From the NCBI GenBank assembly GCA_011319805.1, contig SJRY01000183.1, positions 62,001 to 126,000 on the forward strand: 64,000 bases of DNA. The letters run 5' to 3'. Of the stretch, positions 1 through 64,000 are shown one piece after another. The stretch's first letter is position 1, and each line of letters begins with the position of its first letter. Under the pieces are notes generated by a model. It was not told the DNA's origin and searched no databases. It saw only the letters and a list, made by a program, of their open reading frames with translations. This DNA is from Macrocybe gigantea (lineage: Eukaryota > Basidiomycota > Agaricomycetes > Agaricales > Callistosporiaceae). Made by a program: the position numbers and the translations under genes.

Positions 1-10
1 TATAAAATTA

Positions 11-361
11 TTGGAGCCTTTACTAAGATATTTAGATATTCCTGTAGATTTATTTTTAGATGGGGAAGTGTCTTATTTAGTATTGTTATGTTTATATTAT
101 TTTATAATGTCTACCTTTGTTTTATTAAATGTTTTAAATATTTGTATATATTTGTTATCTATCTATATTGTAAGTAATGAAAAATTTTTAAATAAAATAC
201 CAGGTAATTATGTGTATGTACATCGTATATTGAATTATTATAAAAATATTAGAATTACTTTTATTGTCATTGAAAGTCTTATGTTATTATTTTGTTTAAT
301 TATTATGATTGGTCTAAGTTATAGTATGTTATTTTTCTTTTTAAGTCTTAATAATAACTAA
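11..361 (+). CDS. Family 4 membrane-hairpin protein (hypothetical, 116 aa)
   Basis: Function unknown. The protein is almost entirely hydrophobic: a first membrane stretch at about residues 20-55, a charged loop at about 56-80 (NEKFLNKIPGNYV...), and a second membrane helix at about 85-112. The segment VLNICIYLLSIYIV followed by P...YYKNIRITFIVIES aligns by eye with the proteins at 1918-2265 and 8102-8574, so these three form one family. The start is only 10 bases from the window edge, so an upstream extension cannot be excluded. It is followed by a broken ORF at 446 on the same strand. I infer integrated mitochondrial plasmid cargo from the nearby dpoB remnants. Confidence 0.6.
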   Translation: MEPLLRYLDIPVDLFLDGEVSYLVLLCLYYFIMSTFVLLNVLNICIYLLSIYIVSNEKFLNKIPGNYVYVHRILNYYKNIRITFIVIESLMLLFCLIIMIGLSYSMLFFFLSLNNN

Positions 362-445
362 ATATAAATTAAAGTCATATAACTATAAATAAAATATTAC
401 ACAGTATAAACATTATATATTTTCTTAAATAAAAATATTAATACA

Positions 446-802
446 ATGAGAAATCTATTTATAACTTATGTGGTTAATCTTTATATTTTACATGTTTTAT
501 TTTGTTCTTTAAATTCTGTTTTTAATAGTCAAGTTTTATTTATATTATTATTTAGTAGTATTATTGTAGGTGTCTTGGTTTATATTTTTGCTTCTAGTCA
601 CACTTTATTGGGTGTTATAACAAAGGAAGGTAAAGTATTTTTATAATGTTCTTTTGCTAAAGCTGGTAGTGACCTATACGATAGCAGTAAAGGTAAGCTT
701 AGAGATAAATATGAAGAATATAAATCGGATAATAAAAATAAACCTGATAACGGGTCTAATAGTAATAGTACAAATAATAATGGTTCTGAAAACCAAAACT
801 AA
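446..802 (+). pseudogene. Small membrane protein with hydrophilic tail, broken by one TAA
   Basis: An ATG frame encodes two hydrophobic segments (about residues 1-25 and 29-50) and stops at TAA 644-646. The same frame then continues for about 50 codons without another stop: AKAGSDLYDSSKGKLRDKY, then a tail rich in Asn, Ser, Gly and Lys, ending at TAA 800-802. The continued, protein-like reading after the stop suggests one nonsense mutation in a 118-codon gene. Function unknown. It could alternatively be a genuine 66 aa protein. Confidence 0.45.
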
Positions 803-1917
803 ATATTAATTAATAACTATTATAAAAATCTGTTTCGAGTTTTTTTTTTTGTTTTTTCTTACATATGTGCCTGGTGGCCTTATTTTAATCGTGCGTCTCT
901 ATCCGGCATAAATTTTTTATTAATATCTGTAAATATCTATTATTGAGGTGTTGTTATACCTATTCTTTAATAGTATTTAAATAAATAAAAATTATTTACT
1001 TAGTTTTTTTCCTATTATAAATTATTATACTAGGTTTTTTGTTATAATTTTAAATTAAAAATAAATTGAGTATATAAAGGGTATAAGTATATTATATTAA
1101 ATATAATAATAAAAAATTAAAAATACTCTGTAGTTTAAAGGTAGAATTAAAAAAACTATCTCAGTAGTGGTACTGATAGAGGATAAAAAAGTAATTTAAT
1201 ACTTTTTTAATTTAAATTTTCATTTTATAATGTTAATTATTTAATTATTAGTGGTTTAGTCTCAATCCAAATACCTTCGTTATTATAAATTTTTTCTCGT
1301 TTTGTATAAGAACTATAATTTAATATAACGTCTTTTTTTCTATTAAAACAGATGCTTTTTCATAGTTAGTTTTAGTATTAAATTTAGTTTTTTAAAATTC
1401 ATATTTTTATTATACATTGGTTTGAAGTATTCAACAGATATTGAGTTATTTTTTTTTTTATATATTTAGTTTTAATGATTGTTTACCCCTTAATTAAAAA
1501 ACAAAATTAAACAAATAATTTTTATTATAACCAAAAAAAATCTTCCTTTATGTCATATTCTAATTTAAATTGTTCTCTATTATCTACTAACCATTTAAGA
1601 TTAAAATATTTTTTTTTATCTAAAACAATGATATTCTGTATCCGAATAATAAAAATAATATAAATTATTTCAAAATTCTCTACTTTAATAGATAAAGGAT
1701 GTTCTTTTTGGTCAGTCAGTTTGTAACTCGTTCTGGGAGGAAGAATAATATTGTTCGTTATGTTTTAATAGTATTATTTTTTAACTCTTCGAATATAACT
1801 CATCCTTATCTACTTTAATAAATCTTTAGTAGACGGATTTTTTATTGTTCGAATTAATGTTTAGTCTAATTGGAATTAAACTTATTAGTCTAATCTTATA
1901 TTTTATAACTTAAAATT
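803..1917. other. Non-genic spacer with a hairpin and decayed coding traces
   Basis: No intact ORF. Positions 1156-1179 form a strong hairpin (CTAT..CAGTA / TACTG..ATAG). On the minus strand, short protein-like pieces can be read between about 1,900 and 1,250, for example RTSYKLTDQKEHPLSIKV near 1,750-1,690 and YNNEGIWIETKP near 1,290-1,250. Many stops and frame changes separate them. The second piece resembles segments of plasmid dpoB N-terminal regions, but I cannot identify it securely. Confidence 0.35.
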
Positions 1918-2265
1918 ATGAATATGAAAGAAATAATTGAATTTTTTAAGGCCTATGGTTTTCATGTAAATGAATTAACTGATCCTTTATTATTATTATT
2001 ATTATGTGTAATAGTAATTTTAGCTACTGTAGCTTTGATTTGTGTATTAAATATATTAATGTATATTGGAATACTTTATATATTTGAAGATAAAAATAGA
2101 TTAGAAAGAATAACTAAAAATCTTCCAACTGTTTTTATTAAATTAATGAATATATATAAACACACTAGAATATATTACATATTAATAGAAACAATATTTT
2201 TATTAATTTGTTTAATCTCTATAATTTGGTTAGGTGGCAGAGTAGTTATAGGTTTAATGTTATAA
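1918..2265 (+). CDS. Family 4 membrane-hairpin protein (hypothetical, 115 aa)
   Basis: Function unknown. A short hydrophilic N-terminus (about residues 1-22) is followed by a membrane segment (about 23-58, LLLLLLCVIVILATVALI...VLNILMYIGILYIF), a basic loop (about 59-84, containing ERITKNLP) and a second membrane helix (about 85-110). It matches the ORF at 11-361 in layout and in the pattern VLN..xY...xY...NLP/IPG...Y..xRI.xIxIE. ORF426 starts 198 bases downstream on the same strand. Probably cargo of an integrated mitochondrial plasmid (inference). Confidence 0.6.
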   Translation: MNMKEIIEFFKAYGFHVNELTDPLLLLLLCVIVILATVALICVLNILMYIGILYIFEDKNRLERITKNLPTVFIKLMNIYKHTRIYYILIETIFLLICLISIIWLGGRVVIGLML

Positions 2266-2463
2266 GTAGTTTACAATGTAATCTTTAATAAAATTGATTT
2301 TTTTAGTTAATTATTGGTTTATTCTCTAAAAGGATAACAAAGTAGTACAAATATTAAATAGTACTACCTGTTATTAGGACTCACACTAGAGATGTTAAGA
2401 GATAATCTTTAGTTTTGCTTTTATTAATCTCTTCTAATATTTAAATTTAAAAAAAAATAAAAA

Positions 2464-3741
2464 ATGATTAATAACACACACAATAAATTTTTAATGATTG
2501 CTACTGTAGCAAGAAGTTTTGATAGATATCATGTTAAAAATAAAATTATTCATTTAATTTTCAGTCTTTTTTATACTGAAATAGATCGTATTGGAACAAC
2601 TACGTCAGTAGGATCAGATCAAATATTTTTAATTTTAAGAGTATTAAAAAACGGAATAACTGAAATAATTACTAAAATCCATGATGACAAAACTATTGAA
2701 GTTCAATGCTCTATAATTAATTTTATTAATTTAAGTCAAGAGATAGGTTTAGAAAATTTTATTGAATCTATTATAGGAGATCATTTTGCTTATGAAAAAA
2801 ATAAAAATGAACTATTTAATAATGTAGTCTTTGTGTTTGAAGATATAAATTGAACAAGTTTAGTATATTTATTTAAAACATTAAGAATTAATATTAGTGG
2901 AGGTTCTATTACTAGACGACACTTATTATCTACAAATGAATATAATTTATCTAATTTTTTATTAAGAATGGGATATACCTCTAAAGATATATTTGAAAGT
3001 AAAAATCTTTCTAATAAAATATATAGTGAAGAATTTAATTTGGAAAACTTAAAAATTGAGAAAACACTTTTAATAAATTTATTAACCGAAGAATTAAATA
3101 TATCTAAAAAATATTTAATAGAATCTAAAAATGACATTGAAAAAGAAATGGACATTTTAAATAGTAATATATCTAGTTTACAAGTTGATCTTAAATTAAA
3201 TAATAATAATATTAATAACAAACTTTATAAAAATAAAAGTAAACAAATTAAATACAGCCCAACTCTAAATATGGAAACCTTAAAAAGAAATTTAGAAGAA
3301 TTTAAAGATAAATTATCAGAAATAAATTCAAAAGAAAATAATATTAATAATGATTTAGTCCGTATAGAATCTCTCTCTTTCTCTGAATTAAAACAATATT
3401 ATTTTGATTGTTTTCATAATAGAAGAGTTTCTCGAGATAAATTAAACTTAAATAATATTCTTTATCGAGTAAAAGAAGTTAATGATAAAATAACTGGTCG
3501 TAGATCCTATAGTACTTTGGTAAGGGGAAATAATTTTTATGGTCCAAGATATAATAGTTTAATATTGTCTAATAATTCTTTTAAATATTCTTATAATAAT
3601 AGTATTATAAATTTTGGATATATAACTAATGACTTTAAATTTAAAATGAATATAAAGAATATGTCTATATTAACTCCAAATTCTATAGTTTCTGAAAATA
3701 TAATAAAAATAAAACCCCATTATTTAAAAAAAATTATCTAA
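2464..3741 (+). CDS. ORF426, plasmid-associated hypothetical protein, one in-frame TGA
   Basis: The frame from ATG 2464 meets TGA at 2851-2853 and then runs on without interruption to TAA at 3739-3741. Read with TGA as Trp (fungal mitochondrial code), this is one 425-residue protein. No family is recognised. The N-terminal half is globular-looking. Residues about 190-300 are rich in Lys, Glu and Asn and predicted coiled coil by eye. Residues 346-351 read R-R-S-Y-S-T, like a fungal mitochondrial presequence cleavage site, followed by about 75 basic residues. It converges with a dpoB remnant on the other strand. One possibility is a terminal-protein or dpoB N-terminal-like plasmid gene, but this is speculative. 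Confidence 0.6.
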
Positions 3742-3754
3742 TTTAATCTTATTA

Positions 3755-5480
3755 ATAAAAATTCTGTCCTATGCTTTAATCATAGCAGCAGTTGCAATAG
3801 AAACATATTTTAAGAAATATAATTTATTTTATTTTATATATTCAATGTAGAGTATTTTTAGACAGATTTTTGTTTAGATTATATTCAAGATTATTGGGTT
3901 ATTTATTTAGAGATCAAAGGTTCATAAGTAATTAAAAATTTATTTTCATTTAATATTGTCTGTGATTGCACATTTATAGTAGAAAAAATATAATCTCTTC
4001 TATCTTTATTAACTGTTTTAGTTATAGGTTTGACTAAACTTAAACCAAATCTTACTAGAAAATTAGTTAATAAAAGTTTATAAAGTAAGTTTAAAAATCC
4101 AGAAGAATTTTTTTAATGGATATAAATCAGTAATATATGCATTAAAAACATTATTAATTTTATTAAAATTATAACTTTTAATTACAGTTACTTGATCTCC
4201 TTTTTCTGTCACTAATTTAAGTTTTTCACTATACCAAATACCCTAATCTTCACCCTTTGGATATATTGTTTGTTTATCTATATGTAGAGGTAAAAAAACC
4301 TATATATATTATATTAGTTTTAATTTTAGCATAAAAATCCAAATAGTGTATTAAGTTCTAAACCTCTTTCTTCAAAACTTTCCATATATTAACAAAAAGT
4401 ACCAGGCATAGAACTTAGAGCCCCCTAAGGATATAAAGAATTAATATCTAAATATATTAAATTTTTATCATAAGGTTTATAAACTTCAGTCCTATCACCA
4501 AAATAACCTTCAATTTGTAAGTAAGTAAAGATATTTTTTAGTTAAGAAAGACAATGATTATTATCAGAATTAGAGTTATATATATTTAATACTAATCTAG
4601 TATTTGTTAAAGCTTCAGTCATTTGTATAAAAAATGAATATAAATTAATCTACTAAATTAAGTTATAACTTTAATTAAACCCCTAATATCCTTCTTTAAA
4701 AAAATGTAAACATTCAGATTTTAAATTACAATTATTTTTAGTTCTCCTATTATATTATTTGTTAAGAAAGTTATCATAAGAATTTATATTTTTTTTATAT
4801 GTATCCTAGTTATAATTTAATGTATTTATATTCAAACAAGATTGTGGAAAGTGACCTTTTTTAAATAAAAATTAAATTCTTTATTTAAATCATCTAAACT
4901 ATAATTTAATAAGTAAATTGAATCTAAAAAATAAATTTTAATTTCTTTATTTCTTAAATAACCAACTATAATTTTAATATATAATTTAAGAATAATAATA
5001 ATAATATATCTCATAATAGTATATAAAATATAATAATCATATAATTTATCTAAATTATAGTGTAATAAAATATAATATAAAAATACTATATCGTAATGAC
5101 CTAAGTTATGTACATAAAATTTTAAATTATTATATTTATTAATTAACCTCTCATCAATATATTTTAATTTTAAATAGTTAGAATTTAAATTAGGATAATA
5201 ACTTAAATAATATAATATAGGATTATTCTCTATATTAGTATAAAATAAAATATAAACTTTAGCTAAACCATCATTATATATAAAAATTTATAATTAAAAA
5301 TTATCAAAATTAATATCTCTGTCTTTTAGTTTGTTTTTATTATCAGGATTTATAGCTTGTAAATTAGTATTTTATTTATACCATTTGATATTTTGATCTT
5401 CTATAGGGATTGTTAAATTATATATAATTCTATAAAACAACATTTTAGTATTATGTATACAATTATAATAAAGTTTAGTA
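3755..5480 (-). pseudogene. dpoB: Plasmid-type B-family DNA polymerase remnant 1 (exo domain to palm)
   Basis: The reverse strand, read from about 5480 down, gives successive dpoB blocks in different frames: an exonuclease block KFYVHNLGHYDIVFL near 5,130, a region with DSIYLLNYSLDDLNKEF near 4,900, polymerase motif A LDINSLYP near 4,430, EKGDQVTVIKSYNFNK near 4,190, then a palm segment with SIATAA near 3,790. It ends before motif C. Many stops and frameshifts break it. These are hallmarks of protein-primed DNA polymerases of linear fungal mitochondrial plasmids. The largest uninterrupted piece is 4832-5014. The endpoints are approximate. Confidence 0.8.
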
Positions 5481-5652
5481 TCTTTCATTTTTTAATATTA
5501 ATAAATGAAATTATTTTATCTCAATTAGGATTAGTGTTATGAATATATTTATTTTATTAATTTTAATTTTTAATAATTGTTATCATTATAGTTTGAAATA
5601 AAATTTACTACTTAAAATTAAATTTGACTTAATTTAATTATTATTTAATTTG

Positions 5653-5734
5653 TGGAATAAAGGTGATTCGAACACCTAAGGGCTTTAACCCGAACAATTA
5701 GCAATTGTCTTATCTTACCAATGAATATTATTCC
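5653..5734 (-). tRNA. trnS(gcu): tRNA-Ser(GCU)
   Basis: On the reverse strand the acceptor stem GGAATAA/TTATTCC is perfect. The anticodon loop TTGCTAA gives GCU and the T-arm is AGGTG-TTCGAAT-CACCT. There is a long variable arm, as expected for Ser. This is the only minus-strand tRNA in the window and it lies between two dpoB remnants. Confidence 0.93.
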
Positions 5735-5814
5735 TTTTTATTTGTAATTTGATTCTATAATATTAAAAAATTTGCTACCAATAAATTTATTGCTAAAATT
5801 TAAATGGAGTATAG

Positions 5815-6620
5815 GACATATTTGGTAGAAAGAAAGAGTTACTTGAAACAATAAATGTTTATAGTGAAGAATTAAATAGAGATTTATTATATAAGGGAGT
5901 TAAAATTATAATAAAAATAAATGATAATAAATATACACTTTTAATATATAAAAATTTAGATAATGAAATATTAAAGAATTAAATATTTATTATAACACTG
6001 AATTTAACAATTATAATCAAGAAGTATTAAATAATGTAGCTATAGCAGCAGCTGTTACTAGTTATGCCAGAACACATAGGATACCTTTTAAAATGGATTC
6101 TAACACATTTTACACAGAGACAGATTCTATTTTCACATCTAAAAAAAAAATTAGATAATTCTTTAATTATTATCTCTATTTTAGGTTTAATGAAAGAGGA
6201 GTGAAATAGTAAAATAATTGAAGAAGCTTATTTCTTAGGCATTAAGAGTATGGATATTATTATAACAATTCAGATAAAATAGAAAAATCAACTGTTGCAG
6301 GCAGACCTTAAAAAAATAGTTTCAGTTTTAATGTTATTAAAGCTATACAGGAAGGTAATACTATAATAAAACAAATATCTGTGATATTTTACAAATCATT
6401 TAAATAATTATCTATAAATATTAATTCTAATATTGATATTAGATTATTTAGAATAAAGGAAAAAACATTGATTAACAATATTTATCATCCTATATATATA
6501 AATAAATAATTAAACAATGTAAACTTAGTTGATAAATTTAAAAATAAAAGTATTAAATGACTAAAATTTGTTAGAATACCCCTAAATTGGTTATAATTAA
6601 AAAGGTATAATGTTAGGGCC
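5815..6620 (+). pseudogene. dpoB: dpoB remnant 2, C-terminal palm and thumb
   Basis: Forward-strand fragments read GRKKELLETINVYSEEL (about 5,830), NNVAIAAAVTSYARTH (about 6,035-6,080), polymerase motif C FYTETDSIF (about 6,105-6,135), KEEW(TGA)NSKIIEEAYFLGIK (about 6,195-6,250) and KSTVAGRP...NSFSF (about 6,285-6,330). The order is right for the C-terminal part of a plasmid DNA polymerase, but stops and frameshifts break it. It begins close to where minus-strand remnant 1 ends in the protein. Endpoints are approximate. Confidence 0.75.
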
Positions 6621-8101
6621 AATCATAAATTATCAGTTCAAATATTAGTTCAGATTTATATAAATTAAAATATAGTATATTTATACCCCTAAATTAAATA
6701 TCTATCAATAATATTAATATTCGAACTACACAAACAATTTAACAATCCTCTATATTATCAAATTATTATTCATGTTATTATTTTTAAAAACAATCTTATT
6801 GGAATTTATATATAGAAGTTAATATTAATAAGAAAGGAGAAGGAGATTGAATTTAGAGTTTATTGTTGTATTATGGGTAATATAAGTATATGTTGGAGAT
6901 ATTTAGGAGATATTATAATTATTTTAGGATTATATTGGCAGAATTTAGTAAACAATAAGGGAGATTTTAGTAATAATTTATAATATAATGTTATACCTTT
7001 TATTTTTGTCCTAATCCCCGTTAACTCTATACAATCTTAACAATATAAATATTCATTCTTTAAATTCTTATGTTACACTTATTCCTCTGTCGATTATTGA
7101 ATGTTATTTTATACTTTATATTTTAAAGAAAAAGGTTTAGATGTGAATAAGATAAAATTAAAAAACAAACCTTTTGTTATAATAAATAATTTGTACTGGA
7201 ACCAAAACCTTTAGTATTTAGTTTAAGAGATAAAAAGGATTAAAGTATGTTTTTATAGGTTAAGTGTTCAGAGGATATGTTTATCTTATGAATTCTAATT
7301 TGTACTAATTTAGTTTAATTTGTTTACTTATTAATTTTAACTTTTTTTATTTATTTAATAAAGTTTAATTATTTGTACTAATTTAGTTTAATTATTTTAT
7401 TTTTATAATTTTTATTTATAATTTTATTATTTTATAATTTTTTTTTAATAATTTTATAATTTTTTTATTATAAATAAAGTTTTTTAGATTTTTATTTTTA
7501 ATTAAATTAAGTTTAAATTTAGTTTACTAAGTTTATTTAAATGAGTTTTATTATTTGATTCTTTATTTTTCTAGTATTTCATTATTTAATTTAGTGAATA
7601 AATAAAAGGGTTCTAATTATTTAGAATTAAATAAAAATAAATTATTAAATGATTTCAGTATAGGGTAGAAAACTTTTATTTAAAATTCCTTTCAACCCTT
7701 TCTATATAATTAGTGTGGATAATCTCTTGTATAATAAAGATTATCTCTTTAAAGATCATAATTTAATAGTCAATATAAAAATCAATTTAGTTATTATCAC
7801 GATAATTTAAATCTTTTCTATAACAAATAGCTTGAAAATGTTTACAAATTTAAGCAATTTTATCTAGTATTTATTTTATTATTTATTAATATATCTATAA
7901 TAATTTATGTTTATCTGGAGTTAAAATTATTAATTTAACTTATTATATAAAATGTTAGGGGTTTTATGATAAATAAATTCTAGTTATTAAGGGTTACATA
8001 TATATAATAGTTAAAATGCTATGTGAATATTATAATATTGGAAAGTGACAATATATATTATATATATCATATATCTATATTTATACCATGATTTTAAATT
8101 T
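6621..8101. other. Non-genic AT-rich spacer
   Basis: I see no supportable gene here. The sequence is low-complexity A/T with T-rich blocks around 7,320-7,540. A short stretch near 6,720-6,755 (tcgaac...acaatttaacaa) resembles the segment just upstream of the ORF at 31,117. Confidence 0.4.
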
Positions 8102-8574
8102 TTAAAAAACATGAATTTCTATTAAAGAAAAAATGACTATACATAACAGAAAAAACAAAAAACAGGTGATTCCTTCTAAGATAACAAAAAATAAAGAACT
8201 TCTTTCATAATATTTAATTATCTGTTTAAATTTAGGAAATTTAATTTCTACATCATATTTACTAATTAAATATAAAGAAGTTAAATAACCAACAACATTA
8301 ATAAAATTTAATAAACAAATCAAAGAAAGTAAAAAAATACCATAGCAAATTTACTATGATGATCACTATCATCAGGGATATTTAAATTTAAATTTAAATT
8401 ATGTAATATAGCTGTAAACAGAAAAGAATGTTGTGTATTATTAAAATTATTAAGTTTAATATTAATTGCAGGTTTAATTAAAATAAACTTATTTTTACCT
8501 TTTTGTAATAAACTATTTAGAAATAGTTTTAAATTAATTATATATTTTTTAAACATTTTAAATTTATTACTCAT
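8102..8574 (-). CDS. Family 4 membrane-hairpin protein, frame broken at a T7 run
   Basis: Two overlapping reverse frames (8574-8320 and 8323-8102) look like one gene. The first encodes a basic amphipathic N-terminus and then AMVFF. The second encodes a membrane segment with NFINVVGYLTSLYLIS, a charged loop with KFPKFKQIIKYYERSS, and a final membrane helix. The break lies at a run of 7 T in the gene (7 A at 8331-8337 on the + strand). One more T would join the frames into a protein like those at 11-361 and 1918-2265. It lies 17 bases after the family 1 gene at 8592-9602 on the same strand, an operon-like arrangement. Function unknown. Confidence 0.55.
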
Positions 8575-8591
8575 ATTTATTTTTATTTTGT

Positions 8592-9602
8592 TTAATTTAT
8601 TGGAATAGGGTGGGTAGCAATAAAATGTATTCCGTATGATAACATATACATAAAATATAATATACTTCCTCCTAAGAAAAAAAGTTCTATCCCTATTATC
8701 TTTTTATTAAAAGCAATATACCATTTAATATATTTATTAGTAAATAAATTCATTAATTTATCACTATATATTAATATTAAAACATTAAACATAAATGCTA
8801 CTAATAAAAATATAATTAATACTGATAATATAAATAAGATAATACTAAGACCATAGATTTGTTCTGCTAATAATATATTAGAATAGTCAACAGACACAGG
8901 TGATAATACGGGATTTAAGATCTCAATGATATTATTCATTAATTTCTCATAAAAATCATCTACACCATCACCCATAAAATTTTTAGTCACTTCATTAATT
9001 TTATTCATTGTTTCACTATCATTATCAACATGAATTTCTACTGTATTTTTATCTGTCCAAATTTGTTTCCAATTTGTTATATGATTTTTAACATATGAAG
9101 GATCATTTATAGCATTATTTATTGCCTTAGATGCAGTATCTGATAAAACAGTAGTAGCTATCACAAATGCTTTTTGACTAGGAGAACCCCCAGCTCTTAA
9201 TAAAGATAATCTAAAAGCACCTGTACCATAAATAAATAATTGTCTAATAGAATTAGACCATCCTGCATCAGTATGAGTTATTTGCACATTAGTATTATGT
9301 GAACTAGAATTATCAGAAGTAGAAACCATATTACTTAAAATCTCATAAATTGAATATGTCTCTGTATATATCCTATTAAAGTAATCCAATAAAGATGTTA
9401 TTATTATCAAAAGATCATAAAATAAGAAAGCAAATACTAAACCAATAAGAATATAATCAAAATAAAAGATAAAAAGATTAAATTTTTTTTTAGTACCAAA
9501 AACATAAGTTGTTTTTGTCATAATTTGATGAGTTAAGCCATTTACTGGTATTAGGAGTAATAATAAAGAACCTAATATTATTAATAAAAGTAAAATTATC
9601 AT
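8592..9602 (-). CDS. Family 1 membrane protein (hypothetical, 336 aa)
   Basis: Function unknown. The N-terminus is a signal-like hydrophobic stretch ending in LIPVNG (residues about 1-23), and a membrane helix follows at about 44-72. The central soluble part contains a Gly/Ala-rich block RLSLLRAGGSPSQKAF (about 130-150). The C-terminus is the hairpin shared by the accessory proteins: membrane helix about 248-280, loop SDKLMNLFTNKYIKWY, membrane helix about 300-325. It is intact with no in-frame TGA. It resembles the ORFs at 27,938 and 62,888. A family 4 gene follows 17 bases downstream. The intact frame among decayed neighbours suggests it is still under selection or arrived recently. Confidence 0.65.
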   Translation of the reverse strand: MIILLLLIILGSLLLLLIPVNGLTHQIMTKTTYVFGTKKKFNLFIFYFDYILIGLVFAFLFYDLLIIITSLLDYFNRIYTETYSIYEILSNMVSTSDNSSSHNTNVQITHTDAGWSNSIRQLFIYGTGAFRLSLLRAGGSPSQKAFVIATTVLSDTASKAINNAINDPSYVKNHITNWKQIWTDKNTVEIHVDNDSETMNKINEVTKNFMGDGVDDFYEKLMNNIIEILNPVLSPVSVDYSNILLAEQIYGLSIILFILSVLIIFLLVAFMFNVLILIYSDKLMNLFTNKYIKWYIAFNKKIIGIELFFLGGSILYFMYMLSYGIHFIATHPIPIN

Positions 9603-10080
9603 TATGTTTTAAATTTAATTTTTATTTAAAAAATTATAAAAATTAGTTATTATTTCTTATAAAAATTATTAGTTTATAAAATTTAATTATACCTAGATGA
9701 TATTTAGTTAAGTGGAGAGTTATTAATTTATTAAATTATTTATTTATAAATTAAATTAAAGTTGTATATAATCAGTAGAGTTATATAATATATAATATAT
9801 AACATATAATATATAAATCTTTTTTTACTTTCTTTTAATATATATTTATAAAATTATAATATGAACACAAAATGATAGTAAATCTTTAAAGAACTAAGAA
9901 GGAACCATCAGAATATTAAATATAAATATTATGAAATATCAAAATAATTAGTATCTGTTTTAATTAAATAATTATTTATTAATAATATAATAATTAATAT
10001 TTTTATATTCATATAAATATTATAATTTAAATGCTTTATATTTGTCTAATTATTTAGAAAAATAAATAAAAATTATTACT

Positions 10081-12079
10081 ATGTATATTGAAACATTAGA
10101 GAATTATAAGGATAATAATGAAAATCGCAATGTAATACCTTCTCTTATTTAGGGGTATGAGGATTATCATTTCAATAGTTATTATTTAACTAATTTTAAC
10201 TTTGTTGAATATATGTTAATTCTATCTATTAGAGAATTATGTAAACCTAAATATCATAATTATCCTATTTATTTTCATAATTTTGCTAATTTTGAGGCCA
10301 TCTTTTTATTAAAAGGATTAATTAAATTAAGACACATTAAACCTATTTTATATAAAGGTAAAATTATATCTATTACTTTACTATTTACATTTGGTAAAAA
10401 TAATAAACAATATAAACTTCACTTTAAAGATAGTTATCAAATTTCATTATCTAGTTTAAATAAATTAAGTAAATCATTTATTTTAGAGGAACAAGAGCGA
10501 AAATCATTTTTTCCTCATAAATTTGTTACTCAAAAGAATTTAAATTATATTGGAAATGTTCCTGAAATTGAATATTTTAATAATATAAATTTAGAAAAAT
10601 ATAATAATTATGTAACACAATTTCATAATAATTGAAATTTAAAAAAATGAAGCTATAAAATATTGTGAATTAGATTGTAGAAGTTTATATTTAATTTTAG
10701 ATAAATTTAATGAGAGCATTGGGGAGAAATTTAATATTGATTTTAATAAATATTCTACATTACCTGGTTTAATTTTTAATATTTATTTATCTAATTATTA
10801 TAAAAATGAATATAAAATCTCTATGATTTCTTCTAATAGTAAAATATTTAATGATATAAACCAAAGTTATACAGGAGGAAGTGTAGATATGTTTATTCCT
10901 ACTAATCAAAGTAATGAATTTATCTATGGATATGATGTCAATTCATTATATCCTAGTGTAATGTTGAATAATAAATTTTCTTCTGGTAATCCTATTTATT
11001 TTTAAGGAGATATAAGAAAGTATAATGATAAAGCATTTGGTTTCTTTTGGTGTCGTGTAATTACTCCAAAATATATTCATCATCCTATTATTCAATGTCC
11101 TGTTAAAACTAATGAGGGTATAAGAACTGTTAGTGGATTAAATTATACAACAGGATTTTAAAGGAGGTTATTTAGTGAATAAAGATTATATGAAAATATG
11201 GATATAAATTTGATATTAAAGGGGGTTATTTCTTTGAAAATGCAAGATCTGATATTTTTTATGATTTTATTAAAGATTTATTTCAATTAAGACTAAATTA
11301 CTCTAAAAGTCATTCTATGAATTATATTGCTAAAATATTAATGAATAATTTATATGGAAGATTTGGAATGGAGGATAATTTTATACAATGTACGATCAGA
11401 ATTGAACAAGAATTTATCGAATTTTCAACTTACATAAAACATAAAACAAGAGAGTATTAATATAGATAAATTAGATCCAAATTATTTAGTGACAACAAAA
11501 CCTAAAATATTATCTATCATCGATTGTCATTATGAGGATAGTCCTAATATTAATATTGTTATAGCTAGTGCTATTACAGCTTAGGCTAGAATAAATATGA
11601 GTAAATATTTAAATAATTAAAATTTAAAACTTTATTATACAGAGACAGATTCTATTTATACTAATTTAAATCATGAAAAAAGGAATCAATTATTTAATAA
11701 AATCATTAATTTTTCTGAGTCAGGTAAATTAAAATTAGAAACAATCTCTACTAAAGCTATCTTTAATTCTCCTAAAGTGTATTATCTTAAACCGTGAGAT
11801 AACCAAGAAATAATGAAAGTGAAAGGATTAAATAAATTAAATGATATTAATGTTAAAGATTTTGATCAACTTTTATTTAAAGATGTTAAAATTGAAAAAA
11901 ATCAATCTAAATGGTTTAAATCTATAAATAAAGGTGACATTGAAATAAAAGAACAATTATATACTTTACAACAAACTGAAAATAAAATAACATTAATCTA
12001 TGATAAAAATAATAAACTAATAGAAACAAAAGATTATCAAATAGTAAATAATGATTATTACGAATTAATACCCTTATAA
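10081..12079 (+). pseudogene. dpoB: dpoB remnant 3, nearly full-length but multiply broken
   Basis: All main blocks of a plasmid B-family DNA polymerase can be followed in order. They are YIETLE (exo I, about 10,084), YPIYFHNFANFEAIF (exo II, about 10,260), KYCELDC (exo III, about 10,657), motif A YGYDVNSLYPSVM (about 10,930), motif B MNNLYGRFGM (about 11,338), motif C YYTETDSIY (about 11,633), then a C-terminus to TAA 12079. Breaks include a TAG near 10,150, an A-run frameshift near 10,645, a TAA in YF*GDIRKY near 11,002 and a frameshift near 11,200. TGA at 10633-10635 and 11795-11797 sits where Trp is expected. It differs in sequence from remnants 1 and 2. Confidence 0.85.
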
Positions 12080-12415
12080 TTATAGAATTAATAGGAATCG
12101 TACCTAATTTAACCCTTCGCAAAAGATTAATAGAAACCATTCTTAATCCTTAAGGGATATATATATTATTTTAAATTTTAAGTGTTTTATAAATAAGGGT
12201 AAATATTACTTAAATAATATAATATAAATTATAAAAGTAGGTAAAGATTTGTTACTTATTTTATTTCGTCAAATTCGTATAAAACTAATTGGTGTATGAC
12301 CGTTATCATATGTATCAAAGATAGTCTCAAATTTTATTATTAAAATTATTAATATCTTTACCTATTAGACACTATCACATATTATAAATATTTAAATCAA
12401 ATATAAATAATAATC

Positions 12416-13305
12416 ATGTTAACTTTATTAAAATTTTTTATCAGTTACTTTTTAAAAATTTCTGTTTATTTAATTACTAAAATAAATAATTTAAAAAAGT
12501 CACTTATAAATTTAAAAAGAGAAGTATTAATTTATATTTAATATTAGATATTATTTATAAATTAATTGTCATTTTATTTTCATTATTAGGAGGTTCAATT
12601 ATATTAGCTTATCCATATATTACTTTAATTAATATAATGATAATGTTTTAAATTCAATTTATAATTTATATTCTATATTCTAATATAATCTGGATTAAAA
12701 ATAATATTTTAAATTATTTTTATATTGAATATTCTCATTTAATTGATATTACAGATAATGTAATAAATCATATTATTGATTATTTAAAAAACTTATTATC
12801 AAATAAAGAACAAATTATAACTGATAATAATAAAAATATAATTATTATAAAATCAAATGAATTGAAACAGAATATTAATAATGATAATAATAATATTTTA
12901 GATTATAAATATTATATTTTAATGTTTATGTTATTTATAATATGTAGTATTTTTGGATTATATTATATGGGTGATTACTTCTATCCAAACTTATTAAATT
13001 TATCTTATCCACAAAATGATAACTATATAATTAGTGATAATATAAAATCTTCATATCAAATTTATAATCATTTATATTTAATGGAAGACTTTAATAATTT
13101 ATCAGCAGATGAAATAAATGATATTATGAATTTTAATAATACTTTTATCGAATCTATATAATCAAAATTAGAAGAATAAGTTGAATTAGTCAGTGATTTA
13201 ATAAATAGATATAAAGAAATAAGTATTATACAAAGATCTCTATCTAATGATTCTGATAAAACCATCACTCAAAGTATCAGAAATAATAATTATAAGTTAT
13301 ATTAA
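12416..13305 (+). pseudogene. SDKTI-family membrane protein, broken
   Basis: A protein-like reading starts at ATG 12416 (about 40 codons, hydrophobic then basic). After a frameshift near 12,535 it continues with membrane segments (SLLGGSIILAYPYI). It then runs as an open frame 12862-13161 with a membrane helix YYILMFMLFIICSIFGLYY, and on past TAA codons to LSNDSDKTITQSI, ending at TAA 13303-13305. The tail matches the minus-strand remnant at 17,875-18,330 (KESDKTIRP). At least two of the internal TAA codons fall where CAA (Gln) would read well. Family unknown. It precedes a family 2 gene. Confidence 0.5.
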
Positions 13306-13618
13306 TAGAATTAATATTAAAAAGTATTCCCTATAATAGAAAATTTAAAATTTTAAATTAATTATTAAAATAAGAATAAAAGAGTTTATATAAAAATCGA
13401 TAAATTAAAAAATACAAAATTATATAATATAATTATTAGATTACTAATAATAATTTCCCCACTAATAAAATAAAATTTAATATCCTAAGGTATAATTAAA
13501 AATAAAATAAAATTAAAAATGATAATAGATTACAAACTAAAAATCAATAAAAAAATAACTAATTTTTATAATTTTTTAAATAAAAATTAAATTAAAATAA
13601 AAACAAAATAAAAAAATA

Positions 13619-15126
13619 ATGATCACTTTACTTTTATTAATTCCAATATTATTTTTTTTCTTATTCTATCCAATCCCAGTAAATGGCTGAAGTCCTCACA
13701 TACAAATGAAGAAAATAATATTAATAATTTTTCTAATAAATTTCTTTCTTTATATTTGGTCTCAATTTGATTTCAATACCACCCAATATCAATTTATCTC
13801 AGAATTTAATCAAATAAATTTATGTCATTTAAATTTATTGAGAATAAAATCATTTCATACTAGTTGTGTAAAAAATTCTAATTCTAGAATTGTGACTTTA
13901 CGAGATATATTAGATAGACCTTCAGAAAATGAACGATTATCTAATTTACAAAGAATAAAATATGAACAAGATGTCTCCTTAGAGGAAGTTGATAATTTAG
14001 AAATAAATATGAGTACTTATGAAGAAAGTTTTCCTTGGTTATTAGATGAAAATGGAAAAATAATAGATTATAATAAATCTATAACATTATTTAATGCTAT
14101 TAAATTAATTTCTCATTTCTTAGAAAAAAGATTTGGGGGAGATAAAAATGAAATATCTGAAGTTAAATTAGCTGAAATAATTAAAATTTTTACAGAAAAT
14201 AAAGATGTCACTGTAATGGATTTATTTACACATGTTTCTAATCTTTATAAAAACGATAAAGATAGTGTTAAAATACTTTCTGAGGTTTTAAATATCGAAA
14301 ACAATGAATCTTCATTAAATACTAATAATACAAATATTTCTGAATCATCACAACCTTTAGGAAGATTTGGAGAAATAACCTTAAATGATCTAGCAGTATA
14401 TATTAGAGATAAAAATTGGGAATTAAAGTTAGACAGATTACAATTAACTGTTAATCCTTTACCTTTAACTATGAATTTTATTAGTTATAATTTAATTATA
14501 AAAAGTTATATGAAATATGTACATAATAGACCTTATTCCCCTAATTTAGATACTGTTAAGAGAAATTTAGAAATAAGATATAGAAATCGACAATTAGGTC
14601 TTTTCGTTTTTATAGGTGCTCCTTTCATTTTATATTGTATAAATAAATCAGCTATTTCTATGAAGGAAAGGGGTTCTATATCTATAGGAAAATCTACTGA
14701 AAGCGACACTGGTAATAATAGTTTAATTTATAGTAGTTTATTTTTATTTTTAAGTAATATAACTAAAAAAATACCTGATTGGTTAAAATTCATTTTTAAA
14801 TTATTATTATTAACCTCAATAATTTTTAAATTATTAGGGTTTAGCAGTATTCTCGTTATTTTTGATAGTAGTAAATACCTTAAATTATATATATATATAT
14901 ATGTTCATTAATAATTTTTTATTTATTTTTTAATATATTTATGTTATATATATTTTATAAAAAAATTAAAATACCAGAAATTTTACCTGAATTTTTAATA
15001 AATTCGTTAACAGATTTTGAAATTATGTGTGAAACTAAAGAAAGTTTTAAACATTTTAAAAATCTTTTTTATATAGAAATTTTAGTACATTTACTAGTAA
15101 TAATTTTAGCAAGTATAATATTATAA
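13619..15126 (+). CDS. Family 2 membrane protein ORF430 with TGA-Trp and a C-terminal frameshift
   Basis: The frame opens at ATG 13619 and crosses TGA at 13688-13690 (IPVNG-W-SPHIQM, Trp by comparison with the family 1 N-terminus LIPVNG). It stays open to TAA 14911, giving 430 aa. The N-terminus has two hydrophobic stretches and then R75-IKSFHTS, like a mitochondrial presequence cleavage site. The middle contains FGEITLNDLAVYI and YRNRQLGLFVFIG, matching the gene at 20,733-22,226. The expected C-terminal hairpin is found in another frame at 14941-15126 (KIPEILPEFLINS...). The break coincides with a TA microsatellite near 14,885-14,903. Function unknown. It may make a truncated protein or be newly broken. 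Confidence 0.55.
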
Positions 15127-15699
15127 TTAAACCCCTTTATTTTTTAAATATTTAAAATATAATAAATTAATATTACACTTAAAATATGATTTACAATTAT
15201 AATTTTTAAATTAATAAAAAATTTATTTAATTAGATTAAGATTAATTATATAATTTTAGGTCTTTTAATTATTCGAGTAATAAACTTTTTTTAATTCTTA
15301 TCTCTATTATTATATAATTTATATTTATACAATGATAACTAGTTAATGGAATTTATTATAAGAACAAGACTGATTCCTCATTTTATTATAATAATAAAAA
15401 TATTTATTTTTATTTTTATTTTTATTTAATAAGGGCTAGCAAAAATGTAAAAAATTTTGTTGTGTACAAATGTTTAATTTTTAAAAAATATAAAATTATT
15501 AGTAAAATAGATTCCTTATTAGAATAATAAAATATTTTATTAACAAAAAAACTGTATTTTGTATCTGAATAATTATATTTTAATAATTTTTTAGTAGTTA
15601 TTTATAACAAATATTATTCTAATCTTAAATAGTGAGGATACACTTAAACAATACTTTAATAATTATTAATAATAAAACCATCTTAAAAATTGAATAACT
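15127..15699. other. Non-genic AT-rich spacer
   Basis: No gene can be supported here. The sequence is low-complexity A/T with a short tttat tandem repeat near 15,400-15,430. Confidence 0.4.
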
Positions 15700-16425
15700 T
15701 TCAACTTTAATATCTCTAATTAAACAATTATTACTAAACCTCTCCTTTTTAAAGCAATAGATAAATTTTGAAATGAATGTGTTAATAAAATAAATAATGA
15801 TCAACATATTATATCTTTAGTTAGAATAGTATTTGAAAAGGGTAAAGTGTCTACAAGAGGTTCATTAAAAAATGTAATAAAAATGAAAAAGAATATTATC
15901 AAAATATCATTAATGATTTATATTCTTTGATAAATAAAAATTATAAAACATTACCGATCATTCAAATCAATTATCAATTTTGGATTAAGATAAGGACCTA
16001 TTGAAAGTAGAAGTAAAGGTTCAAATACTCAGTTTCAAAATTATAAACAAACATTATAAATTACCTGTTACTTTAAATTTTTTACAATAGGGTACATTAG
16101 TTAAATTTTATAAAGATTCAAATGAATATTTAGTTCAAATTACTCATTTAACTCAAGCTAATATTAAAATAGGTAATGATGAAAATAGGGTAGAAATTAT
16201 TAAATCTGGGCATATTATCTTAATGTATCAAGATCGAAAAATAAATCAATCAAGTTTTTAAAGAATCATTGGTAATAATAAATACATTTATGTTATAAAG
16301 AAAGATAATACATATAAATTAGATTTATTTACACAATATAAACCTATAAATGATATTAAATCTAAAAAACACGATAAAAACAAAATAAATAAAATTTATT
16401 ACTATGGAAATATAAACTAGAATAA
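15700..16425 (+). pseudogene. Probable dpoB remnant 4, N-terminal region
   Basis: Broken forward-strand reading. Pieces are KF-W(TGA)-NECVNKINNDQHIISL, VRIVFEKGKVSTRGSLKN (about 15,820-15,880), INDLYSLINKNYKTLPII (about 15,910-15,970), then in another frame LVKFYKDSNEYLVQITHL and GHIILMYQDRKINQSSF (about 16,095-16,260). From memory this pattern resembles the N-terminal region of plasmid DNA polymerases, where an 'RIxF...' block is followed by 'LPITMDPLKYG..I' and 'F..GN.I..F.D'. The identity is an inference and a profile search would decide it. Confidence 0.45.
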
Positions 16426-16971
16426 TTGATAATAAAATAATTCCTATTTTGTATATGTTATTATGATGATAATAAATCAATATTCATATTATTTAAACAA
16501 TTATAATTATATTAAAATTAATAATTAATAATGTAACTATTTTTTATATTAATAATTAAAAATTAATATAAAAATTACAAATCTTCATAATCTACCGAGT
16601 TTAATATTTTTACTAAAATCATTAAGATACCTTGAATTGATATACTATTATATAGTATATATTTTCAGATATTTAAATAATAAATTTAATTTTAAATAAA
16701 AATATTGAAATTTTATTATTTTTTCTATCCATTTAGCTATTTGAGAGGAGAGTTATAAGGAGGAGGGATAATAAGGTAGATAATTCAATGTTATCATATT
16801 AGGGATTAATGTATACAATATACTCCAATTATTTTTTATGATATTAGATAATTTATAATAAATATATATGAATATGTTAGTATAGGGTTTAAATGTTATA
16901 TTTAAAAAATTTTTATTTATTTATTAGATTTAAATAAGTTTTACTCCTTTTCTTCCTCATTTAATACATGA

Positions 16972-17633
16972 TTAAAATAAAATGATGAAATTTATAAATA
17001 TCATCCCTACTAAACTTAATATAAGAACTAATAAATTTAATTTAAAATAATAGGATTGAAATTTTCTTCTTAATTCAATAAATTTAGCTATTTTAAGTTA
17101 TTTTTCTTCCAATTTAAAATATTTTATTAAATAATCTGATAGAGAGAGGAATATTAATTTTAACAAACTTAAGATTATTAATAAATAAATTGATAAATTA
17201 AAGATAGCTAATTGTTCTGAATAAGGTTAAAGAATCTATAAAATTATACATTTCTGTGAATAAATCAATAAATTTATCTTTATCAATATCTTTAATAATA
17301 TCCTCTACAACTTTAACTAAAGATTGAAAATTATATTCAGAAATTTTCAACTTCTTCTTTAGTTTGTTCTGTTTTAGGTTAATTTCTAATTAACTCTAAT
17401 CTTTCTTGATATTGTTTTATATTTATATGTTCAATAAGATCTCTATGTTGTTCTTGTTTTATTAATAATTTATCTACTTTGTCTTCAGTAGATTTTAATG
17501 CTGTATTAACAATTTGATCATATCTTTCTCTTTCTTGTTGAAACTTTCTATCTTACAAGATAGTATAACTTGACATAGTCACACTAGCTACTGTTAATAT
17601 ATTTAACAATTGTTTCCACGTTTGTTTTTTCAT
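16972..17633 (-). pseudogene. Family 3 coiled-coil/membrane protein, decayed copy
   Basis: Reverse reading from ATG 17633 gives KKQTWKQLLNILTVASVTM, then a coiled-coil-like stretch (QERERYDQIVNTALKSTED, EQHRDLIEHINIK). After frame breaks it gives the family C-terminus DYLIKYFKLEEK...IELRRKFQSYYFKLN and a last hydrophobic helix ending at TAA 16972-16974. The layout and the C-terminal motif match the intact gene at 31,117-31,803. It lies just downstream of the SDKTI remnant on the same strand. Confidence 0.55.
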
Positions 17634-17874
17634 AATGATTACTTTAAAATCTGGACGGTCATTATATTATCAATAATTATTATAAGAATAGCTCATTATG
17701 ATCATTCATATTTTACAATTGATAATGAGGGTTCATAGGTTATATAATTAGATATTTTAATTAATTAGAATGTAATTTAAGTATAGAAAATAAATTTTAT
17801 AATTAATTATTATTAAGGTTTCATTTAACAAAATTATAAAATAAACTCTGACTATAATATAAACTATTATTCTT

Positions 17875-18330
17875 CTATATTAATATTTACTGGTCTAATA
17901 GTTTTATCACTCTCCTTAGATGTAGCTCTTCTTATTCTATTTGAATTAGATCTTACTATTCTAAAAATTCTATCATATTTTTTAAGTACTCTGTCTTGAT
18001 TTTTTTCACAGTTAATCCTTTCTTCATCAAATAATGTTAATTGTTTATTTAAACTATCCGTAGATTATCCTTCTGGATAAAACATATAATCATAATATCT
18101 TTCCATATCATTATAAATGACATTACCATATACATTTTGTAATAAATTTGAATAAGAATTATACCATTAATAATATAAATCAATAATTCCTATTATAATG
18201 ATACCAAATATTAATAAACCCATATAAATATAATTCCTATTTTGTGTGTTATTTTCTATTCATATATTGTGATCATTAAATTCAGATTGTTTACCTAATG
18301 AAGATTAAGTGTCCTGATTATAATAATAAT
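17875..18330 (-). pseudogene. SDKTI-family membrane protein, decayed copy
   Basis: The reverse strand reads NYIYMGLLIFGIIIIGIID (membrane helix), then ...NSYSNLLQNVYGNVIYNDM, ERYYDYMFYPEG, a basic helix RVLKKYDRIFRIVRSNSNR, and ends RRATSKESDKTIRPVNI. Internal stops are present. The tail SKESDKTI corresponds to SNDSDKTI in the remnant at 12,416-13,305. Function unknown. Confidence 0.45.
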
Positions 18331-18692
18331 AATAATAATATTATCATTGTTAAAATTTTCACATTAAAATATAAAAATGTGTAATATATATTTGTTATAT
18401 GTCATTAAATTAAATTTACCTCAATATAACAAATTTTTAAAAAAACACAAAAAGTAAAATATTTTAAATTTCTATTAAAGATTTCTGTTACAATTTCCTT
18501 ATATACAATATTAAATTTACTCGATATAACTCTAGTAACAATATGTATTTTATATAGAGAGTTTGGTTGTTTTTATGTATTGAGGTATAAAATAATAGGG
18601 TGTAACAATTTTTAACTGACAACATAATAATCAAAATAAAAATTCAAATTAAACAAATGAAGTACATTATAATATAATAAGAATATAATTTT

Positions 18693-20078
18693 TTATAAAA
18701 TTCGTATAACTCTTTTTTTAGTTATACGTAATTTTTCATTATAAAATTTATGAACAAATTGTGGATAATCTTTAGAGATAGTGACTTTATCTGTTATTTT
18801 TAAATTCATCAGTATATATAAAGATAATCCTAAATATATTATAGCTACTAATGTATAAAATATATAAAAATATAACATCTCAGTTTTATATTTTAATAGA
18901 TAAAAAAATGACTAATTTTAAATAATAAAACACACCAAATATATTTAACAATATTATAAACATAAATATTAATAACCCTCTAATTCATTTATTCAATTTA
19001 TTAAAATAAGAAGAAAACATACCAAAGATAAAGCTTTTCTCTGTTGTGTTTTCACCTAAAGAGGTATTGACATCCTGTGAAGAATTAATAATTATTTTAA
19101 ATAAACTAGGTTTTATTGAATTTAAATTCATTACCATTAAAGGTGCCGTAACTCCTAAAAAAAAATATGTGTGTTAAATATTTATTTCTTAAACATCTGG
19201 ATCTTTATAAGCTAGTATAATGTTTAGGGGGAGTTATAGTATTACTGATTTTCCAATAAATTATAATAATTAAACCCTAACTAACAGCCATACTTAGTAA
19301 TTGAGGCTCTATATTTATGTGATGTAATGGTCATTTAGAAAAATAAAAATTTTTCAATCCATAATATATTTCACGTAAAGTAATATCACCTATCTCTTTT
19401 GAATTTTTAATCTCGTTAGCTACTTCTGTTACCAATTCAGGTTGAGTTTTATTTGAACTAGATTGTAGTACTCTTACATTGTTTAAAATTTTTGTTAAAG
19501 GTATTTGTTTTAAACAATCAACCATCACACCCTCTTTTTCACATTGTTCTAGACCACCATTAAATATTGTGGTAGCTTTAAATATTGCAGTTTTATATTC
19601 AGAAGAGTTATTTTATTATTAACTATTATTAGATAAATTATTAATAGTTTATTCATTAATAAAACTTACAGTGTTATAAAATGTTTTATCTATATTTGAA
19701 TTACTAAATGCTTTTTTTATTGTGTAAAAAGTATCTAAAACATCCTGTTCGGTTAGGTTGAATTTACCTATATTTTCAGCTCTTTAGCTCATTCTATTTA
19801 GAGAGTATTCTTATTATTTAGCTTAATTATTTATAGTGTTATTATAAGTTTGAACTATTTTTTAAATTCTTTAATTCTTCTACACCTTTTAACATTTCTG
19901 ATATTTGTTCATCTGATAATCTTAGATCCTCAATATTATTATTTTAATTTGTATTAGGATGATTACTTTGAGTTAAATCATTATTATTAGGTAAATTTAA
20001 TATTCTGGACGTAGCTATACCTCTATACATATTTATATTTTTAATATAATTATTACAATTACGATCAAATTTTATCAT
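18693..20078 (-). pseudogene. Family 2 gene, decayed tandem copy of ORF497
   Basis: This segment follows ORF497 (20,733-22,226) in the same orientation and can be aligned along its whole length. It has the N-terminus FDRNCNNYIKNINMYRGIA, GDITLREIYYGLKNFYFSK followed by TGA (the same Trp position), HIFFLGVTAPLMVM, SFIFGMFSSYFNKLNK and the C-terminal hairpin IIYLGLSLYILMNLKI...KDYPQFVHKFY. Several TAA/TAG stops and frameshifts break it. Longest open pieces are 19331-19528 and 18693-18878. Positions 19981-20074 are identical base for base to 22120-22213, although the rest has diverged. Confidence 0.75.
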
Positions 20079-20732
20079 CAATGATATTTTGTTTACTTTA
20101 TAAGTCTTGACGGTCATTATATTATCACTAATTATTCACATAATCCCTTATAATTTAGTGTGATCAATCAGATTTGAAATTGAGTATGTAAGAGTATTGA
20201 TGAATAGTTTAGGGATTTTTTTTGATAATTCGCATATTATTAATTAAAAGATTTTATTATATTTATTGTGTGGATATTAGAGTTTTTTTATTAATTAAAA
20301 TATTTAAAAAAAATAAAAATGTATAAGACAACTATATTTAATAATTGTAAGGAGGATTTAATATTATTGAGAGTATTTAAATAGTCCTCTTTATAATAAG
20401 ATATTTAAATAATAACAAATACTATTTATAAGGGGTTAACATTATTATACATATAATGTATTATTAATTAAATATTTGATATACTACAGAGATATATATT
20501 ATAGGGTTAATATAAAATGTAATTAATGTTTATATAACAATAAAAATATTTTTATTGTTTAAAGATTAGAGATTACTACTTAAATAATAGAGATTTAATA
20601 TTTAAATAATAGGGATGAATATTTTAAATATATTTATTGATTAAATATTAGTTGATTATTTAATCTTAGAGAGGTATTTAAAAAAATTTTTTATAATAGT
20701 TTATATATTAAAAAGAATAAAGGGGTTAAATT
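20079..20732. other. Spacer between the two family 2 copies
   Basis: No ORF can be supported. Low-complexity A/T with short repeated phrases (atttaaataat, gattaaatat). Confidence 0.4.
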
Positions 20733-22226
20733 TTAAGTTATAAAACTAATAGTAATTAAAAAAATTAAAAAAATTAAACCCATAGTATATAATATTAAAA
20801 AATGAGAATATAAATTTTTATAAGCGTCATACAACTCATTTTTTCTAGATATATGTAATTTATCATGATAAAAATTATGAATAAATTGTGGATAATGTTT
20901 AGGTATTTTTAGATCATCTTTAATTTTAAAATTCATAATTAGATATAAGGATAATCCTAAATATATTATCATTAATATTGACAGAAAGAGAGATAAACAT
21001 AAGAACTCAATTTGATATTTGATTAAATAACCAAGAATTATTTTAAAATAATAAAATACACCCAATTTTTTTAATATAATGATACCTAGGATATAGAATA
21101 ACCCTCTAATTCATTTATTTAATTTATTATAATAAGAGGTAAACATACCAAAAATAAAACTATGTTTTAATATGTTTTTGCTTTCAGATGTATTAACCTC
21201 CTGTGAAGGGTTAATTACTCTTTTAAATAAATTAGGTTTATAAAGGTGTATTCCTACCACCATAACAGGAGCTATCATTCCTAAAAAAAAAGCATGAACT
21301 AAATTTCTATTTCTTATATATCTAGAAAGTTCTATTTTAGAGAAATCTTTGGGGTGAGAAAAAGATTGATTGATTTTCCAATAAGTTCTTGCAATTAAAC
21401 CATAACTAAATACCATACTAAATAGTTGAGGATCTACATTTATGTTAGGTAGTGGTCATTTAGAAAAATCTAAATTATTAATTGCTTTACCTATTTCACG
21501 TAAAGTAATATCACCTATATTTTTTGAAGTTGTTAAACTTATATCATTAACAACATCATTTAACAATTCTGTGTTATTGTTATTAGAATTAGATTGTGAT
21601 GCTATTATTTTAGTAAAAATTTGTTTGATAGATATTTGTTTTAAGCAATCCATCAACATACCATTATTTTCAAATTTCCTTAAGGATTCTAGAAATAAAG
21701 ATAAACCTTCAATTATAATAGAAAAATGTTCATTTAATGTAGAAGGCTCTTTACTCATGATACCAGATTGTAAATATTTTTTATTATATAATTCTACAAA
21801 ATCAACAAAAGATTTATTTTTACTCTCTTGAAAGGGTGTATTATTAAACAAGTTTGTGACCTCACTAAAGTTATCTGAAATATCTGAAGATTCTATTTTA
21901 CAAATTATAGCTTCGGCTCGTTCTCGCATCCGATCTATAGCTTCACTAGATAAATTTTCTGAACTCTTAATAGTTGTTTCAGAGTGATTATTTTGTGCAG
22001 ATAACATTTTTAATTCTTCAATTCCTGAATGAAAGTGTTGAATTTGTTCTTCTGATAATTGGAGATTATCCATATTAGTGTTATTATTTGCATTACAATT
22101 AGTATTTTTAAGGAATGATTTATTATTAGGTAAATTTAATATTCTGGACGTAGCTATACCTCTATACATATTTATATTTTTAATATAATTATTACAATTA
22201 CGATCAAATTTTAAAATTTGTTTCAT
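20733..22226 (-). CDS. Family 2 membrane protein ORF497, two in-frame TGA codons
   Basis: Three abutting reverse open stretches share one frame and are separated only by TGA at 21456-21458 and 21111-21113. Read with TGA as Trp, they form one 497-residue protein with no TAA or TAG. The N-terminus is basic and presequence-like (NINMYRGIATSRIL). Residues about 45-250 are soluble and helical, including IGDITLREIGKAI. A membrane-associated part contains SRYIRNRNLVHAFFLG (about 300-330). The C-terminus is the hairpin: helix with IIYLGLSLYLIMNFKI, loop KHYPQFIHNFYHDKLHIS, final helix. Homologues are ORF430 (13,619) and a decayed copy at 18,693. Function unknown. If TGA were stop, only the first 256 residues would be made. 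Confidence 0.65.
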
Positions 22227-23329
22227 TATTATTTTTTTGATTAAGGTTAAATTTAAGATTAGAATGTTTACTGTTAAGAATAACTAACTATAAAACTATT
22301 AAAATATTAGTTATTAACATAAAATTTTTTTATAAAAAGAAAAGAAAATAATAGTTTAATAATAAGGTAAGCACTGACTATACTCATTAGTATAGTTACA
22401 AATAATAAATTTGTACTGCTAAATGAATAGGTATATCATATTTAAATGTTAAGTTACCTACTTTAAAAAAAAAGTCCAATCACTAAAATATTACTATTTT
22501 AGTTACTTTTATAACATTTATAATAATCTATTTTAAAATAAAATTTGTCTAGTAAAAAGTGCAACTTTGGATGATAATATATTTAAAATATAAATGATTT
22601 TTTTTATTTATTAATGTTAATAAAAATTAACATGTATTATTATTTTTTAGCTATAATTATTATATTTTTAAAACTTTTGAAATAATCCACTATAGATACC
22701 TAGAATAGGTTATACTATTGAGGATTAGTATGGGAATTTTATATTAATATTTACCTTAATATTAATTAATTTAATTATTTTTAATAAATTTATTGTTTTT
22801 ATATTAGGTAGTTCATTTTACATGAAATCTACTAATATATTTTATATATTGACAAATATTCCCTCAAATAGATTTTCATCATTGATTTACGATGAATTCA
22901 ATCATTCAATATATTGTTTTGAGATTAGGAAAGGATGAACCATCTTTACCATTAACTAGTCATCATTTAAAGTGGTTATATTTAAAAAAAAGAGGATGCA
23001 GGTATTAGGGTTTAAGGTTTAATATAAATATGAGGGATTGTTCATTATTTAAGGGAGATGACTTAGTTTTATACCCTTTTAAATGATCATCAATTAGAGT
23101 CTAATGTCCTATAATGACATACCTCTTTCCATGAATCCTCCTTATATAGTCAATATTAAATTAATACTTAGTTCAGTTATGTCTCTTATGTTATCCATTG
23201 TTTAAGGGGTAAGTTTTTAATAAAAGTATCCACTCTCCATGGTGATAGGGTGTTGTGTTCCTCATAGTTGAGTAATTAATTAATAGGGAGGAGATTTAAC
23301 ACAGAACTAACATATTTAAATAAATACTA
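22227..23329. other. Spacer, possible short unrecognised fragments
   Basis: No secure gene. A 38-codon ATG frame starts at 22892 (MNSIIQYIVLRLGKDEPSLP...) and looks more protein-like than its surroundings, but I recognise no family. The stretch 22,860-23,280 is visibly less A/T-monotonous than its flanks. Confidence 0.3.
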
Positions 23330-23530
23330 CTGAAACACATTACTACAATTATAAAGGTATTTAATAAATAATAATAGTTATAATATTTTCTTCTCAACTC
23401 TATTAATTTTCCTATTCTAGGAAATTCGTTTTCTATATTAAAATATTTGATTAATAACTCTGATAAGAATACTAATAATAATGAAAATACATTTGCTAAA
23501 ATAAATCCAAAAGCTTAAATATTCATACTA
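23330..23530 (-). pseudogene. Family 3 C-terminal fragment
   Basis: The reverse strand reads ANVFSLLLVFLSELLI, then YFNIENEFPRIGKLIELRR and KYYNYYYLLNTFIIVVMC. This closely matches the C-terminus of the intact family 3 gene at 31,117-31,803 (YFNIENKYPRIGKIIEMRR). No N-terminal part can be followed upstream. Confidence 0.6.
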
Positions 23531-24478
23531 GCTAACACCTGTTCTAAAGGTAATGATTCTAAAAATGTGTTTATTTTTTTAAATTCATAATAAAGTAGAA
23601 GGTTTATATAATAATTAAATAATAATATTCAGATTTTAATTTATATATAAAAATAAATTATCTTTTTTATAAATACTAATTTCAACTCCTGTTTATTATT
23701 TTTAAATTGTATAATTAATTTTAAAATTATTAACAAAGAAAACTAATTTTAGGCTAAATATTAAAAAAGTAACAAATTTTAAATAAAGAAATAAATTTAT
23801 TACTGGGGGTCAAGAAACTAGAGTAATTAATAATTATATACCTCCTTATTTGTAGATTAGTTTTAGATTAATTAAATATAAGTTATTAATTTAGTTTATT
23901 GAGTATAAAAATATTAAACATATAATAAATAAGGTCATTTTATCTGTTTTAATGTAATAAAAATTATGAGTACTATCTAATACATTTCTAATAATTTATC
24001 TAATTTTAAGTATATATTTTAATTAAATAAATTAAAATCATTATAAAATATGAATTTATTTCCTATTATTAACTAAGTAAAAATGATTAATATTATAAAT
24101 TATAAATATAAGGTAAAAATAAAATTTAGAGACTTCTTATAATTAATCTTATATTTCAGATAAATTAAATTGTCCTCTTGATATTATAAGTATAAATTAA
24201 TTTAATTTTTTAGTTTAATAAAATTTCATTAAATTATAGAAAATATAAAATAAAAATTTTCTTTCTTTATAATAAATATACAATTATATCCAATATTATC
24301 ATGATTAAGTTTGCAATATATAGAATTAATCTTCTTAAGAGATATATAAGATATAATATTAATTACATAGGATTAATTATATTTAATATATTAATTAAAC
24401 AAATAAAACAAATAAAATATAGAAACTAATTATATTATAAAAGTAGTTAATTTACAAATAAAATAATTCAATAATAAA
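23531..24478. other. Non-genic AT-rich spacer
   Basis: No gene can be supported. The last 50 bases before the tRNA (from about 24,428) belong to a block repeated before the second and third trnI copies. Confidence 0.4.
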
Positions 24479-24549
24479 AAGTCTATAATTTAACGGTAGA
24501 ATAATTTCTTGATGAGGAATCTGTAGAAGTTCAAATCTTCTTGGACTTA
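24479..24549 (+). tRNA. trnI(gau): tRNA-Ile(GAU), copy 1
   Basis: Acceptor AAGTCTA/TGGACTT, anticodon stem ATTTC/GGAAT around loop TTGATGA (GAU), T-arm AGAAG-TTCAAAT-CTTCT, discriminator A. Nearly identical copies lie at 27,059 and 32,320. Confidence 0.93.
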
Positions 24550-24864
24550 ATATAAACTATATAAATATTAGATTATATTATATAATATAAAAATATAATT
24601 AATATAAAAAAAAGTAAATATATTGTCATAATGTTAAATTTTTTATTTAGTGACATATTTTAAATAATTAAATGTGTGTATATTTATACTTTAATTTTTT
24701 TTAATTTTATATCTACAAATGAAATGATAAATAAGTTAAAAAAATAAAATTTAAAATTCAAATTTAATTAATACAAACTCTTGTATAATTAGGTAATAAT
24801 ATAATTATATTAAAAATTGTAATAAATAAAAATTAAAATAAAAAATAAAAAATTTATTTATAAA

Positions 24865-25158
24865 TTAACTAACATTTTTTTATAATATAAAAAATAATAA
24901 TAACCTTTAACATTAAGATACCTAATTTAATTCATTCTTTTTATCTTCTTTAATAAAACAAAGGAACTAAAAATAATAATAAAATTTTAAAACTTGAATA
25001 TCTTTCTTTACTGTAATAAACTAAATTAAAACATTTAAAACAAGTAATACAGTTATTTCATAAAAATTTATATATAAAATTAAAAAATAAAAAATATATA
25101 TAAAAACTCTAATGAAAATTTAAACAAATAAAAACAAATAAACAATAAACAAATAAAA
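24865..25158 (+). promoter_or_regulatory. nad1 5' leader, duplicated before ORF380
   Basis: This stretch up to the nad1 ATG shares long blocks with 27,675-27,905: taactaacattttttt, aataataataacctttaaca, atctttctttactgtaataa and aatacagttatttcataaaa. The shared part stops shortly before each start codon. Conservation in otherwise fast-evolving spacer suggests a functional 5' untranslated or promoter region. No specific promoter motif is proven. Confidence 0.5.
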
Positions 25159-26175
25159 ATGATAACAAATAATTTAATGATAACAATAATAAGTTTACTT
25201 CTAAATTTAATAGATGTTTTAAGTGTAATATTACCTATTTTATTATCAGTAGCTTTTATGACAATAATAGAAAGAAAACAATTAGCTGCTCATCAAAGAA
25301 GAGTAGGACCAAATACAGTAGGTTATTATGGAATACTTCAACCCTTTGCAGATGCTTTAAAATTAATACTTAAGGAAACAGTTATACCTTCTCAATCAAA
25401 TAAAGTTTTATTTTATTTAGCTCCTGTGTCTACTTTAGTTTTTAGTTTATTAGGGTGGGGAATAATTCCTTTTGGTCAAGGATTAGCTCTTTCAGATTTT
25501 TCATTAGGAGTATTATATACTTTTGCATTATCTTCTTTAGGGGTATATGGAGTATTATTAGCAGGATGGTCCGCTAATTCTAAATATGCATTTTTAGGTT
25601 CATTAAGATCAACTGCAGCGATGATATCTTATGAATTAATTTTAAGTTCAGCAATACTTATTATTATATTATTAACAGGTTCTTTAAATTTCACAACAAT
25701 AATAGAAAGTCAACAAGCAGTTTGGTTTATTATACCTTTATTCCCTGTTTTCATATTTTATTTTATTGCTGTTCTGGCTGAAACTTCTAGAACTCCTTTT
25801 GATTTACAAGAAGCTGAATCTGAATTAGTGGCTGGATTTTTCACTGAACATTCATCTGTACCTTTTGTATTTTTCTTTTTAGGAGAATATTCTTCTATAG
25901 TATTATTCAGTTGTATCACTTCTATCTTTTTCTTAGGTGGATATAATTTACCTGAATTATTTGTAAATGAATCTGTACTAAACTTACAATCTATTATATT
26001 AGGATTAAAAACTTGTATATTCTGTTTCTTCTTTGTATGGTTTAGAGCAACTTTACCTAGATTAAGATATGATCAATTAATTGATTTATGTTGGTTAAAT
26101 CTATTACCTGTTGCAGTGGCCTTTATTATATTAACCCCTAGTATATTAGTAGCTTTCGATATTTCACCTTTTTAA
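25159..26175 (+). CDS. nad1: NADH dehydrogenase subunit 1
   Basis: Membrane subunit of respiratory complex I, lining the quinone-access region. 338 aa, normal for fungi. The family signatures are clear: ERKQLAAHQRRVGPNTVGY near residue 39, LKLILKE, SKYAFLGSLRSTAAMISYE in the middle, AETSRTPFDLQEAESELVA, and WFRATLPRLRYDQL near the C-terminus. It is hydrophobic throughout, with about eight membrane helices. There is no intron and no internal TGA. It is preceded by trnI(GAU) and a leader that is duplicated elsewhere in the window. Confidence 0.98.
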   Translation: MITNNLMITIISLLLNLIDVLSVILPILLSVAFMTIIERKQLAAHQRRVGPNTVGYYGILQPFADALKLILKETVIPSQSNKVLFYLAPVSTLVFSLLGWGIIPFGQGLALSDFSLGVLYTFALSSLGVYGVLLAGWSANSKYAFLGSLRSTAAMISYELILSSAILIIILLTGSLNFTTIIESQQAVWFIIPLFPVFIFYFIAVLAETSRTPFDLQEAESELVAGFFTEHSSVPFVFFFLGEYSSIVLFSCITSIFFLGGYNLPELFVNESVLNLQSIILGLKTCIFCFFFVWFRATLPRLRYDQLIDLCWLNLLPVAVAFIILTPSILVAFDISPF

Positions 26176-27058
26176 TTTTTATATTTAATAGTTATTTATA
26201 CAGTTAATTTTGAATTGTTAAGGAATATTTTTTAATTTGATTTTTTAATTATTTAACCCCAAATTTGTAATTATTTAATAAATTAATTTTTTAACTTTAA
26301 TAAAAAAAATAATTTTAAATTAAAACTAAATTATTATTATTATTTATATTCTAATTAAAATAAATAAATAAATATAAACTTAAAACTAAAAAGAATTATA
26401 ATTGTAAGATGTTTCTTTATTACAATAATTGTAAATATTATTATATTTTATTAATCTAAATTTATATTTTTATATTTATTAAAATTTTATTAATTATTAT
26501 ATGTTTTGTTAGTTTAGTTTAATTTTTCATTTTTAAAGAATAATTAAAAAAAAGACTTAATTTTTGTTATTAAAGATTTAAATTTTAAACTTAATATATA
26601 CCTATAATATAAATTTGTTATAAAAAATAATTTATAGATGTTAATATTTTATAAGGGTTATAATAATTAGTAGGAATATTTTTATATAATAATGATTAAT
26701 AGATTTGAAAAATAATATGCATTAAATTATTATTAATTTAATCTAATTATAATTAATAATTATATATTAATCTGTACCTATTATTGAAACTATATCTTAT
26801 AAAATATATTATTATTTTATATATAACTCTTAATTATATTATAATATTTTCATTATAATTTTGTTTATATTTATATACATATTTTATTATATCTTCTATT
26901 ATAAGCATATATTTTTAATTAAAATTGCTTTTTATATGCTTATATAAAACTTTTTAATAAATTTAAAAAATAATTTATACTATAAAAATAGTTAAGTTAC
27001 AAAATATAATTATATTATAAAAGTAGTTAATTTACAAATAAAATAATTCAATAATAAA
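26176..27058. other. Spacer between nad1 and trnI copy 2
   Basis: No gene seen. It ends with about 50 bases (from about 27,008) nearly identical to those before the first trnI copy. Confidence 0.4.
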
Positions 27059-27129
27059 AAGTCTATAATTTAACGGTAGAATAATTTCTTGATGAGGAAT
27101 CTGTAGAAGTTCAAATCTTCTTGGACTTA
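27059..27129 (+). tRNA. trnI(gau): tRNA-Ile(GAU), copy 2
   Basis: The tRNA sequence is identical to the copy at 24,479, as are about 50 bases upstream. Anticodon loop TTGATGA. It is part of the duplicated nad1 upstream region that now precedes ORF380. Confidence 0.93.
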
Positions 27130-27674
27130 ATATAAACTATATTAGATTATATTATATTATATTAGATTATATTATATAATATAAAAATATAATTAATATT
27201 AAAAAAAATAATAATATATTGTCATAATGTTAAATTTAGTTAATTATAGGAATAACTTAAATACTTACAATCTTAAACTTTATATATTTTATATTTTAAA
27301 TATCAAACTCTTAAGTTTATCTAAAAAAATAATTTATATTAAAATTTTAAGAATAATTATATTGTTTATAATTAAAAAATTAAAAATAAATAATAAATAA
27401 ACAAATCCTTAATTATAAATAAAATACTATTATGCTTAAGACCAATAGTTTAAGCTCTTCCAACAAATAATTAAAAACTAAAATAATAATTAGTTTAAAT
27501 TTCATCCAATTATTTTTATAAAAACTCTTTTTAGCCTTAATTAAAATAATTTAAAAGTAAATATAAATATTAACTAAAATATATAAATATTTCTTAATTT
27601 AAAAAATAATTAAATACTCATAATAATTTTATAATTAAATTAAAAATAAAGAATTTAATTTAATATTTAAAAAA

Positions 27675-27937
27675 TAACTAACATTTTTTTAATAATATAA
27701 AAATAATAATAACCTTTAACACTAAGATACCCATTTTTAATTATTTTTATCTTCTTTACATTCAAAGATAGGAACTAAAAATAATAATGAATTTTAAAAC
27801 TTAAATATCTTTCTTTACTGTAATAAACTAAATTTTAAACATTTAAAACAAGCAATACAGTTATTTCATAAAAATTTATATATATATATATAAAAACTCT
27901 AATGAAAATAAATAAAATTAAAATATAAAAAAAGCAA
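27675..27937 (+). promoter_or_regulatory. Duplicated nad1-type leader before ORF380
   Basis: It repeats, with small changes, the blocks of the nad1 leader: taactaacattttttt, aataataataacctttaaca, atctttctttactgtaataa, atacagttatttcataaaa, aactctaatgaaaat. It ends about 30 bases before the ORF380 ATG. Inference: the accessory ORF borrows the expression signals of nad1. Confidence 0.5.
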
Positions 27938-29080
27938 ATGACTATAATACAAAATCTTATAATACATTTTTTCATTGGTTTTATTTCTTATTTTTTAATA
28001 ATGAATTTGATCTTAAAAGGTTATTTTGGAAATTCTTTCAAATTAAAAATATCCTCTCAATTAAAAACAAATAAATTTGTTTTGGTAAAAAACTTAATTA
28101 TTATATATTCAATAATTAATATAATGTATTTTCTTATGATAAATACTCCCATTTATTTAGATAGTAGTACAGTAGTAAATGTTACTTTAGAAAATGCTAA
28201 AGTGACTGTTTCAGGTGAATACATAAACAAAGTTTTTGAAAATTCAGGATCTGCAGCAGCTTTTATTGCTGGACTTAGAATTTCCGCAGCCATTTTAACT
28301 AAAGTAAATATGACACCAATGAGTAAAATGGCTTTTATAAATGGTTCTGGGACTGGAACTATGCTATCTTTTAAAATGACAAATGATAATTATAGTTTTA
28401 TTAAAGGAACATTCTCAGCTCTAAAAAATGCATCAAATCTTTCAGTAGAAGTTAAAAATGTTGAAATTATAACTTCTAATAATAATTTCTCTTCTTCTCA
28501 AAATACAAATTTAATTCCAAGAATGGAATTAAAAAGTAATGAGACATTTTTCTCTAAATATCAAGAGATGTTTTCAGAAAAATTTACAGTAACCGAATCT
28601 CCAACTAAAGACTCCAGAGTTATAGAATCTTTAGAAAATTTTACAAATAAAAAACTAAATGAAATCTTTTTACATGGAGATACTAAGGTAACAGATAATT
28701 TAATTGATATTAAACAAAACTTTATAAATTCTCCTTTAGAACAAATGGATTTAGTCACTAATACTTTTAGAGATCAAATGATAAATATATTAACTATGGA
28801 TTATAAACTGCATTTTATAATGATTTATTTTGTATGTATGTTAATTTTTTTATTCACTATAAAATTATTAGTAGATAAAAATGTATCATTTGAGTTTATA
28901 AAATCTTATCCTTTAGGTAAATACATTCATGTTATTATTAGTAAAATAATCACTTTATATAGTAAAAGTATTATATTTTGGATATACTACTTATTAATAT
29001 TTTTATTAATTTTTTTATGCGTTTCTACCTTCTCATTATATGGCTGTTTAATTGCATTACACTCTAACATAAAATTCTAA
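27938..29080 (+). CDS. Family 1 membrane protein ORF380 (hypothetical)
   Basis: Function unknown, 380 aa, intact, no TGA. Two membrane helices occur near the N-terminus (about residues 9-30 and 48-70). A soluble region follows with the family 1 block GLRISAAILTKVNMTPMSK (about 110-130) and a Gly-rich turn NGSGTGTMLSF. A polar helical region spans about 190-280. The C-terminal hairpin is a membrane helix about 290-310, a loop with VSFEFIKSYPLGKYIHV, and a membrane stretch about 338-370. It resembles the ORFs at 8,592 and 62,888. It sits behind a copy of trnI and the nad1 leader. A family 3 pair lies downstream. Confidence 0.65.
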   Translation: MTIIQNLIIHFFIGFISYFLIMNLILKGYFGNSFKLKISSQLKTNKFVLVKNLIIIYSIINIMYFLMINTPIYLDSSTVVNVTLENAKVTVSGEYINKVFENSGSAAAFIAGLRISAAILTKVNMTPMSKMAFINGSGTGTMLSFKMTNDNYSFIKGTFSALKNASNLSVEVKNVEIITSNNNFSSSQNTNLIPRMELKSNETFFSKYQEMFSEKFTVTESPTKDSRVIESLENFTNKKLNEIFLHGDTKVTDNLIDIKQNFINSPLEQMDLVTNTFRDQMINILTMDYKLHFIMIYFVCMLIFLFTIKLLVDKNVSFEFIKSYPLGKYIHVIISKIITLYSKSIIFWIYYLLIFLLIFLCVSTFSLYGCLIALHSNIKF

Positions 29081-29443
29081 ATTCAATAAAACTAAGAATA
29101 TTAATTAAAAAAATAAAATTTTAAAAATATAAAATATTTTAATTTAACCCTATTAATTATTATAATAAAATGAATATAACCCTCTGATAACTTAACCCTA
29201 AATTACAAGTTAAAATCTGAATGATCCTATTTTAATATTAAATAAAATTTAAAATGAACAAATTTTTACTTTTTCTCTATCAAATTCTCAACTTCCATCA
29301 ACTGTGCTAAAACAATAACACCCTAAGATATTAAATTTATTAGAATTAATAAAAATCAAGAATTTTAACCCTATAATACTACGTTCTCAAAATAATTATT
29401 TTCGAAAAGATATTATATAAATTAAACAAACAAAAAAAAATAA

Positions 29444-30118
29444 ATGAAAAATATAATCTCAAGAATTTTTAAAAAGCTCTCACAACATTAGGTTTTACAA
29501 TGTCTGGATATAATTTTGTAAATGGTATTATGTGACAAAAAGAAAATAAAAATTTAATTTAAAAACTTGAAGAGGAAGTGAGAAAAATTATTGTTTCTAA
29601 AATTGAGAGTATAGAAGCTAAAATGGAGATAATTTTTATTAAGAAAAAGATTTTAGTTTATAAATCACTAAAATTGTCAATAATATAAATAATAACTTCT
29701 AACTTCTTAATTCCTAATCTAATATTAAATACTTCCTTGAGACTGATGACTATAAAAAATTAAAAAGTGTTATGAACAAATGACTAGATAAAAATAATGA
29801 AAATAATTTTATCGATTATAATATTATAGAAGAAGTTTCTAATTATCTTAAGTCTTTAACAAACTTATTAAAAGTTAGCTATAATGAATATTTAAGCTTC
29901 ATTATTTATATTTTTAAATATTATTTCATTATTAACAATATTCTTCTCATATTTTTTTATTAAAATATTTCAATATAGATAATAAATATCCATAAATAAA
30001 ATAATTTAAAGATTTAATAAGAAAATTATCTAAATACTATTATTTATTAAATTGTATAATTATATATATTATGACAATAATAAGTATATGTTTAAATTTA
30101 TTAGTTTTTATATATTAA
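29444..30118 (+). pseudogene. Family 3 gene, decayed copy upstream of ORF228
   Basis: Forward fragments read LTTLGFTMSGYNFVNGIM-W(TGA)-QKENKN, then KLEEEVRKIIVSKIESIEA (coiled-coil-like). After several breaks the family C-terminus follows: IFSLLTIFFSYFFIKYFN, IDNKYP, DLIRKLSKYYYLLNCIIIY. The order matches the intact gene at 31,117-31,803, about 1 kb downstream. Stops and frameshifts make a full product impossible. Confidence 0.6.
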
Positions 30119-31116
30119 TATAAAATATATATCCCTATACAAGAATATATCAGATATTGTATTTAAACATTAAAAACAAAAATGGAAAAAATAAATTATT
30201 AGTTATTAAAATTTAGATCCATTATAAAACTAAACCTTTACTTATACCCTAATTTTAAATTATAATTACAAATTCATATATCCTATTTTTAATTTATAAT
30301 TATATAGGAAATATAAAGTAAGAGAGGTAAATTTATAAAAATAGTGATATGTAATGATGGTTTTATGATCTAATTATTTGTATTATATACTAGGTTTATT
30401 TTTGTATAATTATTTAAAAGAGGCTAAAATAAAATGTTGACAATCTCTCAAAAATATCAACTTATTTCAAAAATTAAATCTATTTTTTATCTATTATAAT
30501 ATTCTAATAAGATATTGAATTATATTTATATCTATAAAAGCTAAGGTATCTATAATAAGATTATTTAAATCAGAGGACACAATTATAATCAACATCTATT
30601 GATGTTTTAATGTTTATAGTTATTAATATCTATTGATGTTTAAACTTTATATAATATCAAAAGATACAATTATTTACCCTCTTAATAATAAAATAAAAAT
30701 TATCAATAAAGATATACAAAACTTTTTTTTGTTTTTTTTTTAATAAAACTCAGGTATATATAGATAGTTTTTATGGTTCTGATTATTATTAGGGGTTATT
30801 ATATTTTAATATATATGATTATTATTAGGTGATATATATAATATTTTGAATATTTCATAGATATTATATTAATTATTTGATAATATTAAAATGATTACAC
30901 TAGTGATATATTATGGGGTGATACAATTATAATTTAAATTTAAAAGGACCAAACTTTTGTTTTTTTTTTTTTTCATCCCTATGATAAAAATTCTATTGAT
31001 TTAATGTTATACTGTTATTACTTAGTAAGCATTAAAAAATATAGAGATCACTCCTATGATCAATAATATTAACAATTGAAATACTCGAACAATTTAACAA
31101 CCGTCTTACATATAAT
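30119..31116. other. Spacer between family 3 copies
   Basis: No gene supported. A short duplicated phrase (atctattgatgtttaa) occurs near 30,595-30,645. Just before ORF228, 31,085-31,112 (cgaacaatttaacaaccgtctta) resembles the antisense anticodon-arm sequence of trnS(gcu) at 5,690-5,716. Confidence 0.35.
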
Positions 31117-31803
31117 ATGAAAATGAAAAAAGATAAAATAATACAAAACTTTTTTAAAACTCTAACCTTTCTGTCTTTTTCAATGTCAACAAATAATTTT
31201 ATAAATAAAAAAGATATTGAAAAATATGAACAAAAAATTGAAGAATTACAAACTCAATGTAAAACTTTACAAGATGTTATTATCAAAAAAGATGATAACT
31301 TAAAATCTATTTTAGACTCTCAAACTAATATGACAGATTTTATGGTTAGTTTCACAGATCGGATATTAAAAACTTTTCAAACTAAAGAAGATCCATTGAC
31401 TGATAGTCAAATTTTGGAATTATTAACCGATGAAAACTTAAAAAAGGGTATGGAAGAATTAATAAAAAGTTTAGATAACTCAGATACAACTAATTTCTTA
31501 AATTTAGATATATTCGATACAATAAATTCATTGTTAAACTCTTTATCTTTAGATCAACTTCTAGCTATTATAAACATATCTGGAAGTAGTTTTATTTTAC
31601 TTAACATGTTTTCATTATTAACTGTTTTCTTTTCAGATTTTCTAATAAGATATTTTAATATAGAAAATAAATATCCTAGAATAGGAAAAATAATAGAAAT
31701 GAGAAGAAGATTCTATAGATATTATTATTTAGTAAATAGTTTAATTATTATTATCATGTGTTTAATTACTATCTATGTTAATCTTCTAATGTTGTTTAAA
31801 TAA
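31117..31803 (+). CDS. Family 3 coiled-coil membrane protein ORF228 (hypothetical)
   Basis: Function unknown, 228 aa, intact. A basic N-terminus precedes a short hydrophobic stretch. Residues about 30-70 form a likely coiled coil (KYEQKIEELQTQCKTLQDV). The middle is helical and acidic. The C-terminal hairpin has a membrane helix at about 147-175 (ISGSSFILLNMFSLLTVFF), a basic loop YFNIENKYPRIGKIIEMRR, and a membrane helix at about 203-226. At least three decayed relatives occur in the window, at 29,444, 16,972 (minus) and 23,330 (minus). The coiled coil suggests oligomerisation, but this is inference only. Confidence 0.6.
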   Translation: MKMKKDKIIQNFFKTLTFLSFSMSTNNFINKKDIEKYEQKIEELQTQCKTLQDVIIKKDDNLKSILDSQTNMTDFMVSFTDRILKTFQTKEDPLTDSQILELLTDENLKKGMEELIKSLDNSDTTNFLNLDIFDTINSLLNSLSLDQLLAIINISGSSFILLNMFSLLTVFFSDFLIRYFNIENKYPRIGKIIEMRRRFYRYYYLVNSLIIIIMCLITIYVNLLMLFK

Positions 31804-32319
31804 ATAAATAAATAAATAAAAAAATTTTAATTTTAGTTATATTACCCCATTATATATTAGAGGATGTATAAATAAAATTATTATCTAACAATAATTATAA
31901 TTTTTAATAAATATACTCATATTTTAATTATATAACCTATAAAACTATTATTATATAAAAACATTAACTATAAAATCCCTATCAATAAACATTAATCTAA
32001 TACCTTATCTCCCTATCCTATTTTTAATTTATATTAAAATATTCTTTATTTTTTAAGTTATATAAAGCCTATAATTTTATATGTAAATATTAACAGATAA
32101 TAATTATAATTAAATTATATTTAAATATATTACTATAAATAAATTCCTTGTAAATTATATATAATTATATTAATATTTAATATATATAGTTTATATTTAT
32201 ATATTATAATTTATTTTTTATTATTAAAATATTATACCTATAATATTAACAAAATTATTATAATAATAATTTTATACTATAAAAGTAGTTAATTTACAAA
32301 AAAAATAATTAAATATAAA

Positions 32320-32390
32320 AAGCCTATAATTTAACGGTAGAATAATTTCTTGATGAGGAATCTGTAGAAGTTCAAATCTTCTTGGGCTTA
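32320..32390 (+). tRNA. trnI(gau): tRNA-Ile(GAU), copy 3
   Basis: Same tRNA as at 24,479 and 27,059, except that the acceptor stem reads AAGCCTA/TGGGCTT. This is a paired T-to-C and A-to-G change that keeps the stem intact. Such a compensatory change suggests the copy is functional. Confidence 0.92.
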
Positions 32391-34049
32391 AAATTATAAA
32401 TATTATATTATATAAATAGTTTATAATATAAATATCAAATATCAACTAATATACAAACAAATATAACTAAATTTAAATTAAATAATAATATATTGTCATA
32501 GTGTTAAATTCTTAAATTTATTTTTATTAAAGACATTGTTCTATAAAAGTTGTTCTTTTTTATAATTTGAAATAGTAAAAATCTTATTTTGTGTGTTTTA
32601 ATTAAATTAGTTTTATTATTATTTAATTAGAGTAAAGATAAGAAAAATTTTTATTTGATTTGTTGTATTTTTAATTTTACTTATAATTCTTTAATATTAA
32701 AATTATTAAAAGTTTGTTTTGTTGTTTTATTCAATTACTAATATATATTATACTTATAAAAATATTTCATTTAAAAATAAATAAATAAAAAATTTTTAAA
32801 TTAAACTCAAACTATAATAAAAAAAAAAAATAGAAGTTTTATTATTTAAATTAATTCATTTTTTTGTTCAATAATTAAATCTTTATTTATCTTAGAAATC
32901 AGATTAGAAATTTATTTTCGTATTGATAATAAATTTTATTAGCAAAAAAATAAAAAATAAAAACAAATAATAGATTGTAAATTGAAAAAATACTTTTTTT
33001 TAATAATTAAAAAAATAAAATAAAAAGTTTTATTTGGTTATTAAACTAATAATAATGAGAGGTAATAATTTTATTTATTTTTAAAATTAAATATGAAAAT
33101 TAAAAATTTTATTATAAAATAAAAAAATTAGTCTATTTTAATTAAATAAAATAAAATAATAATAAAATTTCATTACAAAATACAAATAATAAAAAAAATA
33201 AACTAACAAATAAAAAAACTAAATTCAAAAAATAAAAACAAATAACTAAACTAAACAAATCCTAATTTCAAATAAAATACTATTAATGCTAAAGGTCTCA
33301 ATATTGAAAAATAAATATTTATGATTTATTGTCATGGTTTTATACATATTCAATATATTTGAATAATAACTAATATTAAAGCCTATTCTTAAAAATAATT
33401 AAAAATTAAATTTTGTTTATTTTTAGTAGTTAAAATGACTATATTAAATTTTATTTTTATCTCATATAAAATTATAATAATATTTATAATAAATAAAATA
33501 AAATAAAATAAAAAGATGATAATAGGAAAATAAATCATTATAAAATATAAAAACAATAATTATAATATAATAATTATTAAAATATTCTGTTTACTACCTA
33601 TTATGAGAGTATTTTATATTAGAAAGTTTATAGTTGTTTTTAAAAATAAGTTATGTTGTTATAATTATTAAACAAAATTAAAAGTTGTTATTTTCTTCTA
33701 TTATATATTACTAAAATTCATTTAATAATATAAATTAATTAATTTAATACATTCTTTCAACATAGAAAATATTAAATAACAAATTTTATTAAATAAAAAA
33801 ATGAAATATAATTAAACTAATTTAAACTAAAAATTAATAATTAAAATATAAAATATACTAACTATTAATAACAAATGAGAATAAAAATTTTATTTTTATA
33901 AATTATTACACACAAATCTACACCTAAAAACAACCACTAAATACACCTAAAATACACACATTTTAACAATAACAAATAATTAAAAAAAAATAAACATTTA
34001 TTCACATCAAAAAATAAAAAAAAAATATAAACTATTACATAGATATAAA
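32391..34049. other. Spacer between trnI copy 3 and cob
   Basis: No gene supported. Blocks near 32,480-32,510 (atattgtcatagtgttaaatt) and 33,253-33,300 (aaacaaatcctaat...aaaatactattaatgc) are shared with the region after trnI copy 2, so the duplication extends beyond the tRNA. The last 150 bases before cob are A-rich. Confidence 0.45.
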
Positions 34050-35456
34050 ATGAGATTATTAAAAACCCATGTATTACTAAGATTAGTCAATTCTTATATA
34101 GTCGATTCACCTCAACCAGCCAATATTTCTTATTTATGGAATTTTGGATCTTTATTAGCTTTATGTTTAATAATACAAATATTAACAGGAGCCTTTTTAG
34201 CCATGCATTATACACCTAATGTAGAATTAGCCTTTAATAGTGTAGAACATATAATGAGAGATGTCAATAATGGGTGGATATTAAGATATACACATGCTAA
34301 TGTAGCTTCATTTTTCTTTATATTTGTATATATGCATGTAGGAAGAGGATTATATTATGGATCATATAAATCACCTAGAATATTAGTGTGGTCAATAGGA
34401 GTAATAATTTTAATACTTATGATGGCTATAGCATTCCTGGGTTATCATTTTAGCCCAAAATGGTTTAATATTAATATTTTATTTGATTTTAGTTTATTAT
34501 TTATTTTCCTCTTTATAATTATAATTAAAATTAAAACAGACAAAATAAATACAGAACTATCTAAAATAGATATAAATAAAAAAAGAACTATTTTAAGAGA
34601 ATTAAAATATAATAAATTAAATAATATAAATTATCACCCAAATCTATTATTAAAAAGATGTTATTCTACACATTGTTTTACCTTAAAAAATGTTTACTCA
34701 GATAGATTACTCTCTATTATTAAAGAATTACATTTAAATCCTGTTTATCAGTTTGAAAATTTAAATTTAGAAAATATTAGGAAAGAAATAAAAAATGAAA
34801 CAAAAGGTTTAAGTGGAATATATATGATATTGAACAAAATAACTAAAGATTATTATATAGGTTCTGCCTCAAATGATAGAATTTATTCTAGATTTAGTAA
34901 TCATGTCATTTATTTTAGAGGTAGTAAAATTGTTAAATTAGCAGTTCAAAAATATAAATTAGAAAATTTTGCTTTTTTAATATTAGAATTATTTCCTAAT
35001 ATTGTAACAAAAGAAAATAATAAAGAACTGATAGATTTAGAAGATAAATATTTAAAATTATTATTGCCTAATTATAATATATTAACTGAAGCTGGTTCTA
35101 GTTTTGGATATAAACATACTGAAATGGATCGTACTAAAATTACAGATATTTATAGTGATGCTAGACTTGAAATAATAGATCAATTACACACAGACACAAC
35201 TTTCTCTAAAGAAACAATAGAAAAAATAAGATCCAACTCTTTAAATCTTCTCTCTCAATCCCAAAATATATACTTAAAAAGTCTTACAAGTTCTTTCATT
35301 ATATACAATTTGAATGGTACAATTTATGGGAAATATCCAACTATCAAAGAAGCATCTAAGGCTATAAATTGTAAGGACAAAACAATCAGAAGAGCATTAA
35401 AAACAGATAAAAAATTAGTCAAAAAACAATGAAGAGTAACAGACTCTAATAAATAG
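34050..35456 (+). CDS. cob exon 1-intron 1 fused GIY-YIG homing endonuclease
   Basis: Translation continues in frame from cob exon 1 into the intron. Residues 132-165 hold a membrane segment. A basic linker leads to K202-R-C-Y-S-T207, which looks like a fungal presequence cleavage site. The GIY-YIG domain starts at about 248 ([19 protein letters not shown]) with later conserved R and E positions. The C-terminus has a helix-turn-helix-like repeat ([19 protein letters not shown]). A TGA at 35430-35432 is followed by RVTDSNK and TAG 35456. A Trp there (KKQ-W-RV) fits the usual end of such ORFs. Likely role: intron homing, with proteolytic release of the endonuclease from the membrane (inference). 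Confidence 0.8.
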
Positions 35457-37614
35457 ATTTTTTGTTATAAATTAATATTTTATTCTTTTTATATTAAATC
35501 ATAGTCCCATGAGTAACAATCTTTTTGCAATTTTTATAGAAAAAAAAGATTAAAGTGGTATATTCCGACAGGTATATAGAATAGTTCCTAAGATTATTTG
35601 GCGACATTAGTGAAAACGATCAAAGATTTTAATACAAAAATTCAGATCGTCGGTTATATAAATGATCGCGACAGACTGGGTCACTAATGGGTGGCTGAAA
35701 TGCTGCTTAATGCACAGTCGAAACTTTTAATTTATTTAAATTAATAGAATTGACGAATTCAAAGTTATTCTAGCTTATTAAATATATATATTTTGTTAAT
35801 ATATTAATAAGTAAGTTTGTATGTATTACCTTATGGACAAATGTCATTATGGGGGGCTACCGTAATTACTAATTTATTATCTGCTATTCCCTTATTTGGA
35901 CAAGATATTGTCGAATTAATCTGGGGTGGATTTTCAGTATCAAATGCCACTTTAAATAGATTCTTTTCATTACATTATTTATTACCCTTTTTATTAGCTG
36001 CTTTAGCAGTAGCACATATGATAGCTCTTCATGTACATGGATCTAATAATCCTAATGGAGTTACATCTAATGGGGATAGATATGCAATGCACCCTTACTT
36101 TGTATTTAAAGATCTTGTGACTATTTTTGCATTCTTTTTAATATTATCTATTATTGTATTCTTCTATCCTAATTTATTAGGTCACTCCGATAATTATATT
36201 CCAGCTGATCCAATGGTGACTCCAGCTTCTATAGTTCCCGAATGGTATGTTAATAGATGCCATGATTAAGAGTAATCTTATGATGATTTAACTTCACTAT
36301 TTGCTGTAAACTCCTAAAGCTTAATCTACTTTAACTCCCCTAAAGTAATAATGATCTAAGATATTACAATGGACAATCAGCAGGAAACCAACGCAACCTT
36401 GTACACGTTGTTAGTAGGATCCTCAGAGACTACACGTGAAGCTCCTTACCTGTTTGTAAACAAAAATTAAAAGTAAGGATGAAGATATAGTCCAGCCATT
36501 ATTGAAATATAATGGGTCTTACATAAACTTATTAATTAATGTTATCTGAGAACTATCATAAGTTTAGTATGTTCACAAAATTTATCAACTATAACTACAA
36601 AAAGACTATCAAAACTTGAAAGATCCAATTTAACTATTAAAAATCCTTTTAATGAAATTATTATAGGATTATTACTAGAAGAGGAACATATTCAAACAAG
36701 ATCTTTAACAGATAATTCTAGATTTATGTATGGTCAAAGTAGTTTAATAATACAACATAATAACTATTTTAACCATGTATTAGAATTATTTAAACCTTAC
36801 TTATCTAAAGATTTTAAACTTAAAACAAAATCATTTGTAGATAAGATAACTAATAATAGTTATAGTTTGGTTAATTTTGCTATATTATCATTGCCATGTT
36901 TTAACTTTGACAAAAATCTGTTTTATTATTCAGATCCTTTGAAAATAGTTCCTTCAAATATACAAGATTTACTGACTCCTAGAGGTTTACCTTATTGGTT
37001 TATGGTTGAGATTCTCTTAAAAATAAAGGTTTACATTTAAATACTTATGGTTTTACAAACCAAGAGGGTTTAAATTTAAAAAGTACTTTAGAAAATATGT
37101 TTGGAGAAAATACCTTAAAATGTTCAATACATAAACATAAAAAGGATAAATAATTTAATTTATATAAAGGGATAAAACATGGATGTGATAAGACACAATA
37201 TATCTAAGTTTATGCATAAAAATATACTTTACTAAATAAAATCTTAATAATTTAAATTAATTTTATGTGACTGATTTATTACCTTTCTATGCTATATTAA
37301 GATCTATACCTAATAAATTATTTGGAGTTGTAGCTATGTTTGGATCTTTATTAATTTTATTAATATTACCTCTAACTGATTTATCTAGAATTAGAGGAAA
37401 TCAATTTAGACCAGCTATGAAACTAGCTTTCTGGTTATTTGTGGTAGATTTTATTATTTTAATGTGGATTGGGTCTCAACATCCTGAATCTCCTTATTTA
37501 GAAATAGGTCAAATATCTACTGCTTTCTATTTTGCTTGGTTCTTAATTATTGTACCTATAATAGGATTAAGTGAAAATACATTAATGGATGTAGCAACAT
37601 CTAATTACAAATAA
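34050..37614 (+). CDS. cob: Apocytochrome b, three exons
   Basis: Cytochrome b of respiratory complex III. Exons are 34050-34442, 35820-36246 and 37274-37614. Joined, they give 1161 nt, or 386 aa, a normal length. The splice points were chosen so that each exon ends in T and each intron ends in G (group I rule) and the protein reads [13 protein letters not shown] and [14 protein letters not shown]. Visible signatures are [12 protein letters not shown], the heme-ligand region [37 protein letters not shown]...PASIVPEWY and the C-terminal helices. No internal TGA. Two group I introns carry a GIY-YIG ORF and a decayed LAGLIDADG ORF. Confidence 0.97.
34443..35819 (+). other. cob intron 1 (group I)
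   Basis: It lies between the codons for Gly131 and Tyr132. The 5' half is filled by an in-frame GIY-YIG ORF. The catalytic core is in the 3' part (about 35,540-35,720), with a structured GC-richer stretch including gacagactgggtcactaatg and a matching cacagtcgaaac. Exon 1 ends in T and the intron ends in G. The subtype is not assigned. Confidence 0.8.
36247..37273 (+). other. cob intron 2 (group I)
   Basis: It splits the Tyr codon of PEWY. Classical group I core strings are near the 5' end: atcagcaggaaacc (about 36,375), tcagagactacacg (about 36,423) and gaagatatagtcc (about 36,481). The core precedes the ORF, so the decayed endonuclease ORF lies in the 3' part. The exon T and terminal G of the intron obey the group I rule. 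Confidence 0.85.
36540..37240 (+). pseudogene. Decayed LAGLIDADG endonuclease in cob intron 2
   Basis: The reading [21 protein letters not shown] is a LAGLIDADG first motif in which the expected Gly-Asp has become Glu-Glu. Family sequence follows: [61 protein letters not shown]. At the second motif the frame breaks (expected ...DDGS). The remainder ([37 protein letters not shown]) is in another frame with further stops. It is inactive as an endonuclease by inspection. The longest open piece is 36726-37040. Confidence 0.85.
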
Positions 37615-39268
37615 TAAAATATAACTTATATATTAATATTTTATTTTTCTTTCTTTTTTATCATTAATTTTAACCCCATTATTATTAATGATATTTTTTA
37701 ATTTTACTTCACTAATGATCTGAATATTAATTATTATGAATAGTTTTATAAGTATTTTATATATTAAATTATATTATTATTATTATATTAAATAATTATA
37801 AAAAATATAGAATAAAACTTTAATTAAATCCTTTTATAAACTTAAAACAATTGAAAAATAAGATTTATTATTTAAAGTTTTCTAATTTAAATTTAGAATA
37901 ATAGTTTTTTAATACTATTAATATTTTTTTATTTGTTTATTATATTTAGTGTAAGAAGAAAATCAATATTATTTTAATTTTAATTATTAATTATTAATTA
38001 TTAAGTCACTGAAGCAGAAAGAGCTCTGTTAATAAATCATATTTTATTTTTTTCTAATTAAAATTAGTTTATATATTTAATTAATATTAAATTAATAGTT
38101 TAAATAAATTAGATTGGAATAAAAATATAATAATTAAAATAATTACAATTTTGTTTAATTTTCTAATTATATAAAATTACTTATATGTATAATTATTAAT
38201 AACTTTATAAGTATAAAATATAAAAATGTATACTATATTTTATTAAACAATCTTAATATAAATATTTTATATTTTATTTATTAATAGTATTTTAAGTAAT
38301 GTGAATTCTTATTGAAAATCTATAAGTTTCTGAAATAATAAATTTTATGGACTTCCTTAACAATAATTCTTAAATATTATAGGATGTTAAAAATCTGCTA
38401 TTAAAACTTTATTCAAAAAGAATAAACTATTTGTAAAAAATCATATATCTAATTTAAAATTTTATAAACTAAAATAATAATTATAATTAAACAACTAACG
38501 ATAGTGAAGATAATAAAAAGATTAAAATTTGTATATGATGATAATAATTAAAATATATTTTAAACTTAATGAATTTAAGTGTCACTTATTAAATGTAAAT
38601 ATTCTTATTTATTTATAAATTGTATTTCTTTTTATAATATTATATATTTATATGAATATGTTTATATCTTAAATAGAAATAAATATTTATTGACGACTTA
38701 GATTAATTTAATATTTAAGAGTTATGAAAAGTTGGATTATTTTTATTTATATTAATTATATTTCTATAAGAGTAATGAGTTTATTGTTTATTGTTTAATT
38801 TATTATTTATTTTTATTAAATAATATTATATAAATTAAATTTTAATGTAATATATTTTATATTTATCATATAATTTATATTATTTATATAATTAAATTAG
38901 TTTAACTCTTATATGTTTAGTTGTTTCACTAATTTTAATTATACTTTAAAAGTAAGTAATATGAGAAATTATCAGTAAATAAATTTATTATTAATGAAAT
39001 AAAATTATTTCCCTATAATATAAAATATAAAAATGATCTAATATATAATATTATCTAATATTTAATAATAAATTATAATTATATTAAATAATTATAAATA
39101 AATAATTATTATAATAATATAAAATATTTTATTATATAATAAATATAAATTATTCTTAAATAATAATAAAATAAAATAATAAATATAATTATCATATAAT
39201 TTATATTATTTATATGTTCTAATAAATATAAATTATTCTTAAATAATAATAAATATTTTAATAATAAA
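37615..39268. other. cob-cox2 spacer, repeat-rich
   Basis: No protein gene. It contains dispersed short repeats such as aaactaaaataataattataatta (about 38,465 and again about 39,308). A block near 38,012-38,040 (gaagcagaaagagctctgtt) resembles the hairpin box in the atp8 leader (gaagcagagatagctcttt). Confidence 0.45.
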
Positions 39269-39396
39269 AAGGGGTTTCTTAATGGTTTAAAATATAATTA
39301 AAATATAAACTAAAATAATAATTATAATTAAAATATATTTTGTTTATTATACACACAAAAATATAAAAAATAAAGGTTCGAATCCTTAACCCCTTA
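39269..39396 (+). tRNA. Split or broken tRNA gene with ~55-base insertion (possibly Glu or Gln)
   Basis: A 5' half (AAGGGGT acceptor, then ttcttaatggtttaaaata resembling a D-arm) and a 3' half (T-arm AAAGG-TTCGAAT-CCTTA, acceptor ACCCCTT, A) pair over 7 acceptor bases. They are about 80 bases apart instead of about 25. The insert repeats nearby spacer sequence (aaactaaaataataattataatta), and no clean 7-base anticodon loop can be drawn. The D-arm phrase resembles fungal trnE. Glu and Gln are the tRNAs missing from this window. It could be a pseudogene or an intron-bearing tRNA. Confidence 0.45.
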
Positions 39397-39688
39397 GATT
39401 ATATTACAACTAATTTTAATTATAATAAATAATTAGGGTTATTAGTAATATAAGAATTTATTATGAAGATTAATCTTAAGATGCCCTTTAACTCTCTACC
39501 AATAATAAAATTAATTAATTAATAAAAAAAATATAATAATTATTTTTATCTAACAGTCAAATATGAGTTAGAATTGTGATTAACTAATCACTAGGCATTT
39601 ATCTTAAATATTTAATATAACTTAACAAAATATATAAATAATTAAGGAACTAGTAAATTAAGATCTAGACAAAAAAATAAAAAATAGA

Positions 39689-40444
39689 ATGAGTTTATTT
39701 TTTTTAAATACTATATTTAATGATATGCCTGAACCTTGGCAATTTGGATTTCAAGATAGTGCTACACCAGGTTTTACAGGTATAGTGACATTACATAATA
39801 CAATAGGATTTTATCTAATTATAATTAGTTTTTCAGTATTTTGGTTACTTTTCTCCATAATTTATTATTATAATAGTAACAAACATCCAATAGCTCATAA
39901 ATATCTGACACATGGAACTGTTTTAGAATTAATCTGGACAGTGACACCCGCAGTAATTTTAATTGCTATTGCTTTCCCTTCATTCAGATTATTATATTTA
40001 ATGGATGAAGTTATTTCTCCTACATTAACTATTAAAGTGGTAGGTCACCAATGGTATTGGTCTTATGAATATTCTGATTTTATTACGGATAGTGGAGAAT
40101 CTATTGATTTTGATTCTTATATGATTCCTGATTCAGATTTAGAATTAGGTCAATTTAGATTATTAGATGTAGATAATAAATTAATAGTACCTGTAGATTG
40201 CCACATAAGATTAATAGTAACTGGTGCTGATGTGATCCATTCTTATGCTGTACCTTCTCTAGGTTTAAAATTAGATGCTGTACCTGGAAGATTAAATCAA
40301 GTTTCTTTCTTAGCTGAAAGACCTGGTACTTATTATGGACAATGTTCAGAAATTTGTGGAGTTTGGCATGGATTTATGCCTATAGTAGTAGAAGCAGTTT
40401 CTTCTCCTGATTTCTTAGTGTGGATTGATTCTGCTTCTCAATAA
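39689..40444 (+). CDS. cox2: Cytochrome c oxidase subunit 2
   Basis: 251 aa, normal length. Two N-terminal membrane helices (about residues 30-60 and 80-105) anchor the protein in the inner membrane. The aromatic region VGHQWYWSYEYSDF and the CuA site CSEICGVWHGFMP (two Cys, His, Met) are intact, as is HSYAVPSLGLK with the other CuA His. An extended polar loop (SGESIDFDSYMIPDSDL) is typical of fungi. It accepts electrons from cytochrome c in complex IV. No intron. Every Trp is TGG. Confidence 0.98.
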   Translation: MSLFFLNTIFNDMPEPWQFGFQDSATPGFTGIVTLHNTIGFYLIIISFSVFWLLFSIIYYYNSNKHPIAHKYLTHGTVLELIWTVTPAVILIAIAFPSFRLLYLMDEVISPTLTIKVVGHQWYWSYEYSDFITDSGESIDFDSYMIPDSDLELGQFRLLDVDNKLIVPVDCHIRLIVTGADVIHSYAVPSLGLKLDAVPGRLNQVSFLAERPGTYYGQCSEICGVWHGFMPIVVEAVSSPDFLVWIDSASQ

Positions 40445-41131
<687 letters not shown>

Positions 41132-41410
41132 GTTAATTTAATTATATTTTTATTTTTTATTAAATTAATATAATTATATCTAATTTATACTGAATAATAA
41201 TATTGGGAAATATATTTATTTTTGTTTTTATATAAAATATATAAAATATATAATATATAATAATTATAAATTATGAAATTTCCCTATAATTATAAAATTT
41301 TAATTCTATATAAAATATAAATATTAATATATAAATATATATAATTTATTTCTAAATAAAAAAATAATATTAATAAATGTTATTATAATATAAACTCTAA
41401 TAATAAAATA

Positions 41411-41483
41411 AAGAGTGTAGTATAATTGGCTAGTATAGTGATCTCCAAAATCATTGGTAGGTGTTCAAGTCACCTCACTCTTG
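41411..41483 (+). tRNA. trnW(cca): tRNA-Trp(CCA)
   Basis: Acceptor AAGAGTG/CACTCTT, anticodon stem GTGAT/ATCAT, loop CTCCAAA giving CCA, T-arm AGGTG-TTCAAGT-CACCT, discriminator G. CCA pairs with UGG only, not UGA. No tRNA-Trp(UCA) is seen in the window. Confidence 0.93.
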
Positions 41484-41490
41484 TAATCTT

Positions 41491-41600
41491 TATAATTTAT
41501 ATATAAATAGATAATATCTCTCTCTCTCTATAATTTATATATAAATAGATAATATCTCTCTCTCTTTATAATTTATATATAAATAGATAATATCTATATA
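41491..41600. repeat. Tandem repeat, ~37-base unit, three copies
   Basis: The unit is tataatttatatataaata followed by gataatatctctctctc, repeated three times directly after trnW. Confidence 0.8.
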
Positions 41601-41955
41601 TATAATAGATATAATATAATTTTACTATAATTTGATATATTATAAAATAAATTAATATATAATATATAATTAAACTATAATATAAACAATTAAATAATAT
41701 AATAATAATATAAACAATTAAACAAATAATATAATAATATAATATAATATAATATAATATAATATATAATAATATAATAATATAAACTAATAATAATATA
41801 TAATTATAAATAATAAAAATATTAAAAATAAAATTTTTTTAATTATTAGTTTTATTCTTAATATTAAATAATAATAATCTATAATTAAGACTATTTAAAT
41901 ATAATATAAATAAAATAATAAATAATAATTAAATATGATAATATAAAATTTATAT

Positions 41956-42038
41956 ACGAGTATGCCGAAATTGGTAGCCGGGTGGGTTTTAGGTACCTAT
42001 AATTTTTAATTGTAAGAGTTCAAGTCTCTTTACTCGTA
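41956..42038 (+). tRNA. trnL(uag): tRNA-Leu(UAG)
   Basis: Acceptor ACGAGTA/TACTCGT, anticodon stem TGGGT/ACCTA around loop TTTAGGT (UAG), long variable arm, T-arm AAGAG-TTCAAGT-CTCTT. Confidence 0.92.
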
Positions 42039-42278
42039 TTAATTACAAATTTTAATTATAAATTATTAGTCTTTAAATATATTAAGTATAAATTTAATTA
42101 TTAATCTTTATTCCTATAATAATTTAATAAATAAAATAAATTAAAAATTACAACTAAACAAATAAAAAATAAAAAACAATAAAAAATAATAATTTAATTA
42201 ATATAATCTTTAATTAAAAAAATAAAACTAATATTAAGTTAAAAATAATTTAAAAAATAAAAATATTAATCAATTAAA

Positions 42279-42353
42279 GGGTTAAGTATACAGATGGTTC
42301 TGTAGTAGACCTGCAAAGTCTAATATATTAAGGTTCAATTCCTTCTTAACTCT
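42279..42353 (+). tRNA. trnC(gca): tRNA-Cys(GCA)
   Basis: Acceptor GGGTTAA/TTAACTC, anticodon stem TAGAC/GTCTA, loop CTGCAAA (GCA), T-arm TAAGG-TTCAATT-CCTTC. Confidence 0.92.
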
Positions 42354-42368
42354 CAAATTAATATAAAA

Positions 42369-42440
42369 ATTCTCTTAGTTCAATGGTTAGAACTGCATTC
42401 TTCTAAAGTGCTAATTTTGGTTCGAGTCCAAAAGAGAATA
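42369..42440 (+). tRNA. trnR(ucu): tRNA-Arg(UCU)
   Basis: Acceptor ATTCTCT/AGAGAAT, anticodon stem GCATT/AGTGC, loop CTTCTAA (UCU), T-loop TTCGAGT, discriminator A. It lies 15 bases after trnC. Confidence 0.93.
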
Positions 42441-42769
42441 AATAAAAATTTTAACTTACTATTTTAATAATAAAACAAAAATAATAATATAAAAAATAAA
42501 AATATAAACAAATAATAATATAATAATAGTCAAATAATTATATAATATAATATATTAAATATAAATTTTTATATTTATAAGTAAAGTAAAGTAAATATTT
42601 TGTTTTTTTTTTTAAAGATTTATTAATAATAATTTCTTTATAGATATAAATAAAAAATTTAATTCTATTCATATAAACTAACAAAAAAACATAAATTTAT
42701 GACTAACACTTAAAAGAGGCTAACAGACAAAAATTAATTCAAATAGGTAAATATCAAATTTCTGATGTT
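42441..42769. other. trnR-nad2 spacer
   Basis: No gene seen, only A/T-rich spacer. A short GC-richer stretch near 42,700-42,730 (aagaggctaacagac) precedes the nad2 start. Confidence 0.4.
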
Positions 42770-44520
42770 ATGATTTTCATTTCAATATTAATATTATTAG
42801 TGGCTAAGGCCCTACCTTCATTGAATTATAATATTTCTTCTATTTATTTTACAAGAATATCTTCTATAATATTCATATATTCGGGGATTTTAACTTTAAA
42901 TTCTTTATATATTCAGTCAATTGGATCGGGTATAGGTATCTATAGTGGATTATTTCAAATAACACAAATTTCTCAAGTAATAGAATTATTTTTATTACTA
43001 ATAGGATCATTAATATTAATATCTTGGCCATTATTAAAAAATACTAAAACAAATACTTCTTTTTCAATAAGTCAATCTACAGATTATTCAATAATAGTAT
43101 TATTTAGTACTTTAGGTTCCTGTTTATTAATTACTAGTTCAGATTTAATTTCTTTATATTTAAGTATAGAATTACAATCCTTTGGTTTATACGTCTTATC
43201 TACTTTATATAGAGATTCCGAATCTTCTACCTCTGCTGGTTTAAAATATTTTTTATTAGGAGGTTTATCTTCATGTTTAATTTTATTAGGTTCCGGATTA
43301 ATCTATTCTTATACAGGTTTAACACAATTTGAATCAATATATAGTTTAATTTCAGTATCAGAAATAAATTATCTAATTCATGGAATTCTGTTAGGTCTCT
43401 TATTAATAATAGTAGGATTTTTAATAAAAATAGCTGCAGCACCCTTACATAATTGGTCTCCTGATGTCTATGATGATACTCCAACTATAGTGACAATTTG
43501 GTTAACAATAATGCCTAAAATATCAATCTTAATATTATTATTAGAATTATATACACAAATAAGTAGTATAGGAAGCTTAGACTTAATAATAAATACAAAT
43601 GGATATGCTGAACTATTAAAAACAATCACATCACTAAATTCAAATACACAAGATCTTAAAGAAATAGTTAATTTATCAATATTAAGTCCCTTACAAAGTT
43701 CAAATACAAATATAATTAAAAATTTATTTTTACTAATATCAATAATTTCTTTATTAATAGGAACAATAGTAGGATTAGCTCAAACACGAATAAAAAGATT
43801 ATTAGCTTATAGTACAATATCTCATATTGGATTTATGTTACTAGCTTTATCAATAAATACAGAACAATCAATAGATTCCTTATTATTTTATCTAATACAA
43901 TATACAATAACTAATTTAAATATTTTTCTAATAATAATAGGTTTAAGTTATATAATTAATAATTCTAATACTAATTCTAATCTAAATTCTAATTCTTTTT
44001 CTTTAAATAAACACTCAAATAAACAAAATTTTAATTTTTCTCTAATTAAAGATATTAGATATATTTCCGAATTAAAAAGTCAATTCTTCTTAAATCCTTT
44101 ATTAAGTTTAAGTTTAGGTCTCTGTTTATTTTCTATGGCTGGTATCCCCCCATTAATAGGATTCTTTTCAAAACAATTTGTTTTATATTCAGCAGTACAA
44201 AGTGGATATAATTTTATCTCTGTTGTAGCTATACTAGTAAGTGTAGTCAGTGCTTCTTATTATTTAAAAATAATTAAAGTTCTTCATAGTGATACACCCA
44301 ATGATTATGACTTTAATGAAGAAAATAAAAATAATCTTTTTTATTTAAATTTAAAAAAATAGATTCAGACTTAAATAAAGAAAATGTTGATATAATGTTA
44401 ACAAATTTCCATAGTTTCTTAATTTCTAGTTTAACTTTATCAATATTATTATTTATTTTTAAACCTTCTTTAATCTTAAATAGTACACAATTACTATCTT
44501 TATCTTTATTTTATTTTTAA
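42770..44520 (+). CDS. nad2: NADH dehydrogenase subunit 2, frame break at A7 near the 3' end
   Basis: Complex I membrane subunit. The first frame runs to TAG 44360-44362 and carries clear nad2 features: [74 protein letters not shown]. The expected C-terminus ([19 protein letters not shown], then [19 protein letters not shown]) lies in the -1 frame and ends with TAA 44518-44520, directly before nad3. The switch is at a run of seven A (44353-44359) in A-AAA-AAA register. With eight A the gene is one 583 aa frame. Either the sequence lacks one A or the ribosome/polymerase slips. A Ser/Asn-rich insert (about residues 405-420) is unusual. Confidence 0.9.
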
Positions 44521-44895
44521 ATGACTATGACTAATTTATCTTTTCTTTTTATTTTTATTCCTTTATTAGCTATTATTTTATTAGCTTTAAATGTTTTATT
44601 AGCTCCTCATAGACCTGATGAATCAAAAGTATCAGCTTATGAATGTGGATTTAGTCCTGTGTATGGACAAACAAGATCTACTTTCCAAATTCATTTCTAT
44701 ATTGTGGCTATGTTATTTTTAATTTTTGATCTTGAAATTTTACTTTTATTCCCAATAGCTGTTACTCTTTATCAAGTATCTATTTTTGGATTGTCTATTG
44801 CAATTATATTCTTTATTGTTTTAACTATTGGATTTGTATTAGAAATTGGATCTGGAGCAATAGCTTTAACTAATTTTGAAAAAAACTACACATAA
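44521..44895 (+). CDS. nad3: NADH dehydrogenase subunit 3
   Basis: 124 aa complex I subunit with three membrane helices. The signature loop SAYECGFSPVYGQTRSTFQ (with the conserved Cys) and the helix FLIFDLEILLLFPIA are present. It starts immediately after the nad2 stop, the usual nad2-nad3 pairing of fungal mitochondria, so the two are probably co-transcribed. Confidence 0.97.
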   Translation: MTMTNLSFLFIFIPLLAIILLALNVLLAPHRPDESKVSAYECGFSPVYGQTRSTFQIHFYIVAMLFLIFDLEILLLFPIAVTLYQVSIFGLSIAIIFFIVLTIGFVLEIGSGAIALTNFEKNYT

Positions 44896-45159
44896 TTATT
44901 ATTTATTAATTATTAATTATTAATTATTTAGTGTGTATATTTAATGTGTATATTTTATATAAAATAATATTTATATTCCCCTTTATATTATTTAATTTTT
45001 ATTATTATTTATTATTATTATTATTATTATTACTAGAACTCTGACTATCTCTAGTATATTAATTAATTTTGTAATCCTTTTATATTATTTAATTATAATA
45101 AATTTGACTTAATCATTTATAAGGATTTATATCTTATAATTTAATAAACTTAATCTTTT

Positions 45160-45268
45160 TATTTGTAATTAAATATTTTTAAGTAAATTTATATTTGTAA
45201 TTAAAGTAAATATTTTTAAGTAAATTTATATTTGTAATTAAAGTAAATATTTTTAAGTAAATATTTAT
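45160..45268. repeat. Tandem repeat of ~37 bases in the nad3-nad4L spacer
   Basis: The unit tatttttaagtaaatttata followed by tttgtaattaaagtaaa is repeated about 2.5 times. The rest of the spacer 44,896-45,510 has a tta microsatellite (about 45,000-45,030) and no gene. Confidence 0.8.
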
Positions 45269-45510
45269 AAATTAATAAATAAATAATTATAATTAAATAT
45301 TAATAATTAAATAAATATTTATAATTAAATAAACTAAACAAATAAAAACTAAATAAAACAAATCTAAACAAAAATATAAACTAAACACTAACTAACACAA
45401 ATATCAAATCTCTCACAAAAAATTCAAATACTTTATTCATTATTCAATTAAAACAATTAAATTACTTTGCCTTTATTAAATGTTCTCTAAAGAATAAACA
45501 ACAATAAACT

Positions 45511-45777
45511 ATGAATCTTTCAATAATCTTATTTTTAATAGGAATATTAGGTTTTATTTTAAATAGAAAAAATATTATCCTAATGATCATAGCTATAGAA
45601 ATAATGCTATTAGCTGTTACACTGTTAGTATTGATTAGTTCTTTTAATTTTTATGATAATGCTGGACAAACATTTAGTATATATATAATATCAATAGCAG
45701 GAGCAGAATCAGTAATAGGTTTAAGTATATTAGTTGCCTACTATCGATTAAGAGGAACAATTTCCCTAAGAACATAA
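45511..45777 (+). CDS. nad4L: NADH dehydrogenase subunit 4L
   Basis: 88 aa, three membrane helices. The conserved segment IAIEIMLLAVTLLVLISS (with the membrane Glu) and AGAESVIGLSILVAYYRLRG are present. Its last stop base A is the first base of the nad5 start (taAtg at 45,777), the one-base overlap typical of fungal nad4L-nad5. Confidence 0.97.
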   Translation: MNLSIILFLIGILGFILNRKNIILMIIAIEIMLLAVTLLVLISSFNFYDNAGQTFSIYIISIAGAESVIGLSILVAYYRLRGTISLRT

Positions 45778-47765
45778 TGTATCTATCAATTATTATTTTA
45801 CCTTTATTAGGATCTCTAGTCTCAGGTTTTCTGGGTAGAAAAATAGGTGTAACAGGCTCACATATAATAACATGTAGTAGTCTAATAATATCATCCTTAT
45901 TAATGACAATAGCATTTTTTGAAGTAGGAATGTGTGGTTCTCCTGTCCATATTAATTTAGGTAGTTGGATTGATTCGGAATTAATGACTATATCTTGGGA
46001 ATTTTATTTTGATCAATTAACTGTGAGTTTAGGTTTAGCAGTCTTATATTGTTCCACTTTAATACATATCTATAGTATTGATTATTTATCTTCAGATCCT
46101 CATAATCAAAGATTTTTTTCTTATTTATCCGCTTTCACTGCAGGTATGTTACTATTAATAAGTGGTGGAAATTTATTTATAATGTTTATAGGCTGGGAAG
46201 CAATAGGAGTAGTCTCTTATTTATTAATAAATTATTATTTTACAAGAATTCAAGCTAATAAAGCAGCCATTTTAGCTTTTACAATGAATAGAACAGGAGA
46301 TATGTTAATGAGTATAGGATTTGTTGCTATATTTGCTATTTTTGGTTCTTTAAATTATTCTTCTATTTTTTCATTAGTTCCTTATATGAATGAAACTTCT
46401 ATTTCTATAATTGCTTTCTTATTATTAGGTGGTGCTTTAGCAAAAAGTGCTAATATTCCTTTACATTCTTGGTTACCAGGTAGTATGGAGGCCCCAACAC
46501 CAGTAAGTGCATTATTACATGCTGCCACACTAGTCACAGCAGGAATATATTTATTAATAAGAATTTCTCCAATATTAGAATATAGTCCCACAATTTTATT
46601 ATTAATAACAGTAATAGGTTCTACTACTGCCTTCTTTGCAGCAACTTGTGGATTATTACAAAATGATTTAAAAAGAATAATTGCATTTAGTACCATATCT
46701 CAATTAGGTTATATGATGATGGCTATAGGTCTTAGTCAATATAATGTTGCTTTAATGCATACTGTAAATCATGCTTTCTTTAAAGCATTATTATTCTTAG
46801 GTGCAGGAGCAGTTATTCATTCTTTTGCGGATCAACAAGATGTGAGAAAAATGGGTGGTTTAATTAAATTTTTACCCTTTATATATTCAGTCATGTTAGT
46901 AGGAAGTTTAAGTTTATTAGCTACCCCTTATTTAACTGGTTTCTATAGTAAAGATTTAATTTTAGAATTAGCTTATGGTCACTATAGTTTTAGTGGTATG
47001 TATGCATTTATATTAGGATCTATAACGGCAGGTATAACTGCATTTTATAGTTTTAGATTAATTAGTTTGGTTTTCTTAACAGTTCCTAATGGACAAAAAT
47101 TGGCTTATTTAAATACTCATGAATCTAATAAAGTGGTTATTTTACCTTTATTTATATTAGCTTTATTTAGTATTTTCTTTGGATTTGTATTTTCAGATTT
47201 ATTTGTTGGTATAGGTTCTGATTTCTTTGGAAATTCTTTATTTGTTCACCCTAATAATGTATCTATTATTGAAGCTGAATTTTCTTTAAATCCTTTTATT
47301 AAATTATTACCTGCTTTATTAAGTTTTATTGGATCTATCTCAGCTATTTTATTATATCATATTACACCTGAATTTATTATAAATTTAACTAATCTAAGTC
47401 TAGGAAGAACTCTTTATAGTTTCTTAAATGGCAAATATTACTTTGATGTCATTTATAATCATTATATAATTTCAGCTGGTTTACAACTAGGTTATGTAAT
47501 TTCTAAACAAATAGATAGAGGAGCTATAGAATTATTAGGACCTTATGGATTAGCTAATAGTTTAACTAATACAGGTCTAAATATTGCTAAATTAGATACT
47601 GGTATTATTACTACTTATTCTCTTTATATTACTATAGGCTTATTATCTTTATTATTTTTAATATTTGCTCCTGTTTTAATTGACACTTCTATGTTCTCTG
47701 AAATTAGATTAATTATTATATATTTTGCTTCTTTATTATTAGTTTTTAAACCCTCTAAATTTTAA
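45777..47765 (+). CDS. nad5: NADH dehydrogenase subunit 5
   Basis: 662 aa, normal length, a proton-pumping antiporter-like subunit of complex I. Signatures are GWEAIGVVSYLLINYYFTR, MNRTGDMLMSIGF, HSWLPGSMEAPTPVSALLH, LQNDLKRIIAFSTISQLGY, NHAFFKALLFLGAGAVIHS. The C-terminal lateral helix region is present. No intron and no internal TGA. It overlaps nad4L by one base. Confidence 0.98.
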   Translation: MYLSIIILPLLGSLVSGFLGRKIGVTGSHIITCSSLIISSLLMTIAFFEVGMCGSPVHINLGSWIDSELMTISWEFYFDQLTVSLGLAVLYCSTLIHIYSIDYLSSDPHNQRFFSYLSAFTAGMLLLISGGNLFIMFIGWEAIGVVSYLLINYYFTRIQANKAAILAFTMNRTGDMLMSIGFVAIFAIFGSLNYSSIFSLVPYMNETSISIIAFLLLGGALAKSANIPLHSWLPGSMEAPTPVSALLHAATLVTAGIYLLIRISPILEYSPTILLLITVIGSTTAFFAATCGLLQNDLKRIIAFSTISQLGYMMMAIGLSQYNVALMHTVNHAFFKALLFLGAGAVIHSFADQQDVRKMGGLIKFLPFIYSVMLVGSLSLLATPYLTGFYSKDLILELAYGHYSFSGMYAFILGSITAGITAFYSFRLISLVFLTVPNGQKLAYLNTHESNKVVILPLFILALFSIFFGFVFSDLFVGIGSDFFGNSLFVHPNNVSIIEAEFSLNPFIKLLPALLSFIGSISAILLYHITPEFIINLTNLSLGRTLYSFLNGKYYFDVIYNHYIISAGLQLGYVISKQIDRGAIELLGPYGLANSLTNTGLNIAKLDTGIITTYSLYITIGLLSLLFLIFAPVLIDTSMFSEIRLIIIYFASLLLVFKPSKF

Positions 47766-48276
47766 ACTTTAATTTTTTTTAAGTTTAATTTGTGAAAAAT
47801 TTTTTTATTTTTTATACCCCTATAATAATATTAATATTTTTATTTAAATATTTATAGGAATATATATATTTATACATTTTAAGTCTACTAACTTAAATTA
47901 TTGTCATAAATTTATATAATTAAAATTAGTGTCATAAATTTATATAATTGTTATTAAGTGTTTATTTGTTTTAATTATTTTTTTTATTTATATTGAATAT
48001 TATTCTGTGAATAAGTAGTTTGTAATTTGTGTAATATTTATAATTATTATTATATATTATAGTGTAATTATAGGCTGTTTATATTTGTAATAAAATAATA
48101 AATATTAATTTTTTATATTAATCAATATATTTTTTATATTAATAATAGACTTTAATTTAAATTAAAATTAAATAAATAAATATTTCTCAACTAATATATA
48201 AAAGAAATATAAAAATAAAACTTTCTTTCTCTAACTAAATATTAATTAATATAATATTTAAAAAAATAATAATAAC
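47766..48276. other. nad5-trnA spacer
   Basis: No gene. A 20-base phrase (gtcataaatttatataatt) is duplicated near 47,903 and 47,931. Confidence 0.4.
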
Positions 48277-48405
48277 ATCTAATATCTAATATCTAATATC
48301 TAATATATACTTTCTAATATCTAATATCTAATATCTAATATCTAATATATACTTTCTAATATCTAATATCTAATATCTAATATATACTTTCTAATATCTA
48401 ATATA
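48277..48405. repeat. Microsatellite-like array (atctaat)n with spacer units
   Basis: The 7-base unit atctaat is repeated in blocks of three to five. The blocks are separated by atatactttcta, and the whole higher-order unit is repeated three times. It abuts trnA. Confidence 0.85.
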
Positions 48406-48476
48406 GGGGGAATCTGATAATGGTAATCAGTTGTATTTGCATTACAAATATGATAGTTCGAATCTATCTTTCTCCA
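48406..48476 (+). tRNA. trnA(ugc): tRNA-Ala(UGC)
   Basis: Acceptor GGGGGAA/TTTCTCC, anticodon stem TTGTA/TACAA, loop TTTGCAT (UGC), T-arm GATAG-TTCGAAT-CTATC, discriminator A. Confidence 0.93.
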
Positions 48477-48598
48477 AATAATTAAAATTTAAAACTAAAA
48501 TTTATAAATAAAATAAAATAAAATAAATAAATTTTTAAATCTCAGTTTAATTAATATAAAAATAAACTACAAAATTTATTAAACTTAAAAAATTAATA

Positions 48599-48670
48599 GC
48601 CTCGGTTGCTTAGTGGTCAAAGCGTAATTCTGAAGAAGTTAAGATGGGAGTTCAATTCTCTCCCGAGGCA
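48599..48670 (+). tRNA. trnF(gaa): tRNA-Phe(GAA)
   Basis: Acceptor GCCTCGG/CCGAGGC, anticodon stem TAATT/AGTTA, loop CTGAAGA (GAA), T-loop TTCAATT, discriminator A. Confidence 0.93.
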
Positions 48671-48771
48671 TAAACAATTAAGATTATTAATACTGTAAAA
48701 CCAGTATATTAAAATAAAAAATAAAAAAATATTGATAAATTTTATTTACTATCTAAAATAATAATATCTTA

Positions 48772-48844
48772 GCCGATATAGTTTAATTGGTTAAAACGAA
48801 TTCCTTGTAAGATTTAAATATTGGTTCGATTCCAGTTTTCGGCA
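48772..48844 (+). tRNA. trnT(ugu): tRNA-Thr(UGU)
   Basis: Acceptor GCCGATA/TTTCGGC (one mismatch), anticodon loop CTTGTAA (UGU) on stem AATTC/GATTT with one mismatch, T-arm TTGG-TTCGATT-CCAG, discriminator A. Confidence 0.88.
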
Positions 48845-48953
48845 AATAAATAATGAAGTTAAATATTATAATTATATAATATATAATTAATACTATTATT
48901 ACCCATTTTGTAGTTTTGATTTTTTTCTTTAATTCACCCTCCTAAATAGTAAT

Positions 48954-49024
48954 GAGTTGTAGTTTAATTGGGAAAACACCATTTTTTGGTAATGGATTAT
49001 ATCAGTTCAAATCTGGTCAACTCA
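48954..49024 (+). tRNA. trnP(ugg): tRNA-Pro(UGG), AT-rich copy
   Basis: Acceptor GAGTTGT/TCAACTC, anticodon stem CCATT/AATGG, loop TTTTGGT (UGG), T-loop TTCAAAT, discriminator A. A second, very different tRNA with the same anticodon is at 57,501. Confidence 0.92.
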
Positions 49025-49113
49025 GTAGTCTCTGAAAATAGTACATTAAATAAATTAAAATTAAAAATAAAAAATAAATTAAATAATATAATAAATAATA
49101 TTTATATATAATG

Positions 49114-49149
<36 letters not shown>

Positions 49150-49207
49150 TAAATAAATAAAATTCTAATTTTCAGTCTTATAAACCGTCAAATAAATTTT
49201 TCAATAA

Positions 49208-49975
49208 ATGTTTGAATTTTTTATAAACTCACCTTTAGCACAATTTGAAGTAACAAAATTATTTGGAATAAGTGCTCCTGTATTAGGTAATTTAAATATA
49301 GTTATAACTAATTTAGGATTATATAGTATTTTTATTTTATTAGTAGTTATAGGAATTCATTATTATGGTAATAATGATTATAATTTAATACCAAGTAAAT
49401 GGTCAATCTCATTAGAATCCTTTTTTGCTAGTTTAATCTCAATGGTTAGAGAACAAATAGGATCTCATAATGAAATATATTTCCCATTTATTTATTCTTT
49501 ATTCTTTTTCATTTTATTTGGTAATTTAATTTCTAATATTCCTTATTCATTTGCAGTGACTGCTAGTGGAGTAGTTACTTTAGGTTTAAGTTTTACTATC
49601 TTTATTGGAGTAACTATTTTATCCTTATCAATTCATAAAATAAAATTTTTCTCATTTTTTATCCCAAATGGAACTCCTTTAGCATTAGTACCTTTATTAG
49701 TGTTAATTGAATTAATATCATATTTAGCGAGATCTGTCTCTTTAGGAGTACGATTATTTGCTAATATAGTGGCAGGTCATACATTACTTAAAATTTTATC
49801 AACATACTTATATGATTTATTTTCAGGAACTTTAGTGATTGCTATAATAACTTTAATTCCTTTCTCTATATTCTTAGCTTTAATTGGTTTAGAACTTGCT
49901 GTTTCTTTAATACAAGCTTTTGTATTTACATTATTAGTATGTTCTTATTTAAAAGATGCTATTGAATTACATTAA
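49208..49975 (+). CDS. atp6: ATP synthase subunit 6 (a subunit)
   Basis: 255 aa, hydrophobic, about six membrane helices. It forms the proton half-channels of F0. The essential Arg lies in YLARSVSLGVRLFANIVAG (about residues 176-195). Further conserved parts are GHTLLKIL, the C-terminal LELAVSLIQAFVFTLLVC, and the N-terminal SPLAQFEV near the usual processing site. No intron. Confidence 0.97.
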   Translation: MFEFFINSPLAQFEVTKLFGISAPVLGNLNIVITNLGLYSIFILLVVIGIHYYGNNDYNLIPSKWSISLESFFASLISMVREQIGSHNEIYFPFIYSLFFFILFGNLISNIPYSFAVTASGVVTLGLSFTIFIGVTILSLSIHKIKFFSFFIPNGTPLALVPLLVLIELISYLARSVSLGVRLFANIVAGHTLLKILSTYLYDLFSGTLVIAIITLIPFSIFLALIGLELAVSLIQAFVFTLLVCSYLKDAIELH

Positions 49976-50056
49976 TTAGATATTATAAATATAAGAAATA
50001 ATATTATTATTTGTTAATCTAATTTATATTTTTATTTTTATTAATATATAAATTAA

Positions 50057-50087
<31 letters not shown>

Positions 50088-50536
50088 ATATAATTAATAC
50101 CTCCACTGAATTATATAAAATTAAATTAACTAAACTCACCTCACATCACCTAAACTAAACTAAACTAAACTAAACTAAACTAAACTAAACTAAAATAAAT
50201 TAAATTTAATATAAAAAATTAAAAATTAAATATTAAAAATTAATCCTAAAAAACTGAAATGTACACTTGTACTTTCACTTAAATTTAGACTTGAACTGAA
50301 GTATATCTATATATAATTAAAGAAATAAAAGTAAAAAGTAAATACATAAATTTTACTTATATAAAATAATCTCTTTAATGAATTATAAATTAATTGAATA
50401 ATTAATAATTTAATAAGTTATCTATAAAATTAAGTTTATTTAATAACAAATTAGTCACTACTGAAATATCACTCTTAACTACAAATTATTACTTACAAAT
50501 TAAACTTTATAAAAATAAAGATAAAAATCCACCTAA
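49976..50536. repeat. atp6-rps3 spacer with taaac repeats
   Basis: No gene. It contains an (aaat)n run at about 50,055-50,090 and a pentanucleotide array (taaac)n at about 50,150-50,195. Confidence 0.7.
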
Positions 50537-52317
50537 ATGAACAAAATCAAACTACCTTTAAATATAGACTCAAACAAACAAACCAAAATAACTAACAAAA
50601 TAATTCCTTTATTTGGACTTCCTTTAACACATAAAGAATTAATAGATAAAAAATATAATTTCAATCTACAAAATTCTAATTTAAAAAATAAATTAATACA
50701 ACAAAATTTCACCTTACAACAAATATTAAGTCTCTTTACAAAAGGAGTACAAATGTATAATAATAATATAAATAAAATTTTATTACATAAAAATAAATTA
50801 GATTTAATCTTATTAATAAAAAAAGGCAATTATAACATAGAAAATCAAATATCTAAATTAAATTATATGATAAACAGATTAATCTCAATTGTAAAATTTA
50901 ATTCTTTAACTAATTTTGAAAAAACTAATCTTTTCTTAAATAAATATTCTTATAAAATAAATTCAAATTTAACATATCATTATAATTTAATAAATATAAT
51001 AAATTCAAAAATTAATTCTTCTCTTACAATTCCAAATAAACACAGAAAATTAAAAATAGAAAAAATACAACTAATAGAATTATTCACTTTAGGTAAAGAA
51101 ATTAAAACTGAATTAGACTATAGAATAACTCAAAATAAAAATTTAATAAATAATATTAAAATGAATAAATTTTTAAATAGTTCAATTCCTTTATTTGTTC
51201 ACTCTCATTCAAAAAATTTAATATCTAAAGATAGAATAGAAAATATTCAAAATAATAGTTTTGATTTATTATTATATTTAAATAGAAGTAAATTATTAAT
51301 AACTAAAATTTTTAATAACTTCTCCTTAACAAAAACAAATGAACTAAAAATAATACAAACAATAAATTCAATCTTAAAAAATAAAGAATTTGATTATAAA
51401 ACTGATTCTTTCTCAATTGATTCTAATCCTATTCCTTTATTATATTATAATAATATAAATAATAAAATATCAACTAAACCTCTTATAAATCAATATTTAA
51501 AATCAATGAGTCTATATAATATGAAAAAAAAGGAATATTAATTTATTATTCTAATATGATTAGTTTTAATTTTAATAAGAATAGAAATAAATTAATTAAA
51601 AATATTTATAATTTATTAGTTGGTTCATTTAAAACTATGTATTGTTTAATTAGTAAACCTGTTTTTGTTATTACCCCTGATAAAATTATTATTCAATTCT
51701 TTTATTATTTAATTTTACCTAACTTTTTACACAAAAAATATAAACATAGTTTCAATTCTCCCCTTAATAGAAGAAAATTTAAAAAAATTAAAAATTTACG
51801 ACAGAGACAATTTTTAGAATTTAAAAAAATTAAACTTAAATCAAGAATTAAATTTATTAAATTAGCTAATAAATCTTTAATTAATATTTTTCCTGTTAAA
51901 TTTGAAAAATTATGTGAAATTTTAAGTCATTTATTTAAAAAACCTGTAGAATTAGATTTAATTAGATTACATTATCCTTATAATGATAGCAATATTTTAG
52001 TTCAATTATTAGCTATTTTGATTAATAAAATTAAATTAAGAATTATTATTAGAAAATTATTTAATAAAGCAATTATTAAAAATAAATTTTTTATTAATAA
52101 ACTTAATATTATTCCTGCATTCTTATCTGGTATTTCTATTAAAGTGGCAGGTAGATTATTAACACATAAAGTAGTCCCTAGAAAAACAGTAAAAATAACA
52201 CGAAGAGGTTCTTCAGCCAGAGGTAAAATTAATTTTTTAGATGTAGCAAGATTTACTAATAAAAATAAAAGAGGTGCATTTACTATTACAGTCACTGCGG
52301 GTCAAAATTTTGTTTAA
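50537..52317 (+). CDS. rps3: Ribosomal protein S3, apparently split by a frame break at A8
   Basis: The second open part (51556-52317) holds recognisable fungal mitochondrial Rps3: ISKPVFVITPDKIIIQFFY, then GISIKVAGRLLTHKVVPRK and the C-terminal GQNFV. The first open part (50537-51541, Asn/Lys-rich) is collinear and ends only 14 bases earlier. At about 51,526-51,533 a run of eight A (ATGAAAAAAAAGG) separates the frames. One more A would make a single 593 aa protein through GILIYYSNMISF. Fungal Rps3 is often enlarged and Asn/Lys-rich at the N-terminus, so one gene is more likely than two. It would be a component of the small mitoribosomal subunit. The N-terminal assignment rests on context. 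Confidence 0.8.
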
Positions 52318-52746
52318 ATGTTTAACATTGAGAGATTTTTTTTAGGGGTTTACCCCTTTATTTGTAATAGTTGTTGCATTTTTTTAAGAGATGATTTTAT
52401 TTATATTTGATTTTTTTCATCTTTATTTTGTTTATTTTTTTGTTTTTATTTTGTTACTTAAAAGAGATGAAATATTTAATTCTTTTTTATAAATTTATAT
52501 AATTTATTATTTCTTTTTTAAATTAATTTTAAAATTAATAGAAGAGTTAATCAGTTTTATTTTTATAAACTAACAAATTATTAATATACACCCCACTAAA
52601 ATAATAAATAAAATTATAACTCTCAACTCTACTAAAATAATAAATAAACTAAAATTAATTGATTGTTTATATTTATTATAATTTAAAAAAATGAATTCAT
52701 TTATAAAAATATAAATATCTTAATATAATTAAATTCTAAAAATATA
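52318..52746. other. rps3-trnD spacer
   Basis: No gene. T-rich tracts (52,330-52,450) follow the rps3 stop. The duplicated phrase ctactaaaataataaataaa occurs near 52,592 and 52,627. Confidence 0.4.
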
Positions 52747-52820
52747 GGGCTCTTAGCTTAATTAGGTAAAGTGCCTAGTTGTCGATTAGGAAGATTCCAG
52801 TTCGAATCTGGAAGAGCTCG
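52747..52820 (+). tRNA. trnD(guc): tRNA-Asp(GUC)
   Basis: Acceptor GGGCTCT/AGAGCTC, anticodon stem CCTAG/TTAGG, loop TTGTCGA (GUC), T-loop TTCGAAT, discriminator G. Confidence 0.93.
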
Positions 52821-52959
52821 TATACAATTAAAAAAATAAATTTCTATAATAAATAAATAAATAAATTAATTCTAATAAATAATTAATAATATATATTATT
52901 ATTTCTCATAATTATTAATTTATAAATAATTTGTAAATATTATAGTTAATATATTTCAA

Positions 52960-53030
52960 ACGAGTATAGTTAAAAGGTATAACATCTACCTTCCAAGTAG
53001 AGATTATCAGTTCAATTCTGATTACTCGTA
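52960..53030 (+). tRNA. trnG(ucc): tRNA-Gly(UCC)
   Basis: Acceptor ACGAGTA/TACTCGT, anticodon stem TCTAC/GTAGA, loop CTTCCAA (UCC), T-loop TTCAATT, discriminator A. Confidence 0.93.
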
Positions 53031-53217
53031 CATAAATTTAAATATTTTATTAATTATTTATATTAATTTATATAATTTTTTAATAACTAATATTTTATTT
53101 AAATTTATATTTTATAATTTTATTTTTAATAATAAATATTTTATAATTAATAATTTTTTTTAATAAATAAATAAATAATATAAAAATAAATAATTTTATA
53201 AATAATTATAAAGATTT

Positions 53218-53291
53218 ACATCTTTAGTTTAATTGGGTAAAACCTTTGCCTTCGAAGCAATTGATTATTGGTTCAAGTCCAATAAGATGTT
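53218..53291 (+). tRNA. trnR(ucg): tRNA-Arg(UCG)
   Basis: Acceptor ACATCTT/AAGATGT, anticodon loop CTTCGAA (UCG) on stem TTTGC/GCAAT, T-arm ATTGG-TTCAAGT-CCAAT, discriminator T. Confidence 0.92.
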
Positions 53292-53438
53292 TTACATTGA
53301 TGTAATTATTTAAGTGAATTATTAACTAATTATTTTATTTTAATTTACTTTAATTTCAACCAGTCAGGACACTAACCCTTACAAATAAAAACTATTTCCT
53401 ACAAATAACTAATTTCTAGTTAAAAAGAAAAATAAATT

Positions 53439-53512
53439 GGTAAAATTAGTTTAATTGGTAAAATGACGTTTTGTGGCGACGATGTTCAGAGTTCAAGTCT
53501 CTGATTTTACCC
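53439..53512 (+). tRNA. trnH(gug): tRNA-His(GUG)
   Basis: Acceptor GGTAAAA/TTTTACC, anticodon loop TTGTGGC (GUG), T-arm CAGAG-TTCAAGT-CTCTG, discriminator C as expected for His. Confidence 0.92.
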
Positions 53513-54398
53513 CTTTTTATTATATTTAAAAACTCTTTTTAAAATTATTAACTGATATTAAATATAAACAAACTAAACTACAAATAACTAAACTAAATAA
53601 AAAATTTAACTTTAAAAGAGGATTATTCTAAAATAATATTTAAATATATTTCTTTATTAAAAAAAATTTAAATTTTTTTAAACCAAATAATCAAATAAAA
53701 TAATTAATGATTTCTAGAACTGTGGTTTATTCTTATAATTTCTATACTTCACTTAAAATTATAATAACCAAGGAAGGTTCAAGGTTAATTATAGGATATA
53801 TCTATTTAGATCAAATATAAATTTGAGGGAAAATTTAATAGTAAAATTTATTTAAACATTTCATTTCTTTAATAATAAAAATATCTAACACTTAAGTATG
53901 TTTAATTTTTATTAAATAGTGAAATTAATGAAATTCTCTCCCTATATTCCTAACCTATTAATTTTTATACCAGTATATTAAATATATATTTCACTTAAAT
54001 TTTTTTATAAACTAAACTAAACTAAAATCAAAATAAAAATTTAATATAGATATAAATCAGAATTAATTTAAAATTTATTAGTAATATATATAATTATATT
54101 ATATAATATGAACATATCTTTTAATAATGACTTAACTTGTCTTATAGAAATCTTAATATAAATAAATTTAACTAATTTTAAAATCTAATATAATATAATA
54201 TAATAAATAAAATTATAACTCTCAACTAAATATAACTAACTAAAGTCACCTCACCTAAACTAACTCCCCTCACCTAAACTAACTTAAAAAAAAATATAAA
54301 ATAAATAAAAAATTTATAATAAAAAAATAAAATTTAAATAATAATATAAAAATTAAATTTTAATCTAATTAATTATAACAAATTATATATTTTATATT
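53513..54398. other. trnH-trnM spacer
   Basis: No ORF. 53,700-53,990 is somewhat more complex than average A/T spacer (ccaaggaaggttcaaggtt, aatttgagggaaaatttaat). It could hold a structured RNA such as a mitochondrial RNase P RNA, but I could not match its conserved boxes. Confidence 0.3.
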
Positions 54399-54471
54399 GC
54401 TGAAATAGTTTAAATGGTCAAAACATATCCTTCATGATGATATAATAAAGGTTCAATTCCTTTTTTCGGCT
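54399..54471 (+). tRNA. trnM(cau): tRNA-Met(CAU), copy 1
   Basis: Acceptor GCTGAAA/TTTCGGC, anticodon loop TTCATGA (CAU), T-arm AAAGG-TTCAATT-CCTTT. It is one of three CAU tRNAs in the window. One of them may read AUA as Ile after modification of the wobble C. Confidence 0.9.
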
Positions 54472-54625
54472 AAATTAATTAAATAAAAAAATTATTATTA
54501 AATTTTTTTCATAAATAAAATAATTAAATTTTAATAAATAAATATTAACAACTAATATATATTATTATTAAATTTAAATTTAAATTAAATTAAAAATATA
54601 AACTATTAAATTAATAATTATTAAA

Positions 54626-54698
54626 AAGAAGTTGGCTGAGTGGTTAAAGCGATAAATTTACACTTTATTTATCAGAGGTTCGATTCCTCTACTTCTTA
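54626..54698 (+). tRNA. trnV(uac): tRNA-Val(UAC)
   Basis: Acceptor AAGAAGT/ACTTCTT, D-arm GCTGAGTGGTTAAAGC, anticodon stem ATAAA/TTTAT, loop TTTACAC (UAC), T-arm AGAGG-TTCGATT-CCTCT, discriminator A. Confidence 0.92.
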
Positions 54699-55370
54699 TA
54701 CTTTATTCTAACTTATTTAATTTTTTAGTTTTAAACAAAATTATTATTTTTGTGGAATAAAGGAATTTAATAATTTTTATATATATTTTGTTTCGATGTT
54801 TATTTCTTCATAAATTAAAATATAATTAAGAAAATAAATAAAAATTTCAAAATATAGTTTTATTAATTCCTAACAAAATAAAATAGAATTTTAATCTAAT
54901 CTGAATACTAAAAATCATTTATTATTATTATTATTATTATTGATATTAAGATTATTTCTTATTTTATTTAATTTTTGTTAGTTAAATTACATTAATATTT
55001 ATAATTATTAATTAATTATAATTATTGACAAAGATTGTAATTTATTCTTTATATTTAATAAATTAACTTTAAATTAGAGAATATAATTATATATATGTAT
55101 ATTATTTATATATTTTTATATAATATTAATTATTTTTATTCTTTTTATTTATATTAAGTTTAATAAATATTTACTTATTTCTATAAAGTTTAATAAATAT
55201 TTACTTATTTCTAATAAGTTATTTATATTAATTTCTATAATATAATTTAATATAATAAATAAAATTATATTTTTCAATTGATTATTAAAATTTATAACTT
55301 CAGTCAATTTACAATAATTAATATATTAAAATATAAATTCTAAAATAATGAGTTATATAATCTTATTTTA
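54699..55370. other. trnV-atp8 leader spacer
   Basis: No gene. It contains a duplicated phrase (aagtttaataaatatttact) near 55,157 and 55,184 and A/T-rich filler. Confidence 0.4.
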
Positions 55371-55601
55371 GATACCCGAACATCTCATTAATTTATAATA
55401 TAATAAATATTATAAAATGCTTTATTTATATTAATAATTAATAATTAATATTATATAATTGAAGCAGAGATAGCTCTTTAATTAAATAAATACACACAAA
55501 ATATAAATATTAATAAATATTTTTATTATTAAATATAATAATTTTTATTTTGTTTAATAAATTAAATTTAGAGCAAATTATAATTAAAATATTATTATTC
55601 T
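55371..55601 (+). promoter_or_regulatory. atp8 5' leader with conserved boxes
   Basis: Three blocks recur before the ORF at 62,888: gatacccgaacatctcatta (55,371 and 62,734), gcagagatagctctttaatt (about 55,464; acagagatagctctttaatt at about 62,824), and attagagcaaa/tttagagcaaa just before the start. The middle box can form a small hairpin (AGAG-ATAG-CTCT). A promoter or RNA-binding-protein target is plausible. The role is inferred from conservation only. Confidence 0.5.
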
Positions 55602-55766
55602 ATGCCTCAATTAATACCTTTTTTTTTCTTTAATCAATTATTATTTTCATTTGCTATTTTATTCTCTATAATTTATATATTTTCTAAATATATTTTACCT
55701 TTTTTTACATTTCAACAAGTTATTAGAATTTATATTACCAAATTAAGTAAAAAACAAATTAATTAG
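55602..55766 (+). CDS. atp8: ATP synthase subunit 8
   Basis: A 54 aa ORF starting with the diagnostic MPQLIPFFF. A single membrane helix (about residues 12-32, FSFAILFSIIYIFSKYILP) and a short basic tail KLSKKQIN follow, ending at TAG 55764-55766. This is the usual size and layout of fungal ATP8, part of the F0 peripheral stalk base. It is preceded by the leader described at 55,371. Confidence 0.95.
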   Translation: MPQLIPFFFFNQLLFSFAILFSIIYIFSKYILPFFTFQQVIRIYITKLSKKQIN

Positions 55767-56207
55767 AAATTTTTAATATTATTAAATTTTTTATTAACCA
55801 CTTACCCCTATATTAATTAGAATATTTTATGAAATTTAATATTAATACTAATTTTAATCTTAATAATAATTATAATTTAAACTAAATATTTATATTTATA
55901 TTTATTTATTAAATAATTAAATTAATTAATTAAACAACTAAATTATATTATATTATATTATATTATATAATCTTATTATTATAATTATATGTTTATATCT
56001 TTGTATATAAATTTTAATTTAATTTATAACTAATAATAATTAATATTAACTTATTAAATTATTTCTTAATTTATTATAAATTTAACAAGATAAATAATAA
56101 ATTTATTATTTAAAGAAAAGAAAATTTAATTTATATAAAAATATTATATATAAATTTATATATTTTATATTTTATATAATATAAATACTTTTTATATATT
56201 TTTGTTA
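55767..56207. other. atp8-trnK spacer
   Basis: No gene, only A/T-rich spacer with a (tatta)n tract near 55,945-55,965. Confidence 0.4.
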
Positions 56208-56280
56208 GGAAACAGAACTCGAGTGGTCTGAGTGTCTCCCTTTTAAGGAGAAAGTCCTGGTTCAAATCCAGGTGTTTTCA
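56208..56280 (+). tRNA. trnK(uuu): tRNA-Lys(UUU)
   Basis: Acceptor GGAAACA/TGTTTTC, anticodon stem TCTCC/GGAGA, loop CTTTTAA (UUU), T-arm CCTGG-TTCAAAT-CCAGG, discriminator A. Confidence 0.93.
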
Positions 56281-56923
56281 ATATTTAAATAATTTTTATA
56301 TATATATATCTATTTAATTGTGTTCTTATTCTATTTTAAATTTAACAGAGGATTATTTCATTTCTATTTACTAAATAAATAATTATAGTAAATAATTATA
56401 ATAAATAATTATAGTAATTTAACTTATTTTATTTAAAAATTATTAATTTTAATTTTAATTTTAATTTCAATTTTATTTTATAATAAATAAATAAATAAAT
56501 AAATAATAAATATATATTTTATGAAAAAAATAAAATAAATTAAGCAGTTAAATATTTTTATATTATTAATTAGTAAATTATTCTTGATTGCTAATTATTT
56601 TATATAAATATAATTAAAATAAACTTAAATAAATAAATATTTCTATATATATATTAATATTTTATAAAAATGAAATAATAATATTTTATATTTTATATAT
56701 TAAATTAATAATAAAAGAGATTTAAAATATATATTTATAAATAAATTATATATATTAAATTTAATTTACATTAATAAATAATTAAACTAAACTAAATAAA
56801 ATAAATATAAAAATAATATAATTAAAATATTTAAATAAATAAATAAATAAACTAAATAAATAAATTATATAATATAATAATTCTTAACAACAAATTATAT
56901 ATTATTATTAAATATAATAAGAA
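56281..56923. other. trnK-trnY spacer
   Basis: No gene, only A/T-rich spacer with several (aaat)n tracts (about 56,483-56,510 and 56,820-56,855). Confidence 0.4.
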
Positions 56924-57007
56924 GGGCAGGTGATCCGATTGGTAATGGTGGTTCTCTGTAAAAGAATTGGTTTAAAACCGTAAAAGGTTCGATTCCTTTA
57001 CTGCTCA
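56924..57007 (+). tRNA. trnY(gua): tRNA-Tyr(GUA)
   Basis: Anticodon stem GTTCT/AGAAT, loop CTGTAAA (GUA), long variable arm, T-arm AAAGG-TTCGATT-CCTTT, acceptor GGGCAG./.CTGCTC. Confidence 0.91.
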
Positions 57008-57125
57008 AATATATATTTTAAATGTTATTTTAATAAATATAATACTTAATATCCTAAATTATTAATACTAATTCATATTAAAAAAAATACAATAAATAAA
57101 AAAAAAAATAAATTAAATAATAAAA

Positions 57126-57198
57126 AAGACTTTAGCATAATGGTTAATGCAGTTCGCTCATAATGGATATTATAAGGGTTCAACTCCCTTAGGTCTTA
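57126..57198 (+). tRNA. trnM(cau): tRNA-Met(CAU), copy 2
   Basis: Acceptor AAGACTT/AGGTCTT, D-arm AGCATAATGGTTAATGC, anticodon loop CTCATAA (CAU), T-arm AAGGG-TTCAACT-CCCTT, discriminator A. Confidence 0.91.
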
Positions 57199-57279
57199 TT
57201 ATAATTAAAATATTATTAAATATAATAAAAAAAAATAAATATGTATTATTATAATAATAATATAAATTCATTAATAAAA

Positions 57280-57365
57280 GGGCATTTGGTCGAGTCTGGT
57301 TTATGGCGCTCGTCTTGAAAACGAGTACTTCACAAAAGTCGTGAGTTCAAATCTCACAGTGCCCG
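57280..57365 (+). tRNA. trnS(uga): tRNA-Ser(UGA)
   Basis: Acceptor GGGCATT/AGTGCCC, anticodon stem CTCGT/ACGAG, loop CTTGAAA (UGA anticodon, reads UCN), long variable arm, T-arm GTGAG-TTCAAAT-CTCAC, discriminator G. Confidence 0.93.
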
Positions 57366-57500
57366 AGTTATAATAATAAATAAATTAATTAAATTAATTA
57401 TAATTACTAAATATTAATGAAATATTATTTCATTTAAATAATAATAATATAATTATATATTAATTATAAATTAAAAAAATAAAAAATATAATAAAATATT

Positions 57501-57575
57501 ACGGTGGATGACAAATTGGCCCGTCGCTCCTTTTGGGTAGGAGACATATTGCGCGTTCGAGTCGCGCCTACCGTG
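57501..57575 (+). tRNA. trnP(ugg): Second tRNA-Pro(UGG), unusually GC-rich
   Basis: Acceptor ACGGTGG/CTACCGT, D-stem GAC/GTC, anticodon stem CTCCT/AGGAG, loop TTTGGGT (UGG), T-arm GCGCG-TTCGAGT-CGCGC, discriminator G. All stems are complete. Its GC content is far above the other tRNAs here, and the loop with G37 resembles bacterial tRNA-Pro. The origin is unclear. Confidence 0.85.
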
Positions 57576-57867
57576 TAATAACAAATTATAATTTAATTAA
57601 ATAAAAATAAAATATCAAATTATTTTAAATTTTATGTATTTAATTATAAATAAAAATTTATTATATTATATTATATTATATTATATTAGATTAGATTAGA
57701 TTAGTTTAGATTATAATTATAATTATTATTTTTTGTTTAAATTTATACTTTAAAAGAAGTATAGACAAAAATTCTATTTATAATAAAAAAATATAAAATA
57801 TATTAATTATAGTATACTAAAAATAAATAATATCTAATATAAATTAAAAAATAAAAATAAATATTAG

Positions 57868-57942
57868 AGGTCTTATGGCTGAGTGGTTTAAGCGAGGTAC
57901 TGTTAATACTTTTTACAGGGGTTCAATTCCTCTTAAGACCTA
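57868..57942 (+). tRNA. trnN(guu): tRNA-Asn(GUU)
   Basis: Acceptor AGGTCTT/AAGACCT, D-arm GCTGAGTGGTTTAAGC, anticodon stem AGGTA/TACTT, loop CTGTTAA (GUU), T-loop TTCAATT, discriminator A. Confidence 0.91.
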
Positions 57943-57964
57943 ACAAAAAGTATTAAAATAATAA

Positions 57965-58049
57965 GCGAACATGTTGAAATTTGGTAAACAATCTCCTCTT
58001 AAGCAGGAGTGGAAGTGATTCCTTAAGAGTTCGAGTCTCTTTGTTCGTA
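57965..58049 (+). tRNA. trnL(uaa): tRNA-Leu(UAA)
   Basis: Acceptor GCGAACA/TGTTCGT, anticodon stem CTCCT/AGGAG, loop CTTAAGC (UAA), long variable arm, T-arm AAGAG-TTCGAGT-CTCTT, discriminator A. Confidence 0.93.
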
Positions 58050-58080
58050 TTATCTGTTTCAAAGATAGTGTCAACCTAAC

Positions 58081-58155
58081 AGGCGAGATAGTGTAAAGGT
58101 TAAGCACAATAGTCTCATGAACTGTTAGATTAGGTTCGAATCCTGATCTCGCCTT
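58081..58155 (+). tRNA. trnM(cau): tRNA-Met(CAU), copy 3
   Basis: Acceptor AGGCGAG/CTCGCCT, anticodon stem ATAGT/ACTGT, loop CTCATGA (CAU), T-arm TTAGG-TTCGAAT-CCTGA. It is the last tRNA of the cluster, about 700 bases before cox1. Confidence 0.92.
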
Positions 58156-58861
58156 TAAAAAAAAATAAATATAAATAAGAATAAAAATATTAATGATTAA
58201 ATAAAATTGATATATTTAAATATTATTGTAATAATTTATTTATAAGATTAAATTACTAAAATATTTAATTTAATTAAATTAAATTCAATTTAAATTAAAG
58301 ATAATAATATTATATAATATTATGAATATGTAACAGTTAATAAATTTATTTAAAAAAATTATTTTTATAAAATAAAATATTAATATTATATTAATAATAC
58401 ATTAATATTTATTATAAGTTAAATAAAAAAATAAAATAAATAAAAAAATGACAACTAAAAATAATAATAAATAATATAATTTTTAAATACAATAAATAAA
58501 ATAATATATTTATCTCTCTAAAATAAAAATAAAAAAATATATAGTTGTATATCTCTCAAATATAATTAAATTAATAATTACAAATTAATTTAGAAATAGT
58601 GAGAATATAATGGTTAAGCTACAGAGAAATATCTTTTATTTAATATATAAATTTATTAATAAATTATTAAAAAAAAATTAAACATTATTTATATAAAATA
58701 ATAAATATAATACTTAAAAATAATATAATAAAACATTTTAATAAATTGTTTTAAAATTTAAATTTTGTTTTTTAGTGTTTGTTTTGTGTGTTTTAATTTA
58801 TTTAAAATAAAATTTATATTCATAATTTTTTAATTTTTGTTTCTCTCTTTTTATCCTAAAA
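58156..58861. other. trnM-cox1 spacer
   Basis: No gene seen. A/T-rich, with a T-rich end (gtttctctctttttatcc) directly before the cox1 start. Confidence 0.4.
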
Positions 58862-61276
58862 ATGGGTTGGCTTAATTCCACTAATGCTAAAGAAATAGGA
58901 ACTCTCTATTTAATTTTCTCAGTTTTTGCGGGTATGATTGGTACTGCATTTTCAGTCTTAATTAGATTAGAATTATCTTCTCCTGGTGTTCAATTTTTAC
59001 AAGGAGATCATCAATTATTTAATGGTGCGCCGTCTAACTTCATTGTTCGTAGCGGTTTTATACCGCAGGGTCAACCAGATCCTTTGACTATTTCTGAGTC
59101 ATCGAGCCTTAAAGCATCAGCCTTAGCCATTCGGGGCCAACTCGAAGGTGAAAATAGCATGGCTGAAAAGCTGTCTGAAATAATGTCAGCAAGCTACGTC
59201 TTCTACGGTAAGTTTAACAAATCTCTACAACTCTTCATGCGGGTCCAAATTCCCGACATCCTTATAAGATGGTTTCATCTAATGGGGCACAGATTTTGCG
59301 TTGAGGTCCGTGCCTTGATCTGGTCGGATGAACAGATTGCAAGTAGCAATCCCAAGGAGGGGAGATACCTAAGGAAGACAAATGGCGGACAATGCAGGAA
59401 TTCGGGATCACCCGACGGACGAAAGTTTTGGGGTGACGGAGGACTCGTAGTAACAAATAGAAAACCTCTATTGGCGAAGGGGTCTAGGGTCTTTTCAACC
59501 AAAGCGTCTATTCCTACGGGCTTATACGAATTGGGGAACCTAAGATTACAAAACACCGTTGATAACTCACATCTAAATAGAGATATCCTTAAATTAGTGT
59601 CTAATAAAGACATCCTGTTCGCAGCCTATCACAACCAAAAATCTTCACCCGGTAACATGACTCCTGGAACGGATGATGAAACTCTCGATGGGATAAACAA
59701 AGACTGGTTCGCAAAAGTATCTAGAGATCTTCAGACCAATGCCTTCCAGTTCAGACCCGCTAGACGACTCGAAATTCCCAAAGCCAATGGTAAAGGAACT
59801 AGACCTCTAGGAATAGCTTCCCCAAGAGATAAGATTGTTCAAGGAGCCATGCTTCTAGTTCTGGAAGCAATCTTTGAACCATCCTTTTACACACACTCTC
59901 ACGGTTTCAGACCAGGTAAAGGTTGCCACACAGCACTTAAGGAAGTGAAAAATACCTTCACGGGAGTTAGTTGGTTCGTAGAAGGGGACATAAGTAAATG
60001 CTTCGACACCTTCGATCACAAATTGCTTGTTCAAGCAGTATCTCGAAGAATTGCGGACAAGGGTTTCACGGATCTCCTGTACAAAGCCCTTAGAGCGGGA
60101 TACATTTACCAGACGAAATTCTTTTCATCGGATTTGGGAACCCCTCAAGGATCTATTGTAAGCCCCATCCTATGTAACATCTATCTACATTATCTAGACG
60201 AATTTATCCTGGCTCTAAAAAAAGACTTCGATAAAGGATCTCGAAGAAAAACTAACCCTCATTGGAGAAAACTAACCAGAATGGGAAGACTAGACCTAGT
60301 TCATAAGCTGAACATAGGCTCTAGACTAGCCAACGATCCAGACTACAAAAGATTATTGTTTGTACGTTATGCCGATGACTTCCTTATTGGAGTGATTGGT
60401 AGCCGAGCTGATTGTATCGAAATTAGATCAAAAGTACATGACTTCCTTCTTAAAGATCTTAAAATAAATCTTAATTTGGATAAAACTAAAATAACCCATG
60501 CACGTGAATATGCTGCGCATTTCCTCGGAACGGACATCAGAATTACAACTCTGAATAAGATACCCTTCAGAATCTACACGAGGGGAGAACACACTTTAAG
60601 ATCTAGAACCAATACAAGACCTCTGCTCCACGCTCCTATGAAGAAACTTGTCACGAGATTGGAACTAAGAGGTTTCGCAAAAGGTGGAGGTAAACCTACA
60701 AGATTAACAAGAATGATCCCATTTGAAACATCTAAGATAGTAAAACACTTCCATCAAATCTGGCTAGGTATAAGTGCCTTCTACTCTTTCGCGGACAACT
60801 TCGGGCAACTGGGTAGAATTCACTATATCCTTAAATACTCATGTGTGCTAACTTTAGCTTCTAAACTTAAACTTAATACGGCCAAGAAAGTCTTTGCCAA
60901 ATTTGGTAAGGATATAGCTATCAAGGACGGAAAAGGTCAGATAATCGCTTCCTTTCCCGATGTCCCACTAGCCAAACCCAAGAAATTTCTTATTTCTCCG
61001 ATTACGAGATTAAATCCATTCAAAAGACTGGATAAGTTGGCTAAAGCAACGTTTAGAACTAGAGAGGCGTTTGATCAAGCTTGCACTGTCTGTCAGTCTA
61101 CGTTAAACATCGAAATGCACCACGTAAGAAAACTTAGAGACTCGTCCAGAGCCATTAAACAAGATTTCCTTACCGCTATGATGTCTCGTATGAACAGGAA
61201 ACAAATTCCTCTATGCAAAGTATGTCACATAAAATACCATAAAGGACAATTAACACTAAAAAAAGTCTCTAAATAG
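58862..61276 (+). CDS. cox1 exon 1-fused group II reverse transcriptase/maturase with HNH domain
   Basis: An 804-residue frame continues from exon 1 without a stop. Residues 55-208 are an intron-specific extension. R209-V-F-S-T213 looks like a presequence cleavage site. The reverse transcriptase domain follows (about 230-540): [56 protein letters not shown], the active site VRYADDF, then [16 protein letters not shown]. Domain X (maturase) spans about 550-680. The C-terminus is an HNH nuclease (CTVCQ...HHV...[11 protein letters not shown]). It should splice and mobilise its intron. All catalytic residues seen are intact. The ORF ends 138 bases before the intron end, just before domain V. Confidence 0.93.
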
Positions 61277-61457
61277 ATTTTTGTTATACCTGGTATTCAA
61301 TATCTTCAGCTTACAGACCTGGAGAGCCGTATGATGGGAAACTATCACGTACGGTTCGGGAAGGGGTCTTTGGGCCTAAACAGTAGCACTGCATGATCCA
61401 ATTTCCTACTTCACTAATTATATCTGCTCATGCTTTTATTATGATTTTCTTCATGGT
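58862..61457 (+). CDS. cox1: Cytochrome c oxidase subunit 1, first two exons only
   Basis: Exon 1 is 58862-59024, encoding [19 protein letters not shown] through GDHQLFN plus one base. Exon 2 is 61415-61457, completing V and continuing [14 protein letters not shown]. Joined, this reads [19 protein letters not shown], the conserved start of Cox1. Exon 1 ends at GTGCG, the canonical group II 5' splice site. Exon 2 begins after ...CCTACTTCAC, a typical group II 3' end. After ATGGT the coding sequence stops at a second (group I) intron. No later exon, which should begin near 'MPALIGGFGN', is visible up to 64,000. The catalytic core of the enzyme is therefore not in the window. Confidence 0.9.
59025..61414 (+). 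mobile_element. Group II intron in cox1, with intron-encoded protein
   Basis: The boundaries are fixed by exon phase plus the GTGCG 5' end and the ..AC 3' end. Domain V is complete and classical at 61324-61357 (GAGCCGTATG...CGTACGGTTC with a GAAA-type tip), and domain VI follows with a bulged A in CCTACTTCAC. The whole element has visibly higher GC and more balanced codons than any neighbouring gene, which suggests relatively recent arrival by horizontal transfer. Full-length and apparently functional. Confidence 0.93.
61324..61357 (+). ncRNA. Group II intron domain V
   Basis: A 34-base hairpin starting GAGCCGTATGATGGGAAAC and ending ACGTACGGTTC matches the canonical catalytic domain V, with the GAAA tetraloop-like tip and the AGC/CGT-type triad region near the base. 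Confidence 0.93.
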
Positions 61458-62600
61458 CAATTTATTGCAAAAATCCAATGTTATATGTTTTTAAAAAAAA
61501 ATAATAATGTAAATTTTCCTCCTCTATCTCCAATTAAAAAAATAACTATAAATAAATAAAATATAAGACAACTCCCACTGCAAATCTCAATACGTATATA
61601 ATATGTAATCCTTTTTATAATATAAAATTAATAGCAGAGTATGCTAAAAATAAAAAAGGTGTTTATATTTTTAATCTAATAAAAAATTTATATTATATAG
61701 GAAGTAGTATAAATTTATATAGTCGAGTTTGTTTTTATTTTATCTATAGAAGACAGAAGAGTTTTAAGATATTTTAATAAATATGGGTGTAAAGATGTCA
61801 AATTATCTTTATATATATTAGATGAGAATGCAACTATAGAAGATATTATTAATTTAATTTTATATAATTTCTGTTTCTAATAATATAAGACTTAATATAG
61901 AAACTATCACTAGTTCAGGTTTTCATTTACCAATCTATGAAGATAATAGAATGAATTGAACTTCAATGTAATAATAAGCTTTTTAATATTTATGATACTT
62001 TTACTAAAACTTTTATATTTAATTATAATATAAAACCTTTTTTAATTATAAAATTAATATAGATTATCGAACTTTAAATGATTGTTTCTATGAAAGATCT
62101 CTTTATTTCATTTAAAAATAATCCTTTTTTTCCTATAAGCTACAAATGAATTTGTATAGTAATTTCTAATTAGTTTATAAACTTTATAAAATTTAATTAC
62201 AAATTAAATAAAAACTACAAATATTAATACTACAAATTTTATATTTATACAATCTTACAAACCTAATATAAAAATATAATGTGATAGTATATCTCAATTT
62301 GCTAAGTATGTAAAAGGATATATAATAACTAATCTTACCTATATTAATAGTGACACTAGTCTCTCTCGAGGAAAATGACACATTATATTAACTAAATAAA
62401 AACATAAGATAATGCATGGCCGGAGGGTAAGGTAACTTATCATTTTTATCTTGCTGTATGCTGAAACATCCTTAGAGCTTTTGATACTAAACAGTGATAT
62501 ATTTGTTTATATATATTATATTTTCTGTCAGTGATAATTCAAAAGATTGGACAATCAGCAGGAAACCAATTATTATATTTTAAAAAATAATAATCCTTAT
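61458..62600 (+). other. cox1 group I intron, 5' part, apparently decayed
   Basis: It begins after exon 2 (...ATGGT). It contains GIY-YIG ORF remnants and, near 62,548-62,563, the group I core string atcagcaggaaacc. The partner strings seen in cob intron 2 (tcagagactacacg, gaagatatagtcc) are not found afterwards. Instead an A/T spacer and the duplicated atp8 leader follow. Either the intron's 3' part lies beyond the window after an insertion, or the intron is truncated. Confidence 0.55.
61635..62130 (+). pseudogene. GIY-YIG endonuclease remnant in cox1 intron 2
   Basis: Reading KGVYIFNLIKNLYYIGSSIN then LYSRVCFYF gives the GIY-YIG motif and the catalytic Arg region. In another frame RRVLRYFNKYGCKDVKLSL and YILDENATIEDIIN follow. 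Several frameshifts and stops break it. It is clearly related to intron GIY-YIG ORFs such as the one in cob intron 1. Confidence 0.7.
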
Positions 62601-62733
62601 TTAATGAATATACTTCTATTCTCAATTTTAAAAATTTAAATAAAAATACTAATAATAAAATAATTTAATTCGAAATCGATCCTATTTTTTTAATATAAAT
62701 TCTTAATAATAATAATTTTATTTATTTTGTTAA

Positions 62734-62887
62734 GATACCCGAACATCTCATTAATTTTATACTATTATATTACATTTTATATTATAATATTAATATTATA
62801 AAAACGTTTAATTAATTATTTAAACAGAGATAGCTCTTTAATTACATTATTTCAAATTAGAGCAAAACAATTCAAATTAAATTCAAT
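62734..62887 (+). promoter_or_regulatory. Copy of the atp8 leader before ORF288
   Basis: It shares gatacccgaacatctcatta, acagagatagctctttaatt and aattagagcaaa with the atp8 leader (55,371-55,601), in the same order and at a similar distance to the start codon, while the spacer between the boxes differs. Confidence 0.5.
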
Positions 62888-63754
62888 ATGGCTACATTAA
62901 CTATATTTTTTATATCTAATTTTACAGGTTTAATATTAGGAATAATTATTAATAAATATTTAAATATACACTATAAACAAACTTTATATTTTATATTAAA
63001 TAATCTTAATTTAAATTATTTATATTATTTTTATGTGCTATATGTATTTGTAACAACATTTAATTTATATGATCTAAATATTATAGAATTAATAAATAAT
63101 ATGACATCTAAGAATGAAAATGGAGAAGAAAATACTAGCGATTCATTAGTAAAAAATGATATTAAAGATAATAATTTAAATATAAATAATCCTTTAATTA
63201 ACATTAGTATGATTGATGAACAAGTTAAACGTGTAGTGAATGCCGTATCTATTTTAGGTGGAATGAAAATTGGAATGGAAGCAGCTAACAAAATTCCTTC
63301 TGTTCCAGGTAAATTAGCAGTGGCAGCTGCAGGTGGATTGATCAGTTACACAGCTGTAAACATTGGTAACAAATTAAATATCGAATCTAAAAATGAGAAA
63401 TTAAATTATATATTTAATTATATTAATTCATCTTCAAATAAATTAAATCTTAATGAATTTCCTTTAAATTTGATAGAAGATATTGTTACGCTTAATTATT
63501 TATCAGGTGTACTTCTTTTTATGCTGTTAAATACTTTTTTTACTATCATTTTTTCTAAAACTGATATAGATAAATATTTAAATCCAAATTCTAATAATAT
63601 AATTATTAAATATTTAAGAATAATTATACTACGAAATATGAGAATTTGGGTTAATTCAAATAAAATGTTGTTTATAATTTCTTGGATTTTTTTATTTATT
63701 AGTTTACTATTAACTAAAATTTGTTTATTTTATATCACACAAGCAGGATGTTAA
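62888..63754 (+). CDS. Family 1 membrane protein ORF288 (hypothetical)
   Basis: Function unknown, 288 aa, intact, no TGA. N-terminal membrane helices lie at about residues 3-24 and 44-62. An acidic linker KNENGEENTSDSLVKNDIK follows. The family 1 block GMKIGMEAANKIPSVPGK continues into an Ala/Gly-rich helix AVAAAGGLISYTAVNIG (about 125-165). The C-terminal hairpin is a helix at about 203-225, a loop with DIDKYLNPNSNN and RIIILRNMRIWVNSNK, and a helix at about 260-283. It resembles the ORFs at 8,592 and 27,938. It lies inside or after the cox1 group I intron and carries an atp8-type leader. Confidence 0.65.
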   Translation: MATLTIFFISNFTGLILGIIINKYLNIHYKQTLYFILNNLNLNYLYYFYVLYVFVTTFNLYDLNIIELINNMTSKNENGEENTSDSLVKNDIKDNNLNINNPLINISMIDEQVKRVVNAVSILGGMKIGMEAANKIPSVPGKLAVAAAGGLISYTAVNIGNKLNIESKNEKLNYIFNYINSSSNKLNLNEFPLNLIEDIVTLNYLSGVLLFMLLNTFFTIIFSKTDIDKYLNPNSNNIIIKYLRIIILRNMRIWVNSNKMLFIISWIFLFISLLLTKICLFYITQAGC

Positions 63755-63798
63755 ACTAACATTTACTTCTCATTTTAATTCAAAAAAAATTATTTTGA

Positions 63799-63870
63799 AT
63801 GTTCCATTTATTTTGCCTAACTTTCTTAACAATACCTGTATATGGTTATAATTATATAATGAATAATTAA
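63799..63870 (+). other. Short N-terminal-like fragment ending IPVYGYNYI
   Basis: A 23-codon frame MFHLFCLTFLTIPVYGYNY resembles the signal-like starts of ORF336 (LIPVNGLTHQI) and ORF430 (PIPVNGW). It may be the remnant of another accessory gene. Weak evidence. Confidence 0.25.
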
Positions 63871-64000
63871 ATTAATTTATAATTTTTTTCCCTGTAATAA
63901 TAATAATATAAAATTAAATGATTTATCTCCTTTAATTTATTAAACACTTAATTAAATGATAACATTTTAATAATGCTATCTAAAGAATGAAAATAGTATT

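What the first reader, a model, noticed from the sequence alone, without database searches (positions are those of the whole stretch)
1..31803. A multi-family set of plasmid-linked membrane proteins sharing a C-terminal TM-loop-TM hairpin
At least five protein families, intact and decayed, recur: family 1 (8,592; 27,938; 62,888), family 2 (13,619; 20,733; 18,693), family 3 (31,117; 29,444; 16,972; 23,330), family 4 (11; 1,918; 8,102) and the SDKTI type (12,416; 17,875). Nearly all end with a membrane helix, a basic loop often containing a Pro (NKIPG, NKYPRIG, KHYPQF, KSYPLGK), and a second helix. I recognise no known function. A shared tail on otherwise different soluble parts suggests a common membrane dock, as in a multi-protein complex made by the element.
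Basis: partly seen in the sequence, partly recalled or inferred. Interest (0 to 1): 0.78.

Follow-up and report, generated by a model that had tools for sequence, protein, structure and literature searches.

The report
Mitochondrial membrane genes with borrowed leaders
A mushroom-type mitochondrial genome carries many accessory genes for membrane proteins, some of which share an inherited membrane-anchor tail and some of which sit behind copied start regions of respiratory genes, a construction partly reported before in other fungi and still without a known function.

Summary
The window is 64 kb of a ~129.6 kb fungal mitogenome; its only named protein relatives are in Amanita and Sphaerobolus. 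The membrane ORFs are real. Families 3 and 4 share a homologous C-terminal TM–basic loop (..KYPK..)–TM hairpin; 69 database proteins match its profile, on different N-terminal parts. One tail for all families is not supported: 'family 1' splits into four groups sharing only layout (one borderline match), and 13,619 of family 2 lacks loop and second helix.

The stronger finding lies upstream. Six of 19 filtered repeat pairs join the start region of a core gene (nad1, cox2, nad4 twice, cox3 twice) to the start of one of these ORFs; two are in-frame fusions to the nad4 N-terminus. Three other members lie inside cox1 introns. Plasmid-type DNA polymerase survives only as relics.

Best reading: plasmid-associated accessory membrane proteins using expression signals of respiratory genes, anchored with the basic loop in the matrix. 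Expression, topology and function are inferred. ORFs with 5' pieces of core genes upstream are in print for Heterobasidion; eight paper searches listed nothing on a shared hairpin.

The parts
1..361 (+). Family 4a short hairpin protein (starts at -10, before the window; 123 aa)
   Evidence: T4a HMM E 6e-44, but the model includes the near-identical P0003
1918..2265 (+). Family 4a short hairpin protein (115 aa)
   Evidence: T4a HMM E 1.2e-21; outside relative P0056
2464..3741 (+). ORF of 425 aa without the tail; outside relative P0010 carries a 4b hairpin behind this domain
8102..8350 (-). Decayed family 4b hairpin
   Evidence: T4b HMM E 1.4e-37
8592..9602 (-). Hairpin ORF 'F1b' (336 aa), begins with a nad4 N-terminal copy
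9531..9794 (-). Copy of nad4 5' leader plus first codons (82%)
10153..11463 (+). Relic of plasmid-type family B DNA polymerase, split over frames
   Evidence: PF03175; the next ORF 11,621-12,079 had no such match
13508..13836 (+). Copy of nad4 leader plus ~75 codons (84%), fused in frame to the next ORF
13619..14911 (+). Family 2 chimera (430 aa): nad4 N-terminus plus family 2 body; lacks loop and second helix of the 20,733 tail
16975..17226 (-). Decayed family 3 hairpin
   Evidence: T3 HMM E 2.8e-10 and 7.3e-6 on two frames
18646..19612 (-). Decayed family 2 copy
20733..22226 (-). Family 2 ORF (497 aa) with a C-terminal TM-loop-TM not shown to be homologous to families 3/4
23299..23514 (-). 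Decayed family 3 hairpin
   Evidence: T3 HMM E 1.4e-14
24427..25086 (+). tRNA-Ile and nad1 leader (source copies)
27007..27896 (+). Second tRNA-Ile and copied nad1 leader (90% and 85% in two pieces), ends 42 nt before the next ORF
27938..29080 (+). Hairpin ORF 'F1c' (380 aa), loop KSYPLGK; borderline similarity of its hairpin to families 3/4
29874..30073 (+). Decayed family 3 piece
   Evidence: 76-78% DNA identity to 23,359-23,536 and 31,610-31,758
31117..31803 (+). Family 3 ORF (228 aa) ending in a hairpin with NKYPRIG
   Evidence: T3 HMM E 1.1e-23
39370..39693 (+). cox2 leader; copied (78%) to -7,826..-7,529, where the copy ends at the ATG of an intact family 3 ORF
62888..63754 (+). Hairpin ORF 'F1a' (288 aa) inside a cox1 intron; relative of the gene at -46,709, which has outside relatives incl. 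Amanita muscaria

Best explanation
These are accessory ('non-conserved') mitochondrial genes, plasmid-associated, that encode inner-membrane proteins. Shown: families 3 and 4 carry one homologous C-terminal hairpin module that occurs on different N-terminal parts; six ORFs of several families begin where a duplicated 5' leader (in two cases with the first codons) of nad1, nad4, cox2 or cox3 ends; three others lie in cox1 introns, two of them behind LAGLIDADG sequence. Inferred: the copied leaders, or co-transcription with cox1, provide transcription and translation signals of respiratory genes; the hairpin is inserted co-translationally with its basic loop in the matrix, so that the N-terminal domain faces the intermembrane space; the genes persist as hitchhikers with at most optional effects on the host. 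Their biochemical activity is unknown.
For: Leaders: 6 of 19 filtered repeat pairs join a core-gene start to a hairpin-ORF start; with 16 ORF starts placed at random 3,000 times the maximum was 3 (2 of 3,000); with the set rotated, 8 of 3,000 reached 4 or more and 2 reached 6 (small rotations keep the true fit; not separated). Breakpoints: the cox2/family 3 copy ends at ATGAG; the two cox3 copies end 10 nt before and 1 nt after the first base of the ORF's ATG; nad4 copies run into the ORF. Identical runs of 30-182 nt in 7 of 7 leader pairs, reached by 0 to 0.85% of column shuffles. Introns: 62,888, -59,278 and -46,709 lie between cox1 exons recognised by eye and in part by Pfam. Hairpin homology. 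Charges: basic loop in 14 of 14 accessory ORFs. Conservation: the -46,709 gene (73% identical to P0071) has 12 outside relatives of 338-350 aa. Precedent: PMC10234125.
Against: No transcript or protein data. Ten of the 16 ORF starts tested, including 1918, 2464, 20733 and 31117, have no copied leader within the cut-offs, which (-90 to +260 nt) were set after seeing the pairs; two of the 16 starts (-59,278, -46,697) are approximate. The longest identical runs also fit gene conversion. One leader-bearing ORF (-36,445) is itself broken. Outside relatives are predicted proteins, so only intact frames can be listed. The one pair usable for rates is only mildly constrained (pN/pS 0.74, dN/dS 0.67, one copy a pseudogene). 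An acidic stretch before the hairpin is also seen in 3 of 5 core genes. No shared RNA structure in four leaders.
Confidence: 0.5

Rival explanations
1. The leader copies are passive by-products of linear-plasmid integration and recombination in an unstable genome; their position before ORFs comes from how the plasmid ends joined, not from use of the signals.
For: The dpo relic 10,153-11,463 lies between divergent nad4 5' copies (9,531-9,794 minus; 13,508-13,836 plus), as in the Agrocybe aegerita nad4 inverted repeats on both sides of a plasmid integration site (Ferandon 2008: title seen in a reference list; remark in PMC6609731). A Termitomyces plasmid carries the first 48 codons of nad2 (PMC9925561). 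Long identical runs suggest conversion.
Against: Four different core genes are involved, each with its 5' region, and the copies stop at or near the next ORF's start. Whether dpo relics adjoin every copy was not tested.
Confidence: 0.3
2. The ORFs are unexpressed remains of dead plasmids, kept open by composition or recency.
For: Many decayed copies beside intact ones; the DNA polymerase matches are split or stopped; Physarum mtDNA has many membrane-type ORFs described as untranscribed (PMC10048350, passages); dN/dS 0.67.
Against: 40 random genomes gave 17 ORFs >=100 aa and no hairpin; 12 outside relatives of one member keep full length, though only intact frames can be listed; copied leaders at starts.
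Confidence: 0.18
3. One reading: components of one multi-protein membrane complex encoded by the element and docked by a common tail.
For: Common hairpin in families 3 and 4; same layout and loop charge elsewhere.
Against: No shared tail shown for families 1 and 2; copies differ in intactness; members are scattered over the genome and in cox1 introns; no interaction evidence.
Confidence: 0.08

Closest known systems
Heterobasidion ncORFs / uORFs with partial core genes upstream (PMC10234125: section 11, section 16 part 1 of 2, and passages; PMC4201751 and PMC10512249: passages)
   Same: Agaricomycete mitogenome; nearly all 20 accessory ORFs with transmembrane regions; 5' ends of nad2, cox3 and atp8 lie upstream of cox2 and intergenic ORFs; broken dpo nearby; the authors already suggest that the partial copies help expression
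Phlebia radiata ORF319 (PMC4019555, section 17 and passages)
   Same: Unknown ORF whose first 37 nt differ by 1 nt from nad6
   Different: Lies at the end of a 6 kb inverted duplication; a single case
Linear mitochondrial plasmids of fungi (PMC9925561, abstract and results section)
   Same: Plasmids pick up mtDNA pieces, including a nad2 5' end; polymerase remains in mtDNA
   Different: No free plasmid and no plasmid RNA polymerase found in this assembly
Physarum mF plasmid and mtDNA SURFs (PMC10048350, passages)
   Same: Several unknown ORFs with transmembrane features, linked to a linear plasmid
   Different: No sequence test done; SURFs described as untranscribed
Plant cytoplasmic-male-sterility chimeric ORFs (recalled; listing and abstract starts only)
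   Same: Works-like comparison: chimeric ORFs joining mitochondrial gene pieces to unknown membrane proteins
   Different: No sterility biology known here; no sequence relation tested

Membership tests
Agaricomycete accessory ORFs (ncORF/uORF) | Long ORF in mtDNA outside the core set, without a known family | tested here: met
   Pfam: none of ten tested reaches its cut-off, nor nine outside relatives; PHROGs: best E 0.0035, unknown function; ten core genes identified
Agaricomycete accessory ORFs (ncORF/uORF) | Transmembrane segments | tested here: met
   hydropathy only
Agaricomycete accessory ORFs (ncORF/uORF) | Sequence relation to published ncORFs | tested here: inconclusive
   Named relatives only in Amanita inopinata, A. 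muscaria and Sphaerobolus stellatus; Heterobasidion sequences not at hand
Linear mitochondrial plasmid | Intact family B DNA polymerase | tested here: not met
   Six PF03175 matches, all with stops (some only TGA, read as Trp) and split over frames or places
Linear mitochondrial plasmid | Plasmid-type RNA polymerase | tested here: not met
   PF00940 matches only on contig C291, split in pieces and taken to be the nuclear gene
Linear mitochondrial plasmid | Terminal inverted repeats | not tested
   Only nad4 5' copies in inverted orientation were noted
CMS-type chimeric ORF | In-frame or leader fusion to a core mitochondrial gene | tested here: met
   for six of 16 ORF starts
CMS-type chimeric ORF | Phenotype and nuclear restorer | not testable with these tools
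   no phenotype data
LAGLIDADG endonuclease (database name of relative P0008) | LAGLIDADG Pfam domain | tested here: not met
   P0008 scanned: no LAGLIDADG match at E <= 0.1

The most novel reading that the evidence does not exclude
A recombining family of selfish membrane proteins in mushroom mitochondria: one hairpin anchor is swapped between different outward-facing domains, and unrelated members independently acquire leaders of respiratory genes, so that nuclear factors specific for those leaders also make the parasite's proteins. It would be a fungal counterpart, by construction, of plant male-sterility genes, acting on mitochondrial inheritance or growth.
Probability: 0.15. Interest if true: 0.75.

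Novelty: new variant of a known kind. Interest (0 to 1): 0.45.

Why it matters
Large mushroom mitogenomes hold many membrane ORFs of unknown use, one of which (Heterobasidion nc-ORF5/uORF8) is a candidate in mitonuclear growth effects (PMC10512249, passages). A defined hairpin profile makes part of this class searchable as a family, and the leader copies give a testable rule for which members are expressed and by which host factors.

Tried and rejected
Not supported: one common tail for all families; family 1 as one family (with so few sequences per group a remote relation stays possible; the F1b model did hit the family 4a ORF at -25..358 with E 7.7e-4, but a reversed ORF scored 2.5e-4); AT composition as a full explanation. 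The SDKTI stretches were only located. No relatives in IMG/VR with four queries or GTDB genome contigs with two; no relatives of family 2 among 7,995 scored candidates, though P0028 matches its C-terminus weakly (3e-4). PDB by sequence: for family 3 mostly coiled coils and designed bundles, best E 0.0033; for F1a one chance match, E 0.67. Pfam on the 14 rows of the F1a alignment: best E 0.025, FUN14 in 2 rows at 0.12. AlphaFold models too weak for a fold claim: family 3 mean pLDDT 65.5 (blocks of the hairpin mostly 79-88), F1a 43.2. RNA folding of four leaders: z -0.11 to -1.73. The 25-nt block shared by the cox2 and -7,533 leaders occurs once in the window, at cox2 (the other copy lies outside). 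Rfam gave no group I match in cox1, only two group II matches there. Enrichment of hairpin ORFs in cox1 introns is not claimed: 3 of 14 lie in cox1, which by the ORF positions spans about a fifth of the genome.
Full report
Setting. The window is C183:62001-126000 of a 41 Mb, 333-contig assembly. The contig is 158,364 bp and its ends overlap by 28.8 kb at 99.8%, so the mitogenome is about 129.6 kb. Coordinates below are window coordinates; negative ones lie before the window. nad1, nad2, nad3, nad4, nad5, nad6, cox2, cox3, atp6 and VAR1/rps3 were identified by Pfam (nad2, nad4 and nad5 share one proton-pump family and were told apart by eye), cob and cox1 exons by Pfam in part and by eye. The only relatives with names are from Amanita inopinata, A. 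muscaria and Sphaerobolus stellatus.

The hairpin. A profile of families 3 and 4 matched 69 proteins at E <= 0.01; only the 7,996 best candidates were scored, and some of the 69 are fragments. One is named a LAGLIDADG endonuclease (P0008), yet has no such Pfam match. By length and sequence I sorted them into T3 (~245 aa), T4a (~113-123 aa, little more than a hairpin) and T4b (~130-150 aa). HMMs from 5, 19 and 19 of these hairpins, run on 1,045 stop-to-stop ORFs of this genome, cross-hit between the types: T4b hits T3-type -35,916 (1.2e-10), T4a-type -25 (1.5e-9), T3 -7,557 (3.9e-6), 1909 (6.8e-5), 31045 (1.1e-4); T4a hits -20,503 (2.2e-9) and 8105 (3.4e-6); T3 hits -20,503 (4.4e-6) and 8105 (5.2e-5). 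Best hits on reversed ORFs were 0.0097 (T3), 0.1 (T4a) and 0.019 (T4b). In a tree of 39 hairpins the fusion protein P0010 pairs with T4b P0011 (support 0.875), and P0028 falls in a clade with T4b (0.75).

Limits of the tail. In profile tests with 62 negatives (core-gene segments and reversed sequences; best 15.9 bits), 27938 reached 26.0 bits but 33% probability; the other five family-1 tails scored 11.9-16.0 and the two family-2-type tails 15.8 and 10.8; three family 3/4 sequences not in the profile scored 40-74. Family 1 divides into {62888, -46,709 and outside relatives}, {8592, -59,278}, 27938 and -39,751. The 62888 tail does match the -46,709 group (35.5 bits, 87%). Across groups the best scores were 25.9 and 28.3 bits (4% and 8.5%), with reversed controls of 25.8 and 26.1. 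All 14 accessory ORFs with a hydropathy hairpin have a loop of +3 to +6 and 12 have an acidic stretch before it; the five core genes meeting the same rule have loops of 0 to +2, three with an acidic stretch. The 13,619 hit of that rule is not at the position of the 20,733 hairpin.

Copied leaders. The genome against itself shows: nad1 leader to 27938 (300 bp, 85%) with a second tRNA-Ile; nad4 leader and N-terminus to 9602(-) (82%) and to 13619 (in-frame chimera; 57 residues at 70%); cox3 leader to -39,751 (84%) and to a broken family 3 gene at -36,445 (86% over 749 bp); cox2 leader to the intact family 3 gene at -7,533 (78%). More loosely, the nad4-nad6 spacer recurs before family 3 at -43,288 (85.5%): the copy ends 34 nt before the ATG, the source 321 nt before nad6. 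Only the first six meet the rule. Before that test, pairs below 140 bp, 76% identity or 8% G+C and near-duplicates were dropped, leaving 19. Fourteen core sequences (of cob and cox1 only first exons) searched for partial protein copies found only the nad4 one at 13,670-13,834 besides the known likeness of nad2, nad4 and nad5; the shorter nad4 copy at 9,531-9,794 was seen in DNA only.

Introns. 62888-63754 lies between exon stretches IISAHAFIMIFFMV and MPGLVGGFGN; -59,278..-58,310 between PVLAG and AITMLLTDR, its stop about 8 bp before the exon; -46,709..-45,654 between AFHD and TYYVV. The last two introns also hold LAGLIDADG sequence. Exon ends were judged by eye, and the start codons of these two ORFs are uncertain.

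Conservation. Of 17 outside relatives of family 1, all closest in sequence to the -46,709 gene, 12 of 338-350 aa were aligned with two members from this genome; five shorter ones were left out. The 12 are 70-92% identical to P0071 (its own row apart), the -46,709 gene 73%, 62888 33%; 27 columns are invariant. Only proteins are available, so dN/dS could not be computed. For family 2, the intact and decayed copies differ by 29, 18 and 32% at codon positions 1-3; dN/dS 0.67 over 297 codons, two of them stops in the decayed copy.

Element. DNA polymerase B matches are split or stopped: 10.2-11.5 kb (+), ~4.1-4.3 kb (-), -10.2 to -9.25 kb; RNA polymerase matches lie on another contig only. The relic at 10.2-11.5 kb sits between the two outward-facing nad4 copies.

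Literature. PMC10234125 states that 5' ends of partial core genes lie upstream of cox2 and intergenic ORFs in Heterobasidion, that nearly all 20 intergenic ORFs have transmembrane regions, and suggests that the copies may maintain expression (section 11, section 16 part 1, passages). [quoted passage not shown] PMC10512249 proposes nc-ORF5 as a partner in a mitonuclear interaction (passages). PMC13424474 notes dpo and rpo genes near nad1, nad3 and cox3 and unknown ORFs in Amanita (passages). PMC7804350 reports plasmid-derived and unknown genes in Coniophora (passages). Eight searches listed no paper whose title or shown abstract start speaks of a shared hairpin; they were not all aimed at it, and most subscription papers are not held.

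Verdict. The membrane ORFs are real and partly one recombining family, but ordinary in kind for this group of fungi. What raises interest is the repeated, start-precise acquisition of core-gene leaders by different families together with a defined hairpin module. Function remains untested.

Noticed in passing
window 24479-24549, 27059-27129, 32320-32390: Three tRNA-Ile (GAT) copies, two of them travelling with the nad1 leader and its copy, the third between a family 3 ORF and cob.
   Followed up: partly
window 50537-51541 and 51556-52317: Two consecutive ORFs; the second is VAR1/rps3 by Pfam, the first (334 aa) was not assigned and may be a 5' part of rps3.
   Followed up: no
window 5652-5734 (-): A minus-strand tRNA-Ser (GCT) called by ARAGORN, not listed by Rfam at gathering score.
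   Followed up: no
contig C183 ends (L007 to L010; L013-L015, L017): The 28.8 kb overlap of the contig ends is 99.8% rather than 100% identical: assembly error or two mtDNA forms.
   Followed up: no
L011:1181-2147: An N-terminal membrane ORF with a KKDDS repeat and, in a shifted frame, a 4b-like hairpin: possibly one gene with a repeat-length frameshift.
   Followed up: partly
P0008 (Sphaerobolus stellatus): A family 3 hairpin protein is named LAGLIDADG endonuclease in the database but has no such Pfam match, so the name looks wrong.
   Followed up: yes
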